This document shows, in pieces, positions 1-64,000 of a stretch of DNA of 64,000 nucleotides (positions are counted from its first letter, which is position 1; each line of letters starts with the position of its first letter). The notes under the pieces were generated by a model. The model saw only the letters and a list, made by a program, of their open reading frames with translations, made no database searches and was not told where the DNA came from. Source of the DNA: a virus; the IMG/VR virus record IMGVR_UViG_3300017925_000001, positions 45,725-109,724 of that record; one strand, written 5' to 3'. The position numbers were made by a program, and so were the translations under genes.

Positions 1-62
1 GGCAAGGTTCCTCCACCCCCAAGACCACTAAGGAATCCAAGGTTTTCAAGGAGATTACCAAG

Positions 63-764
63 ATGAACAAAACTCTTCTGGCCTTGATTACCTGTCACAC
101 ACGACAGGCATACGCACAAGCACAGCGCGAGACGTGGATACCGAAGATCCCTGCAGGGTTGGACTACAAGTTTTTCCTGGGGCCTTCTGAGCGTACTCCT
201 GGGCCAGATGAAGTGTTTCTGGAGTGTGATGATTCGTATTCAGGCCTACCCTCCAAAATAAGGGCGGCATGTCGTTGGGTATATGACCAAGGCTACGAGT
301 TTTTGGCTAAAATTGACGACGATGTTCTTTTGAAAGCAAGCTCATTCTTAGGTTCTGGTTTTCAAAACTACGACTTCTCAGGGCATACCAATAATGATAA
401 CACAGCTGTGAAGGTTCCGTGGGGTTTTTTATACTTGCTCAGTCGGAAGTCCATGGAGATTATGGCGAACGCTCAGCTTCCACAAGGGTTCAATGATGAA
501 GCTTGGTGCGCGAATACATTGGCTGCACATGGTATACTTCTACACCATGAGCCACGTTATGTGTTGCATCGTGGTAGACGTTCTGATTTTATACCAACTT
601 TCAAGCGTCCCCTAAGGGCACCTACGAGGCCACACCTTATGGACGAGGAAACCCCTAGGAATGCCATAGCAACGTGCATCTTCCTTCACTGGCATGGTTA
701 CCACAATACACCAGATTCAGTGAACATCAGAGAAATGTACAAAGTGTTCAAGGAAACCCAATGA
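63..764 (+). CDS. GT31-like glycosyltransferase
   Basis: Predicted GT-A glycosyltransferase of 233 aa that would add a sugar to a phage or host glycan. An acidic DxD-type metal and nucleotide-sugar motif (IDDDVLL, residues 84-90) follows a segment CDDSYSGLPSK (about 55-65) like the D-Y-NLTLKT signature of galactosyltransferase family 31. A late DEAWCAN segment may hold the catalytic acid. Start ATG 63 has AAGGAG eight bases upstream. The frame stays open to the window edge, so an N-terminal extension or fusion cannot be excluded. It overlaps the next gene by ATGA. The sugar and acceptor are unknown; the GT-A call is fairly sure, the family assignment less so. Confidence 0.72.
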   Translation: MNKTLLALITCHTRQAYAQAQRETWIPKIPAGLDYKFFLGPSERTPGPDEVFLECDDSYSGLPSKIRAACRWVYDQGYEFLAKIDDDVLLKASSFLGSGFQNYDFSGHTNNDNTAVKVPWGFLYLLSRKSMEIMANAQLPQGFNDEAWCANTLAAHGILLHHEPRYVLHRGRRSDFIPTFKRPLRAPTRPHLMDEETPRNAIATCIFLHWHGYHNTPDSVNIREMYKVFKETQ

Positions 765-916
765 CACGCGTAGAAATACTCAGGGCAGCTGCGAAGAAAT
801 TTGAAGACTCTCGGGCCGTTCCAAAGGTTTACCCTAAAGTAGACACAGTAGGGATCAGGAAGTTCTGGGAAGGCCGAAGTAAGCTTGTTTTGGAATGGCG
901 TAAGAAAAACAAATAG
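761..916 (+). CDS. small basic hypothetical protein
   Basis: 51 aa, not recognised. It starts at an ATG overlapping the glycosyltransferase stop codon (ATGA), so it is probably translationally coupled. The product is lysine/arginine-rich with no membrane segment. A longer reading from 674 would lie inside the upstream gene and is unlikely. Confidence 0.6.
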   Translation: MTRVEILRAAAKKFEDSRAVPKVYPKVDTVGIRKFWEGRSKLVLEWRKKNK

Positions 917-972
917 GTTCTTTCTGCTACTGCAGAAGAAGATGTAAACTTAAACTGTTAAAGCATCCGATA

Positions 973-992
973 GTTAGGACAAGAAACCTAAC
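973..992 (+). promoter_or_regulatory. hairpin ahead of the 124-aa gene
   Basis: Six-base-pair stem GTTAGG/CCTAAC with an 8-nt loop, followed by GGCGGGGAG and the start at 1018. It has no T-run, so it is not a clear terminator. It may be a leader structure, but it lacks the loop-to-Shine-Dalgarno complementarity of the larger elements found later. Confidence 0.35.
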
Positions 993-1017
993 GAGGCGGG
1001 GAGAAAAGAGAACAAAT

Positions 1018-1392
1018 ATGTCAAGTGTAGTGAGTCAAGCGATTCTAGATCCTGCCACAACTTTGTTATTCCCAGATATTACAGGCGGCTCGATAGGCGC
1101 TTACTTCAATGTAACGTTTACCGCAGGAACTTATACTTCCGGTGGCGTACCTGTAGGCCTTATGGCTTGGGCAGACCAGCAAACAATAGATTTTCATTGT
1201 TTCTTAATCTGTGCCTTTTACAATGAAAGTTATGATGGAGCATCTCCTGTCTATACGTTCCGTTATATTCCCACAACTGACACCGTGGTTATTTATTCTA
1301 GCGGAGTTGAACTTGCCAGCGGGGCTGCAGTTGCCATTACGGATTCCGTGATTGCTCACGCAGTCTTCAACCGCACTACGACTCTTGGATAA
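1018..1392 (+). CDS. hypothetical protein, probably virion-associated
   Basis: 124 aa, rich in Gly, Thr, Ser and small hydrophobics with alternating beta-type segments, as in phage decoration or tail accessory proteins. No signal peptide and no recognised motif. It sits between a glycosyltransferase cluster and another small beta-type protein. The virion assignment comes from composition and location only. Confidence 0.6.
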   Translation: MSSVVSQAILDPATTLLFPDITGGSIGAYFNVTFTAGTYTSGGVPVGLMAWADQQTIDFHCFLICAFYNESYDGASPVYTFRYIPTTDTVVIYSSGVELASGAAVAITDSVIAHAVFNRTTTLG

Positions 1393-1402
1393 GGAGAAAA
1401 TC

Positions 1403-1639
1403 ATGGCAGCAACAATGGGTAAAGATATATTCGCCAAGGACTTCTCAGTAGGTACTGTAGTTTACCTGCGATGCAAAGTCCTTTCTTTCACTGGCGCGGG
1501 CCCTGTGTGGGCAGGTGCCGGGGATACTGTCACTGTGCAGGTAGAGAGTAACGGAAATACTGGGGAAATCACTCCTGGTCCAATAGTTACTGTGTCTCCT
1601 GTGCAATGTAGAGCTACAGGCGCAACATACCAAAGTTAG
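1403..1639 (+). CDS. small beta-rich hypothetical protein
   Basis: 78 aa starting at ATG 1403, preceded by AAGGAGAAAATC (a good ribosome site). An in-frame start at 1352 would lie inside the preceding gene and is not needed. The composition (many Val, Thr, Gly) suggests a small beta-barrel, possibly a structural accessory. Not recognised. Confidence 0.6.
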   Translation: MAATMGKDIFAKDFSVGTVVYLRCKVLSFTGAGPVWAGAGDTVTVQVESNGNTGEITPGPIVTVSPVQCRATGATYQS

Positions 1640-1660
1640 GACCAGTAACACGAAGATGCA

Positions 1661-1697
1661 GCGGAGATCAGTCCGCAAGCCCCGTGGGAATCGGGGC
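1661..1697 (+). promoter_or_regulatory. tandem hairpins before the GT-B gene
   Basis: Two adjacent stem-loops, GCGGA/TCCGC (loop GATCAG) and GCCCCG/CGGGGC (loop TGGGAAT), separated by two bases. The two-hairpin layout resembles the pseudoknot elements further right, but I find no downstream complement to the second loop and no GAG/CTC closing pair. It is listed as a related-looking structure of unknown role. Confidence 0.4.
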
Positions 1698-1769
1698 ACC
1701 TCTTAGGCTCTGTCTAGAAATGTGGAGCACTTATTTATTGTAAGGAACGGGCAAAGAAAGACTCCCTCA

Positions 1770-2819
1770 ATGAAAAAGATTCACCTTGCTTTAGTATTTA
1801 AAGACTTTGCGTATTGGATACGTTCTAGTTGTGTTGGATTGCACGTTGCTGGTTTTACTACTGCAGAAGTTCTGCGGGAGAAGGGTGTGGATGTATCAGT
1901 ATTTCCTGTGCGACACAATGTTGACTTAGTTCATGCTATAGACAAGTATAATGAAACACATGATGAGCCATTGACCCATGTGGTTATCTCTGCTCCATGG
2001 CTAAGCGCACATGATCTTAAAACCATCATAAAGAATTGGCCATGTACAAAATTTATTATTCTTTCTCATTCTAATGTAGGGTTTCTTCAAGCCGATCCAA
2101 ATGGTGTTGAGTTATTGCGCGCTTACCTTGCTCTTGCGACAAGACACACGAATCTTCAGGTGGGAGGCAATTCACATCGTTTTGTAGAATGGTTAGGATA
2201 TGCTTATGCTTCAGAAGTTATATGGTTGCCTAATTTATATCCGTTTGAGACATGTGAAACCAAAAAATGGAAAGATGGAGTAATAAAGATTGGTGCCTTC
2301 GGTGCAGTTCGGCCTGAAAAGAATTTTATGACAGCAGCAGCAGCAGCAGTTGCAATTCATAAAAATCTTGGTGTTCCAGTTGAACTTCACATGTTGTCGG
2401 GAGGCGAAGGGGACCAAGGTCGTGTCGCACCAGCAATTGAGCAGATGTGCTTTGGTATTGAAGGTATATCCTTGATTAGGCACGAATGGGAACCGTGGGA
2501 TAAATTCATAGAGACCGTTGGTGAAATGGATTTGCTATTACAGCTTTCTTATACTGAGTCATTTAACATGGTGACGGCGGACGGTATTTCACGTGGAGTT
2601 CCTTCTGTAGTGTCCTCCGCTATAACGTGGGCACCAGAATGTTGGAAAGTAGATGCAGACGATGTAATGCAGGCTGCGGAGGTGGGCATCACTTTACTAA
2701 CTGATGAAATGGTGCGACGAAAGGGTTTTGATGCATTGAGGGACCATAACGAAATGGCTATTAAAGAATGGCTTAAATGGCTTGGAATTGCTAAGAAACC
2801 TTGGTACAAGTTTTGGTAA
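1770..2819 (+). CDS. GT-B fold glycosyltransferase
   Basis: 349 aa, predicted two-domain GT-B glycosyltransferase (GT4-like). The N-terminal half has the beta-alpha pattern of an acceptor-binding Rossmann domain. The C-terminal half starts near IKIGAFGAVRPEKN, a typical phosphate-binding opening, and contains SYTESFNMVTADG, matching the conserved acidic E-x7-E-type donor site, followed by GVPSVVS. Start ATG 1770 (MKKIHLALVF) fits family N-termini; a GTG at 1722 would add 16 residues. With the GT31-like gene it suggests sugar modification of host surface or virion parts. Substrate unknown. Confidence 0.72.
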   Translation: MKKIHLALVFKDFAYWIRSSCVGLHVAGFTTAEVLREKGVDVSVFPVRHNVDLVHAIDKYNETHDEPLTHVVISAPWLSAHDLKTIIKNWPCTKFIILSHSNVGFLQADPNGVELLRAYLALATRHTNLQVGGNSHRFVEWLGYAYASEVIWLPNLYPFETCETKKWKDGVIKIGAFGAVRPEKNFMTAAAAAVAIHKNLGVPVELHMLSGGEGDQGRVAPAIEQMCFGIEGISLIRHEWEPWDKFIETVGEMDLLLQLSYTESFNMVTADGISRGVPSVVSSAITWAPECWKVDADDVMQAAEVGITLLTDEMVRRKGFDALRDHNEMAIKEWLKWLGIAKKPWYKFW

Positions 2820-2834
2820 ACAAGGAGGACTCAG

Positions 2835-3632
2835 ATGAACAGAATTGAACTCGAAGAGGAACAGGCAAGGCTGCACGAAGCCTCGCGTTTGAAAATGGCC
2901 TTGCTCAAAGAAGCCGAAGAGAAAGCCCAAGCTAAAGCTCAGGAAGAGCAAAGGGAAGCCAAGGAACGCGCTGAGAAACGTAGGATAGACGCTCGGGAAG
3001 CCCAGGAAGCCCAACGTAGAGACGCTTTGCAGAAGCAGATGGAAGCCGAAGCCGAGATGAATCGTAAACAGAAAGAACTGGACGAAAAGCTCAGGCTGGT
3101 CAAAGAACAGGAAGCTCAACGTATCGAGCAAATGTCTTTGACCGAGAAAGCTGAGCAAGAGCGCAGGAATACCGAGGCAAGACAGAAGGCAGCGGATCTA
3201 GCCGCCCAAGCCGAGGCAGATCGAGCCAAGGCTATAGCTGCAGCCCAGGAAATCAAACGACGTGCCCTGCAAGAAGAGCGAGACAAAGTAGAGGCCATCC
3301 TTGAAAGAGAGAGACAGGCTCGACTAAAGCAATTTGTTGTAGAGCAGCAACTGAATACTGCAGCGGAAGCAGAGCGTCTTGAACAGGAAAAGTCTCGACA
3401 GGCTGAGGCTGCTCGTGTTCAAGCTGAGTTTCTAGAGGAACAGCATAGAAAACTTCTGCGAGACAGTTTGAGCACCCTTGAGATGAAGCTTAGTACGTCT
3501 GAGGTTAGTGCAGAGTATCCCCAGGGGCAAGCCGAGGGCGACAAAGCAGCAGTAGGCACTGAAGGTAGTACGCAAGACGAAAACATGTCTGGGCATATGC
3601 GCCGGATATTGAGACAGTTTAACAGAGTATAA
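2835..3632 (+). CDS. charged coiled-coil or single-helix protein
   Basis: 265 aa, almost wholly Glu/Lys/Arg/Gln/Ala-rich from residue 3 to about 210, predicting a long coiled coil or stable single alpha-helix; the last 50 residues are different and polar. No signal peptide or membrane segment. It precedes the collagen-like fibre, so a fibre shaft or chaperone role is possible. Function not recognised. Good ribosome site AAGGAGGACTC. Confidence 0.6.
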   Translation: MNRIELEEEQARLHEASRLKMALLKEAEEKAQAKAQEEQREAKERAEKRRIDAREAQEAQRRDALQKQMEAEAEMNRKQKELDEKLRLVKEQEAQRIEQMSLTEKAEQERRNTEARQKAADLAAQAEADRAKAIAAAQEIKRRALQEERDKVEAILERERQARLKQFVVEQQLNTAAEAERLEQEKSRQAEAARVQAEFLEEQHRKLLRDSLSTLEMKLSTSEVSAEYPQGQAEGDKAAVGTEGSTQDENMSGHMRRILRQFNRV

Positions 3633-3641
3633 GGAGTTACT

Positions 3642-5243
3642 ATGGCATATCTGCTTCCACCTTACTATATTGATGAGAACCCCATAACTCCGAACCTATT
3701 TTTGGGTTTGTGGGGCATGGATGTAGCGATAGCCAAGAATTTTGTAAAAATTGATTCAGCCTTTGGTGCCCTGAGCTTAACTTTTGATGTGAACGGCGTA
3801 CCTGTTCCTCCTCCAGCCGAATTTGTGAACAGTGGCACCGTTACATTCTCGGTTGTGGGAAGCGTTGTCACTGCTACTGCAATTGCTGCTGTGGGTTCAG
3901 CTGCATGGGCTACGCTCACAGGGGATCTCACTGAGTTGCAAGTTGTGCCGTGGGATGGCCCCACGATTGGTACGTCTGACACAGGTATTTCTCGCATTGC
4001 TGGGGGCACCCTTGCTATAGGAAACGGAACTACAGGTGATTTCTCTGGTAGCCTTAAGTTGACGGGTATTGATATTGTTGGGGCACTGACTGATGGTACA
4101 AGCTCTGTAGGTACTTCTGGAGAGGTTTTAAGCAGTACTGTTACTGGGGTAAAATGGGTTCTCCTCAATCAGGCCCCCCCGGGCGCACAAGGTACAACAG
4201 GCGCACAAGGTACAACGGGCACAACCGGCACGCAAGGAACAACTGGCTCTACGGGTGCTCAAGGTACAACAGGTTCTCAAGGAACCACAGGTACGACAGG
4301 TATTCAAGGCACAACTGGAGCAACTGGTGCTCAGGGAACGACCGGAACTACAGGCATTCAAGGTACAAGCGGGACGAATGGTTCGCAGGGTACGACCGGC
4401 GCTACTGGGGTACAAGGCACCACAGGAACAACAGGGCCTCAAGGGACAACCGGGGCTACGGGAGCACAAGGCACAACTGGTACACAAGGTGCTACCGGCA
4501 CACAAGGAACGATTGGGGCTCAAGGCACTACGGGTGATACAGGAGCCCAAGGGACTACCGGCACTACCGGCTCGCAGGGGACTACGGGCACGACGGGTTC
4601 TCAGGGCACAACGGGAACCACCGGCTCGCAGGGGACAACCGGCACTCAAGGTACTACAGGTACGACGGGAACCCAAGGAACGACCGGCACTACCGGAACT
4701 CAAGGCACAACTGGTACAACAGGCTCTCAAGGCACTACAGGCACACAAGGCACTACTGGTACGACGGGTTCTCAGGGTACTACAGGAACCACAGGTTCTC
4801 AAGGAACGACCGGCACTCAGGGAACAACAGGTTCAGGTTCCCAAGGTACTACCGGGGCACAAGGCACTACGGGTGCTCAGGGGACAACCGGAAAGGTAAT
4901 CTCGTTCCAGTTTGGTACACCAGGCGGGGCTGCGATTAGCACAGGTATTCTCGGGTATATTACAGTACCTTTTGGCTGCACGATTGTTGGGTGGAGTATT
5001 GAAGTCGATGCAGGGACGGCAACAGTCAAGACTTTGAAAGTGGCAAGCGGAACAGCGATTCCCACTATAGGTTCAAACTCTATCAGCACAAGTGGTGTGG
5101 CTATTTCTACTGGAACGGTGGTCCAAAGTGCAGTTACCTCTGACTTTACGACAACCACAGTTACCGCCAACGACATTATCGGGGCGGACTTGTTTACGGT
5201 TAGCGGGGTAGGATACATCAACTTCCAGTTGCAGGTTCAGTAG
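3642..5243 (+). CDS. tail fibre with collagen-like shaft
   Basis: 533 aa. Residues 1-45 form an N-terminal module ([13 protein letters not shown], then KNF..IDS) shared with the proteins at 8312 and 26507, probably the virion-attachment part. Residues about 90-175 match a block in the 26507 protein. Residues about 178-420 are uninterrupted Gly-X-Y repeats, mainly GTT and G(A/S/T)Q triplets, as in phage collagen-like fibre shafts that trimerise. The C-terminal 110 residues form a beta-rich head, the likely receptor-binding or trimerisation domain. The fibre call is well supported; receptor unknown. Confidence 0.8.
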
Positions 5244-5250
5244 GAGGAGT

Positions 5251-5934
5251 ATGGGATTTACACATTCTCAGAGCAAGTTGGTAAATGGAACAGTTACGGT
5301 GGCTACCCCACTGGCGGTTACCTTGACCAGTAATCCCTCACTTGGGGATGTTGTATGGGTGTCAATTTTCAACGTTACAGGAGCCTCAATAGGAGACTTA
5401 ACTGTACTAGATTCCAATAGTAATAGCTATACTAAAACAGCTAACTCTCCTTATACTTTAGGAGATAATTCTATTTCCTTGTATTATTTAATAGCTCCTT
5501 CTAATGCGACTAATAGCCTTTCAGTTCACGCATCCCTTGTCACCGCTATTATCTACGTTGCAGTAGATGATTTTGCAGTAAGTGGAGGAAATGCTACTTA
5601 TGATAAAGAAGCTAAAGGTACTGGTACTGGTACTACAATAAATACCCCAAGTATAACCCCTACTTACCCTAATTCTTTATTGTACTCTACCGCTGCGATA
5701 TCCGTGGCAGGCATAACTGCTCCAAATGCTGGAGCTACTCTAGGTAGTTGGACTGGTGGAGCCGGTCAATCGCCTTCTAGTACGAAGTACAACGATGTAG
5801 AGTATATACTTAGTGCTACCGGAGCAACAGCCGTAAACTATTCATGTAGTTCTGGTAATTGGATAGCTTTGGTAGATGCGTTTTATATCCCTAGTGCCGC
5901 AGTCACAAACAAGCCACACGTTCAAATGTTTTAA
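5251..5934 (+). CDS. beta-rich tail-associated protein
   Basis: 227 aa, Ser/Thr/Asn/Gly-rich with repeated beta-strand patterns and no catalytic motif, typical of adhesin-like or Ig-like fibre accessory proteins. It begins 7 bases after the collagen-like fibre stop with GGAGG immediately upstream. Probably co-assembled with, or an alternative to, that fibre. Specific function not recognised. Confidence 0.6.
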   Translation: MGFTHSQSKLVNGTVTVATPLAVTLTSNPSLGDVVWVSIFNVTGASIGDLTVLDSNSNSYTKTANSPYTLGDNSISLYYLIAPSNATNSLSVHASLVTAIIYVAVDDFAVSGGNATYDKEAKGTGTGTTINTPSITPTYPNSLLYSTAAISVAGITAPNAGATLGSWTGGAGQSPSSTKYNDVEYILSATGATAVNYSCSSGNWIALVDAFYIPSAAVTNKPHVQMF

Positions 5935-5938
5935 CAAT

Positions 5939-6010
5939 CCCAAAGCTTAGCGGCTTTGGTGTAGAGTCGGGAGGTGCCATTCCACCTCCCCGCTCGACCT
6001 GAATGGAGGA
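5939..6010 (+). promoter_or_regulatory. two-hairpin pseudoknot element, copy A
   Basis: Hairpin 1 is CCAAAGC (5940-5946)/GCTTTGG (5953-5959) with loop TTAGCG. Hairpin 2 is GGGAGGTG (5969-5976)/CACCTCCC (5983-5990) with loop CCATTC, bracketed by GAG (5964) and CTC (5993). The loop is perfectly complementary to GAATGG at 6001-6006, which overlaps the GGAGGA ribosome site of the gene at 6014. The predicted pseudoknot would compete with ribosome binding. Other copies lie at 9729, 15138, 23960 and 31477. Confidence 0.72.
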
Positions 6011-6013
6011 ACT

Positions 6014-7009
6014 ATGATTAACAGAAATTTTGTGCGTTTAGTTTTGGCTGAAGGTGGAACAATCAAACCGTTGATGATTTCTTCTGTTGACTCTGGTGGG
6101 CTTGGGCTCTGTAACCCGTCAGTGTTTGTTGATCACGGTGAAATTTGGTTGATACTCAGAAATGTCAGTTACACGATATACCACTGCGAAAATGAGAAGA
6201 GATTCAATAGTCGGTATGGTCCGCTGAGTTATCTCAATCCAGAGCATGACCAGCATTTGCGGACTACGAATTTTCTTTGTAAGTTGACACCAAGTCTCGA
6301 AATAGAACGATACTGGAAAATCGACACTAGCCATCTCGACAAAGAACCGCTCTGGGAGTTTACGGGTTTGGAAGACGCTCGTCTCGTACGTTGGGATGGG
6401 CATCTGTACGGTATCGGAGTTCGGCGTGATACAACAACCAACGGTCAGGGACGGATGGAGTTTTCGGAACTCGAATTGGTCAACGACACTGTAAAGGAAA
6501 TCGGGCGATATAGAATTGAACATCCTACGGCTCCTGAATGGTATTGTGAAAAGAATTGGATGCCAGTGTTGGACATGCCTTACCATTTCATCCAGTGGAC
6601 AAATCCTGCGGTATTGGTTAAAGCTAACCTTACGACTTTGAAGTCCTATCGGGCGATTGAGGTCAATGAGTCTGGCAAGATTGAAGGCATGCCATTTCTC
6701 CGTGGGGGTTCCCAAGTAATCCCTTGGCATAACTATTACATCTGTATTGTCCACGACTGTGACCTGACCAAGAATCTCATAGGACAAAAAGATGCTACTT
6801 ACATGCATCGGTTTGTGGTCTATGACCGGAATTGGAATATAGTTAGGATTGGCGACCAGTTCTCTTTCATGGATGGGGAAATCGAATTCTGTTGTGGACT
6901 CGCAGAATATGAGAAGGACTTCTTGATGACGTTCGGTTTTCAAGATAATAGTGCTTGGATTTTGAAAATTCCATCATCTATAATTCCCAAATTGATCGGA
7001 GTAGCATGA
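6014..7009 (+). CDS. GH130-like five-bladed propeller protein
   Basis: 331 aa resembling the GH130/DUF377 beta-propeller family (mannoside phosphorylases and hydrolases, also found beside viral glycosyltransferases). Cues are CNPSV (33-37), GLEDARLVRWDG (118-129) with the family's E-D-x-R-L core, and a C-terminal FQDNSAWIL segment. No signal peptide. It may trim or phosphorolyse a glycan built by the nearby glycosyltransferases. Its start lies under pseudoknot element A, and its stop overlaps the following GIY-YIG gene by ATGA. Family call moderate; activity unknown. Confidence 0.6.
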   Translation: MINRNFVRLVLAEGGTIKPLMISSVDSGGLGLCNPSVFVDHGEIWLILRNVSYTIYHCENEKRFNSRYGPLSYLNPEHDQHLRTTNFLCKLTPSLEIERYWKIDTSHLDKEPLWEFTGLEDARLVRWDGHLYGIGVRRDTTTNGQGRMEFSELELVNDTVKEIGRYRIEHPTAPEWYCEKNWMPVLDMPYHFIQWTNPAVLVKANLTTLKSYRAIEVNESGKIEGMPFLRGGSQVIPWHNYYICIVHDCDLTKNLIGQKDATYMHRFVVYDRNWNIVRIGDQFSFMDGEIEFCCGLAEYEKDFLMTFGFQDNSAWILKIPSSIIPKLIGVA

Positions 7010-7743
7010 CCTTCTATACTTACACGTATCTTCGTGCAGACGGAACTCCGTATTATATCGGTAAAGGGAAAGACTATCGTGCGTTCAAGAATGGGGGTCG
7101 CCCATGCAAGAAACCGATTTACCATTCTCGTATTCTAATCCAATATTGGAAGTCTGAAGAAAAAGCGTTTGAAATGGAAGTCTGGTGGATCAATTTTTGG
7201 GGACGTAAGGATAACGGAACAGGTATTCTTAGAAATTTATCTGATGGAGGCGCAGGCAAGGCGGGATTTATACCTGACCCTGAACAGGGGCGCAAACACA
7301 GCAAATTTCTGAAAGACAAATTTGCATCAGGAGAGATGGGACCTCCCGGCGCTCAGTCTATAGAGGCGAGAAAAAAATTAAGTACATCGCTGAGGGCGGG
7401 ACATGCCTCTGGGGAAATAGTTACTTACAACAAAGGAATCCATGCTACTGATGAGCAAAAGGCAAAATGGTGGACGCCAGAACGGAGAGCCGCTCAAGCC
7501 GAACGGTGTCGTAAAATGGCAATGGAAGTTATTTTTACTCCTGAGCGTAGAGCTGCTTTAGCCGCTGCCGCTGCTAAAAGATTTAAGGGAATTCCTCAAT
7601 CCGAAGAACAGAAAACCCGAGCTAGAGAAGGTTGGAAAAAAGCTTGGACTCCAGAACGTAAAGCCGCTCGATCTGAGAGGGCAAAAGCGCAGGGATTTGG
7701 AACTATTATTCATCCATCAGTTCGGAGGAAAGATGTTTCCTGA
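7006..7743 (+). CDS. GIY-YIG homing endonuclease
   Basis: 245 aa. The GIY-YIG nuclease core is at the N-terminus (YTYLRADGTPYYIGKG, residues about 4-19), followed by the usual basic segment with EVWWINFWGR. The C-terminal half carries repeated NUMOD3-like helices (TPERRAAQAE, TPERRAALAA, TPERKAARSE) that bind DNA. Start ATG 7006 overlaps the previous stop; the 3-prime end overlaps the TPR gene start by 11 bases. A free-standing mobile endonuclease that would cut phage genomes lacking it and spread by repair. Confidence 0.88.
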   Translation: MTFYTYTYLRADGTPYYIGKGKDYRAFKNGGRPCKKPIYHSRILIQYWKSEEKAFEMEVWWINFWGRKDNGTGILRNLSDGGAGKAGFIPDPEQGRKHSKFLKDKFASGEMGPPGAQSIEARKKLSTSLRAGHASGEIVTYNKGIHATDEQKAKWWTPERRAAQAERCRKMAMEVIFTPERRAALAAAAAKRFKGIPQSEEQKTRAREGWKKAWTPERKAARSERAKAQGFGTIIHPSVRRKDVS

Positions 7744-8290
7744 ATTACTGAGATATATATCTGATCCCAAGAATGCAGAATATAATTTCCAACTCGGACT
7801 TTGGTATGAGAATTGGGGTCACACTGCGGGAGCAGCGGGTTTCTATGTTCGGGCGGCAGAATACTCCTCAGATGCTTTGCTATCCTATGAAGCTTTGCTG
7901 CGAATCGCCAATATCTTTACACGGCAAGGTGGTCGTGTCTACATGGTCAAGGGTGTTTTGTTGCGGGCCATATCCTTGATACCAGAGAGACCCGAGGCAT
8001 ATTTTCTTCTTAGTCAAGTGTATGAGAAAAACAAGGATTGGCAAGAAGCATACAGCTTTGCTGTAATGGGGCAACGACTCAGCGAAGACCAGCCTAAGCT
8101 TAGGACAAACGTGGAATACCCGGGGAAGTACGCTCTGGTTTATGAGCAGGCTGTCTCCGCATGGTGGATTGGTTTGTTCAAGGAATCCATCACTCTTTTT
8201 AAGCAGCTTCAGAAAAACAAGACAATGCTGCCGATCCATAGCGTATCCGTACAGGATAATTTGCAACGTTTAGAAGGATTAGTAAGGTAG
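7733..8290 (+). CDS. TPR-like repeat protein
   Basis: 185 aa starting at ATG 7733 (MFPELLRYI), with CGGAGGAAAG upstream inside the end of the GIY-YIG gene. The helical repeats with small/aromatic spacing (WYENWGHTAGAAGFYVRAAE, PEAYFLLSQVYEKNKDWQEA) are tetratricopeptide-like. Such repeats often sit beside or fused to glycosyltransferases, which fits the cluster. Likely a protein-interaction module; partner unknown. Confidence 0.65.
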   Translation: MFPELLRYISDPKNAEYNFQLGLWYENWGHTAGAAGFYVRAAEYSSDALLSYEALLRIANIFTRQGGRVYMVKGVLLRAISLIPERPEAYFLLSQVYEKNKDWQEAYSFAVMGQRLSEDQPKLRTNVEYPGKYALVYEQAVSAWWIGLFKESITLFKQLQKNKTMLPIHSVSVQDNLQRLEGLVR

Positions 8291-8311
8291 AAACAGGAAT
8301 AGGAGTTCAAT

Positions 8312-9151
8312 ATGTCAGTAACACTTTACCCAGGTGGTGACAACCCTGTCACTCCGAATCTTGGTTTGGCCTTGTGGGACATGAGCATGACCATGGCTGA
8401 GAACTTTGAACTTCTGGACTCGGCTGTGGCAGCAGGAAGCCTCAAGGTGAATGAGGCTTTGGTCACAGCCCCAAACTTTGTCAACAGCCCTACCGTCACG
8501 TTTTCTGCGGTTGGGTCAAATATTTCCTTAAACGCAGCTGATGATTTTTTATCTCTTGCTGGTAATACACCTACTACCCCAGTAACGGGCTCCATTTACT
8601 GTAATGCTTCATTCACTTTACCAGTTGTTGGAGATTTTACTGGAGGATGGACTACTGAGGATGTCACAGGAAATATTATCGCATCTGGTAACAGCTCTTT
8701 AGTAGGAGGGCCAGCAATATTTTTCACTGTACCGGGCTTTGCATACTATTTCAGTGCAGACTTGGCCGGTGTATCATTCAACTCTCTAGCGGGTGCCACA
8801 ATAGAAATTCTTAAAGGTTCTGGTGTTGATGTAGCCCACGTAGGAAACTCTACCGGTAATGCCGGAATGGAAACAGACACATTTAGCCCTGATAGTAACA
8901 GCTTTTATGGTGATCCAGTAGTTATTGGACAAAGTAACGATACTATATCTTCTAACTCAATCGTTATCTCTAGCGCAACCGGAACAATAGTCAATGGTCC
9001 GTTTATTGAGGCTACAACTAAAACTCCGGCATCATCTTCTGCCGCAGGGGTCACGGGCCAGATCGCTTGGGATCAAAGCTACATCTACGTTTGTTTGAAC
9101 GGCTCAACTCCGAAATGGGGTCGGGCAGCACTCACTTCGACAGGTTGGTAA
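8312..9151 (+). CDS. modular tail fibre-like protein
   Basis: 279 aa. The N-terminal block (VTPNLGLALWDM, then ENFELLDS) is shared with the proteins at 3642 and 26507. The C-terminal block (TPASSSAAGVTGQIAWDQ) is shared with the end of the protein at 25523. The middle is beta-rich and unrelated. The combination suggests a virion-attached fibre or baseplate appendage whose modules have been shuffled between paralogues. Receptor unknown. Confidence 0.65.
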   Translation: MSVTLYPGGDNPVTPNLGLALWDMSMTMAENFELLDSAVAAGSLKVNEALVTAPNFVNSPTVTFSAVGSNISLNAADDFLSLAGNTPTTPVTGSIYCNASFTLPVVGDFTGGWTTEDVTGNIIASGNSSLVGGPAIFFTVPGFAYYFSADLAGVSFNSLAGATIEILKGSGVDVAHVGNSTGNAGMETDTFSPDSNSFYGDPVVIGQSNDTISSNSIVISSATGTIVNGPFIEATTKTPASSSAAGVTGQIAWDQSYIYVCLNGSTPKWGRAALTSTGW

Positions 9152-9185
9152 AGAAAGAAAGAAAGAGAAAACATAGGAGAATTAA

Positions 9186-9719
9186 ATGAAGAACGTATTG
9201 AAAGCGGTTTTATTCGCTGCTATGTCTATCTCTTTATTTGGGACATGCCTTGCACAAGAAGGCAGATTGCAAGTAAAGACTCAGACGCACACTTTAGCAC
9301 TAAAAGAAAAAATCAAGGTTGATCCACCTACCAAGTATGTTTTGTCTGGCACCTATTTGGTATCCGGCAACGGCAATGTAACGTACATAGAACCTTTGTC
9401 TGTTACGTATCTTGACGACCCCTTAACAGTAACGTGCGCGAGCACATGTTCAATCCTAGGCAGCTTAACAGTGCAGACCAGTGGAAGTATTTCCAGTAAT
9501 AACCTGGCTGTATGTATGCTTGTGGATGGAGAACCTGTTCCAAACGGTTGTCAATGGTCTACTGATACTCCAGGTGATGGTACTTTTGTTGAAAGTTCTG
9601 TTTCTTCTTGGGTAGTAGATTTGCCTGCTGGGGAACACACAGTACAGACGGCCATAGCTTCTGAGTATGGCTGTGATTATGAATACTGGGGCTTTCAATA
9701 TTCTGTGTACAAGCCGTAG
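9186..9719 (+). CDS. secreted beta-rich hypothetical protein
   Basis: 177 aa with a clear signal peptide (MKNVLKAVLFAAMSISLFG, cleavage likely after LAQ near residue 24). The mature part has several Cys, perhaps in disulfides, and beta-rich composition, so it would fold outside the cytoplasm. An export signal is unusual among tail genes and suggests an envelope or host-surface function, for example superinfection exclusion, but nothing specific is recognised. Confidence 0.6.
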   Translation: MKNVLKAVLFAAMSISLFGTCLAQEGRLQVKTQTHTLALKEKIKVDPPTKYVLSGTYLVSGNGNVTYIEPLSVTYLDDPLTVTCASTCSILGSLTVQTSGSISSNNLAVCMLVDGEPVPNGCQWSTDTPGDGTFVESSVSSWVVDLPAGEHTVQTAIASEYGCDYEYWGFQYSVYKP

Positions 9720-9728
9720 GGAAAGCAT

Positions 9729-9801
9729 CTCAGGTCCTCGAAACCTGGGCTAGAGCTGGAAGGAGCCTAACTCTCCTTCCTTGCTCGATCTGATTTAAGA
9801 G
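9729..9801 (+). promoter_or_regulatory. two-hairpin element, copy B (degenerate)
   Basis: Hairpin 1 is CAGGT (9731-9735)/ACCTG (9743-9747). Hairpin 2 is GGAAGGAG (9758-9765)/CTCCTTCC (9773-9780) with loop CCTAACT, closed by GAG (9753) and CTC (9784). The loop pairs with GATTTAAG (9792-9799) at only 5 of 7 positions, so the pseudoknot is weak here. It sits just upstream of the first exon of the intron-containing tail gene. Confidence 0.6.
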
Positions 9802-9817
9802 CTGAATATCTAGAAAA

Positions 9818-9851
9818 GTGGAAGGAAGGGTAGCGATATCGGACATAACCT
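9818..9851 (+). CDS. exon 1 of the 1,670-aa tail protein
   Basis: Proposed short first exon ending at T9851, the predicted 5-prime splice site of the group I intron. The frame (GTG 9818) reads into exon 2 without a stop when joined at 10119/10120, giving ISDIT then YCFGGLITM. GTG 9818 has no good ribosome site. By analogy with the other elements the start might be ATA 9806, after TTTAAGAG and in the same frame. Exon identity is an inference from the intron fold and frame continuity. Confidence 0.45.
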
Positions 9852-10119
9852 TAAACAACTGGGTAAGTAAGTTGCCCCCTCAGTCAGTAATGATTGAGCG
9901 CAGAACCAAGAGAATTCGGTGAAACGCCCTCTGGGCCAATACCGAGCCGAGCCGCTAATGCGGAAGGTGTAACGACTATCCCGCAAGGGAGTAGGGAACA
10001 GTGTTCCCGAAGTACTTGGGGTCCTGAAAAGGATCATGATATAGTCTGGTCTTACTGGCAACAGTAAGAGTTCGAATGGAAACGATTCGAGCGTAACATA
10101 TAAACGACAGCTTCTTTGG
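9852..10119 (+). ncRNA. group I intron without internal ORF
   Basis: Complete group I core: P3 CCAAG (9906)/CTTGG (10015); P4 TCGGT (9916)/ACCGA (9941); P5 GCCC/GGGC; P6 CCGC/GCGG; P7 GACTAT (9974)/ATAGTC (10041) with the usual AACGACTA and GATATAGTC context; P7.1 CCC-GCAA-GGG; P7.2 GGGAAC/GTTCCC; P8 TCCT-GAAA-AGGA; P9 CTTACTG-GCAA-CAGTAAG; and a second P9-region hairpin at 10072-10090. P7.1/P7.2 suggest subgroup IA. P1 is probably ACCT (ending 9851) with GGGT (9861-9864). The 3-prime end is a G at 10118-10119 (10110 is possible). Splicing fuses exon 1 to the tail gene. Confidence 0.88.
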
Positions 10120-13100
10120 ATTGTTTTGGCGGTCTTATTACCATGGCTCAAGCCCGTGATTTGCCCGAAGGTGCGAGTCCGAGATGTTTCGACGTTGACT
10201 TTACAGTCGGTAGCGTAGCCACTCGTCCCGGCTTAGTATCCGTGTATACCTACGCAAATACTTGGGCCATCACCTCGTACTCCCTTGGTAGTGGTGGTCT
10301 TGCAACATTTAACTACACCGGTATCCCCGAGATCACCGAGAACGAAGGATTGATCCTCAGCGGATTCCAAGGACCTCTCAGTGTTTTGAACGGAACCACG
10401 ATATATGCCGAAGCTGTAACCATGAACACTTTCATGGCACAAGTAGTTGGACCCTTGGGCACCTTTGTCAACCTAAGCGCCAGCGCAGTTTCCCTAGTGG
10501 GCTCCTTTGTAGGGCCTAACCAAGGGGTTGCCTCTAGCACTTCTTGGAGTAGTCCGCAGAACGTGTTCAGTCCCACGGGGTACGCCTCGGCAAGCGGAGG
10601 ACAGACATACAGCCCTGCGATTGTCCCTGGATCAACGTCTAGCACTTCATCTACAGCTTGGACTAACCCAAGCTATGCTTTGTCCACAAGCCCAAGTACG
10701 TACGCTACTGTGAGTTCTCTTGGTGCAGGAGTGTCCGCACCCCTCTATGCGAGTGCTTTGGGCTTGTCTGTACCTCCCAATGCAACAATCACAGGGGTGA
10801 AGGTCGCATTCTCTGCTAGAGCTACAGAGGCCAGCGGTAATCCATACGTCATTGCTCAGCTTGTGCTGGGAGGGTCGCAAAGTTACTTGGGAAGCGCAGT
10901 AAATATTCCTATCGCAGCGAATGGCGCGAGTTTGGCTCCATACAATTATGGTTCCTCAACGTTTCAATGGGGTACCACTCTGACGCCCGCGATTGTCAAT
11001 GATCCTACTTTCGGGTTTGACCTAAGCGCTTTCACGGGAACTCTGTCGAACAACTTTCATTATTATTTGAACAGCCTCGTGGTCGCGGTTTACTACACCA
11101 CATCGGCTACAACAGAGATTCTGACGGCCAACAGTTTCGGATTCTCGATCTCGTTGTCTTCTGGAGTCTCAGGGTTCAACACCACTTTCAAAGCGTATTC
11201 CAGCGCATCTACTTCGGCAGTGTTTCAACTACTTGAGAACGGAGTTCCTCAGGGCACTCCTAAGACTCTTCCTCTCACCACTACGCCCACGGTGTATAAT
11301 CTGGGCGGGCCTGAGGACCCTTGGGGCTATGTCTGGTCAGCAGCCAACGTCAACTCTCCGCAGTTTGGAATTCAGATCACAGCCGAAGGAGTCGGCACTA
11401 CGTACGTAGGGGACTTGGATGTCACCACATTTGTCACCCCGGCGCTATCGAATTTCAACTGGATTGGGAGCTATGAGCAGACGAATGCTGCGCTTACCAC
11501 TCTGGCTCTTGATGCTGATGGCAACATGTGGGCTGAGAACGTTCTCAATAACCCTGGGGTACTATCGCTCTCATTGAGCGGTTTGCTTCCAGATTCGTAC
11601 GCGGTTGGAGCTACGATGAATGATTCCGAGTTCATCATGTTCTCGGATCTGAATATCGGCACCGACCGTCCTCGTCAGCTCTACAACGATGGAAACTGGT
11701 ATCCGGTGACCCAAGTGGGCCCTGGTAGTGCTCCGACATTCTTGGCTTCCACAGGTGGGATTACTAATACCCTGCACATCAGCGCTTACACAGCAGTCGC
11801 AGGCACACCCACTATTCCGTCATCAACGACCTTCACAATATCACCTGTGGCAGCTGTAGCTCCGGTTGTTGGATCACTTTATGTACTGAGCGGATTCACT
11901 GGGCCGGACGCAGTATTGAATGGTCAGGTGGTCACGGTTTTGACAGGTGCAACCACTGCTAGCTTTTCAGCAGATGTATCGGTTACTGCTCCAGGCAACA
12001 CCGCTGTCGTAGCTCTTGCTACGCTCACCTTCGCATATCCCATAGAGAGCATCAAACAATTGGGGTACATTACGAGCGGTCTGAGCGGTGGGGTGCTTTG
12101 GTTCCTTCTGAGTACAGGACCTAACCAGTCTGCTCAGGGCAGTGTAGTGACAGTGTACTACGCATATGCATCGCCTTCACTAGCGCCAAATTTGAACCTT
12201 CAGAATGCTTGGAATGCGTCTGTGGCTGGAACTGGTCCTCCAGTTTACGTGCAGATCAATAATGCAGCCAATGTCAATGGTTACAATTTTGATGGGATCT
12301 GGCAAGTCACAGGCATAGGGTACAACCATTTCTTGGGGTATACCTCACAGGGGTATTACTTCACTTTCCAGTACACTGAGTCTGGTTTTGCCAACGGCAC
12401 CAACAATGCCACGGCTTATCTGACACAAGCCACGTTGACCTTAGCTTCCCCTGGTGTCGTTGGGATCACGAATAATACACCCATCACTATTACAGGGGTC
12501 ACAGGAAGTTCTCCAGATCAGGTAGGGTACAACAATACGTGGGTTATCACCAACGCTGTCAATACAGGTCAGTATAACATCACTGAATCCCAGTATAATG
12601 GCGCTGGGGTTGCGACCTTCACATACAACTTCGCCTCTTTAACTAATAGTCAAGTTCCTGTTGTAGGTAATACCATTCAGATCATAGGCGTCACCAACAA
12701 TGCCGCCATGAACGGTATCTTTGCAATTTCGGCTGTGAATGCTGGCGCTTCTACATTCAGCGTGCTAGTGACTATCCCAGGCCTTGCAGCGCAGCCCTCA
12801 GCTATTGCTGAGAATAGTGCGCAGGCAACTATGGCTGGTACGCAGTTCATATTTGATCCTGGGGCTTTGCTGGCGGGCAGCGCATCTGGAAATGCTATAT
12901 TTGGAACAGCGACCGATGGAGACGTATCATTCATTGGTGTTACGCTGGTTCCGATAGGGGCAGGTACGCGCCAAGGTGTCGTGTTCTTCATTACGAAGAC
13001 TGGCTCTTGGACGCCTGCGTCTCCTCCTGTAACATTCACTATTGCAGCTGATGCAAACCAGCTCAATGTGTCGAATATCCCAATTGGACCTCCTGATGTC

Positions 13101-15134
13101 GTTGGCCGAGGCATAGCAATTACCGAGGCCGGTGCCAATGGCGTCCCAGGGGCAAACTTCTACGTGATCGAGACCGCCGTAACCACAACTGTAAACACAG
13201 TGGTGACTACGAACACGTCTACGATCATCAAGGATAACACAAGCACCACAGCTTCCTTTAGCTTTTCGGATGCTGTCCTTCTGAACTCTACAGAAGTTGA
13301 CGTGCCCAGCCTAGACATTTTCAACACGATTGAAATAGGCAGCTGCGCATGGTGCGTTCCTTATTCGAGCAGAATGTTCTATGGCCTGCAGCTGAACAAG
13401 GTGCAGAACTTTAACAACCTGACGTTCGACGGGGGATATGTAGTTCCGAATCAACCTGCAGGTTGGGGCTTGAATCTCGCCACAAGCGTTCCTACAGAAT
13501 TGGAGCTGATAATCAGCCCGGTTACTGGAGACGCAATCTACATCCTTAACTCAACGGGGAGCATTCAGCCACAGTTTGGCATGCTCTATCAGACGGCCTA
13601 TCAGGACCCCTACAACGTTGCGATCATACAGAACAACACAGCGTATTCGGTACGCGTGGCCTGTTCCTGTCCTTCGGGCGTTGCTATAGGGAATCTCGTG
13701 ATTGACCTCACGCAGTTCAATAACGGCAACTTCACGCAAGGGGCAAACGGCCTCGGCGTGTACGGCTCGTTCGTGCTACCTTTGTCTGAGATGTCACCTT
13801 CAGTACGAGTCTACACAGGGCCACTGCTTGCTGCGTCTGTGTTCACTGGGAATGTCGATCCATACCTGACGTTCCGCGTTTGGGCTCAAAACATGGGCCT
13901 AGGGGCAGACTTGCTCATCGACCGTATCGAAGTCTATCCTACGCTTTTCCCTTACCTTAAAACTGAGGTCTATGGGTCATACATAGGGCGACCAGAGATG
14001 GTGGACGCATCGGGGGACGGGGGCATTATCGACACGTCTACTGAGAATCCGCAGCCTGTCATGGGAGCGTTTGTGCTTCGTGATAGTCTATACTTGCTCA
14101 AGACGAATAGCATGTACGTGACTAAGGATAATCCAACTTCAGAGCCATCAGGCTGGTCCATAAACGAAATAGATAATAGGGCTGGTGCATGTGGTATCAA
14201 CGCATACGACACGGGTGAGGAATGGGCGATCATGGCATGCCGCAATGGCATCTATGGTTTCGATGGGGGCAAGCCTGAACTGCTCAACTTGGAAATACTT
14301 CAGGTTTGGAATTGCATCAATTGGAACGCGGGAAACTCCATATGTCTGAGGAATGATACGGAAAACCGTAGGATTCTCTGTACAGTTCCGCTGCCCACTG
14401 GGACAAGCCCTGATGGCGTTGCAACCGCAACGACTACATGGCTCCCCTACGCACCGTATAACCCTGCTCCGACTACTCCCAATGTCATACTCGTATGTAA
14501 CTATGAAGCCATAGGGTCGTTTGAAGAGTTACTAAAAGACCAAGGTGTCCATGCTACGATGTTTGGCCAGTTGGCGAACCCAGATATGCGCCGTAAGTGG
14601 ACAATCTGGAACATACCAACTCCTTATTTAGGACAGGTCACTAGAGCCAACTTACTTGAGATAACATTGATGGTTTGTAACGGAATTGACTCTTCAAAGA
14701 TTTATCAATTTGAAGATGAAGCCACCAGTGATGATGGGGCTCCGATACACTCACTTTATTGCGGCTACGGTTTTGTCAACGCGGCCAAAGCAGTGACCAT
14801 GCCCATTTTTGGGCTCCATCAGAAGCGATACACATTATTACAGTTTAATGCTAATGGTGCTGGGCAGATGAATGTCACGTTGTTCCCTAATGATTTGGGG
14901 GCAAGATACCCATTGACTGTCCCACTAGGATTGCCTTATGGCATCGCTCTGGTTGACCCCGCAAACGATGATTACTTTAGGCCAATCAACATCAAGGCAC
15001 AACGGTGCTTCACGCAATGGGAAACCAATGCTGTTGGGGCGTGGTTTGAACTTTGTCATGTTTTGCTTTCAGGAAAACAAGATCCATGGTCCTCACTCAA
15101 TCCAACGGGTGGAGGTTCGAACGGGATAGTTTAA
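10120..15134 (+). CDS. large tail protein, exon 2
   Basis: About 1,670 residues, Gly/Ser/Thr/Asn/Val-rich, with many repeated beta-strand modules and no enzymatic motif. The start of exon 2 (CFGGLITMAQARDLPEGASP) resembles the N-termini of phage tail or tube-like proteins, whose GGL segment normally follows a short leader; that leader is supplied by exon 1. Reading from TTG 10116 or ATG 10142 would give a truncated start. The C-terminal third has mixed domains (YIGRPEMVDASG, GLHQKRYTLL) suggesting a tail-spike or tail-needle region. Probably the largest tail component in the window; exact role unknown. Confidence 0.75.
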
Positions 15135-15137
15135 TAT

Positions 15138-15211
15138 CTCAAGGCTTAGCGGCCTTGGGCTAGAGTTGGGAAGTGCTATGAACACTTCCCTTCTCGCCTT
15201 TTCATAGGAGG
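15138..15211 (+). promoter_or_regulatory. two-hairpin pseudoknot element, copy C
   Basis: Hairpin 1 is CAAGGC (15140-15145)/GCCTTG (15152-15157) with loop TTAGCG, the same loop as copy A. Hairpin 2 is GGGAAGTG (15168-15175)/CACTTCCC (15183-15190) with loop CTATGAA, closed by GAG (15163) and CTC (15193). The loop is perfectly complementary over 7 bases to TTCATAG at 15201-15207, which enters the AGGAGG ribosome site of the GIY-YIG gene at 15216. Confidence 0.75.
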
Positions 15212-15215
15212 AATT

Positions 15216-15884
15216 ATGCCAACAGGAATTTATGAAAGAAAACCAACAATACCTAGAATGTCTAACTGTCACCCTGATAGAAAACATTTTGGAAAAGGAA
15301 TGTGCAACCAGTGTTATCATAAGGCTTACCACGTACAGCATAAGCACTCGTTTGTAGATGAGTTTGGTATTTCAATACCAGAGGGCTTCTATACCTACCT
15401 CTGGTTCAGGGCAGATAGCACCCCATATTATGTGGGAAAAGGCAACGGAAAAAGAGCCTACGTAAATCATGGACATTCGTTTCACAGACCTGTGAGTAGG
15501 GCAAGGATTTTTGTGCAATATTGGGAGTCTGAGGAAAAGGCGCTTGAGATTGAGGCTTGGTACATTGCTTTTTATGGGCGCATAGACAAAGGCACAGGTT
15601 GTCTCAGAAACCTAACAGATGGAGGAGAAAATCCTCCAGGCAATAAAGGTGTAAAGTTTTCAGAAGAGCACAAACGAAAAATAAGTGAAGCACAGAAAGG
15701 CCCTAAGGGACATTGGTTTGGAACAAAGAGGCCTTTTGTTTCTAGAGGTAAAGGTCGAGTACAAAACCCTGAATGGATTGCTAAAAGGGTAGCCAGTACA
15801 AAAGCAACTCGTGAGTGTAAGAAGAAAGGAGACCCTACGGTATGCAAGGCAGAACTAGCGCGCTCGATGGCGGGCAAGAGCTAA
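15216..15884 (+). CDS. GIY-YIG homing endonuclease with N-terminal zinc motif
   Basis: 222 aa. Residues about 10-40 hold CHPDRKHFGKGMCNQC, a Cys/His zinc-binding pattern. The GIY-YIG core follows (FYTYLWFRADSTPYYVGKG, about 52-70) with EIEAWYIAFYGR. A NUMOD3-type helix (FSEEHKRKISEAQKG) lies in the C-terminal half. It resembles the enzyme at 7006. Translation starts under pseudoknot element C. The last 43 bases overlap the next gene, so insertion left the downstream start intact. A free-standing mobile element. Confidence 0.88.
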   Translation: MPTGIYERKPTIPRMSNCHPDRKHFGKGMCNQCYHKAYHVQHKHSFVDEFGISIPEGFYTYLWFRADSTPYYVGKGNGKRAYVNHGHSFHRPVSRARIFVQYWESEEKALEIEAWYIAFYGRIDKGTGCLRNLTDGGENPPGNKGVKFSEEHKRKISEAQKGPKGHWFGTKRPFVSRGKGRVQNPEWIAKRVASTKATRECKKKGDPTVCKAELARSMAGKS

Positions 15885-16468
15885 CCATAATTCAGCGCCA
15901 AGACTTCAACAATGGCAACCTCCTCAATCGCATCATCCAAGCTATGAACGGGCTTGCCCATAACTTGGGAGCAGCCGCTGTGGGCAAGTTGGACCCGCCT
16001 CCTCCCGTACAATCTATTCAAGTGCAAGGCGTGCAGTCGGGCAGCACACTCATTTGTCCGAGCGAGCTGCTCCATTGGACAATAAATCACACTCAGGAGA
16101 TTCAGAAGCATGTCCGCTACTTTAGCGAGATTGCGACAGAGCCAAACTTTTTGGCTCCGCATGTCATTGACCACGGCACTAGCCGTACTGGTTTTTTACA
16201 CCTGCCAACATATTTGAACGACGGCGTTACGAAGCAGACGTATTACCTACGCAGCTACGCTCAGTACCCTGGCTCTGACCCACAGAAACCTACAGTACTT
16301 GGGGGATTAGCCAGCCCCTTGAAGATTCAGATGACGGGCAGCTCAGCCACAACACTTCTCAGCTCTCCTGGGTCAGGCACAGCAGCCGCAAATGGCACCC
16401 AAGGGGGCAAGGGGTTGGGCGTTGTACTCACACGCCCTGCGCCAACGACGAAGAGGTCGATAACCTAA
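15842..16468 (+). CDS. virion-associated hypothetical protein
   Basis: 208 aa, not recognised; mixed helical N-terminus and Gly/Ser/Thr-rich C-terminus. Position between the giant tail protein and the internal-virion-like proteins suggests a structural or connector role. The start ATG 15842 lies inside the end of the GIY-YIG gene with AAAGGAG upstream. It ends in an overlap with the acetyltransferase-like gene. Confidence 0.6.
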   Translation: MQGRTSALDGGQELTIIQRQDFNNGNLLNRIIQAMNGLAHNLGAAAVGKLDPPPPVQSIQVQGVQSGSTLICPSELLHWTINHTQEIQKHVRYFSEIATEPNFLAPHVIDHGTSRTGFLHLPTYLNDGVTKQTYYLRSYAQYPGSDPQKPTVLGGLASPLKIQMTGSSATTLLSSPGSGTAAANGTQGGKGLGVVLTRPAPTTKRSIT

Positions 16469-16896
16469 TGTCAGAAGAAATTTTGGTCAGGTCATACGCC
16501 CCTTCGGACTTGGCGGCGATAAAGCGAATACATGAGCAGAACAAGCTAGACTTTCAGTTTCCCAACTTGGACTCAACGCTGTTTCCCGCGCACAAGGTTC
16601 TGCTCATGAACGGGGAAGTCAAGGCCTCCTATGCATTGCGTCTGGTAACCGAGGCCAACCTCTGGCTGTCCCGAGATGAGTGGACAGACGCCGAGGGCAA
16701 ATGGGCAGCAATCAGGTTGCTCGACAAAGAGACCACCGAGGCAGCAGCAGATGTCGGTCTGGACGCAGTGCAGTGTTTCCTGCCTCCAGGCTACGAGAGA
16801 TTCGGAAAACGAATTTGTGGTAAAGATGGCTTAGGTTTTTCTCCAGACCGCCCCGGGTGGTTGGGATACAGCAAGTTCATAGGAGTGAAGAAATGA
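16468..16896 (+). CDS. GNAT-like acetyltransferase
   Basis: 142 aa. The N-terminus (EEILVRSYAPSDLAAIKRIH) matches the opening strand-helix of GNAT N-acetyltransferases, followed by a central strand with conserved aromatic/small residues. The acetyl-CoA loop is weak and not clearly RxxGxG/A, so the call is moderate. Small GNAT-like proteins are common within phage tail and virion operons; substrates are mostly unknown. ATGA overlaps occur at both ends. Confidence 0.55.
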   Translation: MSEEILVRSYAPSDLAAIKRIHEQNKLDFQFPNLDSTLFPAHKVLLMNGEVKASYALRLVTEANLWLSRDEWTDAEGKWAAIRLLDKETTEAAADVGLDAVQCFLPPGYERFGKRICGKDGLGFSPDRPGWLGYSKFIGVKK

Positions 16897-17567
16897 AAGT
16901 TTATACACGTTTAGAATATCAAATGTTGCCCAATGGTGGGCTGGAGTTGATCTCCGAAGATTCGTACTCCTATGAAGGCCCTGTAGCACAGTGTTTGAGA
17001 CAAGCAGCTGCACAGGCAGGACAAGCAGCTAACACTGCGGCGGCAACGGGTGCCCAGCTGGGCGGTGAGGCCCAAGGTGAGCTAGGCGTTCTGAATCCAT
17101 TCGCCACTCGTGAAATGCAGGCTGAGCATGCTTTTGATCCGAGTCAGCTCAATGAATTGCTCACAGCAGCCGGAGCAGGGGCTGGGGGAGTGACAGGGGC
17201 AGCACAGGCTGCTATGCAGCGCCAAGCGGCTTCTACAGGCAATGCGGCGGGTGCGACCAAAGGCTTGCAGGAGTTGGCGCGTGACCGTATGAAAGCGCAA
17301 GCTGGGGCATCCGAAGGTATCGCAGGTGAAGACGTACTGGGTGCGCAGAAATTGCGTCAAGAAGGCGCTGGATTAGAGTCAGGTCTTTATGGAGAAAACT
17401 TAAAAGGCATGCTTTCCGCGATGGGGCAGGTTGCTCCAGATGTACAAGCTGAGACTGCAGCATCTAAAACTGGATGGCTGCAGAATGCTGAAGGTGCCTT
17501 AGGTAGTTTAGCAAGTACTGCTGCACCTTATCTAAAAATGTATGGACCCGGTGGAACGAACACCTAG
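16893..17567 (+). CDS. Ala/Gly-rich virion protein
   Basis: 224 aa from ATG 16893 (MKVYTRLEYQM) after AGGAGTGAAGAA; upstream starts would overlap the previous gene. The central part is Ala/Gln/Gly-rich and helical, like small internal-virion (ejection) proteins of podoviruses. It is directly followed by two very large low-complexity proteins, which supports a shared internal-core role. Inference from composition and order. Confidence 0.55.
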   Translation: MKVYTRLEYQMLPNGGLELISEDSYSYEGPVAQCLRQAAAQAGQAANTAAATGAQLGGEAQGELGVLNPFATREMQAEHAFDPSQLNELLTAAGAGAGGVTGAAQAAMQRQAASTGNAAGATKGLQELARDRMKAQAGASEGIAGEDVLGAQKLRQEGAGLESGLYGENLKGMLSAMGQVAPDVQAETAASKTGWLQNAEGALGSLASTAAPYLKMYGPGGTNT

Positions 17568-17576
17568 GAGCATAAA

Positions 17577-19853
17577 ATGCCAGATGAAACGATGATGGGA
17601 CGCGTAGCTGAGCGAGCACGTCAGCTTTATTCTCAAGGCAAAGCCCTGGTTGCCCCTATGACAAGCGAGCAGCAAGGTTTGAAAGAGAAGCAGCATCAGA
17701 TTGATGAAGCTACGCAGACACCTGCCGAAACTCCTAAGATGAACTACACGCCTGCCCCGTCTGACTATGTACACCCAGGTATGAAGTATGGGGACAAGCC
17801 GGGGGAGCAGCGCTTGCCTGTATATGATGATGGTGGAGATGTGCCAGAGGATCAAGTTGCAAAGCTAGGGCAGGGGGAACGTGTACTCAATCCACAGGAA
17901 GCTGCAGCGTATCGTCAGGCTGAGCAGGAATATAATGTGGCCCCTGGGGAAATGAAACAAGAAGGTATGATGGTAGATGTAGGTGGAGCTAAAGCTATTC
18001 CTAATCCTAAGGGGATAAAGCCCATGATGGATACAGAGCCGCCTGAACAACATGTTGCTCCTTTGCAGGGCGCTACTATGCACATGGAGAATGCTCCTAT
18101 AGGCAAATCTGTGATGAACACTGAAAAAGCACCTTTACAAGGGGCAGACACAGTAACCCCGCGTCAAGAGACTCCGATGCAGGAGATTTCTACCATGGGC
18201 ACGCCCAGGATGCGCATAGAAACTCCCATGTCCTCGGGCACTACGGATCATCCAGAAGCTCCTCAGCAAGGTGAGGAAGCAGCTGCTCCCACGGAAGTCC
18301 CGAGGTTCTCAGTAGACAAAAGTTTTGGAGCCCTTGGCGAGAAGATGGACAAGCAGAAGCAGATTGAAGATGACCTGAAGGTTGTAGAGCAAGACAAGCT
18401 TGCTGCAATGCAATCCGGGGATCTGACAAAGCTTGGGATGGCAAATATTCATGAAAGACAACTGAAAGCAGCGTTGCCTGAGTTGCCACAACCTACACCA
18501 CCGACTGCGCGTGAGAATGTGATGAATCAGGAGAAGGATTTTCGTAACAAGATGATCAACGCCCCTAGCGAACAAGAGCGCTTCCAGGCCGAGAAGGATC
18601 TGGCTGAGATGCAACGTCGTACACCGTGGGGCACTGAAGGATCAGCACACCCCGGAGTTTTGGGCAAGATTGGTCACGTTCTTGGCGGTATTGGTCAGGC
18701 GGCTGCAATGGGGACAGTTCCTTATGCGCTTCCGATGATCCCTGGTACACAGGCGAATATTGCAAAGCATGAAGCTGTTGGCGAGCAAGGGGTTGAGCAG
18801 GCGCAGAAGAAAGAAGCTACTGCAGCTGAGACTGGCTTGAAAGAAGCACAAACGCGTATGGTTGGAATGGGTACAACCGTACCCGAAAAGGTATATAATT
18901 GGGCTATGAAAGGAAATGCTGGCCAACCAATGATCAACCCTGATACGCAGAAGCCTTATACACCCCCTGAAGCTCAAACACTGTCCACCGGGGAAGGCAA
19001 AAACGTAGCAGAGCAACTGGCACGTGCCCTTATTCATAAAGTTAACCCTGAAACAGGACAGAATTATACACCGGATGAGGCTTTAATAGAAGCAATGAAG
19101 CAGCAATCTGGGGCTAAAATGAACGAGCATCAGAAGCGCGTAGCTGATTATGTGTCTGCGCATAATATGGAAGACACACCGGCTAACCGTGAAACTGCTC
19201 GTATAGCTTTAGAGTCCGCAGATACAGCAGCGAAGCAAATTGCAGCACTTCCGTATGCAGAGCAAAAAACTAAGTTCAGCAGTGATCTTGCTACTACTCG
19301 TGCATTGTTGGTCCAGCAAAACGCTGACGCTAACGGTCGGGGCTTGGAGGCTGACAAACTTCAGAACACTGAGAATGCTCGTTATAACAAAGTGAACAGC
19401 ATGATCCAAATGGGTTTGAATGCTGTCAACACTTCAGACCACTCGGAATTTGCAGCTAGCATAGCTCCAGTTGCCACACTCTTTGCAGCAACAAATGAAG
19501 CTGGTATTAAGCGTGTGAACGCAGTCGAGTTGGCAAAATTCATGCCAGCCAACGGTAGTTTGTTGCGCTGGGCTGAAACCCATGCTGACAAATGGACGGC
19601 GGGTGATATCCCTGATGAGTACAGGAAAGAAGTGAAAGAGTTCTTGACTAATATGGGCAAACAAGAAGAAATCACTCACACAGCCAATTCTAAGAGTATT
19701 GATGATACTGTTCGTAGTGGTGGTCAAGAACCAGTACAGAAGCCTGCGGGTGGCGCAGAAGCTACACCAAAGAAGTCTGAATCTAAAGCGCCTCCAACAG
19801 CACCTCCAGTTGGCAGTGGTTTTGCAGCGTGGAAAGCACAGCAATCGAAGTAA
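17577..19853 (+). CDS. large putative internal virion protein
   Basis: 758 aa, rich in Gln, Ala, Glu, Met and Pro, with long disordered stretches and helical segments. Near residue 85 it has DDGGDVPEDQVAKLGQGERV, a short motif I recall from large phage virion proteins. A hydrophobic Gly-rich stretch (VLGKIGHVLGGIGQAAAM) near residues 362-379 may contact membranes. Likely carried in the capsid or tail and ejected with DNA, or a tape-measure-like protein. No enzyme motif seen. Confidence 0.55.
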   Translation: MPDETMMGRVAERARQLYSQGKALVAPMTSEQQGLKEKQHQIDEATQTPAETPKMNYTPAPSDYVHPGMKYGDKPGEQRLPVYDDGGDVPEDQVAKLGQGERVLNPQEAAAYRQAEQEYNVAPGEMKQEGMMVDVGGAKAIPNPKGIKPMMDTEPPEQHVAPLQGATMHMENAPIGKSVMNTEKAPLQGADTVTPRQETPMQEISTMGTPRMRIETPMSSGTTDHPEAPQQGEEAAAPTEVPRFSVDKSFGALGEKMDKQKQIEDDLKVVEQDKLAAMQSGDLTKLGMANIHERQLKAALPELPQPTPPTARENVMNQEKDFRNKMINAPSEQERFQAEKDLAEMQRRTPWGTEGSAHPGVLGKIGHVLGGIGQAAAMGTVPYALPMIPGTQANIAKHEAVGEQGVEQAQKKEATAAETGLKEAQTRMVGMGTTVPEKVYNWAMKGNAGQPMINPDTQKPYTPPEAQTLSTGEGKNVAEQLARALIHKVNPETGQNYTPDEALIEAMKQQSGAKMNEHQKRVADYVSAHNMEDTPANRETARIALESADTAAKQIAALPYAEQKTKFSSDLATTRALLVQQNADANGRGLEADKLQNTENARYNKVNSMIQMGLNAVNTSDHSEFAASIAPVATLFAATNEAGIKRVNAVELAKFMPANGSLLRWAETHADKWTAGDIPDEYRKEVKEFLTNMGKQEEITHTANSKSIDDTVRSGGQEPVQKPAGGAEATPKKSESKAPPTAPPVGSGFAAWKAQQSK

Positions 19854-19870
19854 TCGTATAGGAGTCAAGT

Positions 19871-22800
19871 ATGCCTACAGTAGAAGAGCTTCAGGGAGAC
19901 AAGGATTTCATGGCGGCTACACCCGCTGATCAGCAACGATATTTATCCTCTGTTGACCCTGAATTTAAGGCCGCACACCCTGAGGATCAATCTGCATACT
20001 TGGCTCATGTTACCAATGCACCAACAGGTGAGCAACCAAAGCAAGGTGCGCTTGACACAGCTAATCAGCAGTATGAAGGTCCTGGGGTAGTCAATGCTTT
20101 GGGGCGCGTAGCTACTATGCTACCAAACATGGCTAAACAGGCGTACCATGCTTTCACAGACCCGCGTACGGAAGAGGAAAATAAACTAGATAAAACACCT
20201 GTGGTTGGTAATGCTGCATTGGCCGCGAAGCGCATGCTGTTGGACCCAAGTCAACAGGCGTATGAGAAGACAGAGAAAATGGCGAGAGACCGTGAACAGT
20301 ATTTTGCTGAGCATGGTCAAGAAGATCCCCATCCGATACAGGCCAAGATGGCTGAGGCTGGCGGTAAAGCCATGTCAATGATCCCGATGGTCGGGCCTTG
20401 GGGTATGAGTTTAGGAGAGCGTGCCGGTAAGGGAGATGTCTCTGGCGCGTTGACCGAGGCGGGAAGTCTGGCTCTTGCTCCTGAGATCGCGCATGAAGCA
20501 ATGCCGGGTGGAGCATTACCGGGCGCGGCTGAAGCTGGCGCTCGTCCATTACCTACAGCTGATGCGGCTGTTCGCATGGGAGCACGCGGAGCTACTAAAG
20601 TACAACCTATGCTACCCACAGCAATTGGTGCAGTAGCAGGTGAAACCGTTGGTCACCCTTATTGGGGCGCTATCGCTGGGCGTATTATGCTTCCACAAGC
20701 GTGGCTTGGTCCTCTTCTGGAGAAAGGCCGAACTTTTGGTCTTGATGCTAATGAGGCAGGTATTGTACATCTAGGTGAACGATTACAACAAGCGGAAGCT
20801 GCTGCTGCTGAAGCTAAGACTGCGTATGATGCGCACAAACCTGGACGAGAGCAAGGTATTCCTGCTCCTAAGGAAGTGCTTGATGCATATGAGAAAACAC
20901 AGACTGCTCTGCAGACAGCGCAAGCACACTTCCAAGCTGCACAAGAAGACTACCTAGCTAAGAGAGGTAGACCTCCAGTATCTATGGAACTTTCCCCTGA
21001 GCAACAAGCTGCCCAGGCTGAGCGTATGACGCCCCCTCCGACTAATGAAAAGCTGGGAGCACGCCAAGAAAAGCTGATGGCAGACATAGAGGCCAAGGCT
21101 CCCCCGTATGCAGAAGGGACTGAGCCACTTCCTCGGATGGGAGAAAAACAACCTGGGATGACCGAAGGTAAACCGGAGGTCCCTGCCGAGGTAAAGCCCG
21201 AGGTTGCCCCTATCATGACCGCAGGTAAACCTGAGCGTGCCCCAAGTATGGCTGGGCTAAAAGTGACGCCCGAAGGCAAAGTAGAGGATACCACCGCTAT
21301 ACAAACGGCAACCAAGGAAGCCCTAGGGGCAGAGAAACCAGCTAGGATGGTCCCAGCTACCGAAGGTACGGCAGTGAGACCTGGGGAAGTGCCACCGATG
21401 CGTGGTGAATATACTCCAGCACCTGCACCAGCACCAGAAGTTAAGGCAGCTCCAGTTCCAGAAGCTAAGATTCCTGCAAAGGAACCCGGTCTGATGGGCC
21501 CTGAGAAGGAATTGGCGCACGAAGGACGCTCACCTGAGGATCTAGCGAAGGTAGACCGTGCCGTCGCTGAACTGCCCAATCAAGACCTCCAAAGGCTGGG
21601 CACACGTTTTGGTCTAGATGAGTCAAAGTATGACTTCTCAAAGCGCGAAGCTACCCGTGAGGGTGGCAGCAAGCACCCAATAGAGCGTGAGAAATTCTCC
21701 AAGGACACCCAGGAAAAACTACCTGAAGCCCTGAAGAACCATATCGTAGATGCGGCGAAAGCCTTTGATGAGAAGAATCCCGATGTCTTTAGTCCGCAGG
21801 ACTTGAGTTCTTCTGGGAATGCTGCGCGTGCCAGAGCCATCCTGACTGAGGCAATGAAGCGCTATACGGACGAACTTGCTGCCAAGGGGCAAGCAGGGGG
21901 CGCACCTGCTGACATACGTACGCAGGTCGGAGCACACAACGCTAATGGAGGCTCTACATTTCACCCAGAAAAAGGTGATCTAAAAGGCCAACCCTACTTT
22001 GCTGTGGGCGGTGAGCCTGAGTTCAAGAACCCAGACCTGAAGATGACAGTCAAGGGCGGGGAATTGACTGCTGAGCAACTCAAAGAATTCTCTGAGCGTC
22101 CTGCGGTTAAGGAAGCACTTGCTAAGCATCCCGATGCCAGCATAGGTACATGGCATGATACTGGGGAAGACAACACAGTTGTGGAATTGGTTAAAACTCC
22201 AGCAGCTCGTGACGAGGCTATCGCCATGGGTGTCAAGAATGGCGAGAAAGCCATCTATGATCTGAAGGAAGGCAAGGAAATCCCTACTGGGGGCGACCAA
22301 AGCAAGATGAGCGCAGAGGATCGCGCCAAGGTTCAAGAAGAGCTTGCCAAGGAAGGCCAAAGTGGTGGTGCTCCTGGTGTAGTTACCAAAGAGGCCAAAC
22401 TACCCACAGGTGATGACTTGATCAAGAAGTATGGGGAATCCAGTGGGGACCCTGCGCAGACTACATTCATCCTGAAGGATGGACGTGGTGTAGCCAACAC
22501 TGGTGTTGACCATGATGTGATGCTGGGTGGCAAAGCTACCGATGTAAATCCTCGGCGCGAGCAGTTCATACAGGATGGAAACATTCGCGTACGTCCTCGC
22601 TCGGGAGGCAAGGCCGGTAGAGAAGTAGCCATCTCCATACCAGATGATGGAATCACTGCAGAGCAGATGAAGTACCTTCAGAAGATGAGTCCGCAGTTAC
22701 GAAGCGGAGTCGTCATGATGGAGGGTAGCAAAGCTGGTTCCAAGTACAAGGTTCTGGAGTATGGCGCTGCTACAAATGAAGCTCTGGAAGATGCAGTCAA

Positions 22801-23956
22801 TCACATTACCAATGATGCAGGTAAGCATCTTCCCCCAGTCAGTGGTGGGTCTGGTGCAGCAGACAAAGCTGCTAAGGTAGCCAAAGAGCTGCCCCCTCTT
22901 CCTGAATTAGCTGAGAAACATTTGACTCCCGAGGAGAAGTTGGGAGTGAGCAAGTCGGAAGCTCAGCAAACCAAGTTTATTGAGCGTATGGAGCAGATCC
23001 CAGAAGTTCATGAATACAGGGATATAGCTTTGGTTGGTGAAGGTGCTAGAAAATGGTACCAGAGAAGTTCCCAAGCTTTCGACGCTATGGCTGAAGAAGC
23101 TCCTGAATACTTCAAAGATGGTGATAAGGAAAAATTCATCAATCTATTAGCTGCCAGTTCACCTCGGCAGTCTGTAGCGATGAATCTACGTGAGACATTA
23201 CGTACATGGACAGCCTATGTTGATGCAAATCGACCCACAGGGCAACCTTTGGAAGATTTGTTGAAGGAGAATTTGACTTCTGCAACATCCAAGGTACCCA
23301 ATGCACTGAAAGCCATCAATGGCGAAGACATGTGGCCGGACATCACGAAGAATAAAGCGTTCAAGGTACCAAGTTTTGCAAGAAACTTGAGAGGATATCT
23401 CGATTCTGTTACCAACGATGGGTGGATGTCTCTGTTTGCTGGGCTTGATCCCAGGGAGATCTCCAGTGCTCACTCATATCACCCTCTGTCTGTTGCTACG
23501 CGTGCTGCCGCTGAAGAACTTGGCTGGAGCCCTGCGGAAGCGCAAGCGTCAATTTGGAGTTTCACACAAGCTTTAACTGAGCGTGGTGAAGAATTACCTG
23601 AAGAAGTTCGTAAGCATTCTGAGGACTTTGTTGACCTCTTAGCTCACGACCCACAAGTACGTGGTTTACTAGCAGATCTAGGAGTCTCACATGCCAACCT
23701 CGACGCAAAGCTCGCAGCCATCGGAGAAAAGCCAGAAGTCTCCGGTAGAACTACGCCAACTACTTCTCGCAGTATTGAGCGGCTTAAAGAACGCATCGAA
23801 ACAGCAAGAGGTAAAGGAACCATCCCACCTCCAAAGTCAGCCCAAGGAGAATTTGGGTTCCGAGAAGCTCCAGCAGGAGAATCTCGGTCCAGACTCAAGG
23901 ATGAGGATGTCGAATTCAACACTGCAAAGATGAACGCTGTTCGAATGAAACGATAG
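19871..23956 (+). CDS. 1,361-aa multidomain virion protein
   Basis: The N-terminal 300 residues are Ala/Gly-rich helices with amphipathic stretches; residues about 300-560 are Pro/Glu/Lys-rich linker. A middle block around 720-790 (SIGTWHDTGEDNTVVELVKT) looks like a folded domain I have seen in other phage virion proteins. Residues about 1,050-1,260 form a compact helical domain (LLAASSPRQSVAMNLRET; VPSFARNLRGYLDSVTNDGW; EELGWSPAEAQASIWSF) reminiscent of a DUF7178-like, possibly helix-hairpin-helix domain. Likely an ejected internal protein with an enzymatic or DNA-binding tail. Confidence 0.55.
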   Translation: MPTVEELQGDKDFMAATPADQQRYLSSVDPEFKAAHPEDQSAYLAHVTNAPTGEQPKQGALDTANQQYEGPGVVNALGRVATMLPNMAKQAYHAFTDPRTEEENKLDKTPVVGNAALAAKRMLLDPSQQAYEKTEKMARDREQYFAEHGQEDPHPIQAKMAEAGGKAMSMIPMVGPWGMSLGERAGKGDVSGALTEAGSLALAPEIAHEAMPGGALPGAAEAGARPLPTADAAVRMGARGATKVQPMLPTAIGAVAGETVGHPYWGAIAGRIMLPQAWLGPLLEKGRTFGLDANEAGIVHLGERLQQAEAAAAEAKTAYDAHKPGREQGIPAPKEVLDAYEKTQTALQTAQAHFQAAQEDYLAKRGRPPVSMELSPEQQAAQAERMTPPPTNEKLGARQEKLMADIEAKAPPYAEGTEPLPRMGEKQPGMTEGKPEVPAEVKPEVAPIMTAGKPERAPSMAGLKVTPEGKVEDTTAIQTATKEALGAEKPARMVPATEGTAVRPGEVPPMRGEYTPAPAPAPEVKAAPVPEAKIPAKEPGLMGPEKELAHEGRSPEDLAKVDRAVAELPNQDLQRLGTRFGLDESKYDFSKREATREGGSKHPIEREKFSKDTQEKLPEALKNHIVDAAKAFDEKNPDVFSPQDLSSSGNAARARAILTEAMKRYTDELAAKGQAGGAPADIRTQVGAHNANGGSTFHPEKGDLKGQPYFAVGGEPEFKNPDLKMTVKGGELTAEQLKEFSERPAVKEALAKHPDASIGTWHDTGEDNTVVELVKTPAARDEAIAMGVKNGEKAIYDLKEGKEIPTGGDQSKMSAEDRAKVQEELAKEGQSGGAPGVVTKEAKLPTGDDLIKKYGESSGDPAQTTFILKDGRGVANTGVDHDVMLGGKATDVNPRREQFIQDGNIRVRPRSGGKAGREVAISIPDDGITAEQMKYLQKMSPQLRSGVVMMEGSKAGSKYKVLEYGAATNEALEDAVNHITNDAGKHLPPVSGGSGAADKAAKVAKELPPLPELAEKHLTPEEKLGVSKSEAQQTKFIERMEQIPEVHEYRDIALVGEGARKWYQRSSQAFDAMAEEAPEYFKDGDKEKFINLLAASSPRQSVAMNLRETLRTWTAYVDANRPTGQPLEDLLKENLTSATSKVPNALKAINGEDMWPDITKNKAFKVPSFARNLRGYLDSVTNDGWMSLFAGLDPREISSAHSYHPLSVATRAAAEELGWSPAEAQASIWSFTQALTERGEELPEEVRKHSEDFVDLLAHDPQVRGLLADLGVSHANLDAKLAAIGEKPEVSGRTTPTTSRSIERLKERIETARGKGTIPPPKSAQGEFGFREAPAGESRSRLKDEDVEFNTAKMNAVRMKR

Positions 23957-23959
23957 TAT

Positions 23960-24032
23960 CCCTCGGGGTTGCTCCCGAGGATAGAGTGGGGAGGTGCTCA
24001 TTCCACCTCCCTGCTCGACCTGAATGAGAGGA
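23960..24032 (+). promoter_or_regulatory. two-hairpin pseudoknot element, copy D
   Basis: Hairpin 1 is CCTCGGG (23961-23967)/CCCGAGG (23974-23980) with loop GTTGCT. Hairpin 2 is GGGAGGTG (23989-23996)/CACCTCCC (24004-24011) with loop CTCATTC, closed by GAG (23984) and CTC (24014). The loop is complementary over 7 bases to GAATGAG at 24022-24028, which enters the GAGAGGA ribosome site of the HNH gene at 24039. Confidence 0.75.
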
Positions 24033-24038
24033 AAACAT

Positions 24039-24539
24039 ATGCCAGCAAAAGGACAGTTTCAAACACACTGTAAACGTGGCCACAAAATATCAGGAGACAA
24101 TCTGCATATTGTAAAAAGTACAGGTCAAAGAATATGCAGACGATGCCGAAGAGAAAGAGTCAGCGTCTATAGGAGTTCTGAAAAAGGAAAAAAAGCATCA
24201 CGTAGTACAGCTAACAACAATAGAGAAAAGATAAAGGTAGAAGTTCTCACGCACTATGGAAAAGGTGGGAAGCTTATGTGTTGTTGGTCTGGTTGCAAAA
24301 TTTGTGACTTAGACATGCTAAGCTTAGACCATGTGAAAAATGATGGTCAAGAACACGTTAGTGAAACAGGTATAAGGTATCTAGGCATACGTCTATATAG
24401 ATGGGCAAGGAGAAATAATTTTCCAAAAACTTTGCAAACCCTATGCTTTAACCATCAGCACAAAAAAGAAATTGTCAGGCGCAAAAAGAATAGGATCGAC
24501 AATCGTGAAAGAGATGCCAAGCGCATCGGAAGGAATTAA
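24039..24539 (+). CDS. HNH endonuclease with zinc ribbons
   Basis: 166 aa from ATG 24039. The N-terminal HCKRGHKISGDN then ICRRCRRERV forms a four-ligand zinc motif common in phage HNH enzymes. The nuclease part has CWSGCKICDLDM, then LSLDHVKNDGQ (HNH first His) and LCFNHQHKKEI (last His), consistent with a treble-clef betabetaalpha-metal fold. Basic throughout. Free-standing homing-type endonuclease placed directly behind element D. The next gene starts 3 bases later with the same first eight bases (ATGCCAGC). Confidence 0.8.
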   Translation: MPAKGQFQTHCKRGHKISGDNLHIVKSTGQRICRRCRRERVSVYRSSEKGKKASRSTANNNREKIKVEVLTHYGKGGKLMCCWSGCKICDLDMLSLDHVKNDGQEHVSETGIRYLGIRLYRWARRNNFPKTLQTLCFNHQHKKEIVRRKKNRIDNRERDAKRIGRN

Positions 24540-24541
24540 CA

Positions 24542-25243
24542 ATGCCAGCTTATCAGACTACACCTTTCAAGCCAACCCCAAAGGTCATGACTCCCGGTAT
24601 ACCCGCGTATTTTTGGGGAACGTGGAACGACAAAACCGGAAATACTACGGGCAAAGTTATTAGCAATTCTGCTGCTAGTACAACTGCTACAGTGACATTG
24701 CAGATTCAATCTGGAAATATCCCAGTAATAGGGGCTCTTATTAGTATTGTAGGTTCAACTAACTCTGCTGGCATTTTCAATGTTACTAACGCAGTTCTCT
24801 TATCAGTTTCATCGCCTGCAAACCCTGACGAGGGCATTTACACAGTAACATTTGCAATTTCTTCTACAACTCAGTCTACTATGACTGATTCTGGTATATT
24901 CCAAATACCACAGTCAGAAATAGGTGAACCTCTGGCAGCAGGTGCATCTGCACCGCTCGTTCAGATGTACAATATCATGTCCGCTAACCTGAGTCAGGCT
25001 GTGACTGTCGTGGCATCGTTCCCAAGTTTGCCAACGTCCGTGATTCTCTATCTGCAGCAAGCTCTGCAGGACCTGGATTCCGAGTATCAGACTGTTGCGA
25101 CTATAGCAACGGTCAGTACTGGGGCAGTGCAAGGGTCTCCCCAGATTTCAGTAGACCCCACGCTTGGGCGCTTTTTCAGAGTACTCAACGGAACCGTGGT
25201 GGGCGGAACACTACCTACCGTCATTTGTAAAATAATGATCTAA
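24542..25243 (+). CDS. structural hypothetical protein
   Basis: 233 aa, beta-rich and Thr/Ser/Ala/Val-rich, without catalytic motif. The C-terminal half has a helix-forming segment (LPTSVILYLQQALQDL) and a small folded beta module. Placed between virion and fibre genes; likely a tail or head accessory protein. Start ATG 24542 has AAGGAATTAAC upstream. Confidence 0.6.
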   Translation: MPAYQTTPFKPTPKVMTPGIPAYFWGTWNDKTGNTTGKVISNSAASTTATVTLQIQSGNIPVIGALISIVGSTNSAGIFNVTNAVLLSVSSPANPDEGIYTVTFAISSTTQSTMTDSGIFQIPQSEIGEPLAAGASAPLVQMYNIMSANLSQAVTVVASFPSLPTSVILYLQQALQDLDSEYQTVATIATVSTGAVQGSPQISVDPTLGRFFRVLNGTVVGGTLPTVICKIMI

Positions 25244-25253
25244 AGCTAGGAAT

Positions 25254-25297
25254 GGCCGGTGCTTTCCCCCGGCCTCATCTTTGCATTTCGAAGGGCA
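25254..25297 (+). promoter_or_regulatory. single-hairpin element F, reduced pseudoknot
   Basis: Hairpin GGCCGG (25254-25259)/CCGGCC (25269-25274). Loop TGCTTT pairs with AAGGGCA (25292-25297 core) by six pairs including two G-U, covering the AAGGG ribosome site of the gene starting at 25303. Only the second hairpin of the full element is present. It looks like a simplified relative of copies A-E; support is weaker because wobble pairs are needed. Confidence 0.4.
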
Positions 25298-25302
25298 CCC
25301 CT

Positions 25303-25518
25303 ATGGGATATAGCAATGAATTAGAAGTAACGAATCTCTTGCTTACCACCAATCTGCTACAGCAGACCAATGAACTTCAGGTTGCTAATGCTCTTTGGGC
25401 TGGAGGGGGGCAACCAATCCCCCCTAGTCCTCCGGTTTCTGCAAGCGGTTTCGAATTGGAAGATGGATCAGGAGTAATTTTGTTAGAGAGCGGGGATATC
25501 CTGCTTTTGGAGAATTAA
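25303..25518 (+). CDS. small hypothetical fibre-associated protein
   Basis: 71 aa from ATG 25303 (MGYSNELEVTNLL) with GAAGGG upstream; an ATG at 25252 would start inside the hairpin and lacks a ribosome site. The C-terminus (LEDGSGVILLESGDILLLEN) is a short beta motif found at the ends of phage structural proteins. Function unknown. Confidence 0.55.
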   Translation: MGYSNELEVTNLLLTTNLLQQTNELQVANALWAGGGQPIPPSPPVSASGFELEDGSGVILLESGDILLLEN

Positions 25519-25522
25519 TAAT

Positions 25523-26497
25523 ATGGCAAATACTAAAATCAGCGCTCTCACTTCTGGCAACCCTGCACAGGCTGGAGATGTAATTCCCATCGACCGTACA
25601 GGCGCAAACTTTTCAATTACAGCAGGTAGTATAGCTGCTCTAAACACTCTGCCTCAAACTGCTGCTGCTGTCGGATCAAAGTGGCTAAACAGTTACACAG
25701 CGTCCACAGGTGTATTCACAGAAACCCAGCCTACATTCACCGATTTATCGGCACACCCTACTACTCTTTCTGGGTATGGCATTACTGATGCTCTTCCTAT
25801 CGCTGGAGGAACTCTTACAGGTGCTCTATTATTCTCTGCTGATAACACATACGCTATAGGAGCAGCGGGTGCCACACGTCCAAGTACAGTGTATGCGGGC
25901 ACTTCAGTTGTTTCGCCCCTTGTGTCTATACCGTCTACTGGTGTAGTGGAATGGAGTATAGGGAGTAGTCCTGCTGGTATTAGTTATACAGGAGCTGCAT
26001 CACTTTCTATAGGTAATGGAACTTCTGGTGATTATTCTGGAGAGCTAAAGTTATCTACGCTGGACATTGGAGCGTACGCGGTTACCACACACATTCAGAT
26101 TAGCGCAGCTAATAGCAATATCACATTTCAAGATTCTTCGGGTGATCCAAAAATTGATTTAACGAGTACTGCTGGTCTTTTACTGTCAGATGATCTATAT
26201 ATAGGGTGGGGAGCCGATAGTGTACACTATTTTCCTCCTAGCACAAGTATTTCAAATCCTTCGGCTGGTACTGTTTCAATAGATACTACATCTGTTGGCA
26301 ATGGCCTTGGCTCTCTCACAGCAGCTAAATTAATCGAGAATGCTACGCTTACCCCTGCTTCCGCTACGACAGCAGGAGTAACAGGACAAATCGCTTGGCA
26401 AGGCACGAATGGCACAACTGGACAAATCTTCATTTGTACTTCTGGTGGTACCGCAAGCAACGCAATCTGGATGGCTGCAGCGTTGACCAAGGTGTAA
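25523..26497 (+). CDS. tail fibre or appendage protein
   Basis: 324 aa. The N-terminus MANTKISALTSGNPAQAGDV is typical of phage appendage proteins that begin with a T-K-I-S-x-L motif. Residues about 150-185 (LSIGNGTSGDYSGELKLSTL) match a block in the 3642 and 26507 proteins. The C-terminus (TPASATTAGVTGQIAWQG) matches the end of the 8312 protein. Beta-rich throughout. A modular fibre component, probably distal. Confidence 0.68.
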   Translation: MANTKISALTSGNPAQAGDVIPIDRTGANFSITAGSIAALNTLPQTAAAVGSKWLNSYTASTGVFTETQPTFTDLSAHPTTLSGYGITDALPIAGGTLTGALLFSADNTYAIGAAGATRPSTVYAGTSVVSPLVSIPSTGVVEWSIGSSPAGISYTGAASLSIGNGTSGDYSGELKLSTLDIGAYAVTTHIQISAANSNITFQDSSGDPKIDLTSTAGLLLSDDLYIGWGADSVHYFPPSTSISNPSAGTVSIDTTSVGNGLGSLTAAKLIENATLTPASATTAGVTGQIAWQGTNGTTGQIFICTSGGTASNAIWMAAALTKV

Positions 26498-26506
26498 AGG
26501 AGATTT

Positions 26507-27823
26507 ATGGCTGATCAATACCCTGCAAGTGGACTTACACCCAATTTAAAGATGACTCTGGAAGGAATAGCAGTTGGAATAGCTACTAACTTTCTTGAGC
26601 TTGACTCATTGTTTCCTAACGGGCCAACCCCATCAGGCTATCTTCTTCTTACTGGGGGTACCATAGCAGGTAAATTGGGAATTGTTCCCGCTGGTACTGT
26701 TGGTACAAGCCCTGTAGATGCTATTGACATTCTGCTTCCTCCTATAGGAGCAGATTCTTATTTAAAAATAACAGCTCCGGGTTTGACATATTCTCTAAGA
26801 GCTGGATCAGCATCTCTTAATCAATATGATATTATGGCCAATATGATTAGAGACGCAGTGGGAAATACCTATGCTGATGACCCAACGCATGTTGGCCTAC
26901 AATTCGCTATTTCCCCAGAAGGTAATCTTCATAATAGCGAATTTTGGTTTGCTGTTAATCCTGTCGGCGGAAATGGATCTGATATAGTTTTTCTTGTAAC
27001 TGGAGATGGTGTTGTAGGTATACCTGGCACATCCAGTGGACCTAGCACTCCTAATGGAGGAGTATTTGGTTGGTCAAACATTTATCCCGTTGATTATGAC
27101 CAATTAGACACCTATTTATGCCGTCTTTCACCCGGTGTTATAGGTATCGGGGCCAGTATAGGGTCTTACAACGGTTTTGATGGCTCTCTTAAACTTACTA
27201 ATTTGACTGTTGCTGGATCATTTACTGATAATTTATCCTCAACCGGATCGCTTGGGCAAGTTTTGAGCAGCACCGTAACAGGTATAAAATGGGTAGCTGC
27301 TCCTAGCCTTATATCTGCTGCATGGGCTACCTTGTATGGTGACCTGACTGAGAACCAAGTTATTCCTTGGGATGGGCCTACTTTAGGCATACCAGACACA
27401 GGTATTTCCCGTATTTCCGCGCACACTCTTGCATTCGGAAACGGGTCTGCCGGGGATTATTCTGGTCATCTACAAGCTGCTGTGTTTACGGATGGAGCGG
27501 GAACGTATTTATCCGGTGGAACTATACGTTTGGGAAATGGTGCAGGACAGATCAATATTAGTGGCTCTCAGATTTTATATGGTGGAGGAAATGGTTATGG
27601 TAATACCGGACACCTATTTTATATTGATGGGGTTGGAGAAGTTTTTTCGGTTCTATCCACCGGCATAGTACTATTGCCTTTGACTCCGCCTACTTCTGCC
27701 CATACAGCTGGGACACAAGGTCAGTTGACCTCAGGTACAGACGGTAATTTATACTTCTGTTCGATATCGGGACCGGGGGGTGGTGCAACAACTTGGAACA
27801 AACTCAGCATGACCGCAGTATAA
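26507..27823 (+). CDS. modular tail fibre protein
   Basis: 438 aa. N-terminal attachment module (LTPNLKMTLEGIAVGIATNF, then LELDSLF) shared with 3642 and 8312. A central block (SLKLTNLTVAGSFTDN through AAWATLYGDLTENQVIPWDG) matches the 3642 fibre in rearranged order. The C-terminus (TAGTQGQLTSGTDGNLYFCS) is a terminal beta module related to the other fibres. No enzymatic motif. Likely a receptor-binding or connecting fibre. Confidence 0.7.
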   Translation: MADQYPASGLTPNLKMTLEGIAVGIATNFLELDSLFPNGPTPSGYLLLTGGTIAGKLGIVPAGTVGTSPVDAIDILLPPIGADSYLKITAPGLTYSLRAGSASLNQYDIMANMIRDAVGNTYADDPTHVGLQFAISPEGNLHNSEFWFAVNPVGGNGSDIVFLVTGDGVVGIPGTSSGPSTPNGGVFGWSNIYPVDYDQLDTYLCRLSPGVIGIGASIGSYNGFDGSLKLTNLTVAGSFTDNLSSTGSLGQVLSSTVTGIKWVAAPSLISAAWATLYGDLTENQVIPWDGPTLGIPDTGISRISAHTLAFGNGSAGDYSGHLQAAVFTDGAGTYLSGGTIRLGNGAGQINISGSQILYGGGNGYGNTGHLFYIDGVGEVFSVLSTGIVLLPLTPPTSAHTAGTQGQLTSGTDGNLYFCSISGPGGGATTWNKLSMTAV

Positions 27824-27833
27824 AGGAGGCCCC

Positions 27834-28313
27834 ATGCAATTCTATGTCCGCTCCATCAGTAATCGCTTTCTTAGGTTCCTGTACAGCTTTTTCGTGCAGA
27901 TGCCCCTGGAGATCTACTGGCGGTTCATCACTGCGTACGTGCCAACGAGTGCCGTGTTCTTAAATTATACCAGCGCCACTGACCTAGAGCTTCACGCTCA
28001 GTGGTCATTGGCCCAGCAAGGCCTAGTGTCCGCTTCGTTTCCTTTGACTTGTTCAGAGAACGGGCCGATGCATGCGGCAGTGCCCGCAGCATTGACAGTG
28101 GTACCCAAGCACGTCACAGTTGTCTCGGTTCCCGACATCACGCCGGGTGCCATCGTGACGCCTGATATGACACAGGAACCATGCCATAGCTTTGCCTGCT
28201 GTTGGCGTAAAGGCAGAGTCTATGCGGCAGCGTCCAAGGTGCCGGTGACTTTAGCCTATGAGTTTCAGAACCTGATTTTAAGCGACCTCGGAATTGACGT
28301 ATCCCAGAGGTAG
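27834..28313 (+). CDS. hypothetical protein
   Basis: 159 aa with an aromatic, partly hydrophobic N-terminus (residues 10-40) that might be a membrane-associated helix, followed by a compact domain with several Cys (EPCHSFACCWRKGR). Not recognised. Encoded between the fibre block and a small membrane protein; AAGGAGG ribosome site. Confidence 0.5.
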   Translation: MQFYVRSISNRFLRFLYSFFVQMPLEIYWRFITAYVPTSAVFLNYTSATDLELHAQWSLAQQGLVSASFPLTCSENGPMHAAVPAALTVVPKHVTVVSVPDITPGAIVTPDMTQEPCHSFACCWRKGRVYAAASKVPVTLAYEFQNLILSDLGIDVSQR

Positions 28314-28322
28314 GAGAAAGAA

Positions 28323-28658
28323 ATGCAAGTTCAAACAATAGTGCCGCTTATGACACTGCTTTACAAGGTGTTCATGGGCCTGCTGGTCGCGGGAGGAATA
28401 GGTATTATTATGTGGCCTTTTAGATCCATACGAAAAGAGTGGAGAACCTTGAAAGACAGCGTAGCCGAGACGCATGCGGAGCTTGTCACCCAAAGGACGA
28501 ACTGTCTTACCACACTTCAAAATCAGGGGGATCGCCAAATCGAACTTTTAGGCAAAGCTGTGGAAACCCTTGGAAATATCCACACTTCTCAGGCTGCAAT
28601 GTCTGGTTTTATGCAGGCAACGCAGATCATAGCGGCTCCAACCCGTCGCAAACGGTAG
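28323..28658 (+). CDS. small membrane protein with helical tail
   Basis: 111 aa with one N-terminal transmembrane helix (residues about 8-34, YKVFMGLLVAGGIGIIMW) and then a charged alpha-helical region likely to form a coiled coil. That layout fits an inner-membrane spanin-like or other lysis accessory protein, but no partner outer-membrane lipoprotein is adjacent. Function is a guess. It is the last gene before the promoter at 28659. Confidence 0.5.
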   Translation: MQVQTIVPLMTLLYKVFMGLLVAGGIGIIMWPFRSIRKEWRTLKDSVAETHAELVTQRTNCLTTLQNQGDRQIELLGKAVETLGNIHTSQAAMSGFMQATQIIAAPTRRKR

Positions 28659-28688
28659 TTGACAAGCAGCTTCAGTTTGTGGTATAAT
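28659..28688 (+). promoter_or_regulatory. consensus sigma-70-type promoter
   Basis: TTGACA (28659-28664) and TATAAT (28683-28688), both perfect, separated by 18 bp. It begins one base after the stop of the preceding gene and points at the exonuclease gene at 28729. The same pair with the same spacer occurs on the other strand at 56459-56488. Likely recognised by the host housekeeping RNA polymerase and so used early. Confidence 0.85.
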
Positions 28689-28728
28689 GTTTATGAAGTA
28701 AATCAGTGACTCAGAAAGGTCAAATTTA

Positions 28729-29496
28729 ATGCCAGAGCCAAAGATTTTGTTTTTGGATATAGAGACGTTTCCCAACCTTGGGTACGTCTGGGGCAAATAC
28801 GACCAGAATGTCATTCGTTACACGCAGCAAAGTTGTATCGCTACCTTCGTAGCAAAGTGGGCAGGGAAGAAAGAGATCATCACTAAAGCTTTGCCAGATT
28901 ATGCTGGGTACAAGCCCGGTTCATACAGTGACAAGGCAATTGTTTTGGATCTCTGGAAACTGTTTGATGAGGCAGACATAATCGTCGCACATAATGGGGA
29001 TCAGTTTGATGTGAAAGTGGTGGTGGGCCGCTTTATCCTCCATAATATGCGCCCTCCAAGCCCGTTTAAAACAATTGATACCAAGAAACTCACCAAAGAA
29101 GTTGCTCGTTATAATTCGAACGCTTTGGACGATCTCTGCGGCCAGCTTTTCGAAACGCACAAGATCAAGACGGACTTCGATTTGTGGGAAGGTTGCATCA
29201 ATGGTGATCCGAAGTGTTGGGCAAACATGGTCAAGTACAACAAGGTAGATGTTCTTTTGTTGGAAAAACTGTATTATCGTTTAGCTCCTTTTGCAAAGAC
29301 ACATCCGAACCTGACCTTCTGGACTCGTGGAGAATGCCCCAAGTGTGGCGGTCATAACGTTCAGTACCGAGGGGTTGCCCGGTGTATCACTCGGCAATAC
29401 CAGAGATTCCAGTGCAACGACTGTGGCAGCTGGGGTCGGGTTGCGAAGAGCGATAAAGGTGCTGGCACCAAAACGGTTAACGTTCCAATTTGTTAA
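28729..29496 (+). CDS. DnaQ-like 3-5 exonuclease with C-terminal zinc ribbon
   Basis: 255 aa, RNase-H-fold DEDD nuclease. Exo I is FLDIET (residues 8-13), Exo II AHNGDQFD (about 87-94), Exo III KYNKVDVLLLEKLY (about 168-181, Y-x3-D). The last 60 residues add a zinc ribbon, CPKCGGHNVQ then FQCNDCG, probably for nucleic-acid binding. First gene behind the promoter at 28659. It could degrade host or damaged DNA, or proofread; which one cannot be told. Nuclease fold very likely. Confidence 0.78.
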   Translation: MPEPKILFLDIETFPNLGYVWGKYDQNVIRYTQQSCIATFVAKWAGKKEIITKALPDYAGYKPGSYSDKAIVLDLWKLFDEADIIVAHNGDQFDVKVVVGRFILHNMRPPSPFKTIDTKKLTKEVARYNSNALDDLCGQLFETHKIKTDFDLWEGCINGDPKCWANMVKYNKVDVLLLEKLYYRLAPFAKTHPNLTFWTRGECPKCGGHNVQYRGVARCITRQYQRFQCNDCGSWGRVAKSDKGAGTKTVNVPIC

Positions 29497-29514
29497 CAAA
29501 AGGAGACTCAGTAA

Positions 29515-29688
29515 ATGTCACAAGTGGAGTACATAGTACGTGTAGAGGGAATGCACAATTCATTTGGTCTTGGAGAAAAGATCGGTGATGGCATTACCCT
29601 CTTTAGGGCCGGTATGTATAACCTCACAGCAGAAGAAATCGACGCGAAGGTGAAGCAGACTCGGGCTCGGAAAGTCGAGAAGCTTTGA
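29515..29688 (+). CDS. small hypothetical protein
   Basis: 57 aa, not recognised; mixed charge and no membrane segment. Clear ribosome site AAGGAGACTCAGTAA before ATG 29515. The stop overlaps the next start (TGATG), so it belongs to the same operon as the exonuclease and dNMP kinase. Confidence 0.6.
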   Translation: MSQVEYIVRVEGMHNSFGLGEKIGDGITLFRAGMYNLTAEEIDAKVKQTRARKVEKL

Positions 29689-29816
29689 TGGAATATATTG
29701 AAGCAGCTTTTTCCCTCCTCATCGTCCTTGCAGTTGTGGGGACAATCATCCTCAGTCTCTATGGTGCGATCTCGGCGCTCGTCTGGCTTACGCGCTACAT
29801 TTGGTGGAAGCGATGA
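29688..29816 (+). CDS. 42-aa single-pass membrane protein
   Basis: One strongly hydrophobic helix (residues about 6-35, with LLIVLAVVGTIILSLYGAIS) and a basic C-terminus (WWKR). Start overlaps the preceding stop by TGATG; stop overlaps the dNMP kinase start by ATGA. It could be a small holin-like or membrane-modulating protein; no specific evidence. Confidence 0.55.
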   Translation: MEYIEAAFSLLIVLAVVGTIILSLYGAISALVWLTRYIWWKR

Positions 29817-30523
29817 TTATTGGGCCAGTGATTCACTCGGTGATCCTAGGCTACGGACATCGCGCTCGTTCTGGAAAAGACACCGCAGCCTCGATTATTA
29901 TCAAAGAACGCGGAGCAGAGTTTGACATACGCCGATATAGTTTTGCAAGTGAATTGAAGGCTGAGGTCAACCACAACGCTATGAAGGCTGGCGGCATGAA
30001 GAATTTGTTCGCTGACGGTCTACGCTTGGAAGGTTGCGGGTATATGCAGGAGAATGAAGAACTCCTGCGACTACCAGAATGGGTACAAATGGACCCCAGT
30101 CCCGATATGAGCGATCCCGAATGCCCATATGGCAAGCAACGCTCGCTCTTGCAATTTTGGGGAACAAACCTTAGACGATCAGTGAACGAAAACTACTGGC
30201 TCAACAAAGTGAAGCAGCGTATTGCCGATGAAAAACCACAGATCGCCCTGATCACAGACTTGCGTTTTTTAAACGAAGTGAATTTTATACTCACATACGG
30301 GGAAGTGATTCGCATCGACCGTCCTGGTCTCCCGCCTCTCAGTGAGGCGCACGAATCAGAGCTAGCTTTGGCCAATTATGATGGTTGGTCCGACATTATC
30401 AAGAACAATGGCACGCTGAACGAGTTCAAGGAAAAGGTTCTCTTCAGCTTTGACATGTTGCTTTCAGCAGTTCCGCAAGAGCACCGAACAGAGGAACCGA
30501 AAGGTACGGTGGTGAAGGTGTAA
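29813..30523 (+). CDS. deoxynucleoside monophosphate kinase
   Basis: 236 aa from ATG 29813. The P-loop is GHRARSGKDT (residues about 14-23), the variant G-x4-GKDT loop of T4 gp1-type dNMP kinases, followed by a helix with RYSFASELK. LITDLRFLNEVNFI is the Walker-B-like and lid strand of the family, with an arginine-rich LRRSVNENYW segment earlier. It phosphorylates dNMPs to dNDPs for phage DNA synthesis. Kept with an exonuclease that may release dNMPs from host DNA. Confidence 0.8.
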   Translation: MIIGPVIHSVILGYGHRARSGKDTAASIIIKERGAEFDIRRYSFASELKAEVNHNAMKAGGMKNLFADGLRLEGCGYMQENEELLRLPEWVQMDPSPDMSDPECPYGKQRSLLQFWGTNLRRSVNENYWLNKVKQRIADEKPQIALITDLRFLNEVNFILTYGEVIRIDRPGLPPLSEAHESELALANYDGWSDIIKNNGTLNEFKEKVLFSFDMLLSAVPQEHRTEEPKGTVVKV

Positions 30524-30555
30524 TGCTCTGAACTGAGCACCTTCAAGGACTCACT

Positions 30556-31470
30556 ATGAAAAAGTATTTGCTACCGATCCTGCTGTGGGCCCTCCTCGGA
30601 TTGGCCTCGGCAACCGTCACACCAGCACAGAAAACATTGCAGCACAAGGCTACGCACACGATTGTCATGTCGAATGAGAAGGCACATGATGGAGCTGGTT
30701 GCTCCGCAACGGCAATCTCTGAACATGTCCTGCTCACTGCTGAGCACTGCAATGTCCCAGGCAGTGTGCTTTACCTTGATCAGAACAACAGACCTTACCA
30801 GCACCCGCTGGAGATCTCAGAGCGGTACCTGGATCATCAGGATCATATGCTCCTAGTTCTCCCAGGCGTCTCGTTCAAGAACTTCGTGGATTATGGCTCC
30901 GCTGCTCCTTTGAAGCAGGGTGACCATTACTATCTGTGGGGCAACCCAGGCTTGATTCGAGACCAGTACCGCGAGGGCTACGTCACCGGGTCAATTGTTG
31001 ATCCGATCTATGAGATGGAGATTGATGCAGTCAGTTCCTTTCTCATGTTGAATGGACCTGTGATTGGTGGAGATTCAGGCAGCGCAATATTCAGCGCCGA
31101 AGATGGCCACCTTGCAGGAGTCCTGACGTACGGGATGGAGTACGGTATGTTCGCAGGCGTCTATCCGCTCGCGTTCACAGCTGATCAGATCGCGCAGGCC
31201 GAGGGCGTAGGTTCATTCGTCTACTTGCCCGACACTCGCCCGGTCGTCAATGTCAATGCTACTGCAGCTCACTCTGTAGTCGATCATAGCGAAGCTCCTC
31301 TGTGGGCTCTGGTGTGGTTGTTCGCAGTCTGCATCTTGTGGTACACGCTGGGTGGCGTGTTCAAGACACTAGCCAAGGGCATACGCGGGGCAGCAGGGCC
31401 GGTCTGGAAGGCAATGAAGTACGTGGGGCGGCTGTTCAAAACTGCATACCAAACTTTAAAGAAAATATAA
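30556..31470 (+). CDS. membrane-anchored trypsin-like serine protease
   Basis: 304 aa. Signal peptide at residues 1-20 (LLPILLWALLGLASA). Chymotrypsin-fold triad: His in VLLTAEHC (about 60), Asp in LDHQDHMLLVLPG (about 97), Ser in GGDSGSAIF (about 174). A transmembrane helix (LWALVWLFAVCILWYTLGG, about 252-270) and a basic C-terminal tail follow. It should act outside the cytoplasmic membrane; target unknown (host envelope or competing phage proteins are possible). An exported protease in a phage early operon is unusual. Confidence 0.75.
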   Translation: MKKYLLPILLWALLGLASATVTPAQKTLQHKATHTIVMSNEKAHDGAGCSATAISEHVLLTAEHCNVPGSVLYLDQNNRPYQHPLEISERYLDHQDHMLLVLPGVSFKNFVDYGSAAPLKQGDHYYLWGNPGLIRDQYREGYVTGSIVDPIYEMEIDAVSSFLMLNGPVIGGDSGSAIFSAEDGHLAGVLTYGMEYGMFAGVYPLAFTADQIAQAEGVGSFVYLPDTRPVVNVNATAAHSVVDHSEAPLWALVWLFAVCILWYTLGGVFKTLAKGIRGAAGPVWKAMKYVGRLFKTAYQTLKKI

Positions 31471-31476
31471 TTACAT

Positions 31477-31547
31477 CTCCCGGGGTTGCTCCTGGGGGCT
31501 AGGGCCCTAGCGTGACTCCATCGCGTTGGGGCCTGTCCTATGGAGGG
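31477..31547 (+). promoter_or_regulatory. two-hairpin pseudoknot element, copy E
   Basis: Hairpin 1 is CCCGGG (31479-31484)/CCTGGG (31491-31496) with loop GTTGCT, identical to copy D. Hairpin 2 is a longer imperfect stem (31502-31512 with 31522-31534) with loop TGACTCCAT. CTCCAT in the loop is complementary over 6 bases to ATGGAG at 31540-31545, overlapping the GGAGGG ribosome site of the HNH gene at 31552. The stem sequence differs from the other copies, but the layout and the loop-to-site pairing are kept. Confidence 0.68.
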
Positions 31548-31551
31548 ACAC

Positions 31552-32265
31552 ATGATTCACATCAATGTAATGACTGCAGCTTTGCGAAATGTTCTCAACG
31601 CTCGAAATTGGCGCAGAAAATACCCTGAGAAATCTCGTTCTAGTGCTCTTGCATACTACTACGCAAACCGTGCTGTGGCCCTTGAACGCAGGCACGTTTA
31701 TTGCAAAGAGAATCCTGAGAAGGTCCGTGCATGTAGTCGTGCATCAGCTCGGATATGGCGCAAGGAACACCCTGAGAAAGTAAGAGAGAACACTCGTGCT
31801 TGGGCCAAGGCACATCCTGATAAAGTGCGTGAGAAATCCCGTGTATGGTATCAGGCCCACCCCGAAACACGGCAAGCATGGGAGAAAGCGCATCCTGAGA
31901 AAAGAAAAGAAATTGAGCATAAATACAGGAGACTGCACCCAGAAAAAGTACGTGAGAAACAACGTGTACGACGCGCTCGCAAATTAAATGCAGGTGGCTC
32001 TTTTACAAACTTGCAATTTAAGCAACTCTGCGCTTCATTCGGAAACACATGTCTCTGCTGCAAGAGAAGTGAAGTAGAACTTGCATCTTTGGGTTTCACA
32101 CTTGTACCTGATCATGTAGTTGCACTGTCACGTGGCGGTAGCAACGATATCATCAATATTCAACCGCTCTGCGGACCTTGCAACGCTCGTAAACAGACCA
32201 AACACATTGATTATCGAAAGGAAACAGAAATATGTCAGGCACAAGCTATGAAGGCAAACCAATAA
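31552..32265 (+). CDS. HNH endonuclease with tandem PEKVR repeats
   Basis: 237 aa from ATG 31552. Residues about 20-140 contain at least seven copies of a 14-16-residue unit built around (H/N)PEKVRE(K/N), basic helices that probably bind DNA. The C-terminal nuclease has CLCCKRSEVEL, VPDHVVALSRGGSNDIINIQ (HNH core) and LCGPCNARK (last His replaced by a Cys/Asn-type end, zinc-bound). Directly behind element E; the end overlaps the next gene by 34 bases. Free-standing mobile endonuclease. Confidence 0.82.
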   Translation: MIHINVMTAALRNVLNARNWRRKYPEKSRSSALAYYYANRAVALERRHVYCKENPEKVRACSRASARIWRKEHPEKVRENTRAWAKAHPDKVREKSRVWYQAHPETRQAWEKAHPEKRKEIEHKYRRLHPEKVREKQRVRRARKLNAGGSFTNLQFKQLCASFGNTCLCCKRSEVELASLGFTLVPDHVVALSRGGSNDIINIQPLCGPCNARKQTKHIDYRKETEICQAQAMKANQ

Positions 32266-32588
32266 ATGTAGCAGATCAGGTCTCTATCCTTGGCGGAGTT
32301 CAGTCCATCACAGGTAGTGCGCCTAGCACAGCCTCAGTTGTTCTCCAGGGAATTTATGGGGAAACCTTCACTGTGCAAGCGAGGGACTGCACTTCGGTCC
32401 AGCACACTTCAGGCGCTGCTATGTCCAAGAATGGTAAATTATTCACAACGGCGGATCGCGTTACGGCCAACGGAATCGTCACTGCGGTCACAGGGTCTGG
32501 TGTCACTGCTCAGGTCACTGTGCTTTTAGACGAATCTCAGCTTTCCGTGACAGTTTACGCGGGATCTGTACATTCGAACGCGGCGTAG
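32232..32588 (+). CDS. beta-rich hypothetical protein
   Basis: 118 aa, Val/Thr/Ser/Gly-rich with regular beta alternation, resembling small phage structural or tail accessory proteins. Starts inside the end of the HNH gene with AAGGAAAC upstream. Not recognised; the overlap suggests the HNH gene was inserted just ahead of it. Confidence 0.55.
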   Translation: MSGTSYEGKPINVADQVSILGGVQSITGSAPSTASVVLQGIYGETFTVQARDCTSVQHTSGAAMSKNGKLFTTADRVTANGIVTAVTGSGVTAQVTVLLDESQLSVTVYAGSVHSNAA

Positions 32589-32605
32589 GAAAAGGAAACT
32601 CAGAT

Positions 32606-33340
32606 ATGAGCAGCACACCCACAGTCACACCTGTAGTCACCCAAAGCTGGTTCAAGGTCCATGAAAGGCTTTTAATAGTCCTCATGGTCCTTTTAGCCGG
32701 GTCTTGGGGTTATTCCAAGTACGCAGATGCGTCAGCTTCTAAGGCAGAAACAAGAGCAACCGTAGCTGAGCAGGCCTTGGAGTCTCAAAAAGAGAATAAT
32801 GCCGCTATGGCCCTTCAGACCGCGCAGGTAATCGCGCAGTATCAAACCATGTGTCAGTCTCTAGCCGCCCAGACTAGCGCCCTGCAGGCCTCCCTGACGC
32901 AGCGGCAGGCTACCCTGGCCAAGCAGGTAACTGTAGATGCTAATCTGCCCCTGTCAGGCCTAGCACAGCGCTGGCAGACCTTGCTTCCCACGGTTACCCC
33001 CACGGTTACCCCGGTAGGCATAGGGCTTACTTCCCAAGAGGCCCATGATACAGTCGCAGCCTTGGAACAAATCTCTGTTCTCCAATCGAATCTAAAGGAT
33101 ACGCAGTCTGACCTAGGGGCAACCCAAGGCGCGCTGGGGCAAGCCAACACTGTGATTTCCGACCAAACCAAACAAATCACAGGACTTAACCTAGAAATAA
33201 GCGATCAAACTAAGACTTGCACTGCACAGGTTGCTGCTGCCAAGGCCGAAGGCCGCAAAGGGAAAATACGATGGTTTAAAATAGGCTTCGTCAGCGGCTT
33301 TGTAGCGGGCCTCTGGGGAGGACATTCAGCGGGTTTGTAA
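32606..33340 (+). CDS. membrane protein with coiled-coil, spanin-like layout
   Basis: 244 aa. One transmembrane helix near residues 20-38 (RLLIVLMVLLAGSWGYS), a long Gln/Ala/Thr-rich coiled coil, a Pro/Val hinge (TPTVTPVG, about 130-140), more coiled coil, and a final hydrophobic Gly-rich segment (FVSGFVAGLWGGHSAGL). It could bridge or sense the envelope during lysis. No sequence family recognised. Confidence 0.5.
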   Translation: MSSTPTVTPVVTQSWFKVHERLLIVLMVLLAGSWGYSKYADASASKAETRATVAEQALESQKENNAAMALQTAQVIAQYQTMCQSLAAQTSALQASLTQRQATLAKQVTVDANLPLSGLAQRWQTLLPTVTPTVTPVGIGLTSQEAHDTVAALEQISVLQSNLKDTQSDLGATQGALGQANTVISDQTKQITGLNLEISDQTKTCTAQVAAAKAEGRKGKIRWFKIGFVSGFVAGLWGGHSAGL

Positions 33341-33350
33341 AGGAGGCCCC

Positions 33351-33497
33351 ATGCTCACCAAAGCAGAGAAGCAGGAGATTATAGAACGCGCTCACACAGA
33401 CAAAACATTCTGCAAGGCTCTGCTCAAAGAGCTTGTGAGGCTGGCAGTAGCAAATGATTCAGATGTATTAGAGAAAGCCTTGAAGAGAATCAAGTAG
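33351..33497 (+). CDS. 48-aa helical hypothetical protein
   Basis: Small all-helical charged protein starting at ATG 33351 after AAAGGAGGCCCC, an excellent ribosome site. Not recognised. Last + strand gene before the convergent terminator. Confidence 0.65.
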   Translation: MLTKAEKQEIIERAHTDKTFCKALLKELVRLAVANDSDVLEKALKRIK

Positions 33498-33513
33498 TTT
33501 AGAAACAAGAATA

Positions 33514-33566
33514 GCCCCTCAAGGGCATCCTAAGACAACTAGGGTGCTCTTGAGGGGCCTTTTTTT
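33514..33566 (+). terminator. convergent rho-independent terminator
   Basis: A 17-bp stem GCCCCTCAAGGGCATCC/GGGTGCTCTTGAGGGGC (two imperfect pairs) with an 11-nt loop, followed on the + strand by seven T (33560-33566). It closes the + strand block. On the - strand the downstream sequence is only moderately T-rich, so bidirectional action is likely but less sure. Confidence 0.9.
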
Positions 33567-33575
33567 GTGCCCAAA

Positions 33576-33719
33576 TTAACATCTGGGCTTTGCTCTGTTC
33601 TCCTCTTCACTGTCAGGTGTGTACTTTGATCCTCCAGCGAGTATGCTCGCTTCTAAAAGATCGAGGGCTTCCCTGAGGTTTTTGATCTGTTGCAGCAATT
33701 TGTTCCTAGCTTCGATCAT
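33576..33719 (-). CDS. 47-aa helical protein overlapping the ClpB-like gene end
   Basis: Starts at an ATG inside the last codons of the AAA+ ATPase gene with AAGGAGGACC 10 bases upstream. The product is a single amphipathic helix with an acidic tail. Not recognised; last gene of the - strand block. Confidence 0.55.
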   Translation of the reverse strand: MIEARNKLLQQIKNLREALDLLEASILAGGSKYTPDSEEENRAKPRC

Positions 33720-34806
33720 TGATTGTTGGTCCTCCTTGGGAAATGAATTCGAACCCCGTGCCGTCCTTGTAGTCGATGATGATTTTGTCGTCCTTGTTAA
33801 TTTGCTCGCTGAGTACGAGCTTGGCCAGTGGTTTCTGGATGTACTTCTCTATGGTGCGCTTGATAGGGCGCGCTCCATAGGCTTTATCGAAGCCTTCTTT
33901 GAGCAAGAAGCGTCTAGCTGATGGAGAAACAAAAAATTCAAAGCGAGGTACAGGGGGCCTTACCTTTAGGCTTGTAGTGGTTAGATCCGAAGCAAGCACT
34001 ATAGAGCAGGGAGTACCCAGCACCCACAGGCGATATGCTAAGTCCCGCAGCTCGAAGTCTAAGACCTGATCTGTTTGCTCTTTGGTAAGAGCGGTAAAGG
34101 TAACAATATGCTGAATACGGTTTAAGAATTCTGGGCTGAATTTACTCTTAGCTGCACTCAGAGCAATTTGCTCAAGGCGTGCTTGGTCTTTTTCATCAGA
34201 CAGCTCAGCGAATCCTATGCCTCTGTTTGCCATTTCTCTTGCGCCTAGATTGGAGGTTAGTACTATTATTGTTTTGGAGAAATCTACAGTCCGATTATCT
34301 CCTAGAGTCAGAGAGGCGCTGTCAAGAATTCCTAATAAAAGTTTCCACAAAGAATCTGAAGCTTTCTCCACCTCATCTATGAGAAGAATAGAAAGTTTCA
34401 TTTCCTCTGTATGGTACTTATCTAATCTTTCTTGTTCTAGCATAGGATGGCATTCTCTGAATCCTAAATATCCGGGGGGACTTCCTACTAACTTTGCGAT
34501 TTCGTGATCGTGTTGAAACTCAGCACAATCAATTCTTATGCATGCCTTTTTATTTCCTAGTAACGCTTCAGCAAGTGTTTCACATACAAAAGTTTTACCG
34601 CAGCCAGTTGGGCCTAAGAACAAAGCTATTCCTGCAGGTTTGCTTGGATCACTAAAACCAGATTGATGTGCTTCGAAAATGTCAATCAATACCTGCACAG
34701 CTTTTTCCTGCCCTACAATCTTGTTGGAGAATTGTTGTTGGAGAAGTTTAGAACGCTTGCTAGTCTGCGTAATATCTAAAGCTCGTTGTGCTCCTGCTGC
34801 GGACAT
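33706..34806 (-). CDS. ClpB/ClpA-type AAA+ ATPase, single D2-like module
   Basis: 366 aa from ATG 34806 (MSAAGAQRALDI) with AAGGAG upstream. Walker A GPTGCGKT (65-72), pore-loop region GSPPGYLGF (about 108-116), Walker B ILLIDEVEKA (140-149), sensor-1 VLTSNLG, arginine finger FLNRI, and a C-terminal small domain with GARPIKRTIEKYI. This is the second AAA+ domain of Hsp100/Clp proteins without N-domain, D1 or an obvious IGF protease loop, so it is probably an unfoldase or remodeller. Possible roles are virion assembly or remodelling host complexes. Confidence 0.85.
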   Translation of the reverse strand: MSAAGAQRALDITQTSKRSKLLQQQFSNKIVGQEKAVQVLIDIFEAHQSGFSDPSKPAGIALFLGPTGCGKTFVCETLAEALLGNKKACIRIDCAEFQHDHEIAKLVGSPPGYLGFRECHPMLEQERLDKYHTEEMKLSILLIDEVEKASDSLWKLLLGILDSASLTLGDNRTVDFSKTIIVLTSNLGAREMANRGIGFAELSDEKDQARLEQIALSAAKSKFSPEFLNRIQHIVTFTALTKEQTDQVLDFELRDLAYRLWVLGTPCSIVLASDLTTTSLKVRPPVPRFEFFVSPSARRFLLKEGFDKAYGARPIKRTIEKYIQKPLAKLVLSEQINKDDKIIIDYKDGTGFEFISQGGPTINDRS

Positions 34807-34816
34807 AAAACTCTCC

Positions 34817-35323
34817 TTAAAGGCTCCTAATTTTAGCTGCTCGTGCGGCATGGGCTTCTTCGAAGGTATCAAAGACCCCAATGTGTTCTCGGATATTTGG
34901 TGCCGGATTCCAACGGGCTCGATAACGGCCTGTGCTTTTTATGAACGTTATGCCTTCTCCAGGGGTGCGCCCCGTTTTAACTGCATGTACCGTGTTGCTT
35001 CTCTTGGTTGCCCATTCCAGCTTGATAGCCCGACAGTCTGATTTTGGACCAAGGTGGTTTACTTCTGGCAGATCCATAGGATTTGGGATAAATGCCTTCG
35101 CAACCAAACGGTGGATAGCTAAACTGTGAGACTTGCCGTTCATGTAAAACTGGACTGTCATGTAGCCTCCAGTTCCCGGCCAAGTTTTTAGAAGCGTCTT
35201 TCCTGGGTGATGCTTGGTGGCTTCTTTTCGACGTACTTTTCCAAGGTCGCTCACTTCGTACGCTTCGAAGCCCTCTACAGTCTTCCAATTTTCTAATGCG
35301 CGCTGCGTACCTGCGTTGGCCAT
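34817..35323 (-). CDS. NUMOD4-HNH-AP2 homing endonuclease
   Basis: 168 aa. NUMOD4-like start (W-K-T-V-EGFEAYEVSDLGKVRR), HNH core (IPNPMDLPEVNHLGP then AIKLEWATKRSN), and an AP2-type C-terminal DNA-binding beta-sheet (STGRYRARWNPAPN, VFDTFEEAHAARAAK). Its first residues MANAGTQRALE are not part of the family and closely match MSAAGAQRALD of the AAA+ ATPase immediately downstream, as if the gene inserted into that start and kept a copy. Confidence 0.85.
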   Translation of the reverse strand: MANAGTQRALENWKTVEGFEAYEVSDLGKVRRKEATKHHPGKTLLKTWPGTGGYMTVQFYMNGKSHSLAIHRLVAKAFIPNPMDLPEVNHLGPKSDCRAIKLEWATKRSNTVHAVKTGRTPGEGITFIKSTGRYRARWNPAPNIREHIGVFDTFEEAHAARAAKIRSL

Positions 35324-35332
35324 GGGGCCTCC

Positions 35333-35566
35333 TTAGATTTCTTCTCTGGTTTCGTAGTCGAGCACAGGTTTATCCAAGGCTCGTAGCATGCGTTCCAAAA
35401 CTTCCCTCAGCTCTTCCGGGGTTTCCCCATGAGGGTGATCAGGTTCAACAATGATTAAAGGCTTATCCTCTATACCATAGTACGCCTCGTGAATTTGGTA
35501 CGCTATTTCTCCATCAAGTGCTCCTGGGTATACCCGGCGTACGACTCTGTGATTCCAATGGCTCAT
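35333..35566 (-). CDS. conserved phage hypothetical protein
   Basis: 77 aa of a small family I recognise from many phages by its start (MSHWNHRVVRR) and its EELREVLERMLRALDKPVLD segment; function unknown. The start lies inside the end of the secreted muramidase-like gene, with AAGGAGTACC upstream. Confidence 0.7.
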   Translation of the reverse strand: MSHWNHRVVRRVYPGALDGEIAYQIHEAYYGIEDKPLIIVEPDHPHGETPEELREVLERMLRALDKPVLDYETREEI

Positions 35567-36017
35567 ATAGGTACTCCTTCAAAGTTGTGCTCTGGGGAAC
35601 CCCCAGGCTGTGTGACAGGTTCTTGGCAAACACTCTCCAGTTACCCGCGTACTTCTTGGCCAACTGCTGCAGCGTCATATCCGTGGAGTAATGCTTGGAA
35701 TGCCCTTGGATGATGAGATTGATTTGTCGATACAAGGCCATCCACCCATCGGTGTCTGTAGCGAAGATGACATGGCGTCCCTTGCCTATTCCGCTCTGGC
35801 CTGCGTATTTGAAGCCTTTCACAGCCTTGATATCTCCCACATTGTGGTATCTGTTAGGAATTGATCCCTTCACATAGAAGCCTTCAGCTTTCGCAATAGC
35901 ATGTGCAAGACGTTCAACCTTCGTGAGGGGTTGTTCCGGCATTCGTACTGGGTATACTCCCGCCCATAGCAAGGGGGTCATCAGCAACCAAAGTAACAAC
36001 ATGAAAATCTTTCGCAT
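35514..36017 (-). CDS. secreted muramidase/transglycosylase-like protein
   Basis: 167 aa with signal peptide (MRKIFMLLLWLLMTPLLWA, residues 1-19). The mature domain has AHAIAKAEGFYV (likely catalytic Glu), NRYHNVGDIKAV, DTDGWMALYRQINL and a C-terminal LGVPQSTTLKEYL, the order seen in small lysozyme-fold enzymes of phages that recognise NNPGN(I/L)-type turns. It probably cleaves peptidoglycan in the periplasm and may be a second lysis enzyme beside the GH24 lysozyme. Confidence 0.62.
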   Translation of the reverse strand: MRKIFMLLLWLLMTPLLWAGVYPVRMPEQPLTKVERLAHAIAKAEGFYVKGSIPNRYHNVGDIKAVKGFKYAGQSGIGKGRHVIFATDTDGWMALYRQINLIIQGHSKHYSTDMTLQQLAKKYAGNWRVFAKNLSHSLGVPQSTTLKEYLYEPLESQSRTPGIPRST

Positions 36018-36030
36018 GAGGATTAACTCC

Positions 36031-36243
36031 TTATGTGGATTTTGGTTCCTCGTAATCTTGGCTCATATAGAAGTAGAGGAGCTTTATAGCAGCTTCCAGC
36101 TCTGCTTTCCGTTCTGTGTAAAAAGCAGTGCTTTTATCGTACGTTTCAAGGATGTTTAGTCCAGTCATCCATACGTCGTAAAGCTCCATCAGATGCTTTT
36201 GTCGAGGTCCTACCTCATCCATGAAACCTGTGTAGTCCGGCAT
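36031..36243 (-). CDS. hypothetical helical protein
   Basis: 70 aa, aromatic-rich and mostly helical (DVWMTGLNILETYD, ELEAAIKLLYFYM). Not recognised. In the lysis gene cluster; its start follows a good ribosome site (GAGGAACC). Confidence 0.55.
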   Translation of the reverse strand: MPDYTGFMDEVGPRQKHLMELYDVWMTGLNILETYDKSTAFYTERKAELEAAIKLLYFYMSQDYEEPKST

Positions 36244-36249
36244 GGTTCC

Positions 36250-36393
36250 TCACTTCCATATTACAACGATGGTTATAGCAACGCAACAGAGGTAATAGAG
36301 GCAGAGACGTATGTCACCTGCTACGAAGTATCCGATGGATGCTAGGGATGCCAGGGCTACTCCAGACCAAGCGAAGAACGAACCGAAGTTCAT
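36250..36393 (-). CDS. 47-aa two-helix membrane protein
   Basis: Two hydrophobic segments (residues about 5-25 and 30-46: FAWSGVALASLASIGYFVAG; LYYLCCVAITIVVIW) separated by a short GDIR turn. The start overlaps the previous stop (ATGA). Small paired-helix proteins of this kind occur in phage lysis regions; a holin role is possible but unproven. Confidence 0.6.
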   Translation of the reverse strand: MNFGSFFAWSGVALASLASIGYFVAGDIRLCLYYLCCVAITIVVIWK

Positions 36394-36581
36394 ACTCTTA
36401 CTTTCAGCTGCTTCTTTAACTGTCTACGCAAACGTAGAACTTCATTGGCCAAATCTATCATACATTGGCGTATCTCTTCACGTACAAACATGTTCATCCA
36501 ACTCCAAGTGAAAAAACCCGTTTTTCTTTGTACCAACTTTTCAGCTGGAGTCATCAGAGACCAAATCTCATGTTGGTTCAT
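36390..36581 (-). CDS. hypothetical protein
   Basis: 63 aa from ATG 36581 (the ATG at 36587 is too close to the AGGAG ribosome site). Contains TPAEKLVQRKTGFFTWSW and a basic C-terminal helix. Not recognised. It overlaps both neighbours, so it belongs to the lysis operon. Confidence 0.55.
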   Translation of the reverse strand: MNQHEIWSLMTPAEKLVQRKTGFFTWSWMNMFVREEIRQCMIDLANEVLRLRRQLKKQLKVRV

Positions 36582-37015
36582 TGCCATTCTCCTGTGAGTA
36601 TCTGTTGCACAAGACGCTCAGCTCGCTCCCCAACCTCTGTGTACCACGCAGAAGCCTTCATATCTGCAGCCGCCTTCTCAAAGTTCCCGGCTTGAGTATC
36701 TGCAAGGTCATGGTGGAAAGACAAGAGCCCTGGAACTCCGAGATTGAAGCTCATATTTTGTAGAACTCCTAGGCGGGCGTCATCAAGGTTGACTATCCAA
36801 GGCAACTTGCTCTGTAGGAATGTGGAGATGCGTTCCACATCCTTGCCGAGGATTTGCAACGCTTGTGCTTGGGTAATAGGATAAACTACGTCCGGTAAAG
36901 GGTTGGCATCCAGGTTATGCCCGACCCCAACGGTATCAAAGCCTCGGGTATCGTGATAGACGGTTAGACGCATGCCTTCATCGCGCACCAGTTGGTCTAT
37001 GATGTTGTTGATCAT
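36578..37015 (-). CDS. GH24 T4-type lysozyme (endolysin)
   Basis: 145 aa from ATG 37015 after GGAGGTATTT. Catalytic triad of T4 lysozyme-type enzymes: Glu in VRDEGMRLTVY (about 11), Asp in YHDTRGFDTVGVGHNL (about 20) and Thr in the same stretch (about 27). Later segments (MSFNLGVPGLLSF; AAADMKASAWYTEVGERAERLV) match the helical lobe. It hydrolyses the MurNAc-GlcNAc bond. No signal peptide, so it needs a holin for release. Confidence 0.88.
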   Translation of the reverse strand: MINNIIDQLVRDEGMRLTVYHDTRGFDTVGVGHNLDANPLPDVVYPITQAQALQILGKDVERISTFLQSKLPWIVNLDDARLGVLQNMSFNLGVPGLLSFHHDLADTQAGNFEKAAADMKASAWYTEVGERAERLVQQILTGEWQ

Positions 37016-37027
37016 AAATACCTCCAC

Positions 37028-37051
37028 AAAATTTTTGTACCACACGGACGG
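37028..37051. repeat. 24-bp repeat, copy 1
   Basis: Matches 46144-46167 at 23 of 24 bases (core CCACACGGACGG). Here it lies just upstream of the lysozyme start; at 46144 it is inside the coding part of the M15-like peptidase gene. Probably a trace of recombination between two lysis-enzyme loci. Confidence 0.6.
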
Positions 37052-37053
37052 GC

Positions 37054-37158
37054 TCAGTGTGGGTGGTACTTAAGGATGACATGCAGCGCCACAAGCTGTA
37101 CTATGAAGGACAGTATGGCGAACACAGTACGCAGAGTACTTTTAGTGGATTCCTTCAT
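37054..37158 (-). CDS. 34-aa single-pass membrane peptide
   Basis: Short ORF starting inside the end of the secreted 132-aa gene. One hydrophobic helix (VFAILSFIVQLVALHVIL). It ends 39 bases before the lysozyme start. It could be a small holin or lysis regulator. Length and overlap make the call tentative. Confidence 0.45.
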   Translation of the reverse strand: MKESTKSTLRTVFAILSFIVQLVALHVILKYHPH

Positions 37159-37540
37159 CTTTGTCTAACCCCGTGATTGAGATGGCACCTACCAGTTTGT
37201 GGCAAGCAATGCCTTGGTACATGCTGTGTGCCTGCTTCTCATACGTGAGGATAATGGGTTCACGAGAGAAGTAGTCTGACTGGTCCCCACAAAAAAGAAC
37301 CGTCTCTTCATAGAGCGCAGGTGTGGCATAGGGCCAGAAGCGTACGTTGGTGTACTTGCTACCGTCTAGCAGTGTCACTTCTATTGGCTCCGCAAGTAGG
37401 TAAGCGTAGGGGTTCTGGTAAACCTCGCTAACCCCTAGGGAATTAGGGCGGTTGTTTGTAGTCGTGCAGTGCCCGAAGGTCAGCATTGAAAGTACGAAGA
37501 GGAACACGATTAGACACGTCAGCAATTCATTGTGTTTCAT
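37142..37540 (-). CDS. exported hypothetical protein
   Basis: 132 aa with signal peptide or N-terminal anchor (residues 5-25, LLTCLIVFLFVLSMLTFGHC; the Cys at the end could be a lipobox). Mature part is beta-type with IEVTLLDGSKYTNVRFWPY. Not recognised. Overlaps the NUDIX gene end. Confidence 0.55.
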   Translation of the reverse strand: MKHNELLTCLIVFLFVLSMLTFGHCTTTNNRPNSLGVSEVYQNPYAYLLAEPIEVTLLDGSKYTNVRFWPYATPALYEETVLFCGDQSDYFSREPIILTYEKQAHSMYQGIACHKLVGAISITGLDKDEGIH

Positions 37541-37964
37541 GATTCCCCTCTCGTATAATTCCCATTTCTGGATACCAAAAATGCTGATGAAGTGCAGCAG
37601 GTATAAGCCACTGCAAGTTTGGGATGGTGGATAATTTGGGCAGATCTTTTACACTATACACATTCAGCTTCTCATCAGTCATATCCTTAGCATAAGTAAT
37701 CTCATTGGAGAACAAAGAGAAGCAATGTAATTCATAGTCTTTTCCTGAGAGTATAGCAAACTTTTTCCAGTTGGATTCATATGTTTCTATACCTGTCTCT
37801 TCCTTGAATTCTCTAGTTTGTGCTGCGTGCTCGCTTTCATTTTCAATGTGCCCACCTACACCGTTCAGTAATCCTCGCTGCCAAGCAGGACGATTCTTAC
37901 GAATTAGTAGAAGATGTTTACCTTGTTCATCAAAAGCAAACCCCACAACATATTTTGTAGTCAT
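37527..37964 (-). CDS. NUDIX hydrolase
   Basis: 145 aa from ATG 37964 (MTTKYVVGFAF). The NUDIX box G-x5-E-x7-REFKEETGI is complete (about residues 36-58), with the preceding strand LLNGVGG. Hydrolyses nucleoside diphosphate-linked compounds; in phages likely candidates are damaged dNTPs, NAD-type cofactors or RNA caps. Tail region (LPKLSTIPNLQWLIPAAL) resembles MutT/ADP-ribose-type members; substrate unknown. Confidence 0.88.
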   Translation of the reverse strand: MTTKYVVGFAFDEQGKHLLLIRKNRPAWQRGLLNGVGGHIENESEHAAQTREFKEETGIETYESNWKKFAILSGKDYELHCFSLFSNEITYAKDMTDEKLNVYSVKDLPKLSTIPNLQWLIPAALHQHFWYPEMGIIREGNHETQ

Positions 37965-38131
37965 AGTTTCTCCCGTGCAACTTCGATGAGGATAGGCATG
38001 GCAATGGACGCGGCCAGGATGCCAAAGAACGCGTACACAGCGTGATGCCTGTGTTCCCAACAGTAGAGATTGAATCCAGAGGCTGCAGCTAGGAAGCCAC
38101 CAATAAGGTAGCGTTGCAAATTCAGACTCAT
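37961..38131 (-). CDS. 56-aa two-helix membrane protein
   Basis: Two hydrophobic segments (YLIGGFLAAASGFNLYCW and VYAFFGILAASIAMPILI) separated by EHRHHA. The start overlaps the upstream stop and the stop overlaps the NUDIX start (ATGA). Unknown role; another holin-like candidate. Confidence 0.6.
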   Translation of the reverse strand: MSLNLQRYLIGGFLAAASGFNLYCWEHRHHAVYAFFGILAASIAMPILIEVAREKL

Positions 38132-38358
38132 TGTACGACCTCCTCATACCAGAGCTTCACCCTGATTTTTGAAATGAACTCATTGTTCTTCAAACGGAAG
38201 TACCGTACGTCTGTGCTAGAGACCACGAGGTCTTCATTTTGCACAGGGAAAGTATTCTTGTGAATAGGCACTGCCCATAACTGTGGGATATAGTGGATAC
38301 GTAATAAGAACTTCTTATGGCATCCACAGGCTGTTTCCAAATGAATCTTAGCCAGCAC
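38128..38358 (-). CDS. hypothetical protein
   Basis: 76 aa starting at GTG 38358 after GGAGGTGCCGA. Contains CGCHKKFLLRIHYI and a short beta-rich body. Not recognised. It overlaps the gene before it and the membrane protein after it. Confidence 0.55.
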   Translation of the reverse strand: MLAKIHLETACGCHKKFLLRIHYIPQLWAVPIHKNTFPVQNEDLVVSSTDVRYFRLKNNEFISKIRVKLWYEEVVQ

Positions 38359-38854
38359 TCGGCACCTCCGTGATCACTACCGTGGGTGTAGCAGGGGGCA
38401 TCCCGGCCAGCACCTTCATGGACTCAGCGGAGTACCCACCTGAGGGAGCTTCCAGTGCCTTCACAGCTTCAACCAAAGCCGCAGCCACATTGCTGACCGT
38501 GACCTTGCAGGGCTTGCCACAGCCTGTGCAGCGCCAATGACCCAGGCCGGTCTTGTCCTTACTCCCCGCAATGGGGGTAAAGGCCTTGGGCTTCCTCGCG
38601 GGCAGACTGCAGCACGCGCTGGTGTACGCGTTGACGGGCCCTTGCTGTTTGGGTGCGGCGGAGGGCTTGCGATTCTTCTTGCCGTGCTTCTTGCCTTTGT
38701 ACTTCGGGTTTTGAGAGCGGGAGTGCTTTCCAGTACTCGCTGAATGCCTTCCCGTTTTCCCAGATGTTGATAAAGATTTGGTAGATTTCCCGGTCGATGG
38801 GGTTGCTACCGTCGTAGCAGGCGAAGGTAAATTCTGGTTCGTCGTATTCGGCAT
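38348..38854 (-). CDS. basic-linker zinc-ribbon protein, frame overlapped
   Basis: 168 aa if started at ATG 38854. The C-terminal 90 residues look like a real folded zinc protein (ACCSLPARKPKAF; WRCTGCGKPCKVTV). The first 55 residues are low-complexity Ser/Thr/Lys and unconvincing, whereas the other frame over the same DNA (38559-38858) gives a convincing N-terminal domain. The zinc domain may be reached by a +1 shift, or this is a disrupted gene. Confidence 0.5.
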   Translation of the reverse strand: MPNTTNQNLPSPATTVATPSTGKSTKSLSTSGKTGRHSASTGKHSRSQNPKYKGKKHGKKNRKPSAAPKQQGPVNAYTSACCSLPARKPKAFTPIAGSKDKTGLGHWRCTGCGKPCKVTVSNVAAALVEAVKALEAPSGGYSAESMKVLAGMPPATPTVVITEVPSAG

Positions 38855-38858
38855 ACAT
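38559..38858 (-). CDS. protein overlapping the zinc-ribbon gene in another frame
   Basis: 99 aa from ATG 38858 with AGGAGATCTC upstream (better than the ATG at 38854). Residues 1-45 have natural composition (PEFTFACYDGSNPIDREIYQ; WENGKAFSEYWKAL), then the frame turns into a Gln/Arg-rich stretch that mirrors the basic linker of the other frame. This suggests the true product switches from this frame into that of 38348. Confidence 0.5.
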   Translation of the reverse strand: MYAEYDEPEFTFACYDGSNPIDREIYQIFINIWENGKAFSEYWKALPLSKPEVQRQEARQEESQALRRTQTARARQRVHQRVLQSAREEAQGLYPHCGE

Positions 38859-38889
38859 GAGATCTCCTGGTGGTGCAGATTTGTAAAAG

Positions 38890-39258
38890 CTACAGCTTGG
38901 ACCCTCGTGAAAGCGGAGCCCCAGCTTCCTCCATCTCTTTCTGAAGGATTGCCAGTGCGCGCCATGCCATCTTGGCTGAGTGGCGTGCGCCATCTGTGTC
39001 GAACTTCCCACGTTCCATCCCGTGGCGAATCACCGTATCCCATTCGTCACTTGACTTACTGCGATTCCAATGCAGCGGCTGACCAGGGTTGTGCTGCTCG
39101 TTTCCCAGGTAGGACACCTTGGCAACTTCGAGCAATGCAGCTGAAAAATAATCGAGCACTCCTGTGCCAACAGGGATCTTCTTGCGCTCAGCTGCATCCG
39201 ATGGGAACAGGTCTTTGACTACCTTCAGACTGGGATCAGCTGGATTTGAACTACTCAT
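38890..39258 (-). CDS. DUF5664-like nucleotide hydrolase
   Basis: 122 aa from ATG 39258. Matches the pattern I know for DUF5664 (described as dATP/dGTP diphosphohydrolase N-terminal domain): VGTGVLDYFSAALLEVAKVS, HWNRSKSSDEWDTVIRHGME, then DTDGARHSAKMAWRALAIL. Acidic and His residues in an all-helical core suit a metal-dependent nucleotide pyrophosphohydrolase. With NUDIX and deoxyribosyltransferase neighbours, likely nucleotide-pool control. Confidence 0.65.
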   Translation of the reverse strand: MSSSNPADPSLKVVKDLFPSDAAERKKIPVGTGVLDYFSAALLEVAKVSYLGNEQHNPGQPLHWNRSKSSDEWDTVIRHGMERGKFDTDGARHSAKMAWRALAILQKEMEEAGAPLSRGSKL

Positions 39259-39677
39259 TTCAAACCTCCTTTTTTGATGTAGGCCAGGAGGGCGTCTACA
39301 TCTTTCACATGCACACGCTGGGGGAAACGGTCGAACAGACTTTGTATCCCACCAACAATGATGATCTGCTTTCCCCAAGCATGGGCCATGCCGGTCTCCT
39401 CCATGCGTGCAGCCGTACACCACCCGCTAGGCACAGTAGGTGTCGAGAGATCATCGGAGAAACGGATCAACGTATGCGCCCTCTTCACGTCAGCGGCATC
39501 CATGTCTGCTGTATCCAGCAGGAACCTTTTCAACTTTATGGGTCCCGCTGGGGCAGGTTCTTCATCGAGCCAACGTGATGTAATCTCCACGCCCAAGGCG
39601 GCAATCTTGAGCGAGATATCTTTCATTTCTTCCTTACGATGAAACGCTGCCGCTAGGTACACCGACTTCGACTTCAT
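39255..39677 (-). CDS. nucleoside 2-deoxyribosyltransferase-like protein
   Basis: 140 aa from ATG 39677 (MKSKSVYLAAAF). Rossmann-like pattern with SVYLAAAFHRKEEMKDIS at the start, SRWLDEE, a middle acidic IRFSDD and a final VGGIQSLFDRFPQRVHV, typical of deoxyribosyltransferase-fold proteins that swap or release nucleobases. Enzymatic residues not fully assignable. It overlaps both neighbours. Confidence 0.65.
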   Translation of the reverse strand: MKSKSVYLAAAFHRKEEMKDISLKIAALGVEITSRWLDEEPAPAGPIKLKRFLLDTADMDAADVKRAHTLIRFSDDLSTPTVPSGWCTAARMEETGMAHAWGKQIIIVGGIQSLFDRFPQRVHVKDVDALLAYIKKGGLK

Positions 39678-40107
39678 GCTTTTCCTCCTTCTTGTCCGAA
39701 AGCCTGTGATCCATGCTTTCTTTGGGCTCAGGGCGAAGGTGCATTGCCCACACGATCTGGTTGTACACTGCGTTGAATGTCTCGCGTGTCTTCTGGTCAG
39801 GGTGTTTGTACCCCAAAATCTCACAGGCATGCGCCATGTGCAGAACGAAGTGTAAGGGGTACTTGTCCAGGTCAGCAATGAACTTGGTAGCGGATTCAAG
39901 AAGCTCCGCGAACAAATCATGCTTCATGTATGTTGTCGTAGTGTCAGCATTCTTCAGTGACGCCATACGAATTGAGCGAGAGATGTGCTTGCTTGGATCG
40001 TATTTCGAAAGGCCATCGCAGCCGCGTAGACCAGTGATGATGACGGTCTGCTGCTTCCACGAAATGGTCTCAAGCCACTCCTGAAACACACTTGCCGGGT
40101 TGTCCAT
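39634..40107 (-). CDS. conserved phage hypothetical protein
   Basis: 157 aa, helical, of a family I recognise only as phage hypothetical (WLETISWKQQTVIITGLRGC near the start; HFVLHMAHACEILGYKHPD in the middle). Its position between RecA and nucleotide enzymes is typical. No motif known. Start overlaps the RecA stop region. Confidence 0.65.
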   Translation of the reverse strand: MDNPASVFQEWLETISWKQQTVIITGLRGCDGLSKYDPSKHISRSIRMASLKNADTTTTYMKHDLFAELLESATKFIADLDKYPLHFVLHMAHACEILGYKHPDQKTRETFNAVYNQIVWAMHLRPEPKESMDHRLSDKKEEKHEVEVGVPSGSVSS

Positions 40108-41234
40108 CAGATTTTCACCTCATGATCTGCCTTGACTAGGTTCGTCACCATCTGACGAACTTTGGCAATTGCTTTCTCGTCATCGTGCAGACGAGCTTTC
40201 AACTTTGGTAGGCCATAGGCAATTTGCTCAACACCGATGGGCTTCTTGGTTTCGGGATCGACGTTTCCTAAATCCATCATGTACCACAGTCCATCCATTT
40301 TGAACAAGCCACGCTTAGTAGCATACGTGATGAGATCGCTGATGGTGTCAAAGCCAGGATCTCGGCCTGAATCCGGGTAGTAGAGATCCACTACAGTTTC
40401 CAGCAGCGGAGTGCCCACCTTGTTCTTCACGGCTTTGAGTCTGACATGATGCCCGAGGATTCGGTCACCGTCCTTGATCACTTCCTGTCGGCGCACATCA
40501 AGACGTACGCTCGCGTAGTGCTTGAGGGCGCGGCCCCCTGGGGTGGTCTCCGGGTTGCCAAACATGACCCCGATCTTCTCGCGGATCTGATTGATGAAGA
40601 TGATCGTGACCTTATACTTGGCAGCATCAGCTGTGAGGATACGCATCGCTTGAGACATCATGCGGGCCTGGAGGCCTACGTGATTGTCACCCATCTCTCC
40701 AAGCAGTTCAGCTTCAGGGGTGAGGGACGCAACGTCATCCACCACAATCAAGCTCACGCACTGCGACTTCACCAGCTCACGTACGATGTCCAAGGCCTGA
40801 TCACCATGGTCCGGCTGACTGATCAACAGATTGTCAATGTTGACCCCGAGGTTCCTGGCGTAAGCTGTGTCAAGCGCATGGGCTGCGTCAATGAAAGCGC
40901 ATATACCACCGGCCTTTTGCTCCTGGCCTATGAGCCACAATGTGAAAGTTGTCTTCCCGGCAGACTCAGGGCCGAAGATCTCGACTATGCGTCCACGCGG
41001 GATACCTCCACACCCCAATACGTACTGATCGAACGTGGGGAGATTGGCCGGTATGCTGGGGAGAGCCACGATGTTCTTGGCTCCAAGGCGTATGATCGAG
41101 TTAGTTGTCTCGTACTTCTTGTCGATCTCCTTGGAGAGTGAGAACAGCTGTGCGAACTTCTGTAAGTCGGTAGTCGGAGCGGCGACCACCACTTTCGGTT
41201 CCTTCTGCTCTTCTTTCTTCTTACCGAAGGCCAC
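40107..41234 (-). CDS. recA: RecA recombinase with catalytic Glu replaced
   Basis: 375 aa from GTG 41234 after GGAGGTGATCA. Walker A GPESAGKT (88-95), Walker B SLIVVDDVASL, loop L1 GDNHVGLQARMMSQAM, L2 region INQIREKIGVMFGNPETT and RALKHYASVRLDVRR are all canonical. In FIDAAHALD (114-122) the usual FIDAEHALD glutamate (Glu96 of E. coli RecA, which activates water for ATP hydrolysis) is Ala118 (codon GCC). It should still bind ATP and DNA but hydrolyse poorly. Part of the replication-recombination run. Confidence 0.92.
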   Translation of the reverse strand: MAFGKKKEEQKEPKVVVAAPTTDLQKFAQLFSLSKEIDKKYETTNSIIRLGAKNIVALPSIPANLPTFDQYVLGCGGIPRGRIVEIFGPESAGKTTFTLWLIGQEQKAGGICAFIDAAHALDTAYARNLGVNIDNLLISQPDHGDQALDIVRELVKSQCVSLIVVDDVASLTPEAELLGEMGDNHVGLQARMMSQAMRILTADAAKYKVTIIFINQIREKIGVMFGNPETTPGGRALKHYASVRLDVRRQEVIKDGDRILGHHVRLKAVKNKVGTPLLETVVDLYYPDSGRDPGFDTISDLITYATKRGLFKMDGLWYMMDLGNVDPETKKPIGVEQIAYGLPKLKARLHDDEKAIAKVRQMVTNLVKADHEVKI

Positions 41235-41670
41235 TGATCACCTCCTGCTCAGCTTTGATGTCAAGCGTTCCACCTTCTATGGTCTGCACAGGCTCAAGGC
41301 CGGATGCAGCTTGCGTCTCAGGGCTTGCTTGTCGTAACAGCTTCTCCTTCAACCATGCGCCGAAGGCTTGTAGGAACTTCTTGCCATAGAGCTTCACTAC
41401 GAATTTCGATCCTGCATTCATGAGAAGATTGTGCAGACGTTCCATCTCCTGCGCGTTGAAGCCCACCTCGAAGAGCGCTTGCCAGCAGTGCTTGCAGTTG
41501 GCATGTCGAGGTGCATGACGTAGATCAATGCGGTGACCACAGGCTTTGACGATGGGGTGCTTCACTGTGAAGTTGGCCGCACGCCATGCGCGGACTTCTC
41601 GCTCAGTAGGTTTGTGCTCGGTCTGCACAGGTTTGCCTGCGCCTAAATCTGCGCTGTCTAGGTCACTCAT
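41221..41670 (-). CDS. hypothetical zinc-binding protein
   Basis: 149 aa. Central CGHRIDLRHAPRHANCKHCW has Cys/His spacing for one zinc; the rest is helical. Located immediately upstream of RecA with overlap, so possibly a recombination or replication accessory. Not recognised. Confidence 0.6.
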   Translation of the reverse strand: MSDLDSADLGAGKPVQTEHKPTEREVRAWRAANFTVKHPIVKACGHRIDLRHAPRHANCKHCWQALFEVGFNAQEMERLHNLLMNAGSKFVVKLYGKKFLQAFGAWLKEKLLRQASPETQAASGLEPVQTIEGGTLDIKAEQEVISGLR

Positions 41671-42059
41671 GAAAGTATATCCTCCGCGTTTATTTCCTCA
41701 GGAAATGATGGGCGATCTTGTACAATAGATTCATGAAGCCGTTGGTTCTTGGCTTTGAAATAGAGAACGCGGTAATGCCCTCCCACTCCAAGATTGTTCT
41801 TCAGGAAAACCTTTCCAAGCTCTTGCTTGAAGTTGGTAGGTAGAGCGTCATAGCTTCCATCTTCAGCCATACGTAGGAACATTTGGTATTGCAAAGGAGT
41901 CAACGTACGCCGTGCTTTGATTTCTACATCGCACAAGAAGTCTGTAGCGTCAACATTTTTAAGACTAAGAGAAGGATTACTTTTTAAGCTATAATAAAGC
42001 GCTAAAACGTTGGCGAAAACCTCTTCCGAGCGCAATAGCTCAAGTCTGATGTCATTCAT
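41667..42059 (-). CDS. hypothetical protein in replication operon
   Basis: 130 aa, mostly helical, with LTPLQYQMFLRMAEDGSYDA and a C-terminal strand GGHYRVLYFKAKNQRLHE. I have seen such small helical proteins beside phage recombinases but cannot assign a role. ATGA-type overlaps on both sides. Confidence 0.6.
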   Translation of the reverse strand: MNDIRLELLRSEEVFANVLALYYSLKSNPSLSLKNVDATDFLCDVEIKARRTLTPLQYQMFLRMAEDGSYDALPTNFKQELGKVFLKNNLGVGGHYRVLYFKAKNQRLHESIVQDRPSFPEEINAEDILS

Positions 42060-42370
42060 CGTACCTCTTTCTGATTCACAAGGAGTTTCATGAAGTCTTC
42101 AAATTTCAGTGTAACCATTGGTTCAGTTCTGTTTCGGCCATGTATCAACAGCTTTAACCCAGGTTTGTCCGCGTATTTTGCAAAATGTTCGTAGAAAACC
42201 CCTACCACGTTCAGCTTTTCTACCTGCTTGCATTCTATCAACAGATTAAACACCTTCTGTGCAGCAGGGGAGAGGATCACATCAACTCCGTTTTGCCCCA
42301 TCCCCCGGGATTCAATGTCACCATCTACAAGCCCATGGGATGCCCCTGCTATGCGTAGGGCATCCCGCAC
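42056..42370 (-). CDS. PD-(D/E)XK nuclease, small resolvase-like
   Basis: 104 aa. GQNGVDVILSPAAQKVFNLL then IECKQVEKLNVVGV holds the Asp and Glu-x-Lys of the PD-(D/E)XK core, and the E-C-K-x-x-E-K-L pattern matches a phage nuclease family I recognise. GTG 42370 lacks a good ribosome site, and the open frame runs 15 codons further upstream (QQKV, KGRLL) without any ATG, GTG or TTG, so the true start may be unusual. Probably processes branched DNA. Confidence 0.72.
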   Translation of the reverse strand: MRDALRIAGASHGLVDGDIESRGMGQNGVDVILSPAAQKVFNLLIECKQVEKLNVVGVFYEHFAKYADKPGLKLLIHGRNRTEPMVTLKFEDFMKLLVNQKEVR

Positions 42371-42419
42371 CTTCTGTTGGAGAAGGCGTCCCTTGGCCTT
42401 TGCTGAGGAAGTTCTCGTG

Positions 42420-42830
42420 CTACTTCCTCACCGCCCGATAGACTATGGGTTCGCTGCCATACATTTCTATGGCTTTGTTGGCTTTTTCTTCAGATGGAAA
42501 CACTACACCATGCAAGCCTCGATTTCCGCTGGGTATCCAGACCCAACCTTGGCTTAGGTCCTTAATCTGTACCTCTACAACCCATTGCTCAACTGCTGTT
42601 ACCTTGTACAAGCTCTTGCCCCTATTTAAAACAACATATTCTACCTGTCCCTTGATGCGGAGGTTGCGCAATACACGATCCGCAGTGCTCGGGGATACTG
42701 TGCCTGTGATGTGTTCAGCCACATATAAGCGAAGCTCGTCCGCAGTGAATGTATTGTTTAAGTGCTGTTTACAGAAAGCAAGCACAGCATCCCCTGCGGT
42801 TGCTTCGTTGTGCTGCAGGTGTTCATTCAT
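42420..42830 (-). CDS. winged-helix-like DNA-binding protein
   Basis: 136 aa. The N-terminal half (FTADELRLYVAEHITGTVSP, then TADRVLRNLRIKGQVEYVVL) fits a winged-helix fold. The C-terminal half is a different beta-rich module. Probably a transcription or replication regulator; no specific family. Its start overlaps the upstream 48-aa gene by TGATG. Confidence 0.65.
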   Translation of the reverse strand: MNEHLQHNEATAGDAVLAFCKQHLNNTFTADELRLYVAEHITGTVSPSTADRVLRNLRIKGQVEYVVLNRGKSLYKVTAVEQWVVEVQIKDLSQGWVWIPSGNRGLHGVVFPSEEKANKAIEMYGSEPIVYRAVRK

Positions 42831-42973
42831 CGTTTGCTCCTCTTCTGCTTTAGTTTTGCTGCGGCTTGCGCGATCTTAGAAAAGTTCCTAGCGTATTCTG
42901 GGTCTTGTGCAGCAACCTTAGCCATGCATATTTGACAGTTGGCCAAGGGGCCTCGATGGATTTTTGTCTTCAT
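42827..42973 (-). CDS. 48-aa basic protein
   Basis: Small Lys/Ala-rich helical protein with CQIC (zinc-half motif) near residue 13. Start ATG 42973, stop overlapping the next start. Not recognised. Confidence 0.55.
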   Translation of the reverse strand: MKTKIHRGPLANCQICMAKVAAQDPEYARNFSKIAQAAAKLKQKRSKR

Positions 42974-43161
42974 TGCTTAATTAGCCTTTCTATATTCATG
43001 GCTTGTTCTTGGTAATACTCGGCCCGCTCAGGATGACCAGCAGCTTCGTGGCGCGCACCTGTGTTCAGGTACTGATTTTGTACCCGCTTCAAAGGTGCGA
43101 GGATATCACCGTCCTCGCCAACGTCAATGGTGGTTCGTACAGGTGCCCAGACCTTTGTCAT
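42970..43161 (-). CDS. small helical hypothetical protein
   Basis: 63 aa, start overlapping the primase-helicase stop (ATGA). Contains AGHPERAEYYQEQAMNIERL, an amphipathic helix. Not recognised; likely a replication accessory by position. Confidence 0.55.
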   Translation of the reverse strand: MTKVWAPVRTTIDVGEDGDILAPLKRVQNQYLNTGARHEAAGHPERAEYYQEQAMNIERLIKQ

Positions 43162-45197
43162 ATTGTGATTGCCTCCTCCGTTGTGATTTTGGGTGCAGCC
43201 ACATCTTCTGTGGGGATAACCTTGACACTGCCTCCTCCTTCAAGGGGTATCACCTTGTTATATTCTACGTTCTGCTTCATGCCAGCCTTCTGCTCGTTGG
43301 GGATCGAGCGTACTTGACTACGTGCGCCGTCAAACAATAACTTAGTAGTGCCCCCAGCTGAATACCGAGAAAGACCCACAGTTATTTTAGTGATAGGGTC
43401 GAATGACTCTAAGGATTCTGTAAAACCTTCCTGCTCAGTTTCCCATTCACTCTTTTTTAGTTCCCCAACAACTCTACGCCACATAGTGATCATACCATCA
43501 CAATCCTTAGCCACTTGTGATGATCCATCAACATCATTCGTAGATATGGTTGCCCCCTTTTCAATGCGTTTGGGCTGCAGAATGCGAATCATTTTTATGT
43601 TGTAGTCTTTGGTCAACTTAGCAAGCCCTTTACTGATCTGAGACAGCTGCACCGTACGATGACCTTGGTTCTTCAAAGTGTCGTCACAAAGGCGTTGTAG
43701 ATTGTCAAACATGATCCACTCAACACCATAGCGTCGAATGCAATCTCGCATCAGTTTGAAAATATCCTCAGGTTCACTTACGAGCTGAGGGTATGCGAAG
43801 TACAAATCTGCTGCACGCTCTTGTTGAATAGAACGTGCAGTTACGCACGCCGCTTTCAATTCTGCTAATTTTTGTTTGGCCGGTTCAGTACCGGGCTCAG
43901 TCATGACATCTTCAAATCCCGTTACCAATGAAACCCACTTCTTAGCAAGGCGGGCCTGAGTCATTTCCAAGCAGACCAGAAGTCCATTCTCACCATACTG
44001 AGACACCATATGGTCAAGAATGTTAAGGCCAAAGGTTGTCTTCCCCACTTTTTCTGGGGCAACAATATCTAGCACATCTCCTTTCTCCATACCAATCAGC
44101 TTGTTCAACTCTGGCCAGGGAAAAACGTACGTAGGTGCAAGATCTGTCTTCCCGTTGAGTTCGTTCTCCAACTGCGTGAGCGCATCTACGGAGGATGTGA
44201 CGCCTGTGATATCGAACAAGCTTGCCTGTTTCTTTAGCTCTTCAAACTTCTCTAACGTCCCTTCCCCATAGCGGAACCAGTCGTTGATGTCTTTTCCAGG
44301 CCGCGTTACGCTGTCCACAGTTACGTTGAATAGAGGCAGAGTAATCTTGTAGCATTTCTCAATACCAATGCGTGATGCTAATTCCTGTGCTCCCTTCCTT
44401 CCTGCTTTGTCCGCATCGTACAAGATGTAGATCTTCTTAGGCGCAACCTTATCAAGAGCGTCTATCCACAAAGCTTTCTTGACATTTGCTCCGGGTACCC
44501 CAACTACGTATGAGACACCGTGTGAGAGACAGCTGAGGGCGTCCGCTTCCCCTTCAACAAAGAGTACTTCGTTGATTCCTTCAACAAGGATTTCACCGTT
44601 GTAGAGAGGGGCTTCCCAACCAGATGGTGTAATAAAATCCTTTGGCTTTGGAGGGAGTGTGCGGTACTTTGCAAACACGATATTACCACCGACGAGATAG
44701 GGAATGACGAGCGCCTTGCTTTCTCCTGCTTCATGAAACCAAATTTTCTCCTTTAGACCAAGTTTTTGTTGGTCTATAATCTCTCTCGTGAAGCCTCTCA
44801 CGTTCAAAAGGTAGTCCATGGCCTCGGGGTCACCCAACAGAGCCTGATGACAAGCTTCAGTATCCGGTAATGCGTCTGGTTTATGCTCTCCGTTACCTGC
44901 CCACTCTTTTCTACTATCTACTCCCGGTATCCGTAGACCTAAATGCTCGGCTAAGGTCCTTAAATTCCCTTGTCGATCACAAGAGCTGTGGAAACACTTA
45001 TGTAAACCATCGCGTGTATTGCGTGGGTCGTTAGGGTCCCCTGTGCCCATGAAGAATTTGAAGTCCGATTTTTTACAGTAGGGACAAATTTCAATTTGTA
45101 TTTGATCTCCAGAACCAGTACGCCAATTCCATCCCTGTGCAGTTACAAATTGAACAGCTCGGCTGTGTTGCAAGTTCTCGGGTATAGTTTGAGTCAT
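43158..45197 (-). CDS. primase-helicase (TOPRIM plus RecA-like helicase)
   Basis: 679 aa. CPYC and CFHSSC (residues 38-73) make an N-terminal zinc-binding domain; TOPRIM primase motifs are FVEGEADALS (213-222) and LYDADKAGRKG (259-269); helicase Walker A is APEKVGKTTFG (380-390), Walker B about WIMFDNLQRL, with RILQPKR and the final SRYSAGGTT. This is the T7 gp4/TWINKLE layout: it makes primers and unwinds DNA at the phage fork. Only such protein in the window. Confidence 0.9.
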   Translation of the reverse strand: MTQTIPENLQHSRAVQFVTAQGWNWRTGSGDQIQIEICPYCKKSDFKFFMGTGDPNDPRNTRDGLHKCFHSSCDRQGNLRTLAEHLGLRIPGVDSRKEWAGNGEHKPDALPDTEACHQALLGDPEAMDYLLNVRGFTREIIDQQKLGLKEKIWFHEAGESKALVIPYLVGGNIVFAKYRTLPPKPKDFITPSGWEAPLYNGEILVEGINEVLFVEGEADALSCLSHGVSYVVGVPGANVKKALWIDALDKVAPKKIYILYDADKAGRKGAQELASRIGIEKCYKITLPLFNVTVDSVTRPGKDINDWFRYGEGTLEKFEELKKQASLFDITGVTSSVDALTQLENELNGKTDLAPTYVFPWPELNKLIGMEKGDVLDIVAPEKVGKTTFGLNILDHMVSQYGENGLLVCLEMTQARLAKKWVSLVTGFEDVMTEPGTEPAKQKLAELKAACVTARSIQQERAADLYFAYPQLVSEPEDIFKLMRDCIRRYGVEWIMFDNLQRLCDDTLKNQGHRTVQLSQISKGLAKLTKDYNIKMIRILQPKRIEKGATISTNDVDGSSQVAKDCDGMITMWRRVVGELKKSEWETEQEGFTESLESFDPITKITVGLSRYSAGGTTKLLFDGARSQVRSIPNEQKAGMKQNVEYNKVIPLEGGGSVKVIPTEDVAAPKITTEEAITI

Positions 45198-45204
45198 GCT
45201 CCTC

Positions 45205-45516
45205 CTACTGAACTGCTGGGCTGCACTGGGCTTGAAAGAGTGCCCTACCCAACGGGGTCACCGTATACACTCGCCAGATGCGCCCTGTCTGAATATTCTG
45301 CTCTTCGACTTTTTCCTTGTTCTCCTCAGTGATCTCTTTGACCAACTTGAGTACGATCAAGGCTTCAACATCAGCTGCAGCCTCGATGGTCTTGCAAGCT
45401 ATGCCGAAGTCATCCGTTGGGAGTACGTTGCATTGGCAGAACACATTCATCTCAATATCTTGGCAGGCCCCCACGATGAGATTCAGTTGTCGCTCGGTGA
45501 GCTCTGGGATCTCCAC
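45205..45516 (-). CDS. hypothetical protein, possible winged helix
   Basis: 103 aa from GTG 45516 after GGAGGAAAC. Starts IPELTERQLNLIVGACQD and ends RIWRVYTVTPLGRALFQ, a helix-turn-strand pattern like short winged-helix regulators; three Cys near residue 25. Placed before the primase-helicase. Tentative. Confidence 0.55.
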   Translation of the reverse strand: MEIPELTERQLNLIVGACQDIEMNVFCQCNVLPTDDFGIACKTIEAAADVEALIVLKLVKEITEENKEKVEEQNIQTGRIWRVYTVTPLGRALFQAQCSPAVQ

Positions 45517-45650
45517 GTTTCCTCCTCGTCTTTTAATCTGTATACAGGAAACACTTCATTACCTCCATTTGCAGCCAGAATAGCGTCAGCTTCTTTGGTG
45601 TAGAGCACTTCATTGAATACATCCCACCACCCAAATCTAGTAATTTCCAT
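45483..45650 (-). CDS. 55-aa hypothetical protein
   Basis: Starts inside the end of the M15-like gene at ATG 45650 after GAAAGGAGATT and overlaps the next gene in another frame by 34 bases. Contains ITRFGWWDVFNEVLYTKEAD. Not recognised, but the ribosome site is excellent. Confidence 0.55.
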   Translation of the reverse strand: MEITRFGWWDVFNEVLYTKEADAILAANGGNEVFPVYRLKDEEETWRSQSSPSDN

Positions 45651-46239
45651 AATCTCCTTTCACAAATACGTGCAGGCATGCCTTCTCTTCTATGACAAGG
45701 ACGCGTCCGATTGCTCGGTAATACATCAGCTTGATCACTAACCAACGGTACTGTGCTTTGGTCAAATGCTTGGAGAAATCTACTGTCGTGCCACGAAGGT
45801 GACTACTAGCCCTAGGCCCATCCCAAGGTGCGGCAGAGTGGTTCCAACGTATGAGCCTACGCTGTACGTTAGCAGGACGTATCGCGCTGTCGATCAGTAG
45901 ATACATTCTAAACTGGGCATAGAATTCTTGAGACAATTGCTCCACAAAGCTTACTGTGGCAGGCAGGGCGTACCTGCGTTCCACAGGCAACTTCGGGGAT
46001 ACTCGATAGTAATTGTGATCATACAAAGCTGAGAGTTTTCCTGCATATACAGCCTCGTCTACCTGCTCTTGCGTAAAATACCTAGGGGCACCCATGGCAT
46101 CCCCAGCTTGATTCTCCAAAAGCACAGAATCTTGGGTGGCCGGAAAATTTTTGCACCACACGGACGGTCCCCTATGGGCCCTAGCGCTGGCCTGAGTACA
46201 AAGGAGGGCAATGCTCAGCGCTAGGGTCCTTATCCACAT
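45637..46239 (-). CDS. exported M15-like peptidoglycan peptidase
   Basis: 200 aa with signal peptide (residues 1-20, LALSIALLCTQASARA). SAIRPANVQRRLIRWN resembles the D-Ala-D-Ala peptidase approach segment; zinc ligands fit SSHLRGTTVDFSK (His and Asp, H-x6-D) and LHVFV (second His). This is the M15 or DUF5715-type hydrolase pattern; it would cut peptide crosslinks in the periplasm. It includes the 24-bp repeat also found before the GH24 gene. A third cell-wall enzyme in the window. Confidence 0.7.
   Translation of the reverse strand: MWIRTLALSIALLCTQASARAHRGPSVWCKNFPATQDSVLLENQAGDAMGAPRYFTQEQVDEAVYAGKLSALYDHNYYRVSPKLPVERRYALPATVSFVEQLSQEFYAQFRMYLLIDSAIRPANVQRRLIRWNHSAAPWDGPRASSHLRGTTVDFSKHLTKAQYRWLVIKLMYYRAIGRVLVIEEKACLHVFVKGDYGNY
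46144..46167. repeat. 24-bp repeat, copy 2
   Basis: Second copy of the element at 37028-37051 (23 of 24 identical). Here it is coding sequence of the M15-like gene (PSVWCKNF), so the copy upstream of the lysozyme is probably derived from this type of sequence. Confidence 0.6.
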
Positions 46240-46240
46240 G

Positions 46241-46459
46241 TCAATCTCCTTTCACGGATTCAATATCGAATGAATTGATTGTATCTGCAGTGCCGTCTGC
46301 CCATTTTCCAGTAAGTTTGCGAGACCACTCGGGAGCGGGATTACAACCGGAACCCCCTGTGATGCGGAAAGTGCGTTCCTTGACACTGTATTTCTTTCCA
46401 CTCAGGGGGTTCCTAACGATCACAGTCTTGCCTTTCAAGTCTATCCCTAGGTCATTCAT
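46241..46459 (-). CDS. hypothetical protein
   Basis: 72 aa from ATG 46459. Basic, beta-rich (KGKTVIVRNPLSGKKYSVKE), and ends two bases before the M15-like gene start. Not recognised. Confidence 0.5.
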   Translation of the reverse strand: MNDLGIDLKGKTVIVRNPLSGKKYSVKERTFRITGGSGCNPAPEWSRKLTGKWADGTADTINSFDIESVKGD

Positions 46460-46742
46460 ACGTGAACACCAACTTGCCATCAGCACCACCCCCGGTACCT
46501 ACGAAATTCCCGGGGGCGCACGCAATGTAAAGTTTGTAGTTATGTACTGCTGAGTGACAGTCTACGCATAGGGCACAGAGGTTGTAAGAAGCGTCTTCAC
46601 CAAGTTCAGAGCGGTAAATAATATGGTGAACGGAAAGGTTGTTTCTGAGACGGCATCGTGGATTGCGACATTTATAACCATCTCTTTCCAACACTTGTTT
46701 ACAGAGTTTCTTGTACTCTTCCTGTTCTATACGGAGGCTCAT
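46452..46742 (-). CDS. small HNH endonuclease
   Basis: 96 aa. CRNPRCRLRNNLSVHHIIYR holds the first zinc Cys pair and the HH of the HNH motif; CALCVDCHSAVHNY supplies the second Cys pair and the final His. A compact HNH with only the catalytic core, as in packaging-associated or homing enzymes. It lies in a lysis/replication region, so a free-standing mobile or host-DNA-degrading role is possible. Confidence 0.78.
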   Translation of the reverse strand: MSLRIEQEEYKKLCKQVLERDGYKCRNPRCRLRNNLSVHHIIYRSELGEDASYNLCALCVDCHSAVHNYKLYIACAPGNFVGTGGGADGKLVFTYE

Positions 46743-46745
46743 AGG

Positions 46746-47489
46746 CTACTTCTCATATTTACAGAATGTAACTTCCCAATTTTGAGTTACACAAGTTTTC
46801 TTGATAACTACTTTCTTCTTAGGCGCTGCTTTGTGTATTTTTACTGCTGTCTTTTCAGGTGGTGAGATGATTGTGACAGGAACCACAACACTAATAGGAG
46901 TAGCCAATGTAGGTGCCGGGGTATCTTCGATTGCAGGGGCAGCTATGGGTTCTGGTTTAGGTCCCATGCAGTCCTCCATTGTAACACCGGCCTTCTTCGC
47001 CTTTTTGGTAGCGATCAGGATCTTACATGAGGCAATTGTCTGTGGGCCAGAGAAAGCCCGTGCTAATTCTCTATCATCGCAGCCTGAATCGACCTTGCCG
47101 CCACCGAATGCGCCTCCAACCATTCCCATCTGCAGCGCCCCACCAGCACCCTTAAAACAAGGCACCGTAGGCAATACGGGAGGAGCCACAGCTGTGGACA
47201 CTGGAATCTTAGGGGCTGCTACATACGTACTGTTGCTCACCGAAGAGTTTCCTGATCCTTTAACAGAACTGTTTCCACCAGTAGCATTAGATGTGGAGGA
47301 TGCGGAGCCTCCATTTGCGGTCTGCGTTTGCCCTTGCTTCTGGTTTTGTGCTTGATTCTGAGACTGCGTGTTAGTAACCGTCGTGGGCGGATCTACTGGT
47401 GGGGATGGCTTAGGAGGTGTGGGCGGATCACAGGCCCAAATCAGTGTGGAAGTGAGCAGGATAGCTACCATTGTGCGAAGCAAGTTCAT
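46746..47489 (-). CDS. secreted or lipoprotein low-complexity protein
   Basis: 247 aa with signal peptide ending LIWAC (possible lipobox, Cys about 20). Pro-rich then Gln/Asn/Thr/Ser-rich segments to about residue 90, later Cys-containing beta-type domain (CFKGAGGALQMGMVGGAFGG) and a basic C-terminus. Could be an outer-membrane spanin or surface lipoprotein; not recognised as a family. Confidence 0.55.
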   Translation of the reverse strand: MNLLRTMVAILLTSTLIWACDPPTPPKPSPPVDPPTTVTNTQSQNQAQNQKQGQTQTANGGSASSTSNATGGNSSVKGSGNSSVSNSTYVAAPKIPVSTAVAPPVLPTVPCFKGAGGALQMGMVGGAFGGGKVDSGCDDRELARAFSGPQTIASCKILIATKKAKKAGVTMEDCMGPKPEPIAAPAIEDTPAPTLATPISVVVPVTIISPPEKTAVKIHKAAPKKKVVIKKTCVTQNWEVTFCKYEK

Positions 47490-47731
47490 TGATTCTCCTT
47501 TGTTATGTGCTCTGCTGAAACATGTGCTCGTAGACCTGTATTTGTAACTTCATGGAGCTTAGGTAAAAGAGCGTCATTCTTCTCTACAGACGCTTTTAAC
47601 TCTTCTTCCCGTTCTGCATTTGCTGCGGTATTCGTAGCAGGACCGTACTTGTTGTGATTCTTGTAGCGTCCGAAGTGCGTACTATGCTTTTTTTGGAATA
47701 TCCATTCCAGAGGTTTCTTCTCCTCGAACAT
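47486..47731 (-). CDS. hypothetical protein
   Basis: 81 aa, charged, starting with MFEEKKPLEWIF. Overlaps the secreted protein's start and the end of the 67-aa gene. Not recognised. Confidence 0.55.
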   Translation of the reverse strand: MFEEKKPLEWIFQKKHSTHFGRYKNHNKYGPATNTAANAEREEELKASVEKNDALLPKLHEVTNTGLRAHVSAEHITKENQ

Positions 47732-47885
47732 TACCTTCCTCCTTTAATCTCATACCAGCCTTGAGGGCTGTCTCCGTTAAAAGCTCAGCCCGCGCAAGAA
47801 TGTGAGGCCCATACATGTGATTAGAAAAGAATTGCTGCCTCAAGTCCAAGGTCATGTCTTCTATGCGCTCCTCAATACTCTTCAT
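47682..47885 (-). CDS. small helical hypothetical protein
   Basis: 67 aa from ATG 47885, overlapping the nucleotidyltransferase stop. Helical (MTLDLRQQFFSNHMYGPHIL). It ends inside the next gene, a 50-base overlap. Not recognised. Confidence 0.5.
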   Translation of the reverse strand: MKSIEERIEDMTLDLRQQFFSNHMYGPHILARAELLTETALKAGMRLKEEGNVRGEETSGMDIPKKA

Positions 47886-48856
47886 CAAAAGATCCTATCA
47901 ATGATTTCTACGAGATAGGCAGCATCAACCTTCTCAGGATCTTTCTCCTTCAAACGATCCAGAAGTTGAATAAAATAAGCTGTGTCCACGCCAGTCAATT
48001 GATCTTCCAGCACAGAAATGTTTGTTAGATCAAGTTTGCTGATCTGCATAGCCATCTTCAGGATCTGTCCTGCATTGACTCGCCATCCACGCTCAATGAA
48101 TTTTCTCAAACGTACGACTGAGCATATGGGGTATTTGCTGCCTATATAACGTAGTTCTTTGGAGAGTAAGGCCTCCAAGGCTCTAGGCCGTAGAACAAGG
48201 TTGTTATCCCAGCTCGACCAAAAGTTGGTGCAGTGTACGAAGTCGTAATTGCCATGGATCTCATCAGGCTCTCCATAGAAGCGAAGGATGATTTGAATTT
48301 TTCCACTCAGCGTAATGGCATTGCTTGTTAAAAACCTCGGAATATACTTCTCATTTTTTTCTTCTTGGCTAAGTACTGTCTGCTCAATTTCTTGATAAGT
48401 GTCTTCTATTTGAGCAGGATCATTAAGCACTTCACCAACATATACAGCAGCGCTTTCATCGGGTTGTCCTTCGAAATACTGATAAGGCTTTTCTGTGCCC
48501 TCTTTACTTGCTATGCCTGCTGATTTAACTACAATTTTCACACGCACGCCATCGTCATACACCTTCATTGGTGTAGGTATTCCTTTGCTCTTGTGGTGTT
48601 GCTCAAATTTACTCAGGTAATACTCGGCTACAGACTTGGCTAGGTCATGATTGCGAAGATAGACATCGAAATCATTGACCTCTTCACCAAGTAGCATGGA
48701 AGCAATGGAACCTCCAGTGACAATCACCCCTGTCTTGAGCTTTTCTCGTAGCGTTAGGTCTTCAACACTGTCCAACCAGAGATTGATCTTACGATGGATG
48801 CGACCTTTGATACTCTTCGCTTTCATCCCGTGCTTTACTGCTGGCACTTCATTCAT
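47885..48856 (-). CDS. nucleotidyltransferase, CCA/polymerase-beta-like
   Basis: 323 aa. VIVTGGSIASMLLGEEVNDFDVYLRN has the G-G-(S)-x9-D-x-D palm motif of polymerase-beta-type nucleotidyltransferases, as in tRNA-nucleotidyl and antibiotic-type enzymes. A later NYDFVHCTNFWSSWDN adds a possible third Asp. The C-terminus is helical with RLRKFIERGWRVNAGQIL. It could repair tRNA or tmRNA 3-prime ends or modify a toxin/target; a link to the tmRNA and RtcB is speculation. Confidence 0.7.
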   Translation of the reverse strand: MNEVPAVKHGMKAKSIKGRIHRKINLWLDSVEDLTLREKLKTGVIVTGGSIASMLLGEEVNDFDVYLRNHDLAKSVAEYYLSKFEQHHKSKGIPTPMKVYDDGVRVKIVVKSAGIASKEGTEKPYQYFEGQPDESAAVYVGEVLNDPAQIEDTYQEIEQTVLSQEEKNEKYIPRFLTSNAITLSGKIQIILRFYGEPDEIHGNYDFVHCTNFWSSWDNNLVLRPRALEALLSKELRYIGSKYPICSVVRLRKFIERGWRVNAGQILKMAMQISKLDLTNISVLEDQLTGVDTAYFIQLLDRLKEKDPEKVDAAYLVEIIDRIF

Positions 48857-49080
48857 TTGCTCTCCTCCTTGGGTGTAACTAGGATCTTCTCTGTGGCCGC
48901 GACTAATGCAGCGCTGCCCATCGCTTTGTCAAGGTCGGTAGTCTTCGCCAAGGCTGCTCTGACTTCCTTGGCAGTACCTAGCTTTCCCAGGCGTAGGGCA
49001 TGCGGGTAATTGATCCTGAAACCTATGGACGAGAAACAACCTGCAATCTCATCCAGCTCTTCCGGTGTTGGTGTTCTCAT
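48853..49080 (-). CDS. small helical hypothetical protein
   Basis: 75 aa, overlapping both neighbours. Contains GKLGTAKEVRAALAKTTDLD. Not recognised. Confidence 0.55.
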   Translation of the reverse strand: MRTPTPEELDEIAGCFSSIGFRINYPHALRLGKLGTAKEVRAALAKTTDLDKAMGSAALVAATEKILVTPKEESK

Positions 49081-49802
49081 ATCTTGTCCTCCGTGGGGAT
49101 CTCGATTTGTGCGTGGCTTTCATCCGTTTCTTCCAAGAAGTTCCTGGGGTCTGCATTCCACTCAGCGCAGAGTGTTTCGATGACTTTGCCATCGGAGTAA
49201 TCGACTGCTGCGCCTGTTCCATCCCGGCCTGCACTGCCCAGCTTCATGCGCACAGATTCATAGCAACGCGTGATGACGTTCTCCCAGGCTGATAGGGTCA
49301 CTTTGTAGTTGCGCAGAACCATGGCGTTCTCGCCGGTTTGTCCTTTGAGTCTCGCAACTTCAGCTTCTACTTCCAAGGCAGAAAGTTCAGGGGCTTCTGC
49401 CACAAGGTTTGTGATGAGTTCTACCATGGGTGTGTGCGTTTTCTCTATGGCATTGAAGAAATTTTCCTCGGGATTCAGGGTAGTGATTTGGCGCAACTTA
49501 GTGACCCCCGCAGGCTCGTAATCAGAGCGTTTGATACCACAAGTGTTCATCACTCGAACAATTCGGCTCAAATACTCGGCTTTTCTGACTTTCAACCCAA
49601 GCTCTTGTTCTGCGTAGTCTGCAAATTTCTCAAAGTTCCACTTGAGGTAAAGTCTGCTCTCATGGACGTGGAACAAGAGTTCAGCGACATCAAAGGTGTG
49701 GACATTGATGTCCGTGGTCAAGCGCAGCAAATCCCGGCGTATTGAGGCTTCTTGGCCTGCTACTTGCTCCCCATGGATTGCTGGTACGTTCAGTGGGTCC
49801 AT
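49077..49802 (-). CDS. putative DNA-binding protein of replication region
   Basis: 241 aa. YLKWNFEKFADYAEQELGLK then VRKAEYLSRIVRVM is a helix-rich module seen in phage and mobile-element proteins whose role I know only as hypothetical; it may bind DNA. The rest is helical with no catalytic motif. Start ATG 49802 follows the HNH-AP2 gene. Confidence 0.5.
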   Translation of the reverse strand: MDPLNVPAIHGEQVAGQEASIRRDLLRLTTDINVHTFDVAELLFHVHESRLYLKWNFEKFADYAEQELGLKVRKAEYLSRIVRVMNTCGIKRSDYEPAGVTKLRQITTLNPEENFFNAIEKTHTPMVELITNLVAEAPELSALEVEAEVARLKGQTGENAMVLRNYKVTLSAWENVITRCYESVRMKLGSAGRDGTGAAVDYSDGKVIETLCAEWNADPRNFLEETDESHAQIEIPTEDKI

Positions 49803-49811
49803 ACATCTCCT

Positions 49812-50312
49812 TTAGAGGCGAGCGAAGTTGCAATGAGCGAACTCACCGAAATGCTGCACAGCAGCCATATCATATGCACAAGCCGCTTCGAGCGGATCTG
49901 TGAAGTATCCAAGATGAAACCTTCCGTTGTTTACGTGGATATATGCACGCCACTTTTCTCTATCTTTATTCCATGAAACACCTTTGAAACCGGAAGTGTT
50001 GGCCCGCGTTAAAAGCGCGTTACTTGCATTTTGCTGAGGCGTAGATACTCGCAAGTTGTACTTTTGACAATTCAGACCATCGTGATCCTCATGGTCAACT
50101 TGTATCGCAGGATCAGTGACATTCATAATGAAGCGGTGTAAGGATTGGCTTTTAGTTTTACCTTCCACACGCCAACCTCGTTGAGCGTATACACCTACGA
50201 TAACTTCATTGCGAAATTTTTCTTTTGCACACCACTCACGGCGGGCTACACGCTCGTAATCTGAGTCGTCTACTAAAGCTATGTAGCCCTTAGTAAGTTG
50301 GATCTCCTTCAT
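49812..50312 (-). CDS. HNH-AP2 homing endonuclease
   Basis: 166 aa. The HNH core is LHRFIMNVTDPAIQVDHEDH then LNCQKYNLRVSTPQQNASNA; the AP2-type domain starts TSGFKGVSWNKDREKWRAYI and ends LGYFTDPLEAACAYDMAA. This is the typical phage HNH/AP2 arrangement without NUMOD4. Inserted between two hypothetical genes; the overlap with 50309 suggests clean insertion. Confidence 0.85.
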   Translation of the reverse strand: MKEIQLTKGYIALVDDSDYERVARREWCAKEKFRNEVIVGVYAQRGWRVEGKTKSQSLHRFIMNVTDPAIQVDHEDHDGLNCQKYNLRVSTPQQNASNALLTRANTSGFKGVSWNKDREKWRAYIHVNNGRFHLGYFTDPLEAACAYDMAAVQHFGEFAHCNFARL

Positions 50313-50680
50313 TTCTTCTCCTCCTTGATTGTGATGCCCATGCCGTGGGCGCGCAGCTCATCCTCAGCAGTCCACTGCGCCTGCTGTGGATGATTGAGAC
50401 TGTCTCCTGGCCTATTCGACTTCCAGAGGTGCTTTGGGCAGAAGTAAAGACCTCCCATGTCCATAACGAAAGGTCCCGGGTTGATGCAATGCGGGATCGC
50501 ACATCTAGGGGGTGGAGTGCAGGCAGCGCAACCATCGCACCCCTTCTCGCACTCCGGTTCCTCCAGCAACTTCTCCTTCCAATGATCCTCACAGAACTTG
50601 TTGCCGCGCCCGTCTGTGTGGCTCGCTAGAAAGTGGCATCCGTAGATGCAGCACATATTCTGTTCATCGAAGAGACTCAT
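50309..50680 (-). CDS. cysteine-rich hypothetical protein
   Basis: 123 aa from ATG 50680. Many Cys/His (MCCIYGCHFLASHTD; ECEKGCDGCAACTPPPRC; IPHCINPG; FCPKHL) suggest two or three zinc-binding knuckles. Not recognised. Located between the HNH-AP2 gene and a small helical gene. Confidence 0.6.
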   Translation of the reverse strand: MSLFDEQNMCCIYGCHFLASHTDGRGNKFCEDHWKEKLLEEPECEKGCDGCAACTPPPRCAIPHCINPGPFVMDMGGLYFCPKHLWKSNRPGDSLNHPQQAQWTAEDELRAHGMGITIKEEKK

Positions 50681-50825
50681 GGAGGATACCCAGCATCTTC
50701 CTTTCGCGGTCGGTGAGTGGTTCAAGGGGCTTGAATAGCACAGCCTCGGCGCGCTTGCTCAGTTCAGCGAACCAAGCAAGCATGCGCGTAGACAGGGCTT
50801 GTTCCTCGGGGTCAGCTTTGACCAT
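50664..50825 (-). CDS. 53-aa helical protein
   Basis: Starts at ATG 50825 after TTTTGGAGGAAGAA. Helical (MLAWFAELSKRAEAVLFK). First gene after the tmRNA terminator, overlapping the Cys-rich gene. Not recognised. Confidence 0.55.
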   Translation of the reverse strand: MVKADPEEQALSTRMLAWFAELSKRAEAVLFKPLEPLTDRERKMLGILHESLR

Positions 50826-50848
50826 TTCTTCCTCCAAAATGAAATGAA

Positions 50849-50885
50849 GCGGGGGACGCAAGCCTTATAATCGGCCCTCCCCCGC
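50849..50885 (-). terminator. hairpin at the end of the tmRNA gene
   Basis: GCGGGGGA/TCCCCCGC, an 8-bp GC-rich stem with a 21-nt interior, followed on the - strand by TTCATTTCATTTT. It marks the 3-prime boundary of the tmRNA coding piece, as terminator or processing structure. The T-run is broken, so termination may be partial; the next ribosome site follows directly. Confidence 0.6.
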
Positions 50886-51320
50886 TGCTGTGCCTGTCTG
50901 AGTCAACGCCGGTGATCAAGTCACCCTGTTCAGTCTCAGTAGTATCGTCGTGTGAGCACGGCACTGTATCTGCCCAACCTCTAGAAATCGGTAGGAGAGC
51001 CCTTGCGGGCTCCCCATCCTATGGCTAGCGCCCGCAGGCAGCTGCCATGACCATCGGCTTTTCAGTCGCGGTTGTTTGTTACGTGTCTAGAGTACGTGTG
51101 CCACGTCAGCACGACGCGCAAGTTGCAACAGCATACATGCCGTTCGAAGCCTGTTCATCCCCCAACACGGCTCACTATTCGGAAGCCGTCTTGGTGGAGA
51201 TGCCCGGAATCGAACCGGGGTGACGCCATGTTGATGCCAACCTTCTACGCGTGTTTCTCCGTATTGCTACGGAATACCTAGGGGCGCACGGCATTCGCTA
51301 TGCACCCTCCACCACCTAGC
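50886..51320 (-). ncRNA. ssrA: circularly permuted tmRNA gene
   Basis: Read on the - strand, the 3-prime acceptor piece comes first: T-arm CCCGGTTCGATTCCGGG (51203-51219), acceptor strand CATCTCC, A and CCA ending at 51192. A 29-nt spacer with a 6-bp hairpin (ACGGCT/AGCCGT) follows, then the 5-prime piece begins GGGGATGAACAGG with CTTCGAACGG. The acceptor halves pair over 7 bp with the G3-U70 wobble that AlaRS reads. Upstream and downstream strands form a long P2 helix (CATGT/ACATG, ATGC/GCAT, CGCG/CGCG). The tag ORF (51025-51069) and a P5-like stem with GCAA loop follow. Rescues stalled ribosomes in the host. Outer ends approximate. Confidence 0.82.
51025..51069 (-). other. proposed tmRNA tag reading frame
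   Basis: Starting at an Ala resume codon (GCG 51069) after AACAACC, the frame encodes ATEKPMVMAAACGR and ends at TAG. The internal MAAA resembles usual tag ends, but the peptide finishes CGR instead of the common ALAA/VAA that ClpXP recognises. The frame choice is inferred from position between the D-arm region and the P5-like stem. Confidence 0.45.
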
Positions 51321-51341
51321 CAAATGTGCGACTAGGGACAT

Positions 51342-51533
51342 TTATTCGTCCACCTCCACGATGTTTCCATCTACGTCTGTGGAAATTATGTCGTCATCTA
51401 TCCCACCGTTACGAGCGAATACGAGTTTGTCGTCTTCAATACGGAAAGTGATGAGTTGCCATTCGTCTTTGCCTTTGATATCCACGCTGACTATGACCTG
51501 CTCATCGTCATTTCCTGCTACGCGTAGCCTCAT
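51342..51533 (-). CDS. acidic beta-rich hypothetical protein
   Basis: 63 aa, with alternating beta strands (DEWQLITFRIEDDKLVFARN) and an acidic C-terminus. Not recognised. It is the gene immediately upstream of the tmRNA, with a short leader between them. Confidence 0.6.
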   Translation of the reverse strand: MRLRVAGNDDEQVIVSVDIKGKDEWQLITFRIEDDKLVFARNGGIDDDIISTDVDGNIVEVDE

Positions 51534-51553
51534 GCTTTTTCTCCTTTGGGTTG

Positions 51554-52501
51554 TTAAATCGAGATTGGTGTAGTCGGTGGCAAAATCTCTGACTTGACAG
51601 TTGCTGGTGTTTCCGCAACAGCTTCCTCAGACTCAGCCGCTTCAGCTGCAGCAACAGCTGCGCTGGAGTCGATGGCCACCTTGTTTTCGATGATGTCGAG
51701 GTACAGCTGGCCAAACTCGGCTTTGTTCTCAGGACTCATCATTGCGAACTTGTTGAAGCTCATCACGAATGAGGAGCCAGCAGTCGAGTTCACATTGTTG
51801 GATGTTATATCGAAACTGATGTCGAAAATATTCGGCAGCGGTTCCGGCGCGAGCTTCACAGTCCCCTCGGGCAATACGAAGCCTGGGATGTCAACGAAGC
51901 GGTTCTGCACCTTGTTGTAAGTGTAGCCACGCGTCTTGTTGATCTGGCGCACATTGGCGAAGATGTCCTGCATCAGGCCATACATCTGCTGTTCCATCGC
52001 ATCCTTGAACGGCTTGTAGCTCTTACCTTTGCAGTTCAAGTAATATGGGCGCTGCGTCTGACGGTCGGCCACCAGCAGGTTCCAATACGCTCCGCATGGC
52101 GGCAGATCATTCGGGTTCTTCGTCTTGCGCCACGTCTCCCAGTTGATATCTCCCTTTGGGCACGTCTTGCAGAACGGCACCGGGGGCTCCAGAGCACGCG
52201 GGTGCGGTTGAATGCCATCGAGCGAGAAGCACTTCTTGTTGTCCTTGCAGAACACGTTCTTGTCTTTGAACCACTCGCGCTGCTCCTGCGGAACAGCGAG
52301 CAGGACCACGCGGATCACGCGTCCCAGGTGCTGGTTAGTCGAAACGATACGGAAGTCTCCGTACACCACGTTCTCAGCTCGTGAAGACTTCTGCACCAGC
52401 TCGATCATCATGGGGCGGGCTCTGAAGATGCCTGCTCCGAATCCAACACCACCTTGCGCCAGCGCTTGATTGCCGCTGATTTGTACCAATTCCTCACTCA
52501 T
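51554..52501 (-). CDS. conserved phage protein, possible ssDNA-binding
   Basis: 315 aa from ATG 52501. Matches a common phage family I know by its order of segments: FRARPMMIELVQKSSRAENV, CFSLDGIQPHPRALEPPVPF, CKTCPKGDINWETWR, DLPPCGAYWNLLVADRQTQ, YYLNCKGKSYKPFKDAM, and an Ala/Glu-rich acidic tail like that of ssDNA-binding proteins. Four conserved Cys suggest a zinc site. Proposed to coat or process single-stranded DNA; not proven. Confidence 0.6.
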   Translation of the reverse strand: MSEELVQISGNQALAQGGVGFGAGIFRARPMMIELVQKSSRAENVVYGDFRIVSTNQHLGRVIRVVLLAVPQEQREWFKDKNVFCKDNKKCFSLDGIQPHPRALEPPVPFCKTCPKGDINWETWRKTKNPNDLPPCGAYWNLLVADRQTQRPYYLNCKGKSYKPFKDAMEQQMYGLMQDIFANVRQINKTRGYTYNKVQNRFVDIPGFVLPEGTVKLAPEPLPNIFDISFDITSNNVNSTAGSSFVMSFNKFAMMSPENKAEFGQLYLDIIENKVAIDSSAAVAAAEAAESEEAVAETPATVKSEILPPTTPISI

Positions 52502-52676
52502 CTTTGTCAGCTCCTTGTGATTTGTCAACTCCGGTTGGCATCTCCGCGAGCACGCCCTGCCCATCAGGCAGTTTGGCACTCACATAGATGTAGGGTGAAT
52601 TCTTGATCTTTACGAACAGGATATCGGACTTCTGATCCAACTCCAAGAGGGTGTGGATGACCTCAGCTACCATCAT
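52494..52676 (-). CDS. small hypothetical protein
   Basis: 60 aa beginning after AAGGAGGCTTTTGC, overlapping the HNH gene stop and the ssDNA-binding-like gene. Beta-type (SDILFVKIKNSPYIYVSAKL). Not recognised. Confidence 0.55.
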   Translation of the reverse strand: MMVAEVIHTLLELDQKSDILFVKIKNSPYIYVSAKLPDGQGVLAEMPTGVDKSQGADKDE

Positions 52677-53152
52677 GCAAAAGCCTCCTTGCGTGCAGCC
52701 AAGGCAGCTTTCTTAGAGGTGAAGTATCCTAAATAAATTTTGTGTTGGGGCCGTGCTGGATCAGGCACAGTAGCACGGTAAAGTTTTCTCTGTTTATCAA
52801 AGAATACACCATCTCCACGTTGACCTCTTCGAGCAATGTCTGCTGCATGCTCTTTGGTTGATACGCGTACAAGACGACATGCTCGATTATCACTCTTGAT
52901 GCCTTTGTGATTAACCTCGCGTAAACCTAAAGGATTGGGAATAAATGCTGTGGCTACTAACAAGTGTATTTTTTTTGTGTACTTTTTTGTGTGCCTCACT
53001 AGTGTGACTTTAGCATATCCCCAACCATCCAGAGAAGAGCGTAATATTCTTCCAACTAGTGCTCCTGCACTTTTCTTGATACGCTTCACTCTACCAAGAT
53101 TGCTTACAGCATAAGCATCGAAGTCTTCAATGACTTTCCAGACTTCTTTCAT
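52673..53152 (-). CDS. NUMOD4-HNH-AP2 homing endonuclease
   Basis: 159 aa. NUMOD4-like VWKVIEDFDAYAVSNLGRVK, HNH core IPNPLGLREVNHKGI then CRLVRVSTKEHAA, and a C-terminal AP2-like GVFFDKQRKLYRATVPD, LGYFTSKKAALAARKEA. Similar to 34817 and to the truncated gene at 62162. Free-standing mobile gene inserted between the nuclease and a small gene. Confidence 0.85.
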   Translation of the reverse strand: MKEVWKVIEDFDAYAVSNLGRVKRIKKSAGALVGRILRSSLDGWGYAKVTLVRHTKKYTKKIHLLVATAFIPNPLGLREVNHKGIKSDNRACRLVRVSTKEHAADIARRGQRGDGVFFDKQRKLYRATVPDPARPQHKIYLGYFTSKKAALAARKEAFA

Positions 53153-54351
53153 GTTTCCTCCATCGGAATTTTTCTTAGCTTCAAAGCTTCTCTGTTGGCT
53201 TTGGCTTCCATTTTAATTCTCTCCTTCTCGGCAGCGCGCTCCAGCTTCAGCTTGGCTTTCTCAGCTTCGCGCTCCACCTTCGCACGCATCTTCTCGATCT
53301 CTTTCTGCTCGGCCCGTTGTTTCTTCTTGGACTCGCGTATGAGTGCCTTCCATTCCTTCATGCGCTCATCCACAGATTTCACCAACTTGGTGAGCCTGAG
53401 GCATGCGAGGAATCCGGCGAAGTCTTCAGCATAGGTCTCGGGGCCCAGGTACCAGGGCTCGAATTTCCCAGCTTCCTCTTCGTTCTTACCCAGACGCAGA
53501 ATCCAACGATCATCTATTGGAATCGAAAATTCCTCAACTTCAGCACCTTGATACGCGGCGGTCTGGAAGAGGTACTCGATGTACAAATAGTTGCTGGATT
53601 TCCAGTCGATCAACGACCTGTGATTCTTGAAAGGCTTCGCGCAGCAGCTAGGATCTGAGCAAGAATCGCAAATTGCAAGTCCGTCCAAGGTGCCTGCGTA
53701 TTCGTATTCCTTGCTATAGATCTTCGTTTCAGTCTTGATCCAGCGCACGTTGTGACGACTCATCCAGTCGAATGCCGCAACAGCGCAAGCACAAGCTTTC
53801 ACGTCCTCGGGCATGTTCTTCAGCACACGTACAATATGTTCAGGGTCATGATCCAGCGCGTGTTGAATCGACTCTTCGAGGCACTTATGGGCAAGATGGC
53901 CAATGTCCCCAGCTTCTACTAGGATCTCTTTATGCGCGTTTTTGGCTTCCATCACCAGCTTGGTAAACTCAGCCAAACTGATTGTAGCGAGCATCAGTGG
54001 ATCAGTAGTTGATAGAGGAATCGTGCGTATGATTTTCTCCGCGCACTTCTTTGCTGCCCACGGGGTAAGCGCCACTGAGCGATCAATGATGTGGACTGTG
54101 TTGGTGACCCCTAGTTGCTCGACAAGATTGCCAAGCTCCATGACTCGGTAGTACTTGTGATCCGAGACATTGAATCTCAGCTCGACTGTCTTGTTGTAGA
54201 ACCAATATGACTCTGTGAGCGTGGAGAACTTCTCCATGAACGCTCCGAATGCGTTTGGCGCATTCGACATGAGCAGGTTGGCCTGGGGAGTGTCACCATC
54301 ACACTCGGGACAGCCGCCAAACCTGCCCAGGAAATCTTGCATCGTTCCCAC
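53149..54351 (-). CDS. RecB/Cas4-type PD-(D/E)XK exonuclease
   Basis: 400 aa. The nuclease core is near YEYAGTLDGLAICD (Asp) and SLIDWKSSNYLYIEYLFQTA (D-x-K then Q-x3-Y), the order of Cas4/RecB-type enzymes; CDSCSDPSCCAKP may bind an Fe-S cluster or zinc. An N-terminal CPECDGD is another half-motif. The last 90 residues are a charged coiled coil. Acts on DNA ends in phage recombination or host-DNA degradation. Start GTG 54351 or ATG 54342. Confidence 0.8.
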   Translation of the reverse strand: MGTMQDFLGRFGGCPECDGDTPQANLLMSNAPNAFGAFMEKFSTLTESYWFYNKTVELRFNVSDHKYYRVMELGNLVEQLGVTNTVHIIDRSVALTPWAAKKCAEKIIRTIPLSTTDPLMLATISLAEFTKLVMEAKNAHKEILVEAGDIGHLAHKCLEESIQHALDHDPEHIVRVLKNMPEDVKACACAVAAFDWMSRHNVRWIKTETKIYSKEYEYAGTLDGLAICDSCSDPSCCAKPFKNHRSLIDWKSSNYLYIEYLFQTAAYQGAEVEEFSIPIDDRWILRLGKNEEEAGKFEPWYLGPETYAEDFAGFLACLRLTKLVKSVDERMKEWKALIRESKKKQRAEQKEIEKMRAKVEREAEKAKLKLERAAEKERIKMEAKANREALKLRKIPMEET

Positions 54352-54569
54352 TATAAACCCCGCTCCTTCCAGACGTTCAACCAGTATTGATTGTCCATCG
54401 TTCCATGCGTGTCCACCTGCTGCTTGGCTGCAACGTCAGCAGGTTCGTAGTCGGGTGATAGGCTGTAACGCTGCGTGGCCAAGAAGGGCTTATCATCCTC
54501 AGCGAACATTGTCTGAGGCAAGCGTTCAAGTGAGGCAGCTTCCTGCTCGTTTCGATGTGGATAGTTCAC
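54351..54569 (-). CDS. hypothetical protein
   Basis: 72 aa from GTG 54569 overlapping the upstream stop (GTGA). Contains PADVAAKQQVDTHG and aromatic C-terminus. Not recognised; between two nucleic-acid enzymes. Confidence 0.55.
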   Translation of the reverse strand: MNYPHRNEQEAASLERLPQTMFAEDDKPFLATQRYSLSPDYEPADVAAKQQVDTHGTMDNQYWLNVWKERGL

Positions 54570-54835
54570 AGGGCCTCCCTGGCTTCTACAGTGGTTTCTC
54601 GCCGGATGATGTTGTTACCTAGCTTACTGCCTCGGGTGAGCGTTTCGCCAGGGAGAAGTTCGATGGGTATGTCCACACCACCCATCTTTGTATTCATGAA
54701 GACACGTTCTCGGGCGTCAAGTATTGCGCGCAGCTCCACTGCATCATGATCCAATGAGTGAATAGCTGTGCCGAAGAATTCTCCGACACGTTCCCCGACA
54801 TCAGCATTGTCTACGGCCTTTGGGTCCATTCTCAT
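54566..54835 (-). CDS. hypothetical protein
   Basis: 89 aa starting after GGAGAAAAAGCT, with ERVGEFFGTAIHSLDHDAVE and a beta-type C-terminus. Not recognised; it overlaps the ParB-like gene. Confidence 0.55.
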   Translation of the reverse strand: MRMDPKAVDNADVGERVGEFFGTAIHSLDHDAVELRAILDARERVFMNTKMGGVDIPIELLPGETLTRGSKLGNNIIRRETTVEAREAL

Positions 54836-56151
54836 AGCTTTTTCTCCTTGGCTTTTTCAGCGGCTTCGGCTTTGCGCTTTGCAACTTCACGCTTGGCCAT
54901 GGTCTTGAACTCGGCTTTCGCCGTGGGCAATGGAGCGAATTGTGGGGCAACCCAGTCATTATAGTGATCAGCCACAGCGACTGAAGCTTTGCGTAGACGT
55001 AAGCGATCTGTAGGCGTCAAAGCTTTTAGCTTTGCCAGGGCCTTGACTTGTTCACGCTCATCGTCACGCTCGCTAACTCTCCGTGTCCATTTGGAGAGCA
55101 ATGCTTCCACATCCCGGCGTATGGGGAGGTAAGCGTCGATTACTCGTTGCTCAGCTTCCCAAGCTTTCTTGCGCGCAATCGTCTCGTCCAGTTCCTTCAT
55201 ACGCTTCTTATTGAGCGCTTCTTTATCTTTTGCGCGTTGATCGTTCTCCTTGAGCTTTGCAGCCAAGGCATCAGCCCGGTCTTCTTGTTCCTTGCGCTTG
55301 GCGTCAGCAAGCTTCTGCAGTGTAGCCTTGCGCTGTGCCTCAGCAGCCTCTTCATCAGCCTTGGCTTTCGCCTTCAGAGCGCGCTGTTCTTCGTTGTAAG
55401 CTGTGATCTCTGCCGCAGTCTTGTCCCGGCGCGCTTGTACTTTCTCCACACGCTCTTTGATCTCCGAGATCATGGGGATGATCGCACGAATGGGAAGATC
55501 CTTAACGTTGATTGGAATACGCTTCTCTTCAAGCTCGAAGATCCCGAGTGCAGCCACCACGGAATTCTGTGCTCGACCCTGCTCACTATCTTTTCTCCCT
55601 TTGATGTAAATACCACCAAGAAATCGAGCTAAAGTATCAGCGGTATATTCTACTTGTCCCTCGGAGGGACAAGTCGGCTTTTTCCCCGGTACAAAGCTGG
55701 GAGCATAGCGAATGTTGTTTGGATTTGTCCTTTCCGGCGCAGGGATTTCTATCTTTCCCTCGGCCAATGCTCGGACTGCAGCGCTGACCGCTTCCTTGAC
55801 TACGGGGAGATCCCCGCGCAAGTTCTCACGCGTCATGCGCATGAGCATCTCACCATCTGTGAAGTCTTCCAGGGCTACAGGGATCGCTTTCAGCCCTGCA
55901 GACTTCGCAGCTGCCAGGGCATCCCCTGTATCAATGGACTTCGCAGCGTCTGCTCTGTGATGTCCGAAAGCCAGTTGCACGGTGCCATCCGGCATTTTGC
56001 GACCATACACACCGATCCAGAATTCCTTGGTGGCAACGATGGACTCGGCCAGGGCTTCAACGCGCTCCGGGTCGATAGGGTTTAACTTCCTATCGCGCCA
56101 CGGATTGTCCCTGAGCTTGCTCAGCGGAATCATCTCAATGGTAGGTATCAA
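54832..56151 (-). CDS. ParB/Srx-fold protein with coiled-coil
   Basis: 439 aa from TTG 56151 (AAGGAGAACGC upstream). The N-terminal ParB/Srx domain has MIPLSKLRDNPW, LAFGHHRADAAK (the G-x-x-R nucleotide contact) and MTRENLRGDLPVVKEAV (ParB box III-like E-N-x-R). A long charged coiled coil (residues about 230-350) and a helical C-terminus follow. May bind DNA or regulate a nuclease, using CTP or ATP; segregation is unlikely in a virulent phage. Exact role unknown. Confidence 0.75.
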   Translation of the reverse strand: MIPTIEMIPLSKLRDNPWRDRKLNPIDPERVEALAESIVATKEFWIGVYGRKMPDGTVQLAFGHHRADAAKSIDTGDALAAAKSAGLKAIPVALEDFTDGEMLMRMTRENLRGDLPVVKEAVSAAVRALAEGKIEIPAPERTNPNNIRYAPSFVPGKKPTCPSEGQVEYTADTLARFLGGIYIKGRKDSEQGRAQNSVVAALGIFELEEKRIPINVKDLPIRAIIPMISEIKERVEKVQARRDKTAAEITAYNEEQRALKAKAKADEEAAEAQRKATLQKLADAKRKEQEDRADALAAKLKENDQRAKDKEALNKKRMKELDETIARKKAWEAEQRVIDAYLPIRRDVEALLSKWTRRVSERDDEREQVKALAKLKALTPTDRLRLRKASVAVADHYNDWVAPQFAPLPTAKAEFKTMAKREVAKRKAEAAEKAKEKKL

Positions 56152-56438
56152 GCGTTCTCCTTCTTGTCCAGACGCATGACTCTGTGTCGGACGATAGTCT
56201 TGGCTTGCTCAACGAGGAAGGCAAGGGGTTGCCCTTCGGCCCATGCGGGTCTCACATTTGGGGGTGTAAGGCATCCCTTCTCAACGATTTGCGCCCACGT
56301 ATTGCCTACGCCAATCTTGGCCGTCTGCACCTTGAACTCTATGCCGTCCGAGGTGATGGTCATGACAACCGGCAGCTCGACTCCGTACACTTTGATGAGT
56401 CTGCGGATCTTCTGGCCCTCGCGTAAGGTTGCGCTCAT
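56148..56438 (-). CDS. hypothetical protein
   Basis: 96 aa, the first gene downstream of the promoter at 56459, with AATGGAGAATCGAC as ribosome site. Beta-type start (RRLIKVYGVELPVVMTI). Stop overlaps the ParB-like start (TTGA). Not recognised. Confidence 0.6.
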   Translation of the reverse strand: MSATLREGQKIRRLIKVYGVELPVVMTITSDGIEFKVQTAKIGVGNTWAQIVEKGCLTPPNVRPAWAEGQPLAFLVEQAKTIVRHRVMRLDKKENA

Positions 56439-56458
56439 GTCGATTCTCCATTCTATAC

Positions 56459-56488
56459 ATTATACAGCAGTTGTGGGCACTTTGTCAA
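56459..56488 (-). promoter_or_regulatory. consensus sigma-70-type promoter
   Basis: On the - strand TTGACA (56488-56483) and TATAAT (56464-56459), both perfect, with an 18-bp spacer. It sits at the end of the HNH gene and drives the 96-aa, ParB-like and nuclease genes. Same architecture as the + strand promoter at 28659. Confidence 0.85.
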
Positions 56489-56825
56489 GAGGGCTTGGCG
56501 GGAGTGCCGTCTCTCCGTAGAAGCGGAAGGGCCCACCAATACGATTTTGGATGCGCGCCCGCCAGTGTTCCACTGTCTTGTTGCCTTTGAAATTGTTGCA
56601 AGTTCTGCAAGCAGGTATCATATTGACAGTACTGCTTGGCGGGAAGCCAGGAAATATTCCGCATTCTTTCAGGTACTCGCGCAATTCAGTTGGAGGATTG
56701 AGCGGAATGAAATGATCCACGTTGTCAGCGGGCTCTCCACAATACCAGCAGAGTCCATCTGTCTTCGCAAAAACCCGCGCCTTTTTGCTCGCAGTTATGT
56801 GATAGCACTTCCGTGGTTTACTCAT
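56460..56825 (-). CDS. HNH endonuclease
   Basis: 121 aa from ATG 56825. LCWYCGEPADNVDHFIPL contains the first Cys pair and the DH of the HNH core; VNMIPACRTCNNFKGNK has the Asn and the second Cys pair. A basic N-terminus and C-terminus suggest DNA binding. Probably free-standing; a host-DNA-degrading or mobile role is open. Confidence 0.78.
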   Translation of the reverse strand: MSKPRKCYHITASKKARVFAKTDGLCWYCGEPADNVDHFIPLNPPTELREYLKECGIFPGFPPSSTVNMIPACRTCNNFKGNKTVEHWRARIQNRIGGPFRFYGETALPPSPLDKVPTTAV

Positions 56826-57012
56826 CGTCTTCGTCCTTTTCCTCATCGGGCGTGTCGTCCGTGGCATCTATAGCACCACAGTTGTCACATTCCCAGACGT
56901 ACCCATAACCTTCGGGATCAGGTATGCCAATCATCGAGGTAGAATTGCAACTGGGGCAAAAACGTCGTTCTTCTTTTCCCCAATCCTCGGCGGTCTTGTC
57001 AGCTTCATTCAT
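56818..57012 (-). CDS. small acidic zinc-ribbon protein
   Basis: 64 aa from ATG 57012. Zinc ribbon FCPSCNSTSMIG then WECDNCGAID, with a very acidic C-terminus. Such small zinc ribbons may interact with RNA polymerase or nucleic acids. Not recognised. Confidence 0.65.
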   Translation of the reverse strand: MNEADKTAEDWGKEERRFCPSCNSTSMIGIPDPEGYGYVWECDNCGAIDATDDTPDEEKDEDDE

Positions 57013-57196
57013 CGAAACCCTCCAAATCTTCAATTCTCTGATAATCGCTTCTGCGATCAGTCAGGTCCACCACGGGTTCCTCCTGGGGCTCAGGGCTCTT
57101 CGTGGGGATCGCTTGGGCCGCACGGCGTACCCAGCGCTCTGTTTCAGGGGTGCGCAGAACAAGCTGCCCATCGACCAAGACGTAGCGGCTACTCAT
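57005..57196 (-). CDS. small hypothetical protein
   Basis: 63 aa, with ETERWVRRAAQAIPTKSPEP and an acidic tail. Overlaps both neighbours. Not recognised. Confidence 0.55.
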   Translation of the reverse strand: MSSRYVLVDGQLVLRTPETERWVRRAAQAIPTKSPEPQEEPVVDLTDRRSDYQRIEDLEGFDE

Positions 57197-57482
57197 TGGG
57201 GATCTCCACTTGCACTACATTTGATGGTTGACTCATGACCTTCTCCTCATCGGTCATAGTGACGTAGTAACAATAGGTCTTCCCATTCTTCACGGTCGTG
57301 TCCACCCACTCAACAGTAGTGTTGGATACTTGAGCGCGCTTTACATACGCACCTGTGCATCCAATCTGCCGGTAGATGCTTTGCCACTTCGCTTGCGTGG
57401 GACTCAGCTGCCAAGTGAGAGTGACTGTGTGAGCGTAGGCAAATGAACAGAGAAGCAGAAGCGCAATTAAATGTTTTCGCAT
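57189..57482 (-). CDS. exported fibronectin-III-like protein
   Basis: 97 aa with signal peptide (MRKHLIALLLLCSFAYA, residues 1-17). HTVTLTWQLSPTQ then YCYYVTMTD and PSNVVQVEIP fit one small FN3 domain. It would be exported to the periplasm or surface; role unknown. Confidence 0.7.
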   Translation of the reverse strand: MRKHLIALLLLCSFAYAHTVTLTWQLSPTQAKWQSIYRQIGCTGAYVKRAQVSNTTVEWVDTTVKNGKTYCYYVTMTDEEKVMSQPSNVVQVEIPNE

Positions 57483-57485
57483 TGT

Positions 57486-57665
57486 TCACCTTTCTGACTT
57501 CAACAGGTTTGGTCCTAGATCAAGAAGTGTGTTGTGATATCGTCTGTACTCATCACGCAAAGCACTGTATTTGTAGGCAATGTCTTCGCAGTAATTGAGC
57601 GCTAGTGTCCGATCACCATCAAAGCGGGCTAGAATCGCCAACAATGTTGGGCTAAGGTTAGGCAT
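57486..57665 (-). CDS. small helical hypothetical protein
   Basis: 59 aa from ATG 57665, helical (LARFDGDRTLALNYCEDIAY). Not recognised. Its start overlaps the upstream zinc protein's stop. Confidence 0.55.
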   Translation of the reverse strand: MPNLSPTLLAILARFDGDRTLALNYCEDIAYKYSALRDEYRRYHNTLLDLGPNLLKSER

Positions 57666-57804
57666 CGTCTTCCTCCTTTTCAGGGGGAGGCTCTTCACAG
57701 TGAGGACAGTTATCCCCGCTATCAGTGTAGAACCTCCCATGGACTGGGCAGGTGCGCGACATGTAACCGTGTTGCTCTGCCCATTCTTCTCGGGATATGC
57801 TCAC
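57658..57804 (-). CDS. 48-aa zinc-finger-like protein
   Basis: Starts at GTG 57804 overlapping the upstream stop (GTGA). CPVH and CPHC make a single zinc-binding site, with an acidic tail. Not recognised; another of the many tiny zinc proteins in this operon. Confidence 0.55.
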   Translation of the reverse strand: MSISREEWAEQHGYMSRTCPVHGRFYTDSGDNCPHCEEPPPEKEEDDA

Positions 57805-57992
57805 CGGACTTTCTCCCAGTGCCCAATACCCGGCACTTCTTCACCGCCCATAGTGCTAGGTTCTAGTGTCCAGACCCACTTCTGTTTCTTGCGCCCTAGC
57901 TTCTTTGCAATCATCCATTCCTTGTGGGCTTGATAGTTCTTGTCATTGTTCTCCTTGCGACCACGACCACGCTTGACTTGTTCAGTTGCCAT
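57801..57992 (-). CDS. small basic hypothetical protein
   Basis: 63 aa from ATG 57992, overlapping the RtcB stop. Basic N-terminus (QVKRGRGRKENND) and aromatic core (KKQKWVWTLEPSTM). Could bind nucleic acid. Not recognised. Confidence 0.6.
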   Translation of the reverse strand: MATEQVKRGRGRKENNDKNYQAHKEWMIAKKLGRKKQKWVWTLEPSTMGGEEVPGIGHWEKVR

Positions 57993-59218
57993 TATGAAGC
58001 TCCTTTCACACAGAGAAATTGCTTCAGTGTAGCTACAGGCGTCACGAGATCCGACTGCGCAGCCATCACATCTTCTATGGGCTTGTACGCAGCTGGTGTC
58101 TCGTCTAATACTGAGGCGTCCTTGCGACATTCCACGCCTTCAGTTGCGGCAACGTGATCTGCAATCGTGAATCGCCGCTCCGCTTCCTTGCGACCCATAG
58201 CACGTCCAGCGCCGTGAGAGCAGGAGCAAAAGCTATCGCGGTTTCCAAGGCCGCGCACGATGTACGTTCTCGCACCCATGGAACCTGGGATGATACCCCA
58301 GTCACCATCTTGGGCGCGCACCGCACCCTTGCGCGTTACCATGACATTCTTGCCAAAGTGCTTTTCCCAGTTCACGTAATTGTGATGGCAGTTAATCACG
58401 TTGCCAGGAGTCACACTTTCAACATGCAGTGCATCAGCTACAGCTTTCAACACTGCTTGCAGCATCAGTTCGCGGTTCTTCAGAGCAAACCTCTGCGCAA
58501 AGCGTACGGCCTGAGTGTATTCGACAAACGCGTTGGTACCTTCAGGCAGATAGGCGAGGTCTTTGTTGGGCAGTGGCACATAATACTGCTCACACTTCTT
58601 TTGCGCCACCTCGGTGAAGTAGCTGCCAATCTTGTTGCCAAGGCCGCGTGACCCCGAGTGCAATACGATCCATACCCAACCATGCTCATCCTCGGACAGC
58701 TCGATGAAGTGATTGCCGGTGCCGAGGGTTCCCAGCTGCCGGAAAGTATTCTTAGATTGCGCGCCGGGATTCTTGGTGCAGATCTCCTCATACTCAGTAG
58801 CGAAGTCTGCATCCCAGACAGCTTGAATGCGCTCGGGCACATTACCCCAAGCTCCGATGTCCCGAGGGCCACCATTGTCTGAGCGACCATTGGGCACAGC
58901 GCGCTCGATGAACTCGCGGAGGGCCTTCAGGTCTACAAACTCAGAGCGCTTGAAAGGAAGTGGGGCCGCAAGCATTCCGCAACCGATGTCCACACCTACA
59001 GCGGCGGGAACGATAGCTCCAAGCGTAGGCAACACTGTGCCAATCGCTGAGCCATTACCCCAGTGCGCATCAGGCATCGAGGCTACCCACTGCCATACAA
59101 AGGGCAGCTGGGCTACAGCCTTTAACTGCTCGATCACTTTGTCCTCGAAGTACACACCTTTCTTCCAGGCCTTGATGATCTTTCCGTTGCCAGCGTCAAT
59201 CACTTCGTAGTTGCTCAT
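57992..59218 (-). CDS. rtcB: RNA-splicing ligase RtcB
   Basis: 408 aa from ATG 59218 (TAATG overlap). All hallmark blocks are present: MPDAHWGNGSAIGTV, VGVDIGCGM (metal-binding Cys), LGTGNHFIEL, LHSGSRGLG, INCHHNY, GSMGARTYIVRG and SFCSCSHGAGRAM, whose His is the site of GMP attachment. RtcB joins RNA 2,3-cyclic phosphate or 3-phosphate ends to 5-OH ends. In a phage it probably repairs tRNA or tmRNA cut by host nucleases. Confidence 0.95.
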   Translation of the reverse strand: MSNYEVIDAGNGKIIKAWKKGVYFEDKVIEQLKAVAQLPFVWQWVASMPDAHWGNGSAIGTVLPTLGAIVPAAVGVDIGCGMLAAPLPFKRSEFVDLKALREFIERAVPNGRSDNGGPRDIGAWGNVPERIQAVWDADFATEYEEICTKNPGAQSKNTFRQLGTLGTGNHFIELSEDEHGWVWIVLHSGSRGLGNKIGSYFTEVAQKKCEQYYVPLPNKDLAYLPEGTNAFVEYTQAVRFAQRFALKNRELMLQAVLKAVADALHVESVTPGNVINCHHNYVNWEKHFGKNVMVTRKGAVRAQDGDWGIIPGSMGARTYIVRGLGNRDSFCSCSHGAGRAMGRKEAERRFTIADHVAATEGVECRKDASVLDETPAAYKPIEDVMAAQSDLVTPVATLKQFLCVKGAS

Positions 59219-59355
59219 TACCACCCCCATTTATCGAACTCTTTTTGGATTTTTGGTACAGGTGTGCGTTTGATACCAATGAAGACGGCGAGGGCCAGCA
59301 GCATAACACCGGCCCATGCCATGAAACCAAAGATGATAAGCAAGGTCCAGTTCAC
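59218..59355 (-). CDS. 45-aa membrane protein
   Basis: Starts at GTG 59355 after a near-perfect GGAGGTGACCGA. One hydrophobic helix (TLLIIFGFMAWAGVMLLALA) and a short basic/aromatic tail. Overlaps the start of RtcB. Unknown role. Confidence 0.65.
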   Translation of the reverse strand: MNWTLLIIFGFMAWAGVMLLALAVFIGIKRTPVPKIQKEFDKWGW

Positions 59356-59612
59356 TCGGTCACCTCCAGAATGTACTGGATGCGCGAGGTATGAACCCAG
59401 CTCGGATGCTCAGGCGTGCTGAATATGAAGTGCTCGCCCTGCACCAGATCACTGACCTCAGTGTGCATCGTATACGGACAGTACTTTTCGTGACCCGAGA
59501 TGTAAAGCTTGCCAAGCTCCTTATTGATCACATAGGTAGTGTTGCGGGTGCGAACATGAAACACTTGCCCATCGCTGATGTCCTGCAGTGCTACGGTCTG
59601 CTTGACTTTCAT
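59352..59612 (-). CDS. hypothetical protein
   Basis: 86 aa, beta-type (GQVFHVRTRNTTYVINKELG). Its end overlaps the membrane protein start. Not recognised. Confidence 0.55.
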   Translation of the reverse strand: MKVKQTVALQDISDGQVFHVRTRNTTYVINKELGKLYISGHEKYCPYTMHTEVSDLVQGEHFIFSTPEHPSWVHTSRIQYILEVTE

Positions 59613-59830
59613 TTCACCTCCAGAAATTGTTCGAAGCTGCTGAAGCCTTCGTTGGGTTGATTGAAGAAGTAGTCAAAGGTGATGCTGGTATCAGCCACCT
59701 TCAAAGACTTCAGTGCTTGCCTATATATCTTGTCCTGCTGACTCTTAAGTTGGTTTATTGCGCGACGAAAACCTTGAGCCATCACTACACGGGATTTAGA
59801 TTTCATGCGCAATTCATTGAAATTCTTCAC
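59609..59830 (-). CDS. hypothetical protein
   Basis: 73 aa starting at GTG 59830, whose GGGAGGACCT is the best ribosome site; longer readings to 59962 would overlap another ORF. Helical and basic N-terminal half (LRMKSKSRVVMAQGFRRAIN). Not recognised. Confidence 0.45.
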   Translation of the reverse strand: MKNFNELRMKSKSRVVMAQGFRRAINQLKSQQDKIYRQALKSLKVADTSITFDYFFNQPNEGFSSFEQFLEVK

Positions 59831-59844
59831 AGGTCCTCCCACTT

Positions 59845-59964
59845 TCACAAGCCATGTCTCCTCCAGCATTGCAGAATTCTCTTTCCCCAAGACAGCCATA
59901 GACGCCACCCCGAGAGAGTTAGGGTGACGCCTGTGACTGCCGCTTCGACACACAGACCACACAT
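59845..59964 (-). CDS. 39-aa short ORF with good ribosome site
   Basis: Starts at ATG 59964 after AGGAGGAAGAC. Encodes MCGLCVEAAVTG with Trp-rich tail. Overlaps in frame space with extended readings of the gene to its left. It may be a real small gene or an artefact of a strong ribosome site; low confidence. Confidence 0.35.
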   Translation of the reverse strand: MCGLCVEAAVTGVTLTLSGWRLWLSWGKRILQCWRRHGL

Positions 59965-59973
59965 GTCTTCCTC

Positions 59974-60309
59974 CTAGAGAGCGTTGATCTCCTCTGCCGT
60001 GAAGAGTGGATCACATTCGAACTTTACTACCTTCTTGCATACCTTGTCCCGAGAGATGCTAACTGAGACAGGGCCAACGGAGGACTTGAGGGTAAATTCC
60101 GCGTACTCTCCCTCGGTGACTTTCTTCACAGCTGTGCCGAAAATCTTGCTGATAGCTATGAACTTCTCTTTTTCGTAGAAGTACAACCTGGCTTCTTGAA
60201 AGTGCTCACTGTTTGTGACGTAGACACTTCCATCCAAATCGAATGTAGGGCGCGAGTCTAGGAAGCTCGCTACCCTTCTAAGTCCTTCTGCCAGTTCCAA
60301 TGTATTCAT
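59974..60309 (-). CDS. hypothetical protein
   Basis: 111 aa from ATG 60309, overlapping the helicase stop (TGATG). alpha/beta pattern (SVYVTNSEHFQEARLYFYEK) with beta C-terminus. Not recognised; translationally coupled to the helicase. Confidence 0.55.
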   Translation of the reverse strand: MNTLELAEGLRRVASFLDSRPTFDLDGSVYVTNSEHFQEARLYFYEKEKFIAISKIFGTAVKKVTEGEYAEFTLKSSVGPVSVSISRDKVCKKVVKFECDPLFTAEEINAL

Positions 60310-62150
60310 CACTTCTCCTTTTTGGCTTTGAGTTGATTGATTGCTATGGTGACTTGCCCTGAGTTGATCTGCATATTCTTACAGTCCTGGCAAAGCTCGC
60401 CAGGGGTCCCAGAGCACTTTACCCCGTATGGACACAGACAATAAAGGAAAGGCTTCTTGCCTACCAGCTGCTTCAGATACTTCTTGGCAGCGTTGGACGC
60501 GGGCCCATCCTTCCATGGCGTATTGCGTGCGAGTAGCTTGACTTGACCGGGACGGCAACGATTGACCACCTCATCAGCAGTGGCGAATGCTTCTTGGAGA
60601 GTGTTGAAGATCCCCAGCTCGCGCTCGCGCTCCACTTCAGAATGTGTCAATACATATTCATCCAGGTCGTTCTGATTGATGTGTAACTTCTCGTGACGGT
60701 ACTTGTAGAACTGCCGCGCATCCACGATCTTGCGATCCTCGGGGATGGACAGCACGTAGCCGCCATCTGCTGTGCTCATCCACATCAGCTTGGAGAACTC
60801 TTTAACTTCTTCACTATAAGGTTCAGCGAAGAGATCCAAGGACTCGATGTAGACTTTGACTTTGCTAAGATCATCCAATTGAGACAGATCAATGCTTGGA
60901 TACTTCTCTTGCAGGGCTTCTACCTTCTCAATAGCTGCAGTGACGCTCTCCCCATGTAAGTTAAAATCAGGGTTGAGCCCAACCAAAGAGGGAAGAGTGA
61001 CAAGAGCGCAACGCTTGTTGTTGTCACAAACGTCTATAATGAAGCAATCTCGTTTCTTCAGAGGCATGCCCAATTTAAGCGCTTCGAGCAAGTTGCCTGT
61101 GCTTTCCTCTAGCCGCGTGCCTCGACCAATCTTCTGAGTGTATCGAGAACTGCTCTTCGTTGGAGCAGCATCCAACACACACATGACTTGCCAAACATCG
61201 AAGCCTTCGGTGAGCAGAGCGCAATTGCAAAGTACAGTGATGTCTCCCGCTTTGAACCGCATTAGTTTTGCTGTGCGCTCTGGGTCCGTTCCCCAAATTG
61301 ACTCCGCTTTGATACTCGCTTTGCGGAATGTGTCAGCAAGGTCTTTGGTGTGCTGCACATCTACAGTGAAGGCAATGGTTTGACGGTTCTCAGCTACATC
61401 CTGCCAACACTTTACGATCTGCTGATTGCGTGTTACAGTATTGACCACTTCGGACAATGCGTCTTGCTGATAGTCTCCCGCAGTTGTTTTGACTTCGCTT
61501 AGGTCTGTCTCGGTCTTCAGGCGAAAACCCCGAATAGGAACTAGCCAACCATCTCGAATAGCTTGGCGTATAGTGTATTTGTGTACAATTTTCTTGAAGA
61601 TGCTCTTCAAAGACAACAAGTCCGCATCATCCAGTACTTCAAAATGTTTCTGCTTCCGCAAATTTTTCCGTTTGGGCGTAGCTGTCACACCCAACAACAA
61701 CTTTTTGGTGCCTGCTTTGAGAACTCCAGAAGCTTCCAGCACATTCATGTAGGTGGAGGCTATACCATGATGGCATTCATCAATGACAACCTTGTCAATG
61801 TTGTCCCATCCGAAGCGCTCCATGCGGGTTGCTCCGGTACGCCCGATGCTCGCCACGCATGATACAATTACATCGCAGTCTGTGTCTGCATAATGCTCTG
61901 CCATCTCTTTGCCGATCTTCAGTTTTGGGTTCCAAAAGCGCATGGCAGCAATGGCTTGATCTACCAGCTCTTCACGATGCACGGTCACTAGCATCTTGCC
62001 GGGAAGCACATGCTTCAGCTTTTGCGGAAGATTGGAAAATAGAACAGTCTTTCCAGTACCCGTAGCAGCCATCACGAGTTGTTGTGTGGTCCCTTCAGTG
62101 TAATTTTGGAGAACAGCATTGAGTTGCTCTTCTTGATATGGGCGTAGCAA
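60309..62150 (-). CDS. SF2 DEAD/DEAH helicase with C-terminal zinc motif
   Basis: 613 aa from TTG 62150, after AAGGAGGACATAC; the longer open frame reads through an HNH gene and is rejected. Motif I AATGTGKT (28-35), II DECHHG, III VTATP, VI KIGRGTRLEE, type III restriction or UvsW-like arrangement. The C-terminus has YCLCPYGVKCSGTPGELCQ with four Cys. Probably remodels recombination intermediates or R-loops. Confidence 0.85.
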   Translation of the reverse strand: MLRPYQEEQLNAVLQNYTEGTTQQLVMAATGTGKTVLFSNLPQKLKHVLPGKMLVTVHREELVDQAIAAMRFWNPKLKIGKEMAEHYADTDCDVIVSCVASIGRTGATRMERFGWDNIDKVVIDECHHGIASTYMNVLEASGVLKAGTKKLLLGVTATPKRKNLRKQKHFEVLDDADLLSLKSIFKKIVHKYTIRQAIRDGWLVPIRGFRLKTETDLSEVKTTAGDYQQDALSEVVNTVTRNQQIVKCWQDVAENRQTIAFTVDVQHTKDLADTFRKASIKAESIWGTDPERTAKLMRFKAGDITVLCNCALLTEGFDVWQVMCVLDAAPTKSSSRYTQKIGRGTRLEESTGNLLEALKLGMPLKKRDCFIIDVCDNNKRCALVTLPSLVGLNPDFNLHGESVTAAIEKVEALQEKYPSIDLSQLDDLSKVKVYIESLDLFAEPYSEEVKEFSKLMWMSTADGGYVLSIPEDRKIVDARQFYKYRHEKLHINQNDLDEYVLTHSEVERERELGIFNTLQEAFATADEVVNRCRPGQVKLLARNTPWKDGPASNAAKKYLKQLVGKKPFLYCLCPYGVKCSGTPGELCQDCKNMQINSGQVTIAINQLKAKKEK

Positions 62151-62161
62151 GTATGTCCTCC

Positions 62162-62446
62162 TTATAGAATGTCTGGCAGCGCTTCTATCGCTGTTTTGCG
62201 CGCTGCTTGTGCTTGTCTCTTCGTTGGGAAGTAGCCAAGGAACTTCGGCTTGTTTGGCTCTGGGCTGTAGATCGCCCGCCATTTGCCTTGGTGCTTGTCT
62301 ACTCCACCTGTGTACAGTCCCATCTTCACAGCATGCCGGTGATTGCCCAGCACACTGCGCCATTCAAGATTGTCAGCTTGGCAATGTGTCTTGCATCCGT
62401 CCTTGTGATTCACCTCTGGCAAGCCTAGAGGATTAGGGATGGCCAT
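62162..62446 (-). CDS. N-terminally truncated HNH-AP2 endonuclease
   Basis: 94 aa. Begins directly at IPNPLGLPEVNHKDG, which in relatives lies about 70-80 residues into the protein, then ADNLEWRSVLGNHRHA (HNH) and an AP2-like end (GKWRAIYSPEPNKPKFLGYF). The NUMOD4 and first HNH part are missing. Overlaps the gene before by 14 bases and has GGGAAGGAG immediately upstream. Likely a remnant, possibly still folding as AP2. Confidence 0.72.
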   Translation of the reverse strand: MAIPNPLGLPEVNHKDGCKTHCQADNLEWRSVLGNHRHAVKMGLYTGGVDKHQGKWRAIYSPEPNKPKFLGYFPTKRQAQAARKTAIEALPDIL

Positions 62447-62714
62447 CTCCTTCCCAGCACAGGACTGATTTCGGCGCGTTCTTGTGCTCTGCTCGATACT
62501 GCCGTGTTACTGTGCCTAATGGTACTTGGTCGGCAGGAGAGGGAAAGTTGGAGGTACGCTCTCCCTGCGCTGCGTATGCACTGCCCTCTGATGCCGTAGC
62601 ACGTACATCGGCGTGCTGTGGATGCTCGTTGAAGTACACAGGGCGATCCCCGATATTCTGAGCGAAGGCACTGATGGTGAACAACATCAAAATGAAACCA
62701 AGAATGTCAGTCAT
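62433..62714 (-). CDS. exported small hypothetical protein
   Basis: 93 aa with signal peptide (LGFILMLFTISAFA, cleavage near residue 19). Mature part is Pro/Gln/Arg-rich. Not recognised; its end was probably reshaped by the insertion of the HNH remnant (last residues CWEGDGHP share DNA with the HNH start). Confidence 0.6.
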   Translation of the reverse strand: MTDILGFILMLFTISAFAQNIGDRPVYFNEHPQHADVRATASEGSAYAAQGERTSNFPSPADQVPLGTVTRQYRAEHKNAPKSVLCWEGDGHP

Positions 62715-63094
62715 AGTTTTCCAATGAGTTTCCTCATTCTCCTTAACTCGTAAAGTTGAGCTTGCTCTCCCCGTGGGATGCGATACTTTCCCTCATCAGC
62801 CTCTGGTTCTTCTCGGGGTGCCTCGCCATGCCAGTGCCAAGGTGTCATTTCTACTTTGTCTAGTTCACGCAAACGTTGTACTACACTGAAGGTACGCTCT
62901 GTATCCTCCTCTATTTGTGGATGTTCCTTCGTAAACTGAGCAGCATCGTGTAAGCGTTCAATGGCTAGGGCTGTGCGTAGCGAATCAATAGGCTTGAAAG
63001 CTTGTTGCACACGCTCTAGGCGGCACACAGGGCAACCAGCGGGCGAATTCAGCGCAAACCAATGACCACACACTTTACATTGTCCGCAAATCAT
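62711..63094 (-). CDS. zinc-binding hypothetical protein
   Basis: 127 aa from ATG 63094. CGQCKVCGHWFALN then GCPVCRLE makes a four-Cys site; the rest is helical (LRTALAIERLHDAAQFTKEH) and basic. The longer reading to 63154 has no ribosome site. Not recognised; possibly a DNA- or RNA-binding accessory. Confidence 0.6.
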   Translation of the reverse strand: MICGQCKVCGHWFALNSPAGCPVCRLERVQQAFKPIDSLRTALAIERLHDAAQFTKEHPQIEEDTERTFSVVQRLRELDKVEMTPWHWHGEAPREEPEADEGKYRIPRGEQAQLYELRRMRKLIGKL

Positions 63095-63275
63095 TTGTCT
63101 TCCTCCGTTCCTTGTTCTTCTCCAGCACAAGGTGGTAGAACGTAGCGTGCGCATGCCACCCCACAGCTGTGCCTAGCACGAACCGTCGTACGCGGGTGTT
63201 GCAGTTGAATAACTCAACCATTCCCAGTACAGCAAGGAAGCCATGCACTAAGCCCTTCATATGCTTTTCTTTCAT
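63075..63275 (-). CDS. small hypothetical protein with hydrophobic helix
   Basis: 66 aa starting after AAGGAGTAGCC. A moderately hydrophobic helix (GLVHGFLAVLGMVELFN) then basic C-terminus. Start overlaps nothing; stop lies inside the zinc protein gene. Not recognised. Confidence 0.5.
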   Translation of the reverse strand: MKEKHMKGLVHGFLAVLGMVELFNCNTRVRRFVLGTAVGWHAHATFYHLVLEKNKERRKTNDLRTM

Positions 63276-63277
63276 GG

Positions 63278-63382
63278 CTACTCCTTGGGCAAGCGATTGT
63301 AATCCTCAGATGTAAAGGGACGCGTGCTATGAGGCAGTTTCTTGAACAGTTTTTTGGCCTGTTTGCGAGCTTTGTTTGTCAT
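63278..63382 (-). CDS. 34-aa basic peptide
   Basis: ATG 63382 preceded by CGGAGGGCATT; product MTNKARKQAKKLF and an acidic end. Its ribosome site lies in one arm of the long inverted repeat at 63384-63470, suggesting translational control. Not recognised. Confidence 0.5.
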   Translation of the reverse strand: MTNKARKQAKKLFKKLPHSTRPFTSEDYNRLPKE

Positions 63383-63383
63383 A

Positions 63384-63470
63384 ATGCCCTCCGTAGGCCA
63401 TACGTCTGCACCCGTCCCTTCCCAGTTGCGTCTGGTGGTTACGTTGCATTGAATGGCCTACGCAGGGCAT
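63384..63470. repeat. 18-bp inverted repeat in leader of the 34-aa gene
   Basis: Arms ATGCCCTCCGTAGGCCAT (63384-63401) and ATGGCCTACGCAGGGCAT (63453-63470) match at 17 of 18 positions, separated by 51 nt. On the - strand the second arm includes the ribosome site of the 34-aa gene, so the stem would bury it. It could also help terminate the pentapeptide gene. Role inferred. Confidence 0.65.
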
Positions 63471-63485
63471 CACCCCGCGCCGTGC

Positions 63486-64000
63486 TTAGTATCGCTCAGC
63501 TTCTATGCGTGTGAGGAAGAAGTGTATTCCTCCACCGCACTCTGTCCAGCGATCCTCATTCCATTTGTCACAGCGTACAATTTGTCCTACACGATATTGC
63601 ACGTTGGGATCATGTTGGCTGATACCAACTTCAGCACCAACCACTTCTAGTACTTTGACATGCTCAGCACGGCACTTGCGTCCTGTGGCATGGCTACGCT
63701 TTGCTGTGTTTCCCACAACAAGGCGCACAAGTACGTCATTTCTACATTTCTTCCAGCCCCAAATAGGGCCAGTCTCAGGCAGGATAGACGACTTTGCTAA
63801 AACAAGTTGAATGTCTTGGGCATCTTTGAGGTTCGCGCTCCTGAGGTTCGCGCCACTGAGGTCCGCGCCACTGAGGTCCGCGCCTCTGAGGTTCGCGTCC
63901 CTGAGGTTCGCGCTCCTGAGGTTCGCGCCACTGAGGTCCGCGCCACTGAGGTCCGCGCCTCTGAGGTTCGCGTCCCTGAGGTTCGCGCTCCTGAGGTTCG
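63486..64000 (-). CDS. pentapeptide-repeat protein with DUF5758-like end (partial)
   Basis: The 5-prime part lies outside the window. The visible N-terminal part is tandem A(N/D)L(R/S)x pentapeptides (GANLRD and GADLSG types, 64000-63830), forming a right-handed beta-helix. The C-terminus ([51 protein letters not shown]) matches the domain I recall as DUF5758. Such proteins are common in phages and may mimic DNA or nucleic-acid-binding surfaces. Function unknown. Confidence 0.75.

Follow-up and report, generated by a model that had tools for sequence, protein, structure and literature searches.

A conserved RNA pseudoknot leads homing-endonuclease cassettes in a group of uncultured phages and probably lowers endonuclease translation

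The window analysed here is a stretch of 64,000 nucleotides, positions 45,725–109,724 of a 109.7-kb phage record from IMG/VR (IMGVR_UViG_3300017925_000001). It carries five copies (A–E) of an RNA element with two hairpins, P1 and P2, and a further five lie in the remaining 45.7 kb, giving 10 copies in this genome. A first-pass annotation, made from the letters of the window alone, had described copies A, C, D and E at the places listed below, each with two hairpins and a perfect 6–7 bp pairing between the loop of the second hairpin and bases before the next gene, and this was confirmed for all four. It had counted five copies; the fifth (B) indeed has both hairpins but lacks the pairing, and the pseudoknot is thus found in four of the five. 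The features are (window coordinates):

5940–6009 (+): copy A, covariance-model score 68.5 bits; P1 5940–5946/5953–5959; P2b 5969–5976/5983–5990; loop 5977–5982 with 6001–6006 (CCATTC/GAATGG, perfect); Shine-Dalgarno sequence (SD) GGAGG 6005–6009
6014–7009 (+): 331-aa ORF following copy A, without a family match
6955–7743 (+): gene for a GIY-YIG homing endonuclease, the second one 3′ of copy A; the ATG at 7006 is its probable start
9727–9797 (+): copy B; covariance-model match 9723–9809, 61.3 bits, E = 3e-13
9855–10068 (+): group I intron core directly 3′ of copy B (RF00028, 54.2 bits; exon alignment with L014)
15138–15212 (+): copy C, 81.4 bits; P2b 15168–15175/15183–15190; loop 15176–15182 with 15201–15207 (CTATGAA/TTCATAG, perfect)
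15216–15884 (+): GIY-YIG endonuclease with NUMOD3 behind copy C
23960–24033 (+): copy D, 73.6 bits; P2b 23989–23996/24004–24011; loop 23997–24003 with 24022–24028 (CTCATTC/GAATGAG, perfect)
24039–24539 (+): HNH endonuclease behind copy D (phrog_1492, 1.6e-12)
31477–31549 (+): copy E, 43.6 bits; P2b 31507–31514/31522–31529, divergent with several G-U pairs; loop 31515–31521; partner 31540–31545 (CTCCAT/ATGGAG, perfect)
31552–32265 (+): HNH endonuclease behind copy E (PF01844, 4.9e-7)

The starts 24039 and 31552 of the genes after copies D and E replace those given earlier. Searches of Pfam, PHROGs and PDB sequences gave no match for the 331-aa ORF. Copy A is the only pseudoknot copy in the window that does not directly precede an endonuclease gene, which counts against the mechanism proposed below. 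The loop of copy B (CCTAACT) finds no downstream partner beyond 3 nt, and no endonuclease gene stands behind this copy; its P1 and P2 are intact. It is followed by the group I intron, whose core sits inside the 5′ end of a 1672-aa gene. The intron occupies 9800–10145, with the proposed exons CTGGGT|ACAGCT (HNLKQLG|TASLD) as in L014. Phage L014 carries, at the point where the window holds this intron (LG|TASLD), an element together with a 30-aa remnant of an endonuclease; the insertion (L014, 3600–4020) lies near codon 9 of the homologue of the 1672-aa gene, and the first codons of that gene are repeated on both sides. At the position of the ATG of the 5′ copy in L014, the conserved frame of the window gene reads ATC, and this gene may start with ATC or have a disrupted start.

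The element has the consensus RTATC, P1, (GC)TAG and P2 at its 5′ end and GACCTT, the partner of the P2 loop, the SD and ATG at its 3′ end. P1 is a hairpin of 7–8 bp with a loop drawn from few types that recur across phages (TTAGCG, GTTGCT, CTCGAA, TTATAA, TAATTA, TTGATCA, GACG). After a linker of 2–5 nt comes P2, composed of 3 bp, an internal loop (usually 2x2), 8 bp (P2b) and a loop of 6–7 nt; the anatomy of the first-pass annotation has to be amended to this build of P2 and to P1 as part of the element. Nearly all of the P2 loop is paired downstream, and the resulting helix of 6–7 bp makes an H-type pseudoknot. The helix mostly ends 7–9 nt 5′ of ATG, and the last two bases of the partner are usually the first two of the SD (GGAGG or GGAGA). 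Of the 61 elements for which an upstream stop codon was found, 54 have P1 starting at most 15 nt from it; P1 is missing from several elements. P1 as a terminator could be ruled out, as no T-run follows it.

The element was found repeatedly by searches that presuppose different parts of it. A scan of both strands of the window for 7-bp hairpins whose loop has a reverse complement of at least 6 nt downstream recovers copies A, C, D and E, each with perfect pairing. Searching viral contigs with a P2 pattern gave 27 stretches, most of which are built alike but have different loops, matched by their partners. A P1 pattern that encoded neither P2 nor the pseudoknot matched 16 distinct places: at 14 the scanner found P2 with matching loop and partner, at one more (L039) loop and partner agree on reading, and another is a chance match in a coding region. 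A pattern for the 3′ end mostly hit chance loci, which were used only after a structural scan. Finally, a covariance model without the pseudoknot yielded 86 distinct elements on about 40 IMG/VR phage contigs among the records searched. Such a search of related phages had been named beforehand as a check on the first-pass annotation.

Among 42 aligned elements, covariation with two-sided changes is seen at 23 of the 26 pairs, as compared with 15.3 ± 1.8 after shuffling, and none of 500 shuffles reached 23. The number of cells changed on both sides is 199, versus 54 in shuffled alignments and 34–60 when the partners are slid. The loop pairing was not encoded in the covariance model and was thus tested independently of it: a match of at least 6 bp is present in 79 of the 86 elements (92%, a figure that a better parse raises), whereas permuting the loops among elements gives 1.2%, with a maximum of 7.3% over 200 permutations. 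The arrangement of P2, pseudoknot, SD and ATG occurs 107 times in the real sequence and four times in the same sequence reversed. Departures from Watson-Crick pairing in P2b are 34 G-U versus 4 A-C, as predicted for a sense-strand RNA; it should be noted, however, that an RNA-based search itself favours G-U. The pseudoknot is therefore a real RNA structure with its pairing under selection, far beyond chance. This sustains the earlier claims that the stems covary, that loops and partners change in sequence while remaining paired, and that a selected pseudoknot lies at these ribosome sites.

What the earlier reading had missed is that the element is the leader of homing-endonuclease cassettes and not a general regulator of phage genes; its interpretation is thus partly supported. 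An intact homing endonuclease gene (GIY-YIG, HNH or endonuclease VII-like) lies directly downstream of at least 75 of the 86 elements, a count in which not every member was scanned singly and some were classed from their catalytic motif or from BLAST similarity to members that had been scanned. In the first set, 51 of 52 downstream proteins were of GIY-YIG (with NUMOD3 or SegE), HNH or EndoVII types as judged by family search, motif or homology, the sole exception being the 331-aa ORF at copy A, which is followed by a gene for a GIY-YIG endonuclease; the elements added afterwards precede genes of the same kinds. The proteins are mostly 140–280 aa long. For seven or eight elements, what follows is a remnant, a phage gene or nothing, and this group includes the three unpaired ones. 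The pairing is absent from three elements (copy B, L263 and L278:7908), none of which has an intact endonuclease behind it, but is kept in L282, L255 and L040 despite a decayed or vanished endonuclease, and the latter counts against a function in endonuclease translation. Two endonuclease ORFs (L289:14183–15019 and L278:1527–2297) look as if fused to a neighbouring gene, the other part matching a separate coiled, Glu/Lys/Val-rich protein of relatives.

The association has a strand preference. In a hand-curated census of the five best-covered genomes, from which clear BLAST artefacts were removed by hand, about 26 of the 45 endonuclease genes that lie on the structural-gene strand have the element (29 of 45 with the P1-less leaders found later), as against one of 12 on the other strand, a decayed remnant (P = 0.003). 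About a third to half of the endonuclease genes in these genomes are without the element, which again counts against the proposed function.

Element and endonuclease come and go together. Site C, flanked by the 1672-aa gene and the gene at 15842, is occupied by both in the window, L009, L014, L032 and L019, and is empty of both in L006/L298, L295 and L299, which have just a short intergenic hairpin there. This hairpin is terminator-like, lies between the genes and is replaced by the cassette. In L296 the gene at site C is of the HNH type, preceded by a divergent leader and a promoter of its own. Site D holds the element in the window and in L018, with different HNH genes behind it, and is empty in L006. 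Since both sites are empty of both parts in related phages, RNA and endonuclease form one cassette. The endonucleases at site C are of two different GIY-YIG kinds, and both kinds are found behind the TTAGCG-type element that four phages have in common there. It is conceivable, if on balance doubtful, that the element is a portable control module to which unrelated endonuclease families were joined repeatedly, the leader staying constant and the endonuclease being the exchangeable part of a mobile cassette, possibly with a phage-encoded trigger to open the pseudoknot.

We consider it likely that the element lowers translation of the endonuclease through the pseudoknot. Cassettes would insert between phage genes such that P1 and then P2 follow the stop codon of the upstream gene. 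The P2 loop pairs with the bases just 5′ of the endonuclease SD plus its first bases, and the pseudoknot, 7–9 nt before the start codon, would compete with binding of the 30S subunit, which would meet it at the landing site and could displace it at a cost. This reading is supported by the covariation and by a pairing that was tested without being built into the model, and also by the end of the partner, which lies inside the SD as GG|AGG or GG|AGA in 39 of 59 elements. The endonuclease genes downstream, the joint presence or absence at sites C and D, the lack of an intact endonuclease behind the three unpaired elements, the strand preference, the position of P1 and the promoters of P1-less leaders speak for it as well. 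The first-pass annotation had the partner overlap the SD and the pseudoknot "bury" the ribosome site. The partner does run into the SD, but only about its last two bases overlap the SD core; burying is overstated, since the pairing covers the first part only and the duplex is the weaker one. Median energies are −13.4 kcal/mol for the P2b hairpin, −7.2 for the loop-partner duplex and −9.3 for SD:anti-SD; element by element, SD:anti-SD outweighs the loop-partner duplex in 44 of 59. The brake may therefore be mild, an attenuator rather than a lock, and with the SD only partly covered, partial or tunable repression is likelier than tight closure.

P1 would separate the pseudoknot from ribosomes finishing the upstream gene: a ribosome ending at the upstream stop would melt P1 and not P2. 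Four P1-less leaders lie directly behind near-consensus sigma-70 promoters (at most two mismatches): L003 13204, L261 6815, L268 19303 and L021 5314 (−). These promoter-like sites are just 5′ of P2 and not inside the pseudoknot. Together with the position of P1 near upstream stops, this small sample argues for P1 as an insulator that read-through messages would require.

Other explanations have to be weighed against an attenuator. The pseudoknot could be a switch in which a phage or host protein, a ligand or a time signal binds the conserved P1 loops or linkers and opens or closes it, so that the endonuclease is timed. The recurrence of P1 loop types across phages, the partly conserved linkers and the near confinement of the elements to the structural-gene strand fit this. 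SD-sequestering H-type pseudoknots in which the 3′ strand overlaps the SD are known from the preQ1-I and SAM-II riboswitches. The element differs from these in having no conserved ligand core, metabolic gene or Rfam match: near-invariant unpaired positions are few, a large invariant unpaired core as expected for ligand binding is absent, the P1 loop is exchangeable and P1 is missing in several elements. A switch is thus unlikely, and nothing points to the ligand, protein or timing trigger suggested earlier. A self-cleaving ribozyme or processing site separating the endonuclease message would agree with a compact double-hairpin pseudoknot with partly conserved linkers; it is very improbable, as no Rfam ribozyme matches even at E up to 10, strictly invariant unpaired positions are almost nil and the partner goes with the SD of whichever gene follows.

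Conversely, the pseudoknot might raise expression by freeing the SD region of other structure or by stabilizing the mRNA end. Part of the SD is unpaired, and SD:anti-SD pairing is the stronger in the 44 of 59 elements mentioned. However, the first SD bases are repeatedly in the partner, which would be needless for a helper, and the known leaders of phage endonucleases repress (PMC2988022); we regard this as improbable. Least probable of all is a feature at the DNA level, a folded single strand or a recombination site for cassette insertion. Element and endonuclease are gained together, as such a site would predict, but the position before SD and ATG is fixed, the pairing is gone in three elements whose ORF is gone, and P2b has the strand asymmetry given above, with the same reservation about the search.

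The absence of a named riboswitch or ribozyme, as claimed at first, was borne out. With Rfam 15 at gathering thresholds, matches in the window are limited to a tmRNA and a group I intron, and no family covers the element; copy C gives only chance-level matches at E up to 10 (E 2.2 and 6.7). A blastn search of copies A and C and an element from L013 against 50,697 phage records gave nothing or chance pieces. No element was found by the covariance model in the whole genomes of five cultured phages with related endonucleases, and none of the 86 loci matched by the P2 pattern on GTDB genome contigs had a convincing whole element in the structural scan. A literature search, with most subscription papers outside its reach, found T4 reviews and unrelated papers and no described element. 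Several known RNAs were considered and rejected: a group I intron (P3-P7-P8 core) for copies A–E, as RF00028 matches only 9855–10068; HEARO or IscB omega RNA, as there is no Rfam match and the downstream proteins are mostly GIY-YIG, HNH or EndoVII types of 140–280 aa, where an IscB-type protein (RuvC plus HNH) would be expected; and the gene 32 autoregulatory pseudoknot, as the downstream genes encode endonucleases and not a single-stranded DNA-binding protein.

Leader hairpins that mask the ribosome-binding site are known for I-TevI, I-TevII, I-TevIII and segB of T4 and mobE of Aeh1 (PMC2988022, PMC3014915), and the masked sites of I-TevI, mobE and segB count as precedent for the attenuator. 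The likeness is that, judging by sequence, the ribosome site of a phage homing endonuclease gene is sequestered by an RNA structure 5′ of it, and that the cassette sits in or between phage genes. By analogy, the element probably keeps potentially harmful selfish endonuclease genes quiet. The T4 and Aeh1 leaders are, however, simple hairpins, described as particular to their genes and relieved by an internal late promoter (PMC2988022, PMC3014915), whereas here one module of P1, P2 and pseudoknot serves genes of GIY-YIG, HNH and EndoVII-like types, and its P1 form appears to contain no promoter. The seg43 leader of Aeromonas phage 25 likewise has a stable hairpin just 5′ of the SD of a free-standing endonuclease, but pairing of its loop with the SD is not reported (PMC2988022). 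The T4 gene 32 leader also affects translation initiation through a pseudoknot in a phage mRNA; there the pseudoknot serves to nucleate binding of gp32, 67 nt 5′ of the start codon, it does not pair with the SD, and the gene behind it is a different one (PMC3014915). New, as far as Rfam and the literature searched show, is a conserved pseudoknot family common to unrelated endonuclease families; masking of a ribosome-binding site by RNA was already known.

Previous control cases for phage homing endonucleases were a handful, T4-like and described singly. The family offers some 10 natural variants within a single genome and loop/partner pairs by the dozen, and it makes a general idea testable: selfish nucleases may owe their persistence to a portable RNA brake that accompanies them. 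For work on RNA folding, the elements also provide a ready collection of compensated pseudoknots that are alike in geometry and differ in sequence, and they can serve as a marker for endonuclease cassettes and their remnants in metagenomic phages.

The tmRNA among the Rfam matches lies at 51034–51252 (−) of the window and scores 59.3 bits with RF04321 (gathering 47) and 49.9 bits with beta_tmRNA; ARAGORN finds nothing there. It is probably a phage-encoded permuted (two-piece) tmRNA.

Follow-up and report, generated by a model that had tools for sequence, protein, structure and literature searches.

A circularly permuted tmRNA gene with an atypical tag end in a phage of a probable acidobacterial host

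tmRNA is the bacterial molecule responsible for the release of stalled ribosomes. Two-piece forms of this RNA are already documented in phages: the permuted tmRNA of phage Melnitz was published in 2022 along with those of other marine phages, and a survey of 18,146 phage genomes recovered 133 unique tmRNA structures, 53 of which were two-piece (PMC9004378). A database dedicated to tmRNA contains 79 entries from phages and 11,946 permuted forms and distinguishes three main clades in bacteria (PMC11915505), and permuted tmRNAs were common in IMG/VR in one pattern search, among the matches listed. The novelty implied by our first-pass annotation, which treated a permuted tmRNA in a phage as noteworthy in itself, was therefore set too high. 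As phage two-piece tmRNAs are already published, interest here lies in the host group and the tag; a CCA-adding-like enzyme encoded 2.2 kb away and a leader whose sequence complements the 3′ end of the acceptor are also of interest.

The window (i.e. the whole 64,000-nt stretch of DNA analysed) belongs to a 109.7-kb virus record and encodes a circularly permuted tmRNA on its minus strand. Using cmscan on the whole window, the permuted model tmRNA_permuted (RF04321) returned a match at 51252-51034 covering model positions 1-213 of 213 (59.3 bits, gathering score 47; E value 5.8e-9 for the whole window), which, together with covariation among homologues, supports the initial identification of a phage-encoded circularly permuted tmRNA. 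RF04321 was the sole tmRNA model above its cut-off at this locus. The best clade-specific model, beta_tmRNA (RF01850; 51283-50994), reached 49.9 bits, below its cut-off of 84, and the standard tmRNA model (RF00023) reached 22.6 bits, below its cut-off of 47; alpha_tmRNA (RF01849) and cyano_tmRNA (RF01851) gave no match at the gathering threshold in the window, and neither was the best match of the clan. With RF04321 over its cut-off and the clade models under theirs, the gene represents a permuted tmRNA that falls short of the cut-off for each of the three bacterial subtypes that have a model. No tRNA match was reported at the tmRNA locus. ARAGORN, run on the window, also reported nothing there and was not relied on for this reason. 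The locus comprises the following features:

51314-50994, minus strand: permuted (two-piece) tmRNA gene
51306-51314, minus strand: leader nonamer UGGUGGAGG, complementary to the acceptor 3′ end
51282-51307, minus strand: leader hairpin GGGUGCA...UGCGCCC (from the sequence and a predicted fold)
51192-51252, minus strand: acceptor piece, consisting of the P2 5′ strand, T-arm, acceptor 3′ strand and CCA (RF04321 alignment, covariation)
51219-51203, minus strand: T-arm, CCCGG-UUCGAUU-CCGGG
51202-51196, minus strand: acceptor 3′ strand, CAUCUCC
51195 and 51194-51192, minus strand: discriminator A and encoded CCA
51163-51191, minus strand: intervening 29-nt segment with its own hairpin (from the sequence; falls at the RF04321 spacer)
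51189-51184 and 51172-51167, minus strand: spacer hairpin, ACGGCU/AGCCGU
50994-51162, minus strand: coding piece, consisting of the acceptor 5′ strand, D-loop-like GGCUUCGAAC, P2 3′ strand, pseudoknot, tag and 3′ hairpin (RF04321 and beta_tmRNA alignments)
51162-51156, minus strand: acceptor 5′ strand, GGGGAUG
51252-51248 with 51118-51114, minus strand: outer 5 bp of P2
51081-51112, minus strand: PK1 pseudoknot (read from the sequence)
51025-51069, minus strand: tag frame ATEKPMVMAAACGR, stop UAG (translation; conserved with the relative L131)
50994-51015, minus strand: 3′ hairpin GGGGAGCCC-GCAA-GGGCUCUCC (aligns to the last beta_tmRNA hairpin)

Read along the minus strand, the acceptor piece is followed by the spacer and then by the coding piece. 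This is the order that had been proposed for the locus, with the acceptor piece and its CCA (ending at 51192) ahead of the 5′ piece (starting at 51162) and a hairpin-bearing spacer between them, which is exactly 29 nt long (51191-51163) and whose RNA would be expected to be cut out. GGGGAUG and CAUCUCC pair over 7 bp, with G51160-U51198 as the G3-U70 pair, and PK1, as read from the sequence, is formed by GUGC (51112-51109) with GCAC (51101-51098) and ACGUG (51106-51102) with CACGU (51085-51081). Based on the beta_tmRNA alignment and on L131, we took the coding piece to finish with the hairpin at 51015-50994. The extent first annotated, 50849-51320, holds except at its 3′ limit, which lies ~145 nt beyond the gene end near 50994. 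The stretch past the 3′ hairpin (50849-50993, minus strand) is itself structured and closes with another hairpin that resembles a terminator (GCGGGGG/CCCCCGC followed by T-rich sequence); it is not common to L131, where the tmRNA is directly followed by a gene.

Pairing was counted in eight phages (the window, L131, L169, Tunturi_3, Tunturi_4, L144, L031 and L145) for the acceptor stem, the T-stem and the outer five pairs of P2, with the pieces excised and joined by us. Every cell was paired (17 pairs in eight phages, 136/136), and 12 of the 17 pairs displayed compensatory change on both sides, a count matched by 0/500 shuffles and compared with ≤3 in slid controls. The 7-bp acceptor pairing with G3-U70 that had been claimed for the window is formed in all eight phages, with three of the seven pairs covarying, positions 4-6 variable and G3-U70 invariant. 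The claim that P2 is preserved likewise extends to all eight phages, in which five of five outer pairs form and five of five covary, although the outer P2 strands were picked from predicted duplexes and the P2 share of the count is therefore biased towards structure, a weakness from which the acceptor-stem and T-stem counts are free.

The proteins of this region match phage contigs at 33-100 % identity. In L131, the nucleotidyltransferase and primase of which are 78 % and 77 % identical to those of the window, a permuted tmRNA occupies the same place, directly after the same upstream gene. A permuted tmRNA is also found near that gene in L127/G005 (primase 64 %), as is the tmRNA homologue of L169. 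The L131 gene (2069-2320) has a five-base T-loop, GGGUCGUACCC, and does not encode CCA; the same is seen in L133, the two contigs coming from different samples. The closest primases in annotated phages are those of Tunturi_3 (49 %) and Tunturi_4 (44 %), with the next best at 23 %; the best RecA matches are likewise Tunturi_3 and Tunturi_4, and the records of these two phages are the only ones with a match to the gene upstream of the tmRNA. Tunturiibacter belongs to the Acidobacteriota, and the proximity of all three proteins to those of Tunturiibacter phages suggests that the host of this virus is probably an acidobacterium. DNA similarity to phage records was limited to one weak match, Stenotrophomonas phage DLP_6, which itself carries an unannotated beta-type permuted tmRNA with the tag ANDDSFAPMAIAA (KU682439.2, ~102807-103150; L002 2933-3276). 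A further permuted tmRNA, with an ARAGORN tag identical to that of phage contig L114, was seen in Dyella sp. AtDHG13 (L153, NZ_QICJ01000013.1, 2210-2260, minus strand), on a contig that is perhaps a prophage. In a tree built on 88 short segments of tmRNA, the genes of the phages studied here were scattered over several positions, with very long branches; we claim no origin from it.

Of the cultured Tunturiibacter phages, Tunturi_1, _3, _4 and _5 were examined. Permuted tmRNAs were detected in three of the four, Tunturi_1 having none, together with two small proteins of relevance:

PP885686, 88172-88396: Tunturi_3 permuted tmRNA, 63.3 bits
PP885687, 43532-43941: Tunturi_4 permuted tmRNA, 79.2 bits
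PP885688, 157899-158195: permuted tmRNA of the jumbo phage Tunturi_5, 86.4 bits
PP885687, 43946-44293: Tunturi_4 small RF-1/GGQ-domain protein, upstream of the tmRNA match, from which the gene end is separated by a few bases
PP885686, 82469-82807: Tunturi_3 small RF-1/GGQ-domain protein

The tables of the Tunturi_3, _4 and _5 records hold no tmRNA feature at these positions, and the paper describing the phages makes no mention of tmRNA (PMC11924767). By protein kinship, Tunturi_3 and Tunturi_4 probably share a host group with the window, and the Tunturi_3 tmRNA has the P2 segments CGUAGAAGGUUGGC and GUUGCAACUUGCG in common with it. The Tunturi_3, _4 and _5 tags differ from that of the window in being long (33-34 aa) with an Ala-Ala end, and the Tunturi_4 spacer measures 154 nt as opposed to 29 nt. 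The RF-1/GGQ proteins of Tunturi_3 and Tunturi_4 could represent a second ribosome-rescue factor; a search of the window's genome returned no gene with an RF-1 domain. On the reverse strand of Tunturi_4 (L164), ~600 nt upstream of the RF-1-domain gene, lies a long, mostly non-coding stretch with no Rfam match, possibly an undescribed RNA. With three of the four examined isolates carrying a permuted tmRNA, function becomes testable in a plaque-forming system.

A tag frame follows PK1, reading ATEKPMVMAAACGR in the window, with GCG51069 as the putative resume codon, and ATDKPKAMAAHA in L131. Over the first ten codons the two frames differ at nine nucleotides, distributed 0/2/7 over codon positions 1/2/3, a preponderance of third-position changes that, in this small sample, is the mark of a translated frame. 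An Ala-Ala end is usual for tmRNA tags, though not obligatory. The window tag ends in AAACGR, and beyond Ala-Ala or Ala-Ala-Ala there are two to three extra residues in the window (CGR), L131 (HA) and L169 (GV). When each different tag that ARAGORN gave for permuted tmRNAs of the retrieved loci is counted once, all but five end in Ala-Ala, a count to be read knowing that ARAGORN may favour tags of this kind; the L169 tag is one of the five. The permuted tmRNA of L189 (IMGVR_UViG_3300050821_003463) has a tag, ATTEKPKAFAAAA*, and a P2 segment similar to those of the window and differs in keeping the Ala-Ala end. The window primase has no match in the 94.5-kb L189 record, and in combination with the similar tag this makes the window's tag end look derived. 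ClpX recognises C-terminal Ala-Ala, and chains bearing tags that extend beyond it may be degraded poorly by ClpXP; the tags of the window, L131 and L169 may thus be weak degrons. If such non-degron tags are real, ribosome rescue and protein destruction would be separated in nature.

We consider it very probable that this phage-borne circularly permuted ssrA yields a two-piece tmRNA serving trans-translation during infection, with transcription, processing, charging and rescue activity inferred from the sequence. A single minus-strand precursor would carry the acceptor piece, spacer and coding piece, and processing enzymes of the host would excise the spacer, cutting behind the CCA (51192) and ahead of G51162 (RNase P), leaving two pieces joined through P2 and the 7 bp of the acceptor stem. 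The host's AlaRS would then charge the CCA end with alanine through G3-U70. SmpB was not detected in the window's genome or in eight related or leader-sharing records, so the tmRNA would depend on host SmpB for loading on stalled ribosomes. Translation would resume near GCG51069, add the tag peptide and stop at UAG, and the phage would probably gain by recovering ribosomes that stall on mRNAs cleaved or degraded in takeover. The modest model score, the ARAGORN miss, the dependence on host SmpB and the departure of the tag end from Ala-Ala are points against this explanation.

The tag end and the L131 gene could also be read as signs of decay, the gene having come from another phage or a bacterium and retaining its structure by inertia with its function partly lost. 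The shortened T-loop and unencoded CCA of L131 would fit such a history, as would tags without the usual Ala-Ala end in the window, L131 and L169 when that of L189 retains it. Nevertheless, we regard decay as improbable, given that the window keeps an intact T-loop, CCA and G3-U70 along with every pair tested and that the tag frame shared with L131 has been conserved through third-position changes.

The leader adds a second unusual element to this RNA. In the window, it is complementary to the acceptor 3′ end through eight Watson-Crick pairs (UGGUGGAG/CUCCACCA) plus one G-U. UGGUGGAGG and the hairpin closely precede the acceptor piece in the window and in four close-leader relatives (L131, L144, L031 and L145). 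In L169 (~1062-1500), the leader is located 490 nt upstream of the acceptor piece, behind an insert with a small frame and a 10-bp inverted repeat (CAACATATCC/GGATATGTTG). The complementarity spans 7-9 nt across leader-bearing sequences, and other phage and bacterial permuted tmRNAs mostly have 3-6 nt of it. In predicted folds ending at the CCA, four of five sequences have their acceptor piece closed off by the leader, and as both strands are nearly invariant, this pairing has no support from covariation. No bacterial genome matched the leader in a scan with a strict pattern. A role as the Shine-Dalgarno sequence of a small frame was considered and rejected, as no start codon keeps a constant spacing across six sequences. 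We hypothesise that the leader acts as a clamp on the CCA end or pairs with host tmRNA. The full combination, in which the permuted tmRNA of this group of acidobacterial phages has been altered to rescue ribosomes without marking proteins for ClpXP and the conserved leader and hairpin clamp the CCA end, time its exposure or pair in trans with the CUCCACCA end of host tmRNA, is speculative and, taken as a whole, rather unlikely.

Complementarity to CUCCACCA, the usual tmRNA 3′ end, would also fit the RNA or its leader being a decoy or inhibitor that interferes with host tmRNA instead of rescuing ribosomes, and there is a precedent in the CDS-less tmRNA-like gene of mycobacteriophage DS6A, which is reported to inhibit endogenous tmRNA in E. 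coli (PMC11915505). However, a decoy needs neither a conserved tag frame nor a full tRNA-like domain, and the leader is missing next to the tmRNA gene in Tunturi_3, _4 and _5, making this explanation highly improbable. Apart from the silence of ARAGORN, nothing favours a chance or non-tmRNA feature such as a tRNA fragment or noise, a reading with virtually no probability that was already refuted by the E value and the covariation. The L131 homologue at the matching place also speaks against it, and the covariance search set beforehand as a possible refutation of the permuted tmRNA returned neither a standard tRNA nor noise and placed the permuted model above its cut-off.

Returning to trans-translation as the preferred function, two neighbouring genes deserve comment:

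47885-48856, minus strand: nucleotidyltransferase similar to poly(A) polymerases and to CCA-adding enzymes of class II (phrog_4400; homologues annotated as tRNA nucleotidyltransferase/PcnB)
57992-59230, minus strand: RtcB RNA ligase (Pfam PF01139, E value 2.7e-116)

The tmRNA had been described as lying beside these genes; both are present, although adjacency is loose, at 2.2 kb for the nucleotidyltransferase and 6.7 kb for RtcB. The predicted model of the nucleotidyltransferase has a weak fold match to CCA-adding enzymes, which is just suggestive given the low confidence of the model (pLDDT 57). It is a possible partner of the tmRNA, and a CCA-adding-like enzyme would fit L131, where the tmRNA gene does not encode CCA. 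RtcB is a gene of the same genome with a putative link to the tmRNA. Together with the GGQ/RF-1 proteins of Tunturi_3 and Tunturi_4, these two enzymes suggest phage investment in translation upkeep. Elsewhere in the window, a group I intron was detected on the plus strand (9855-10068; RF00028, 54.2 bits, cut-off 50).

Compared with the RF04321 family of Alphaproteobacteria, Betaproteobacteria and Cyanobacteria, the locus has the same gene order, tRNA-like domain, G3-U70, CCA, P2 and tag; it differs from the bacterial members in scoring below the clade-model cut-offs, in its CGR tag end and in its leader nonamer, which was not seen in the bacterial permuted tmRNAs checked. It is reminiscent of Melnitz in being a permuted ssrA carried by a phage. 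However, Melnitz has an OM43 host, an alphaproteobacterial-type ssrA and a glutamine riboswitch, whereas for the window the host is probably acidobacterial and the Rfam matches include no riboswitch. Permuted tmRNA recurs in phages of Acidobacteriota, a phylum previously without a report of it, extending the phage-borne two-piece tmRNA to the phages of this group.
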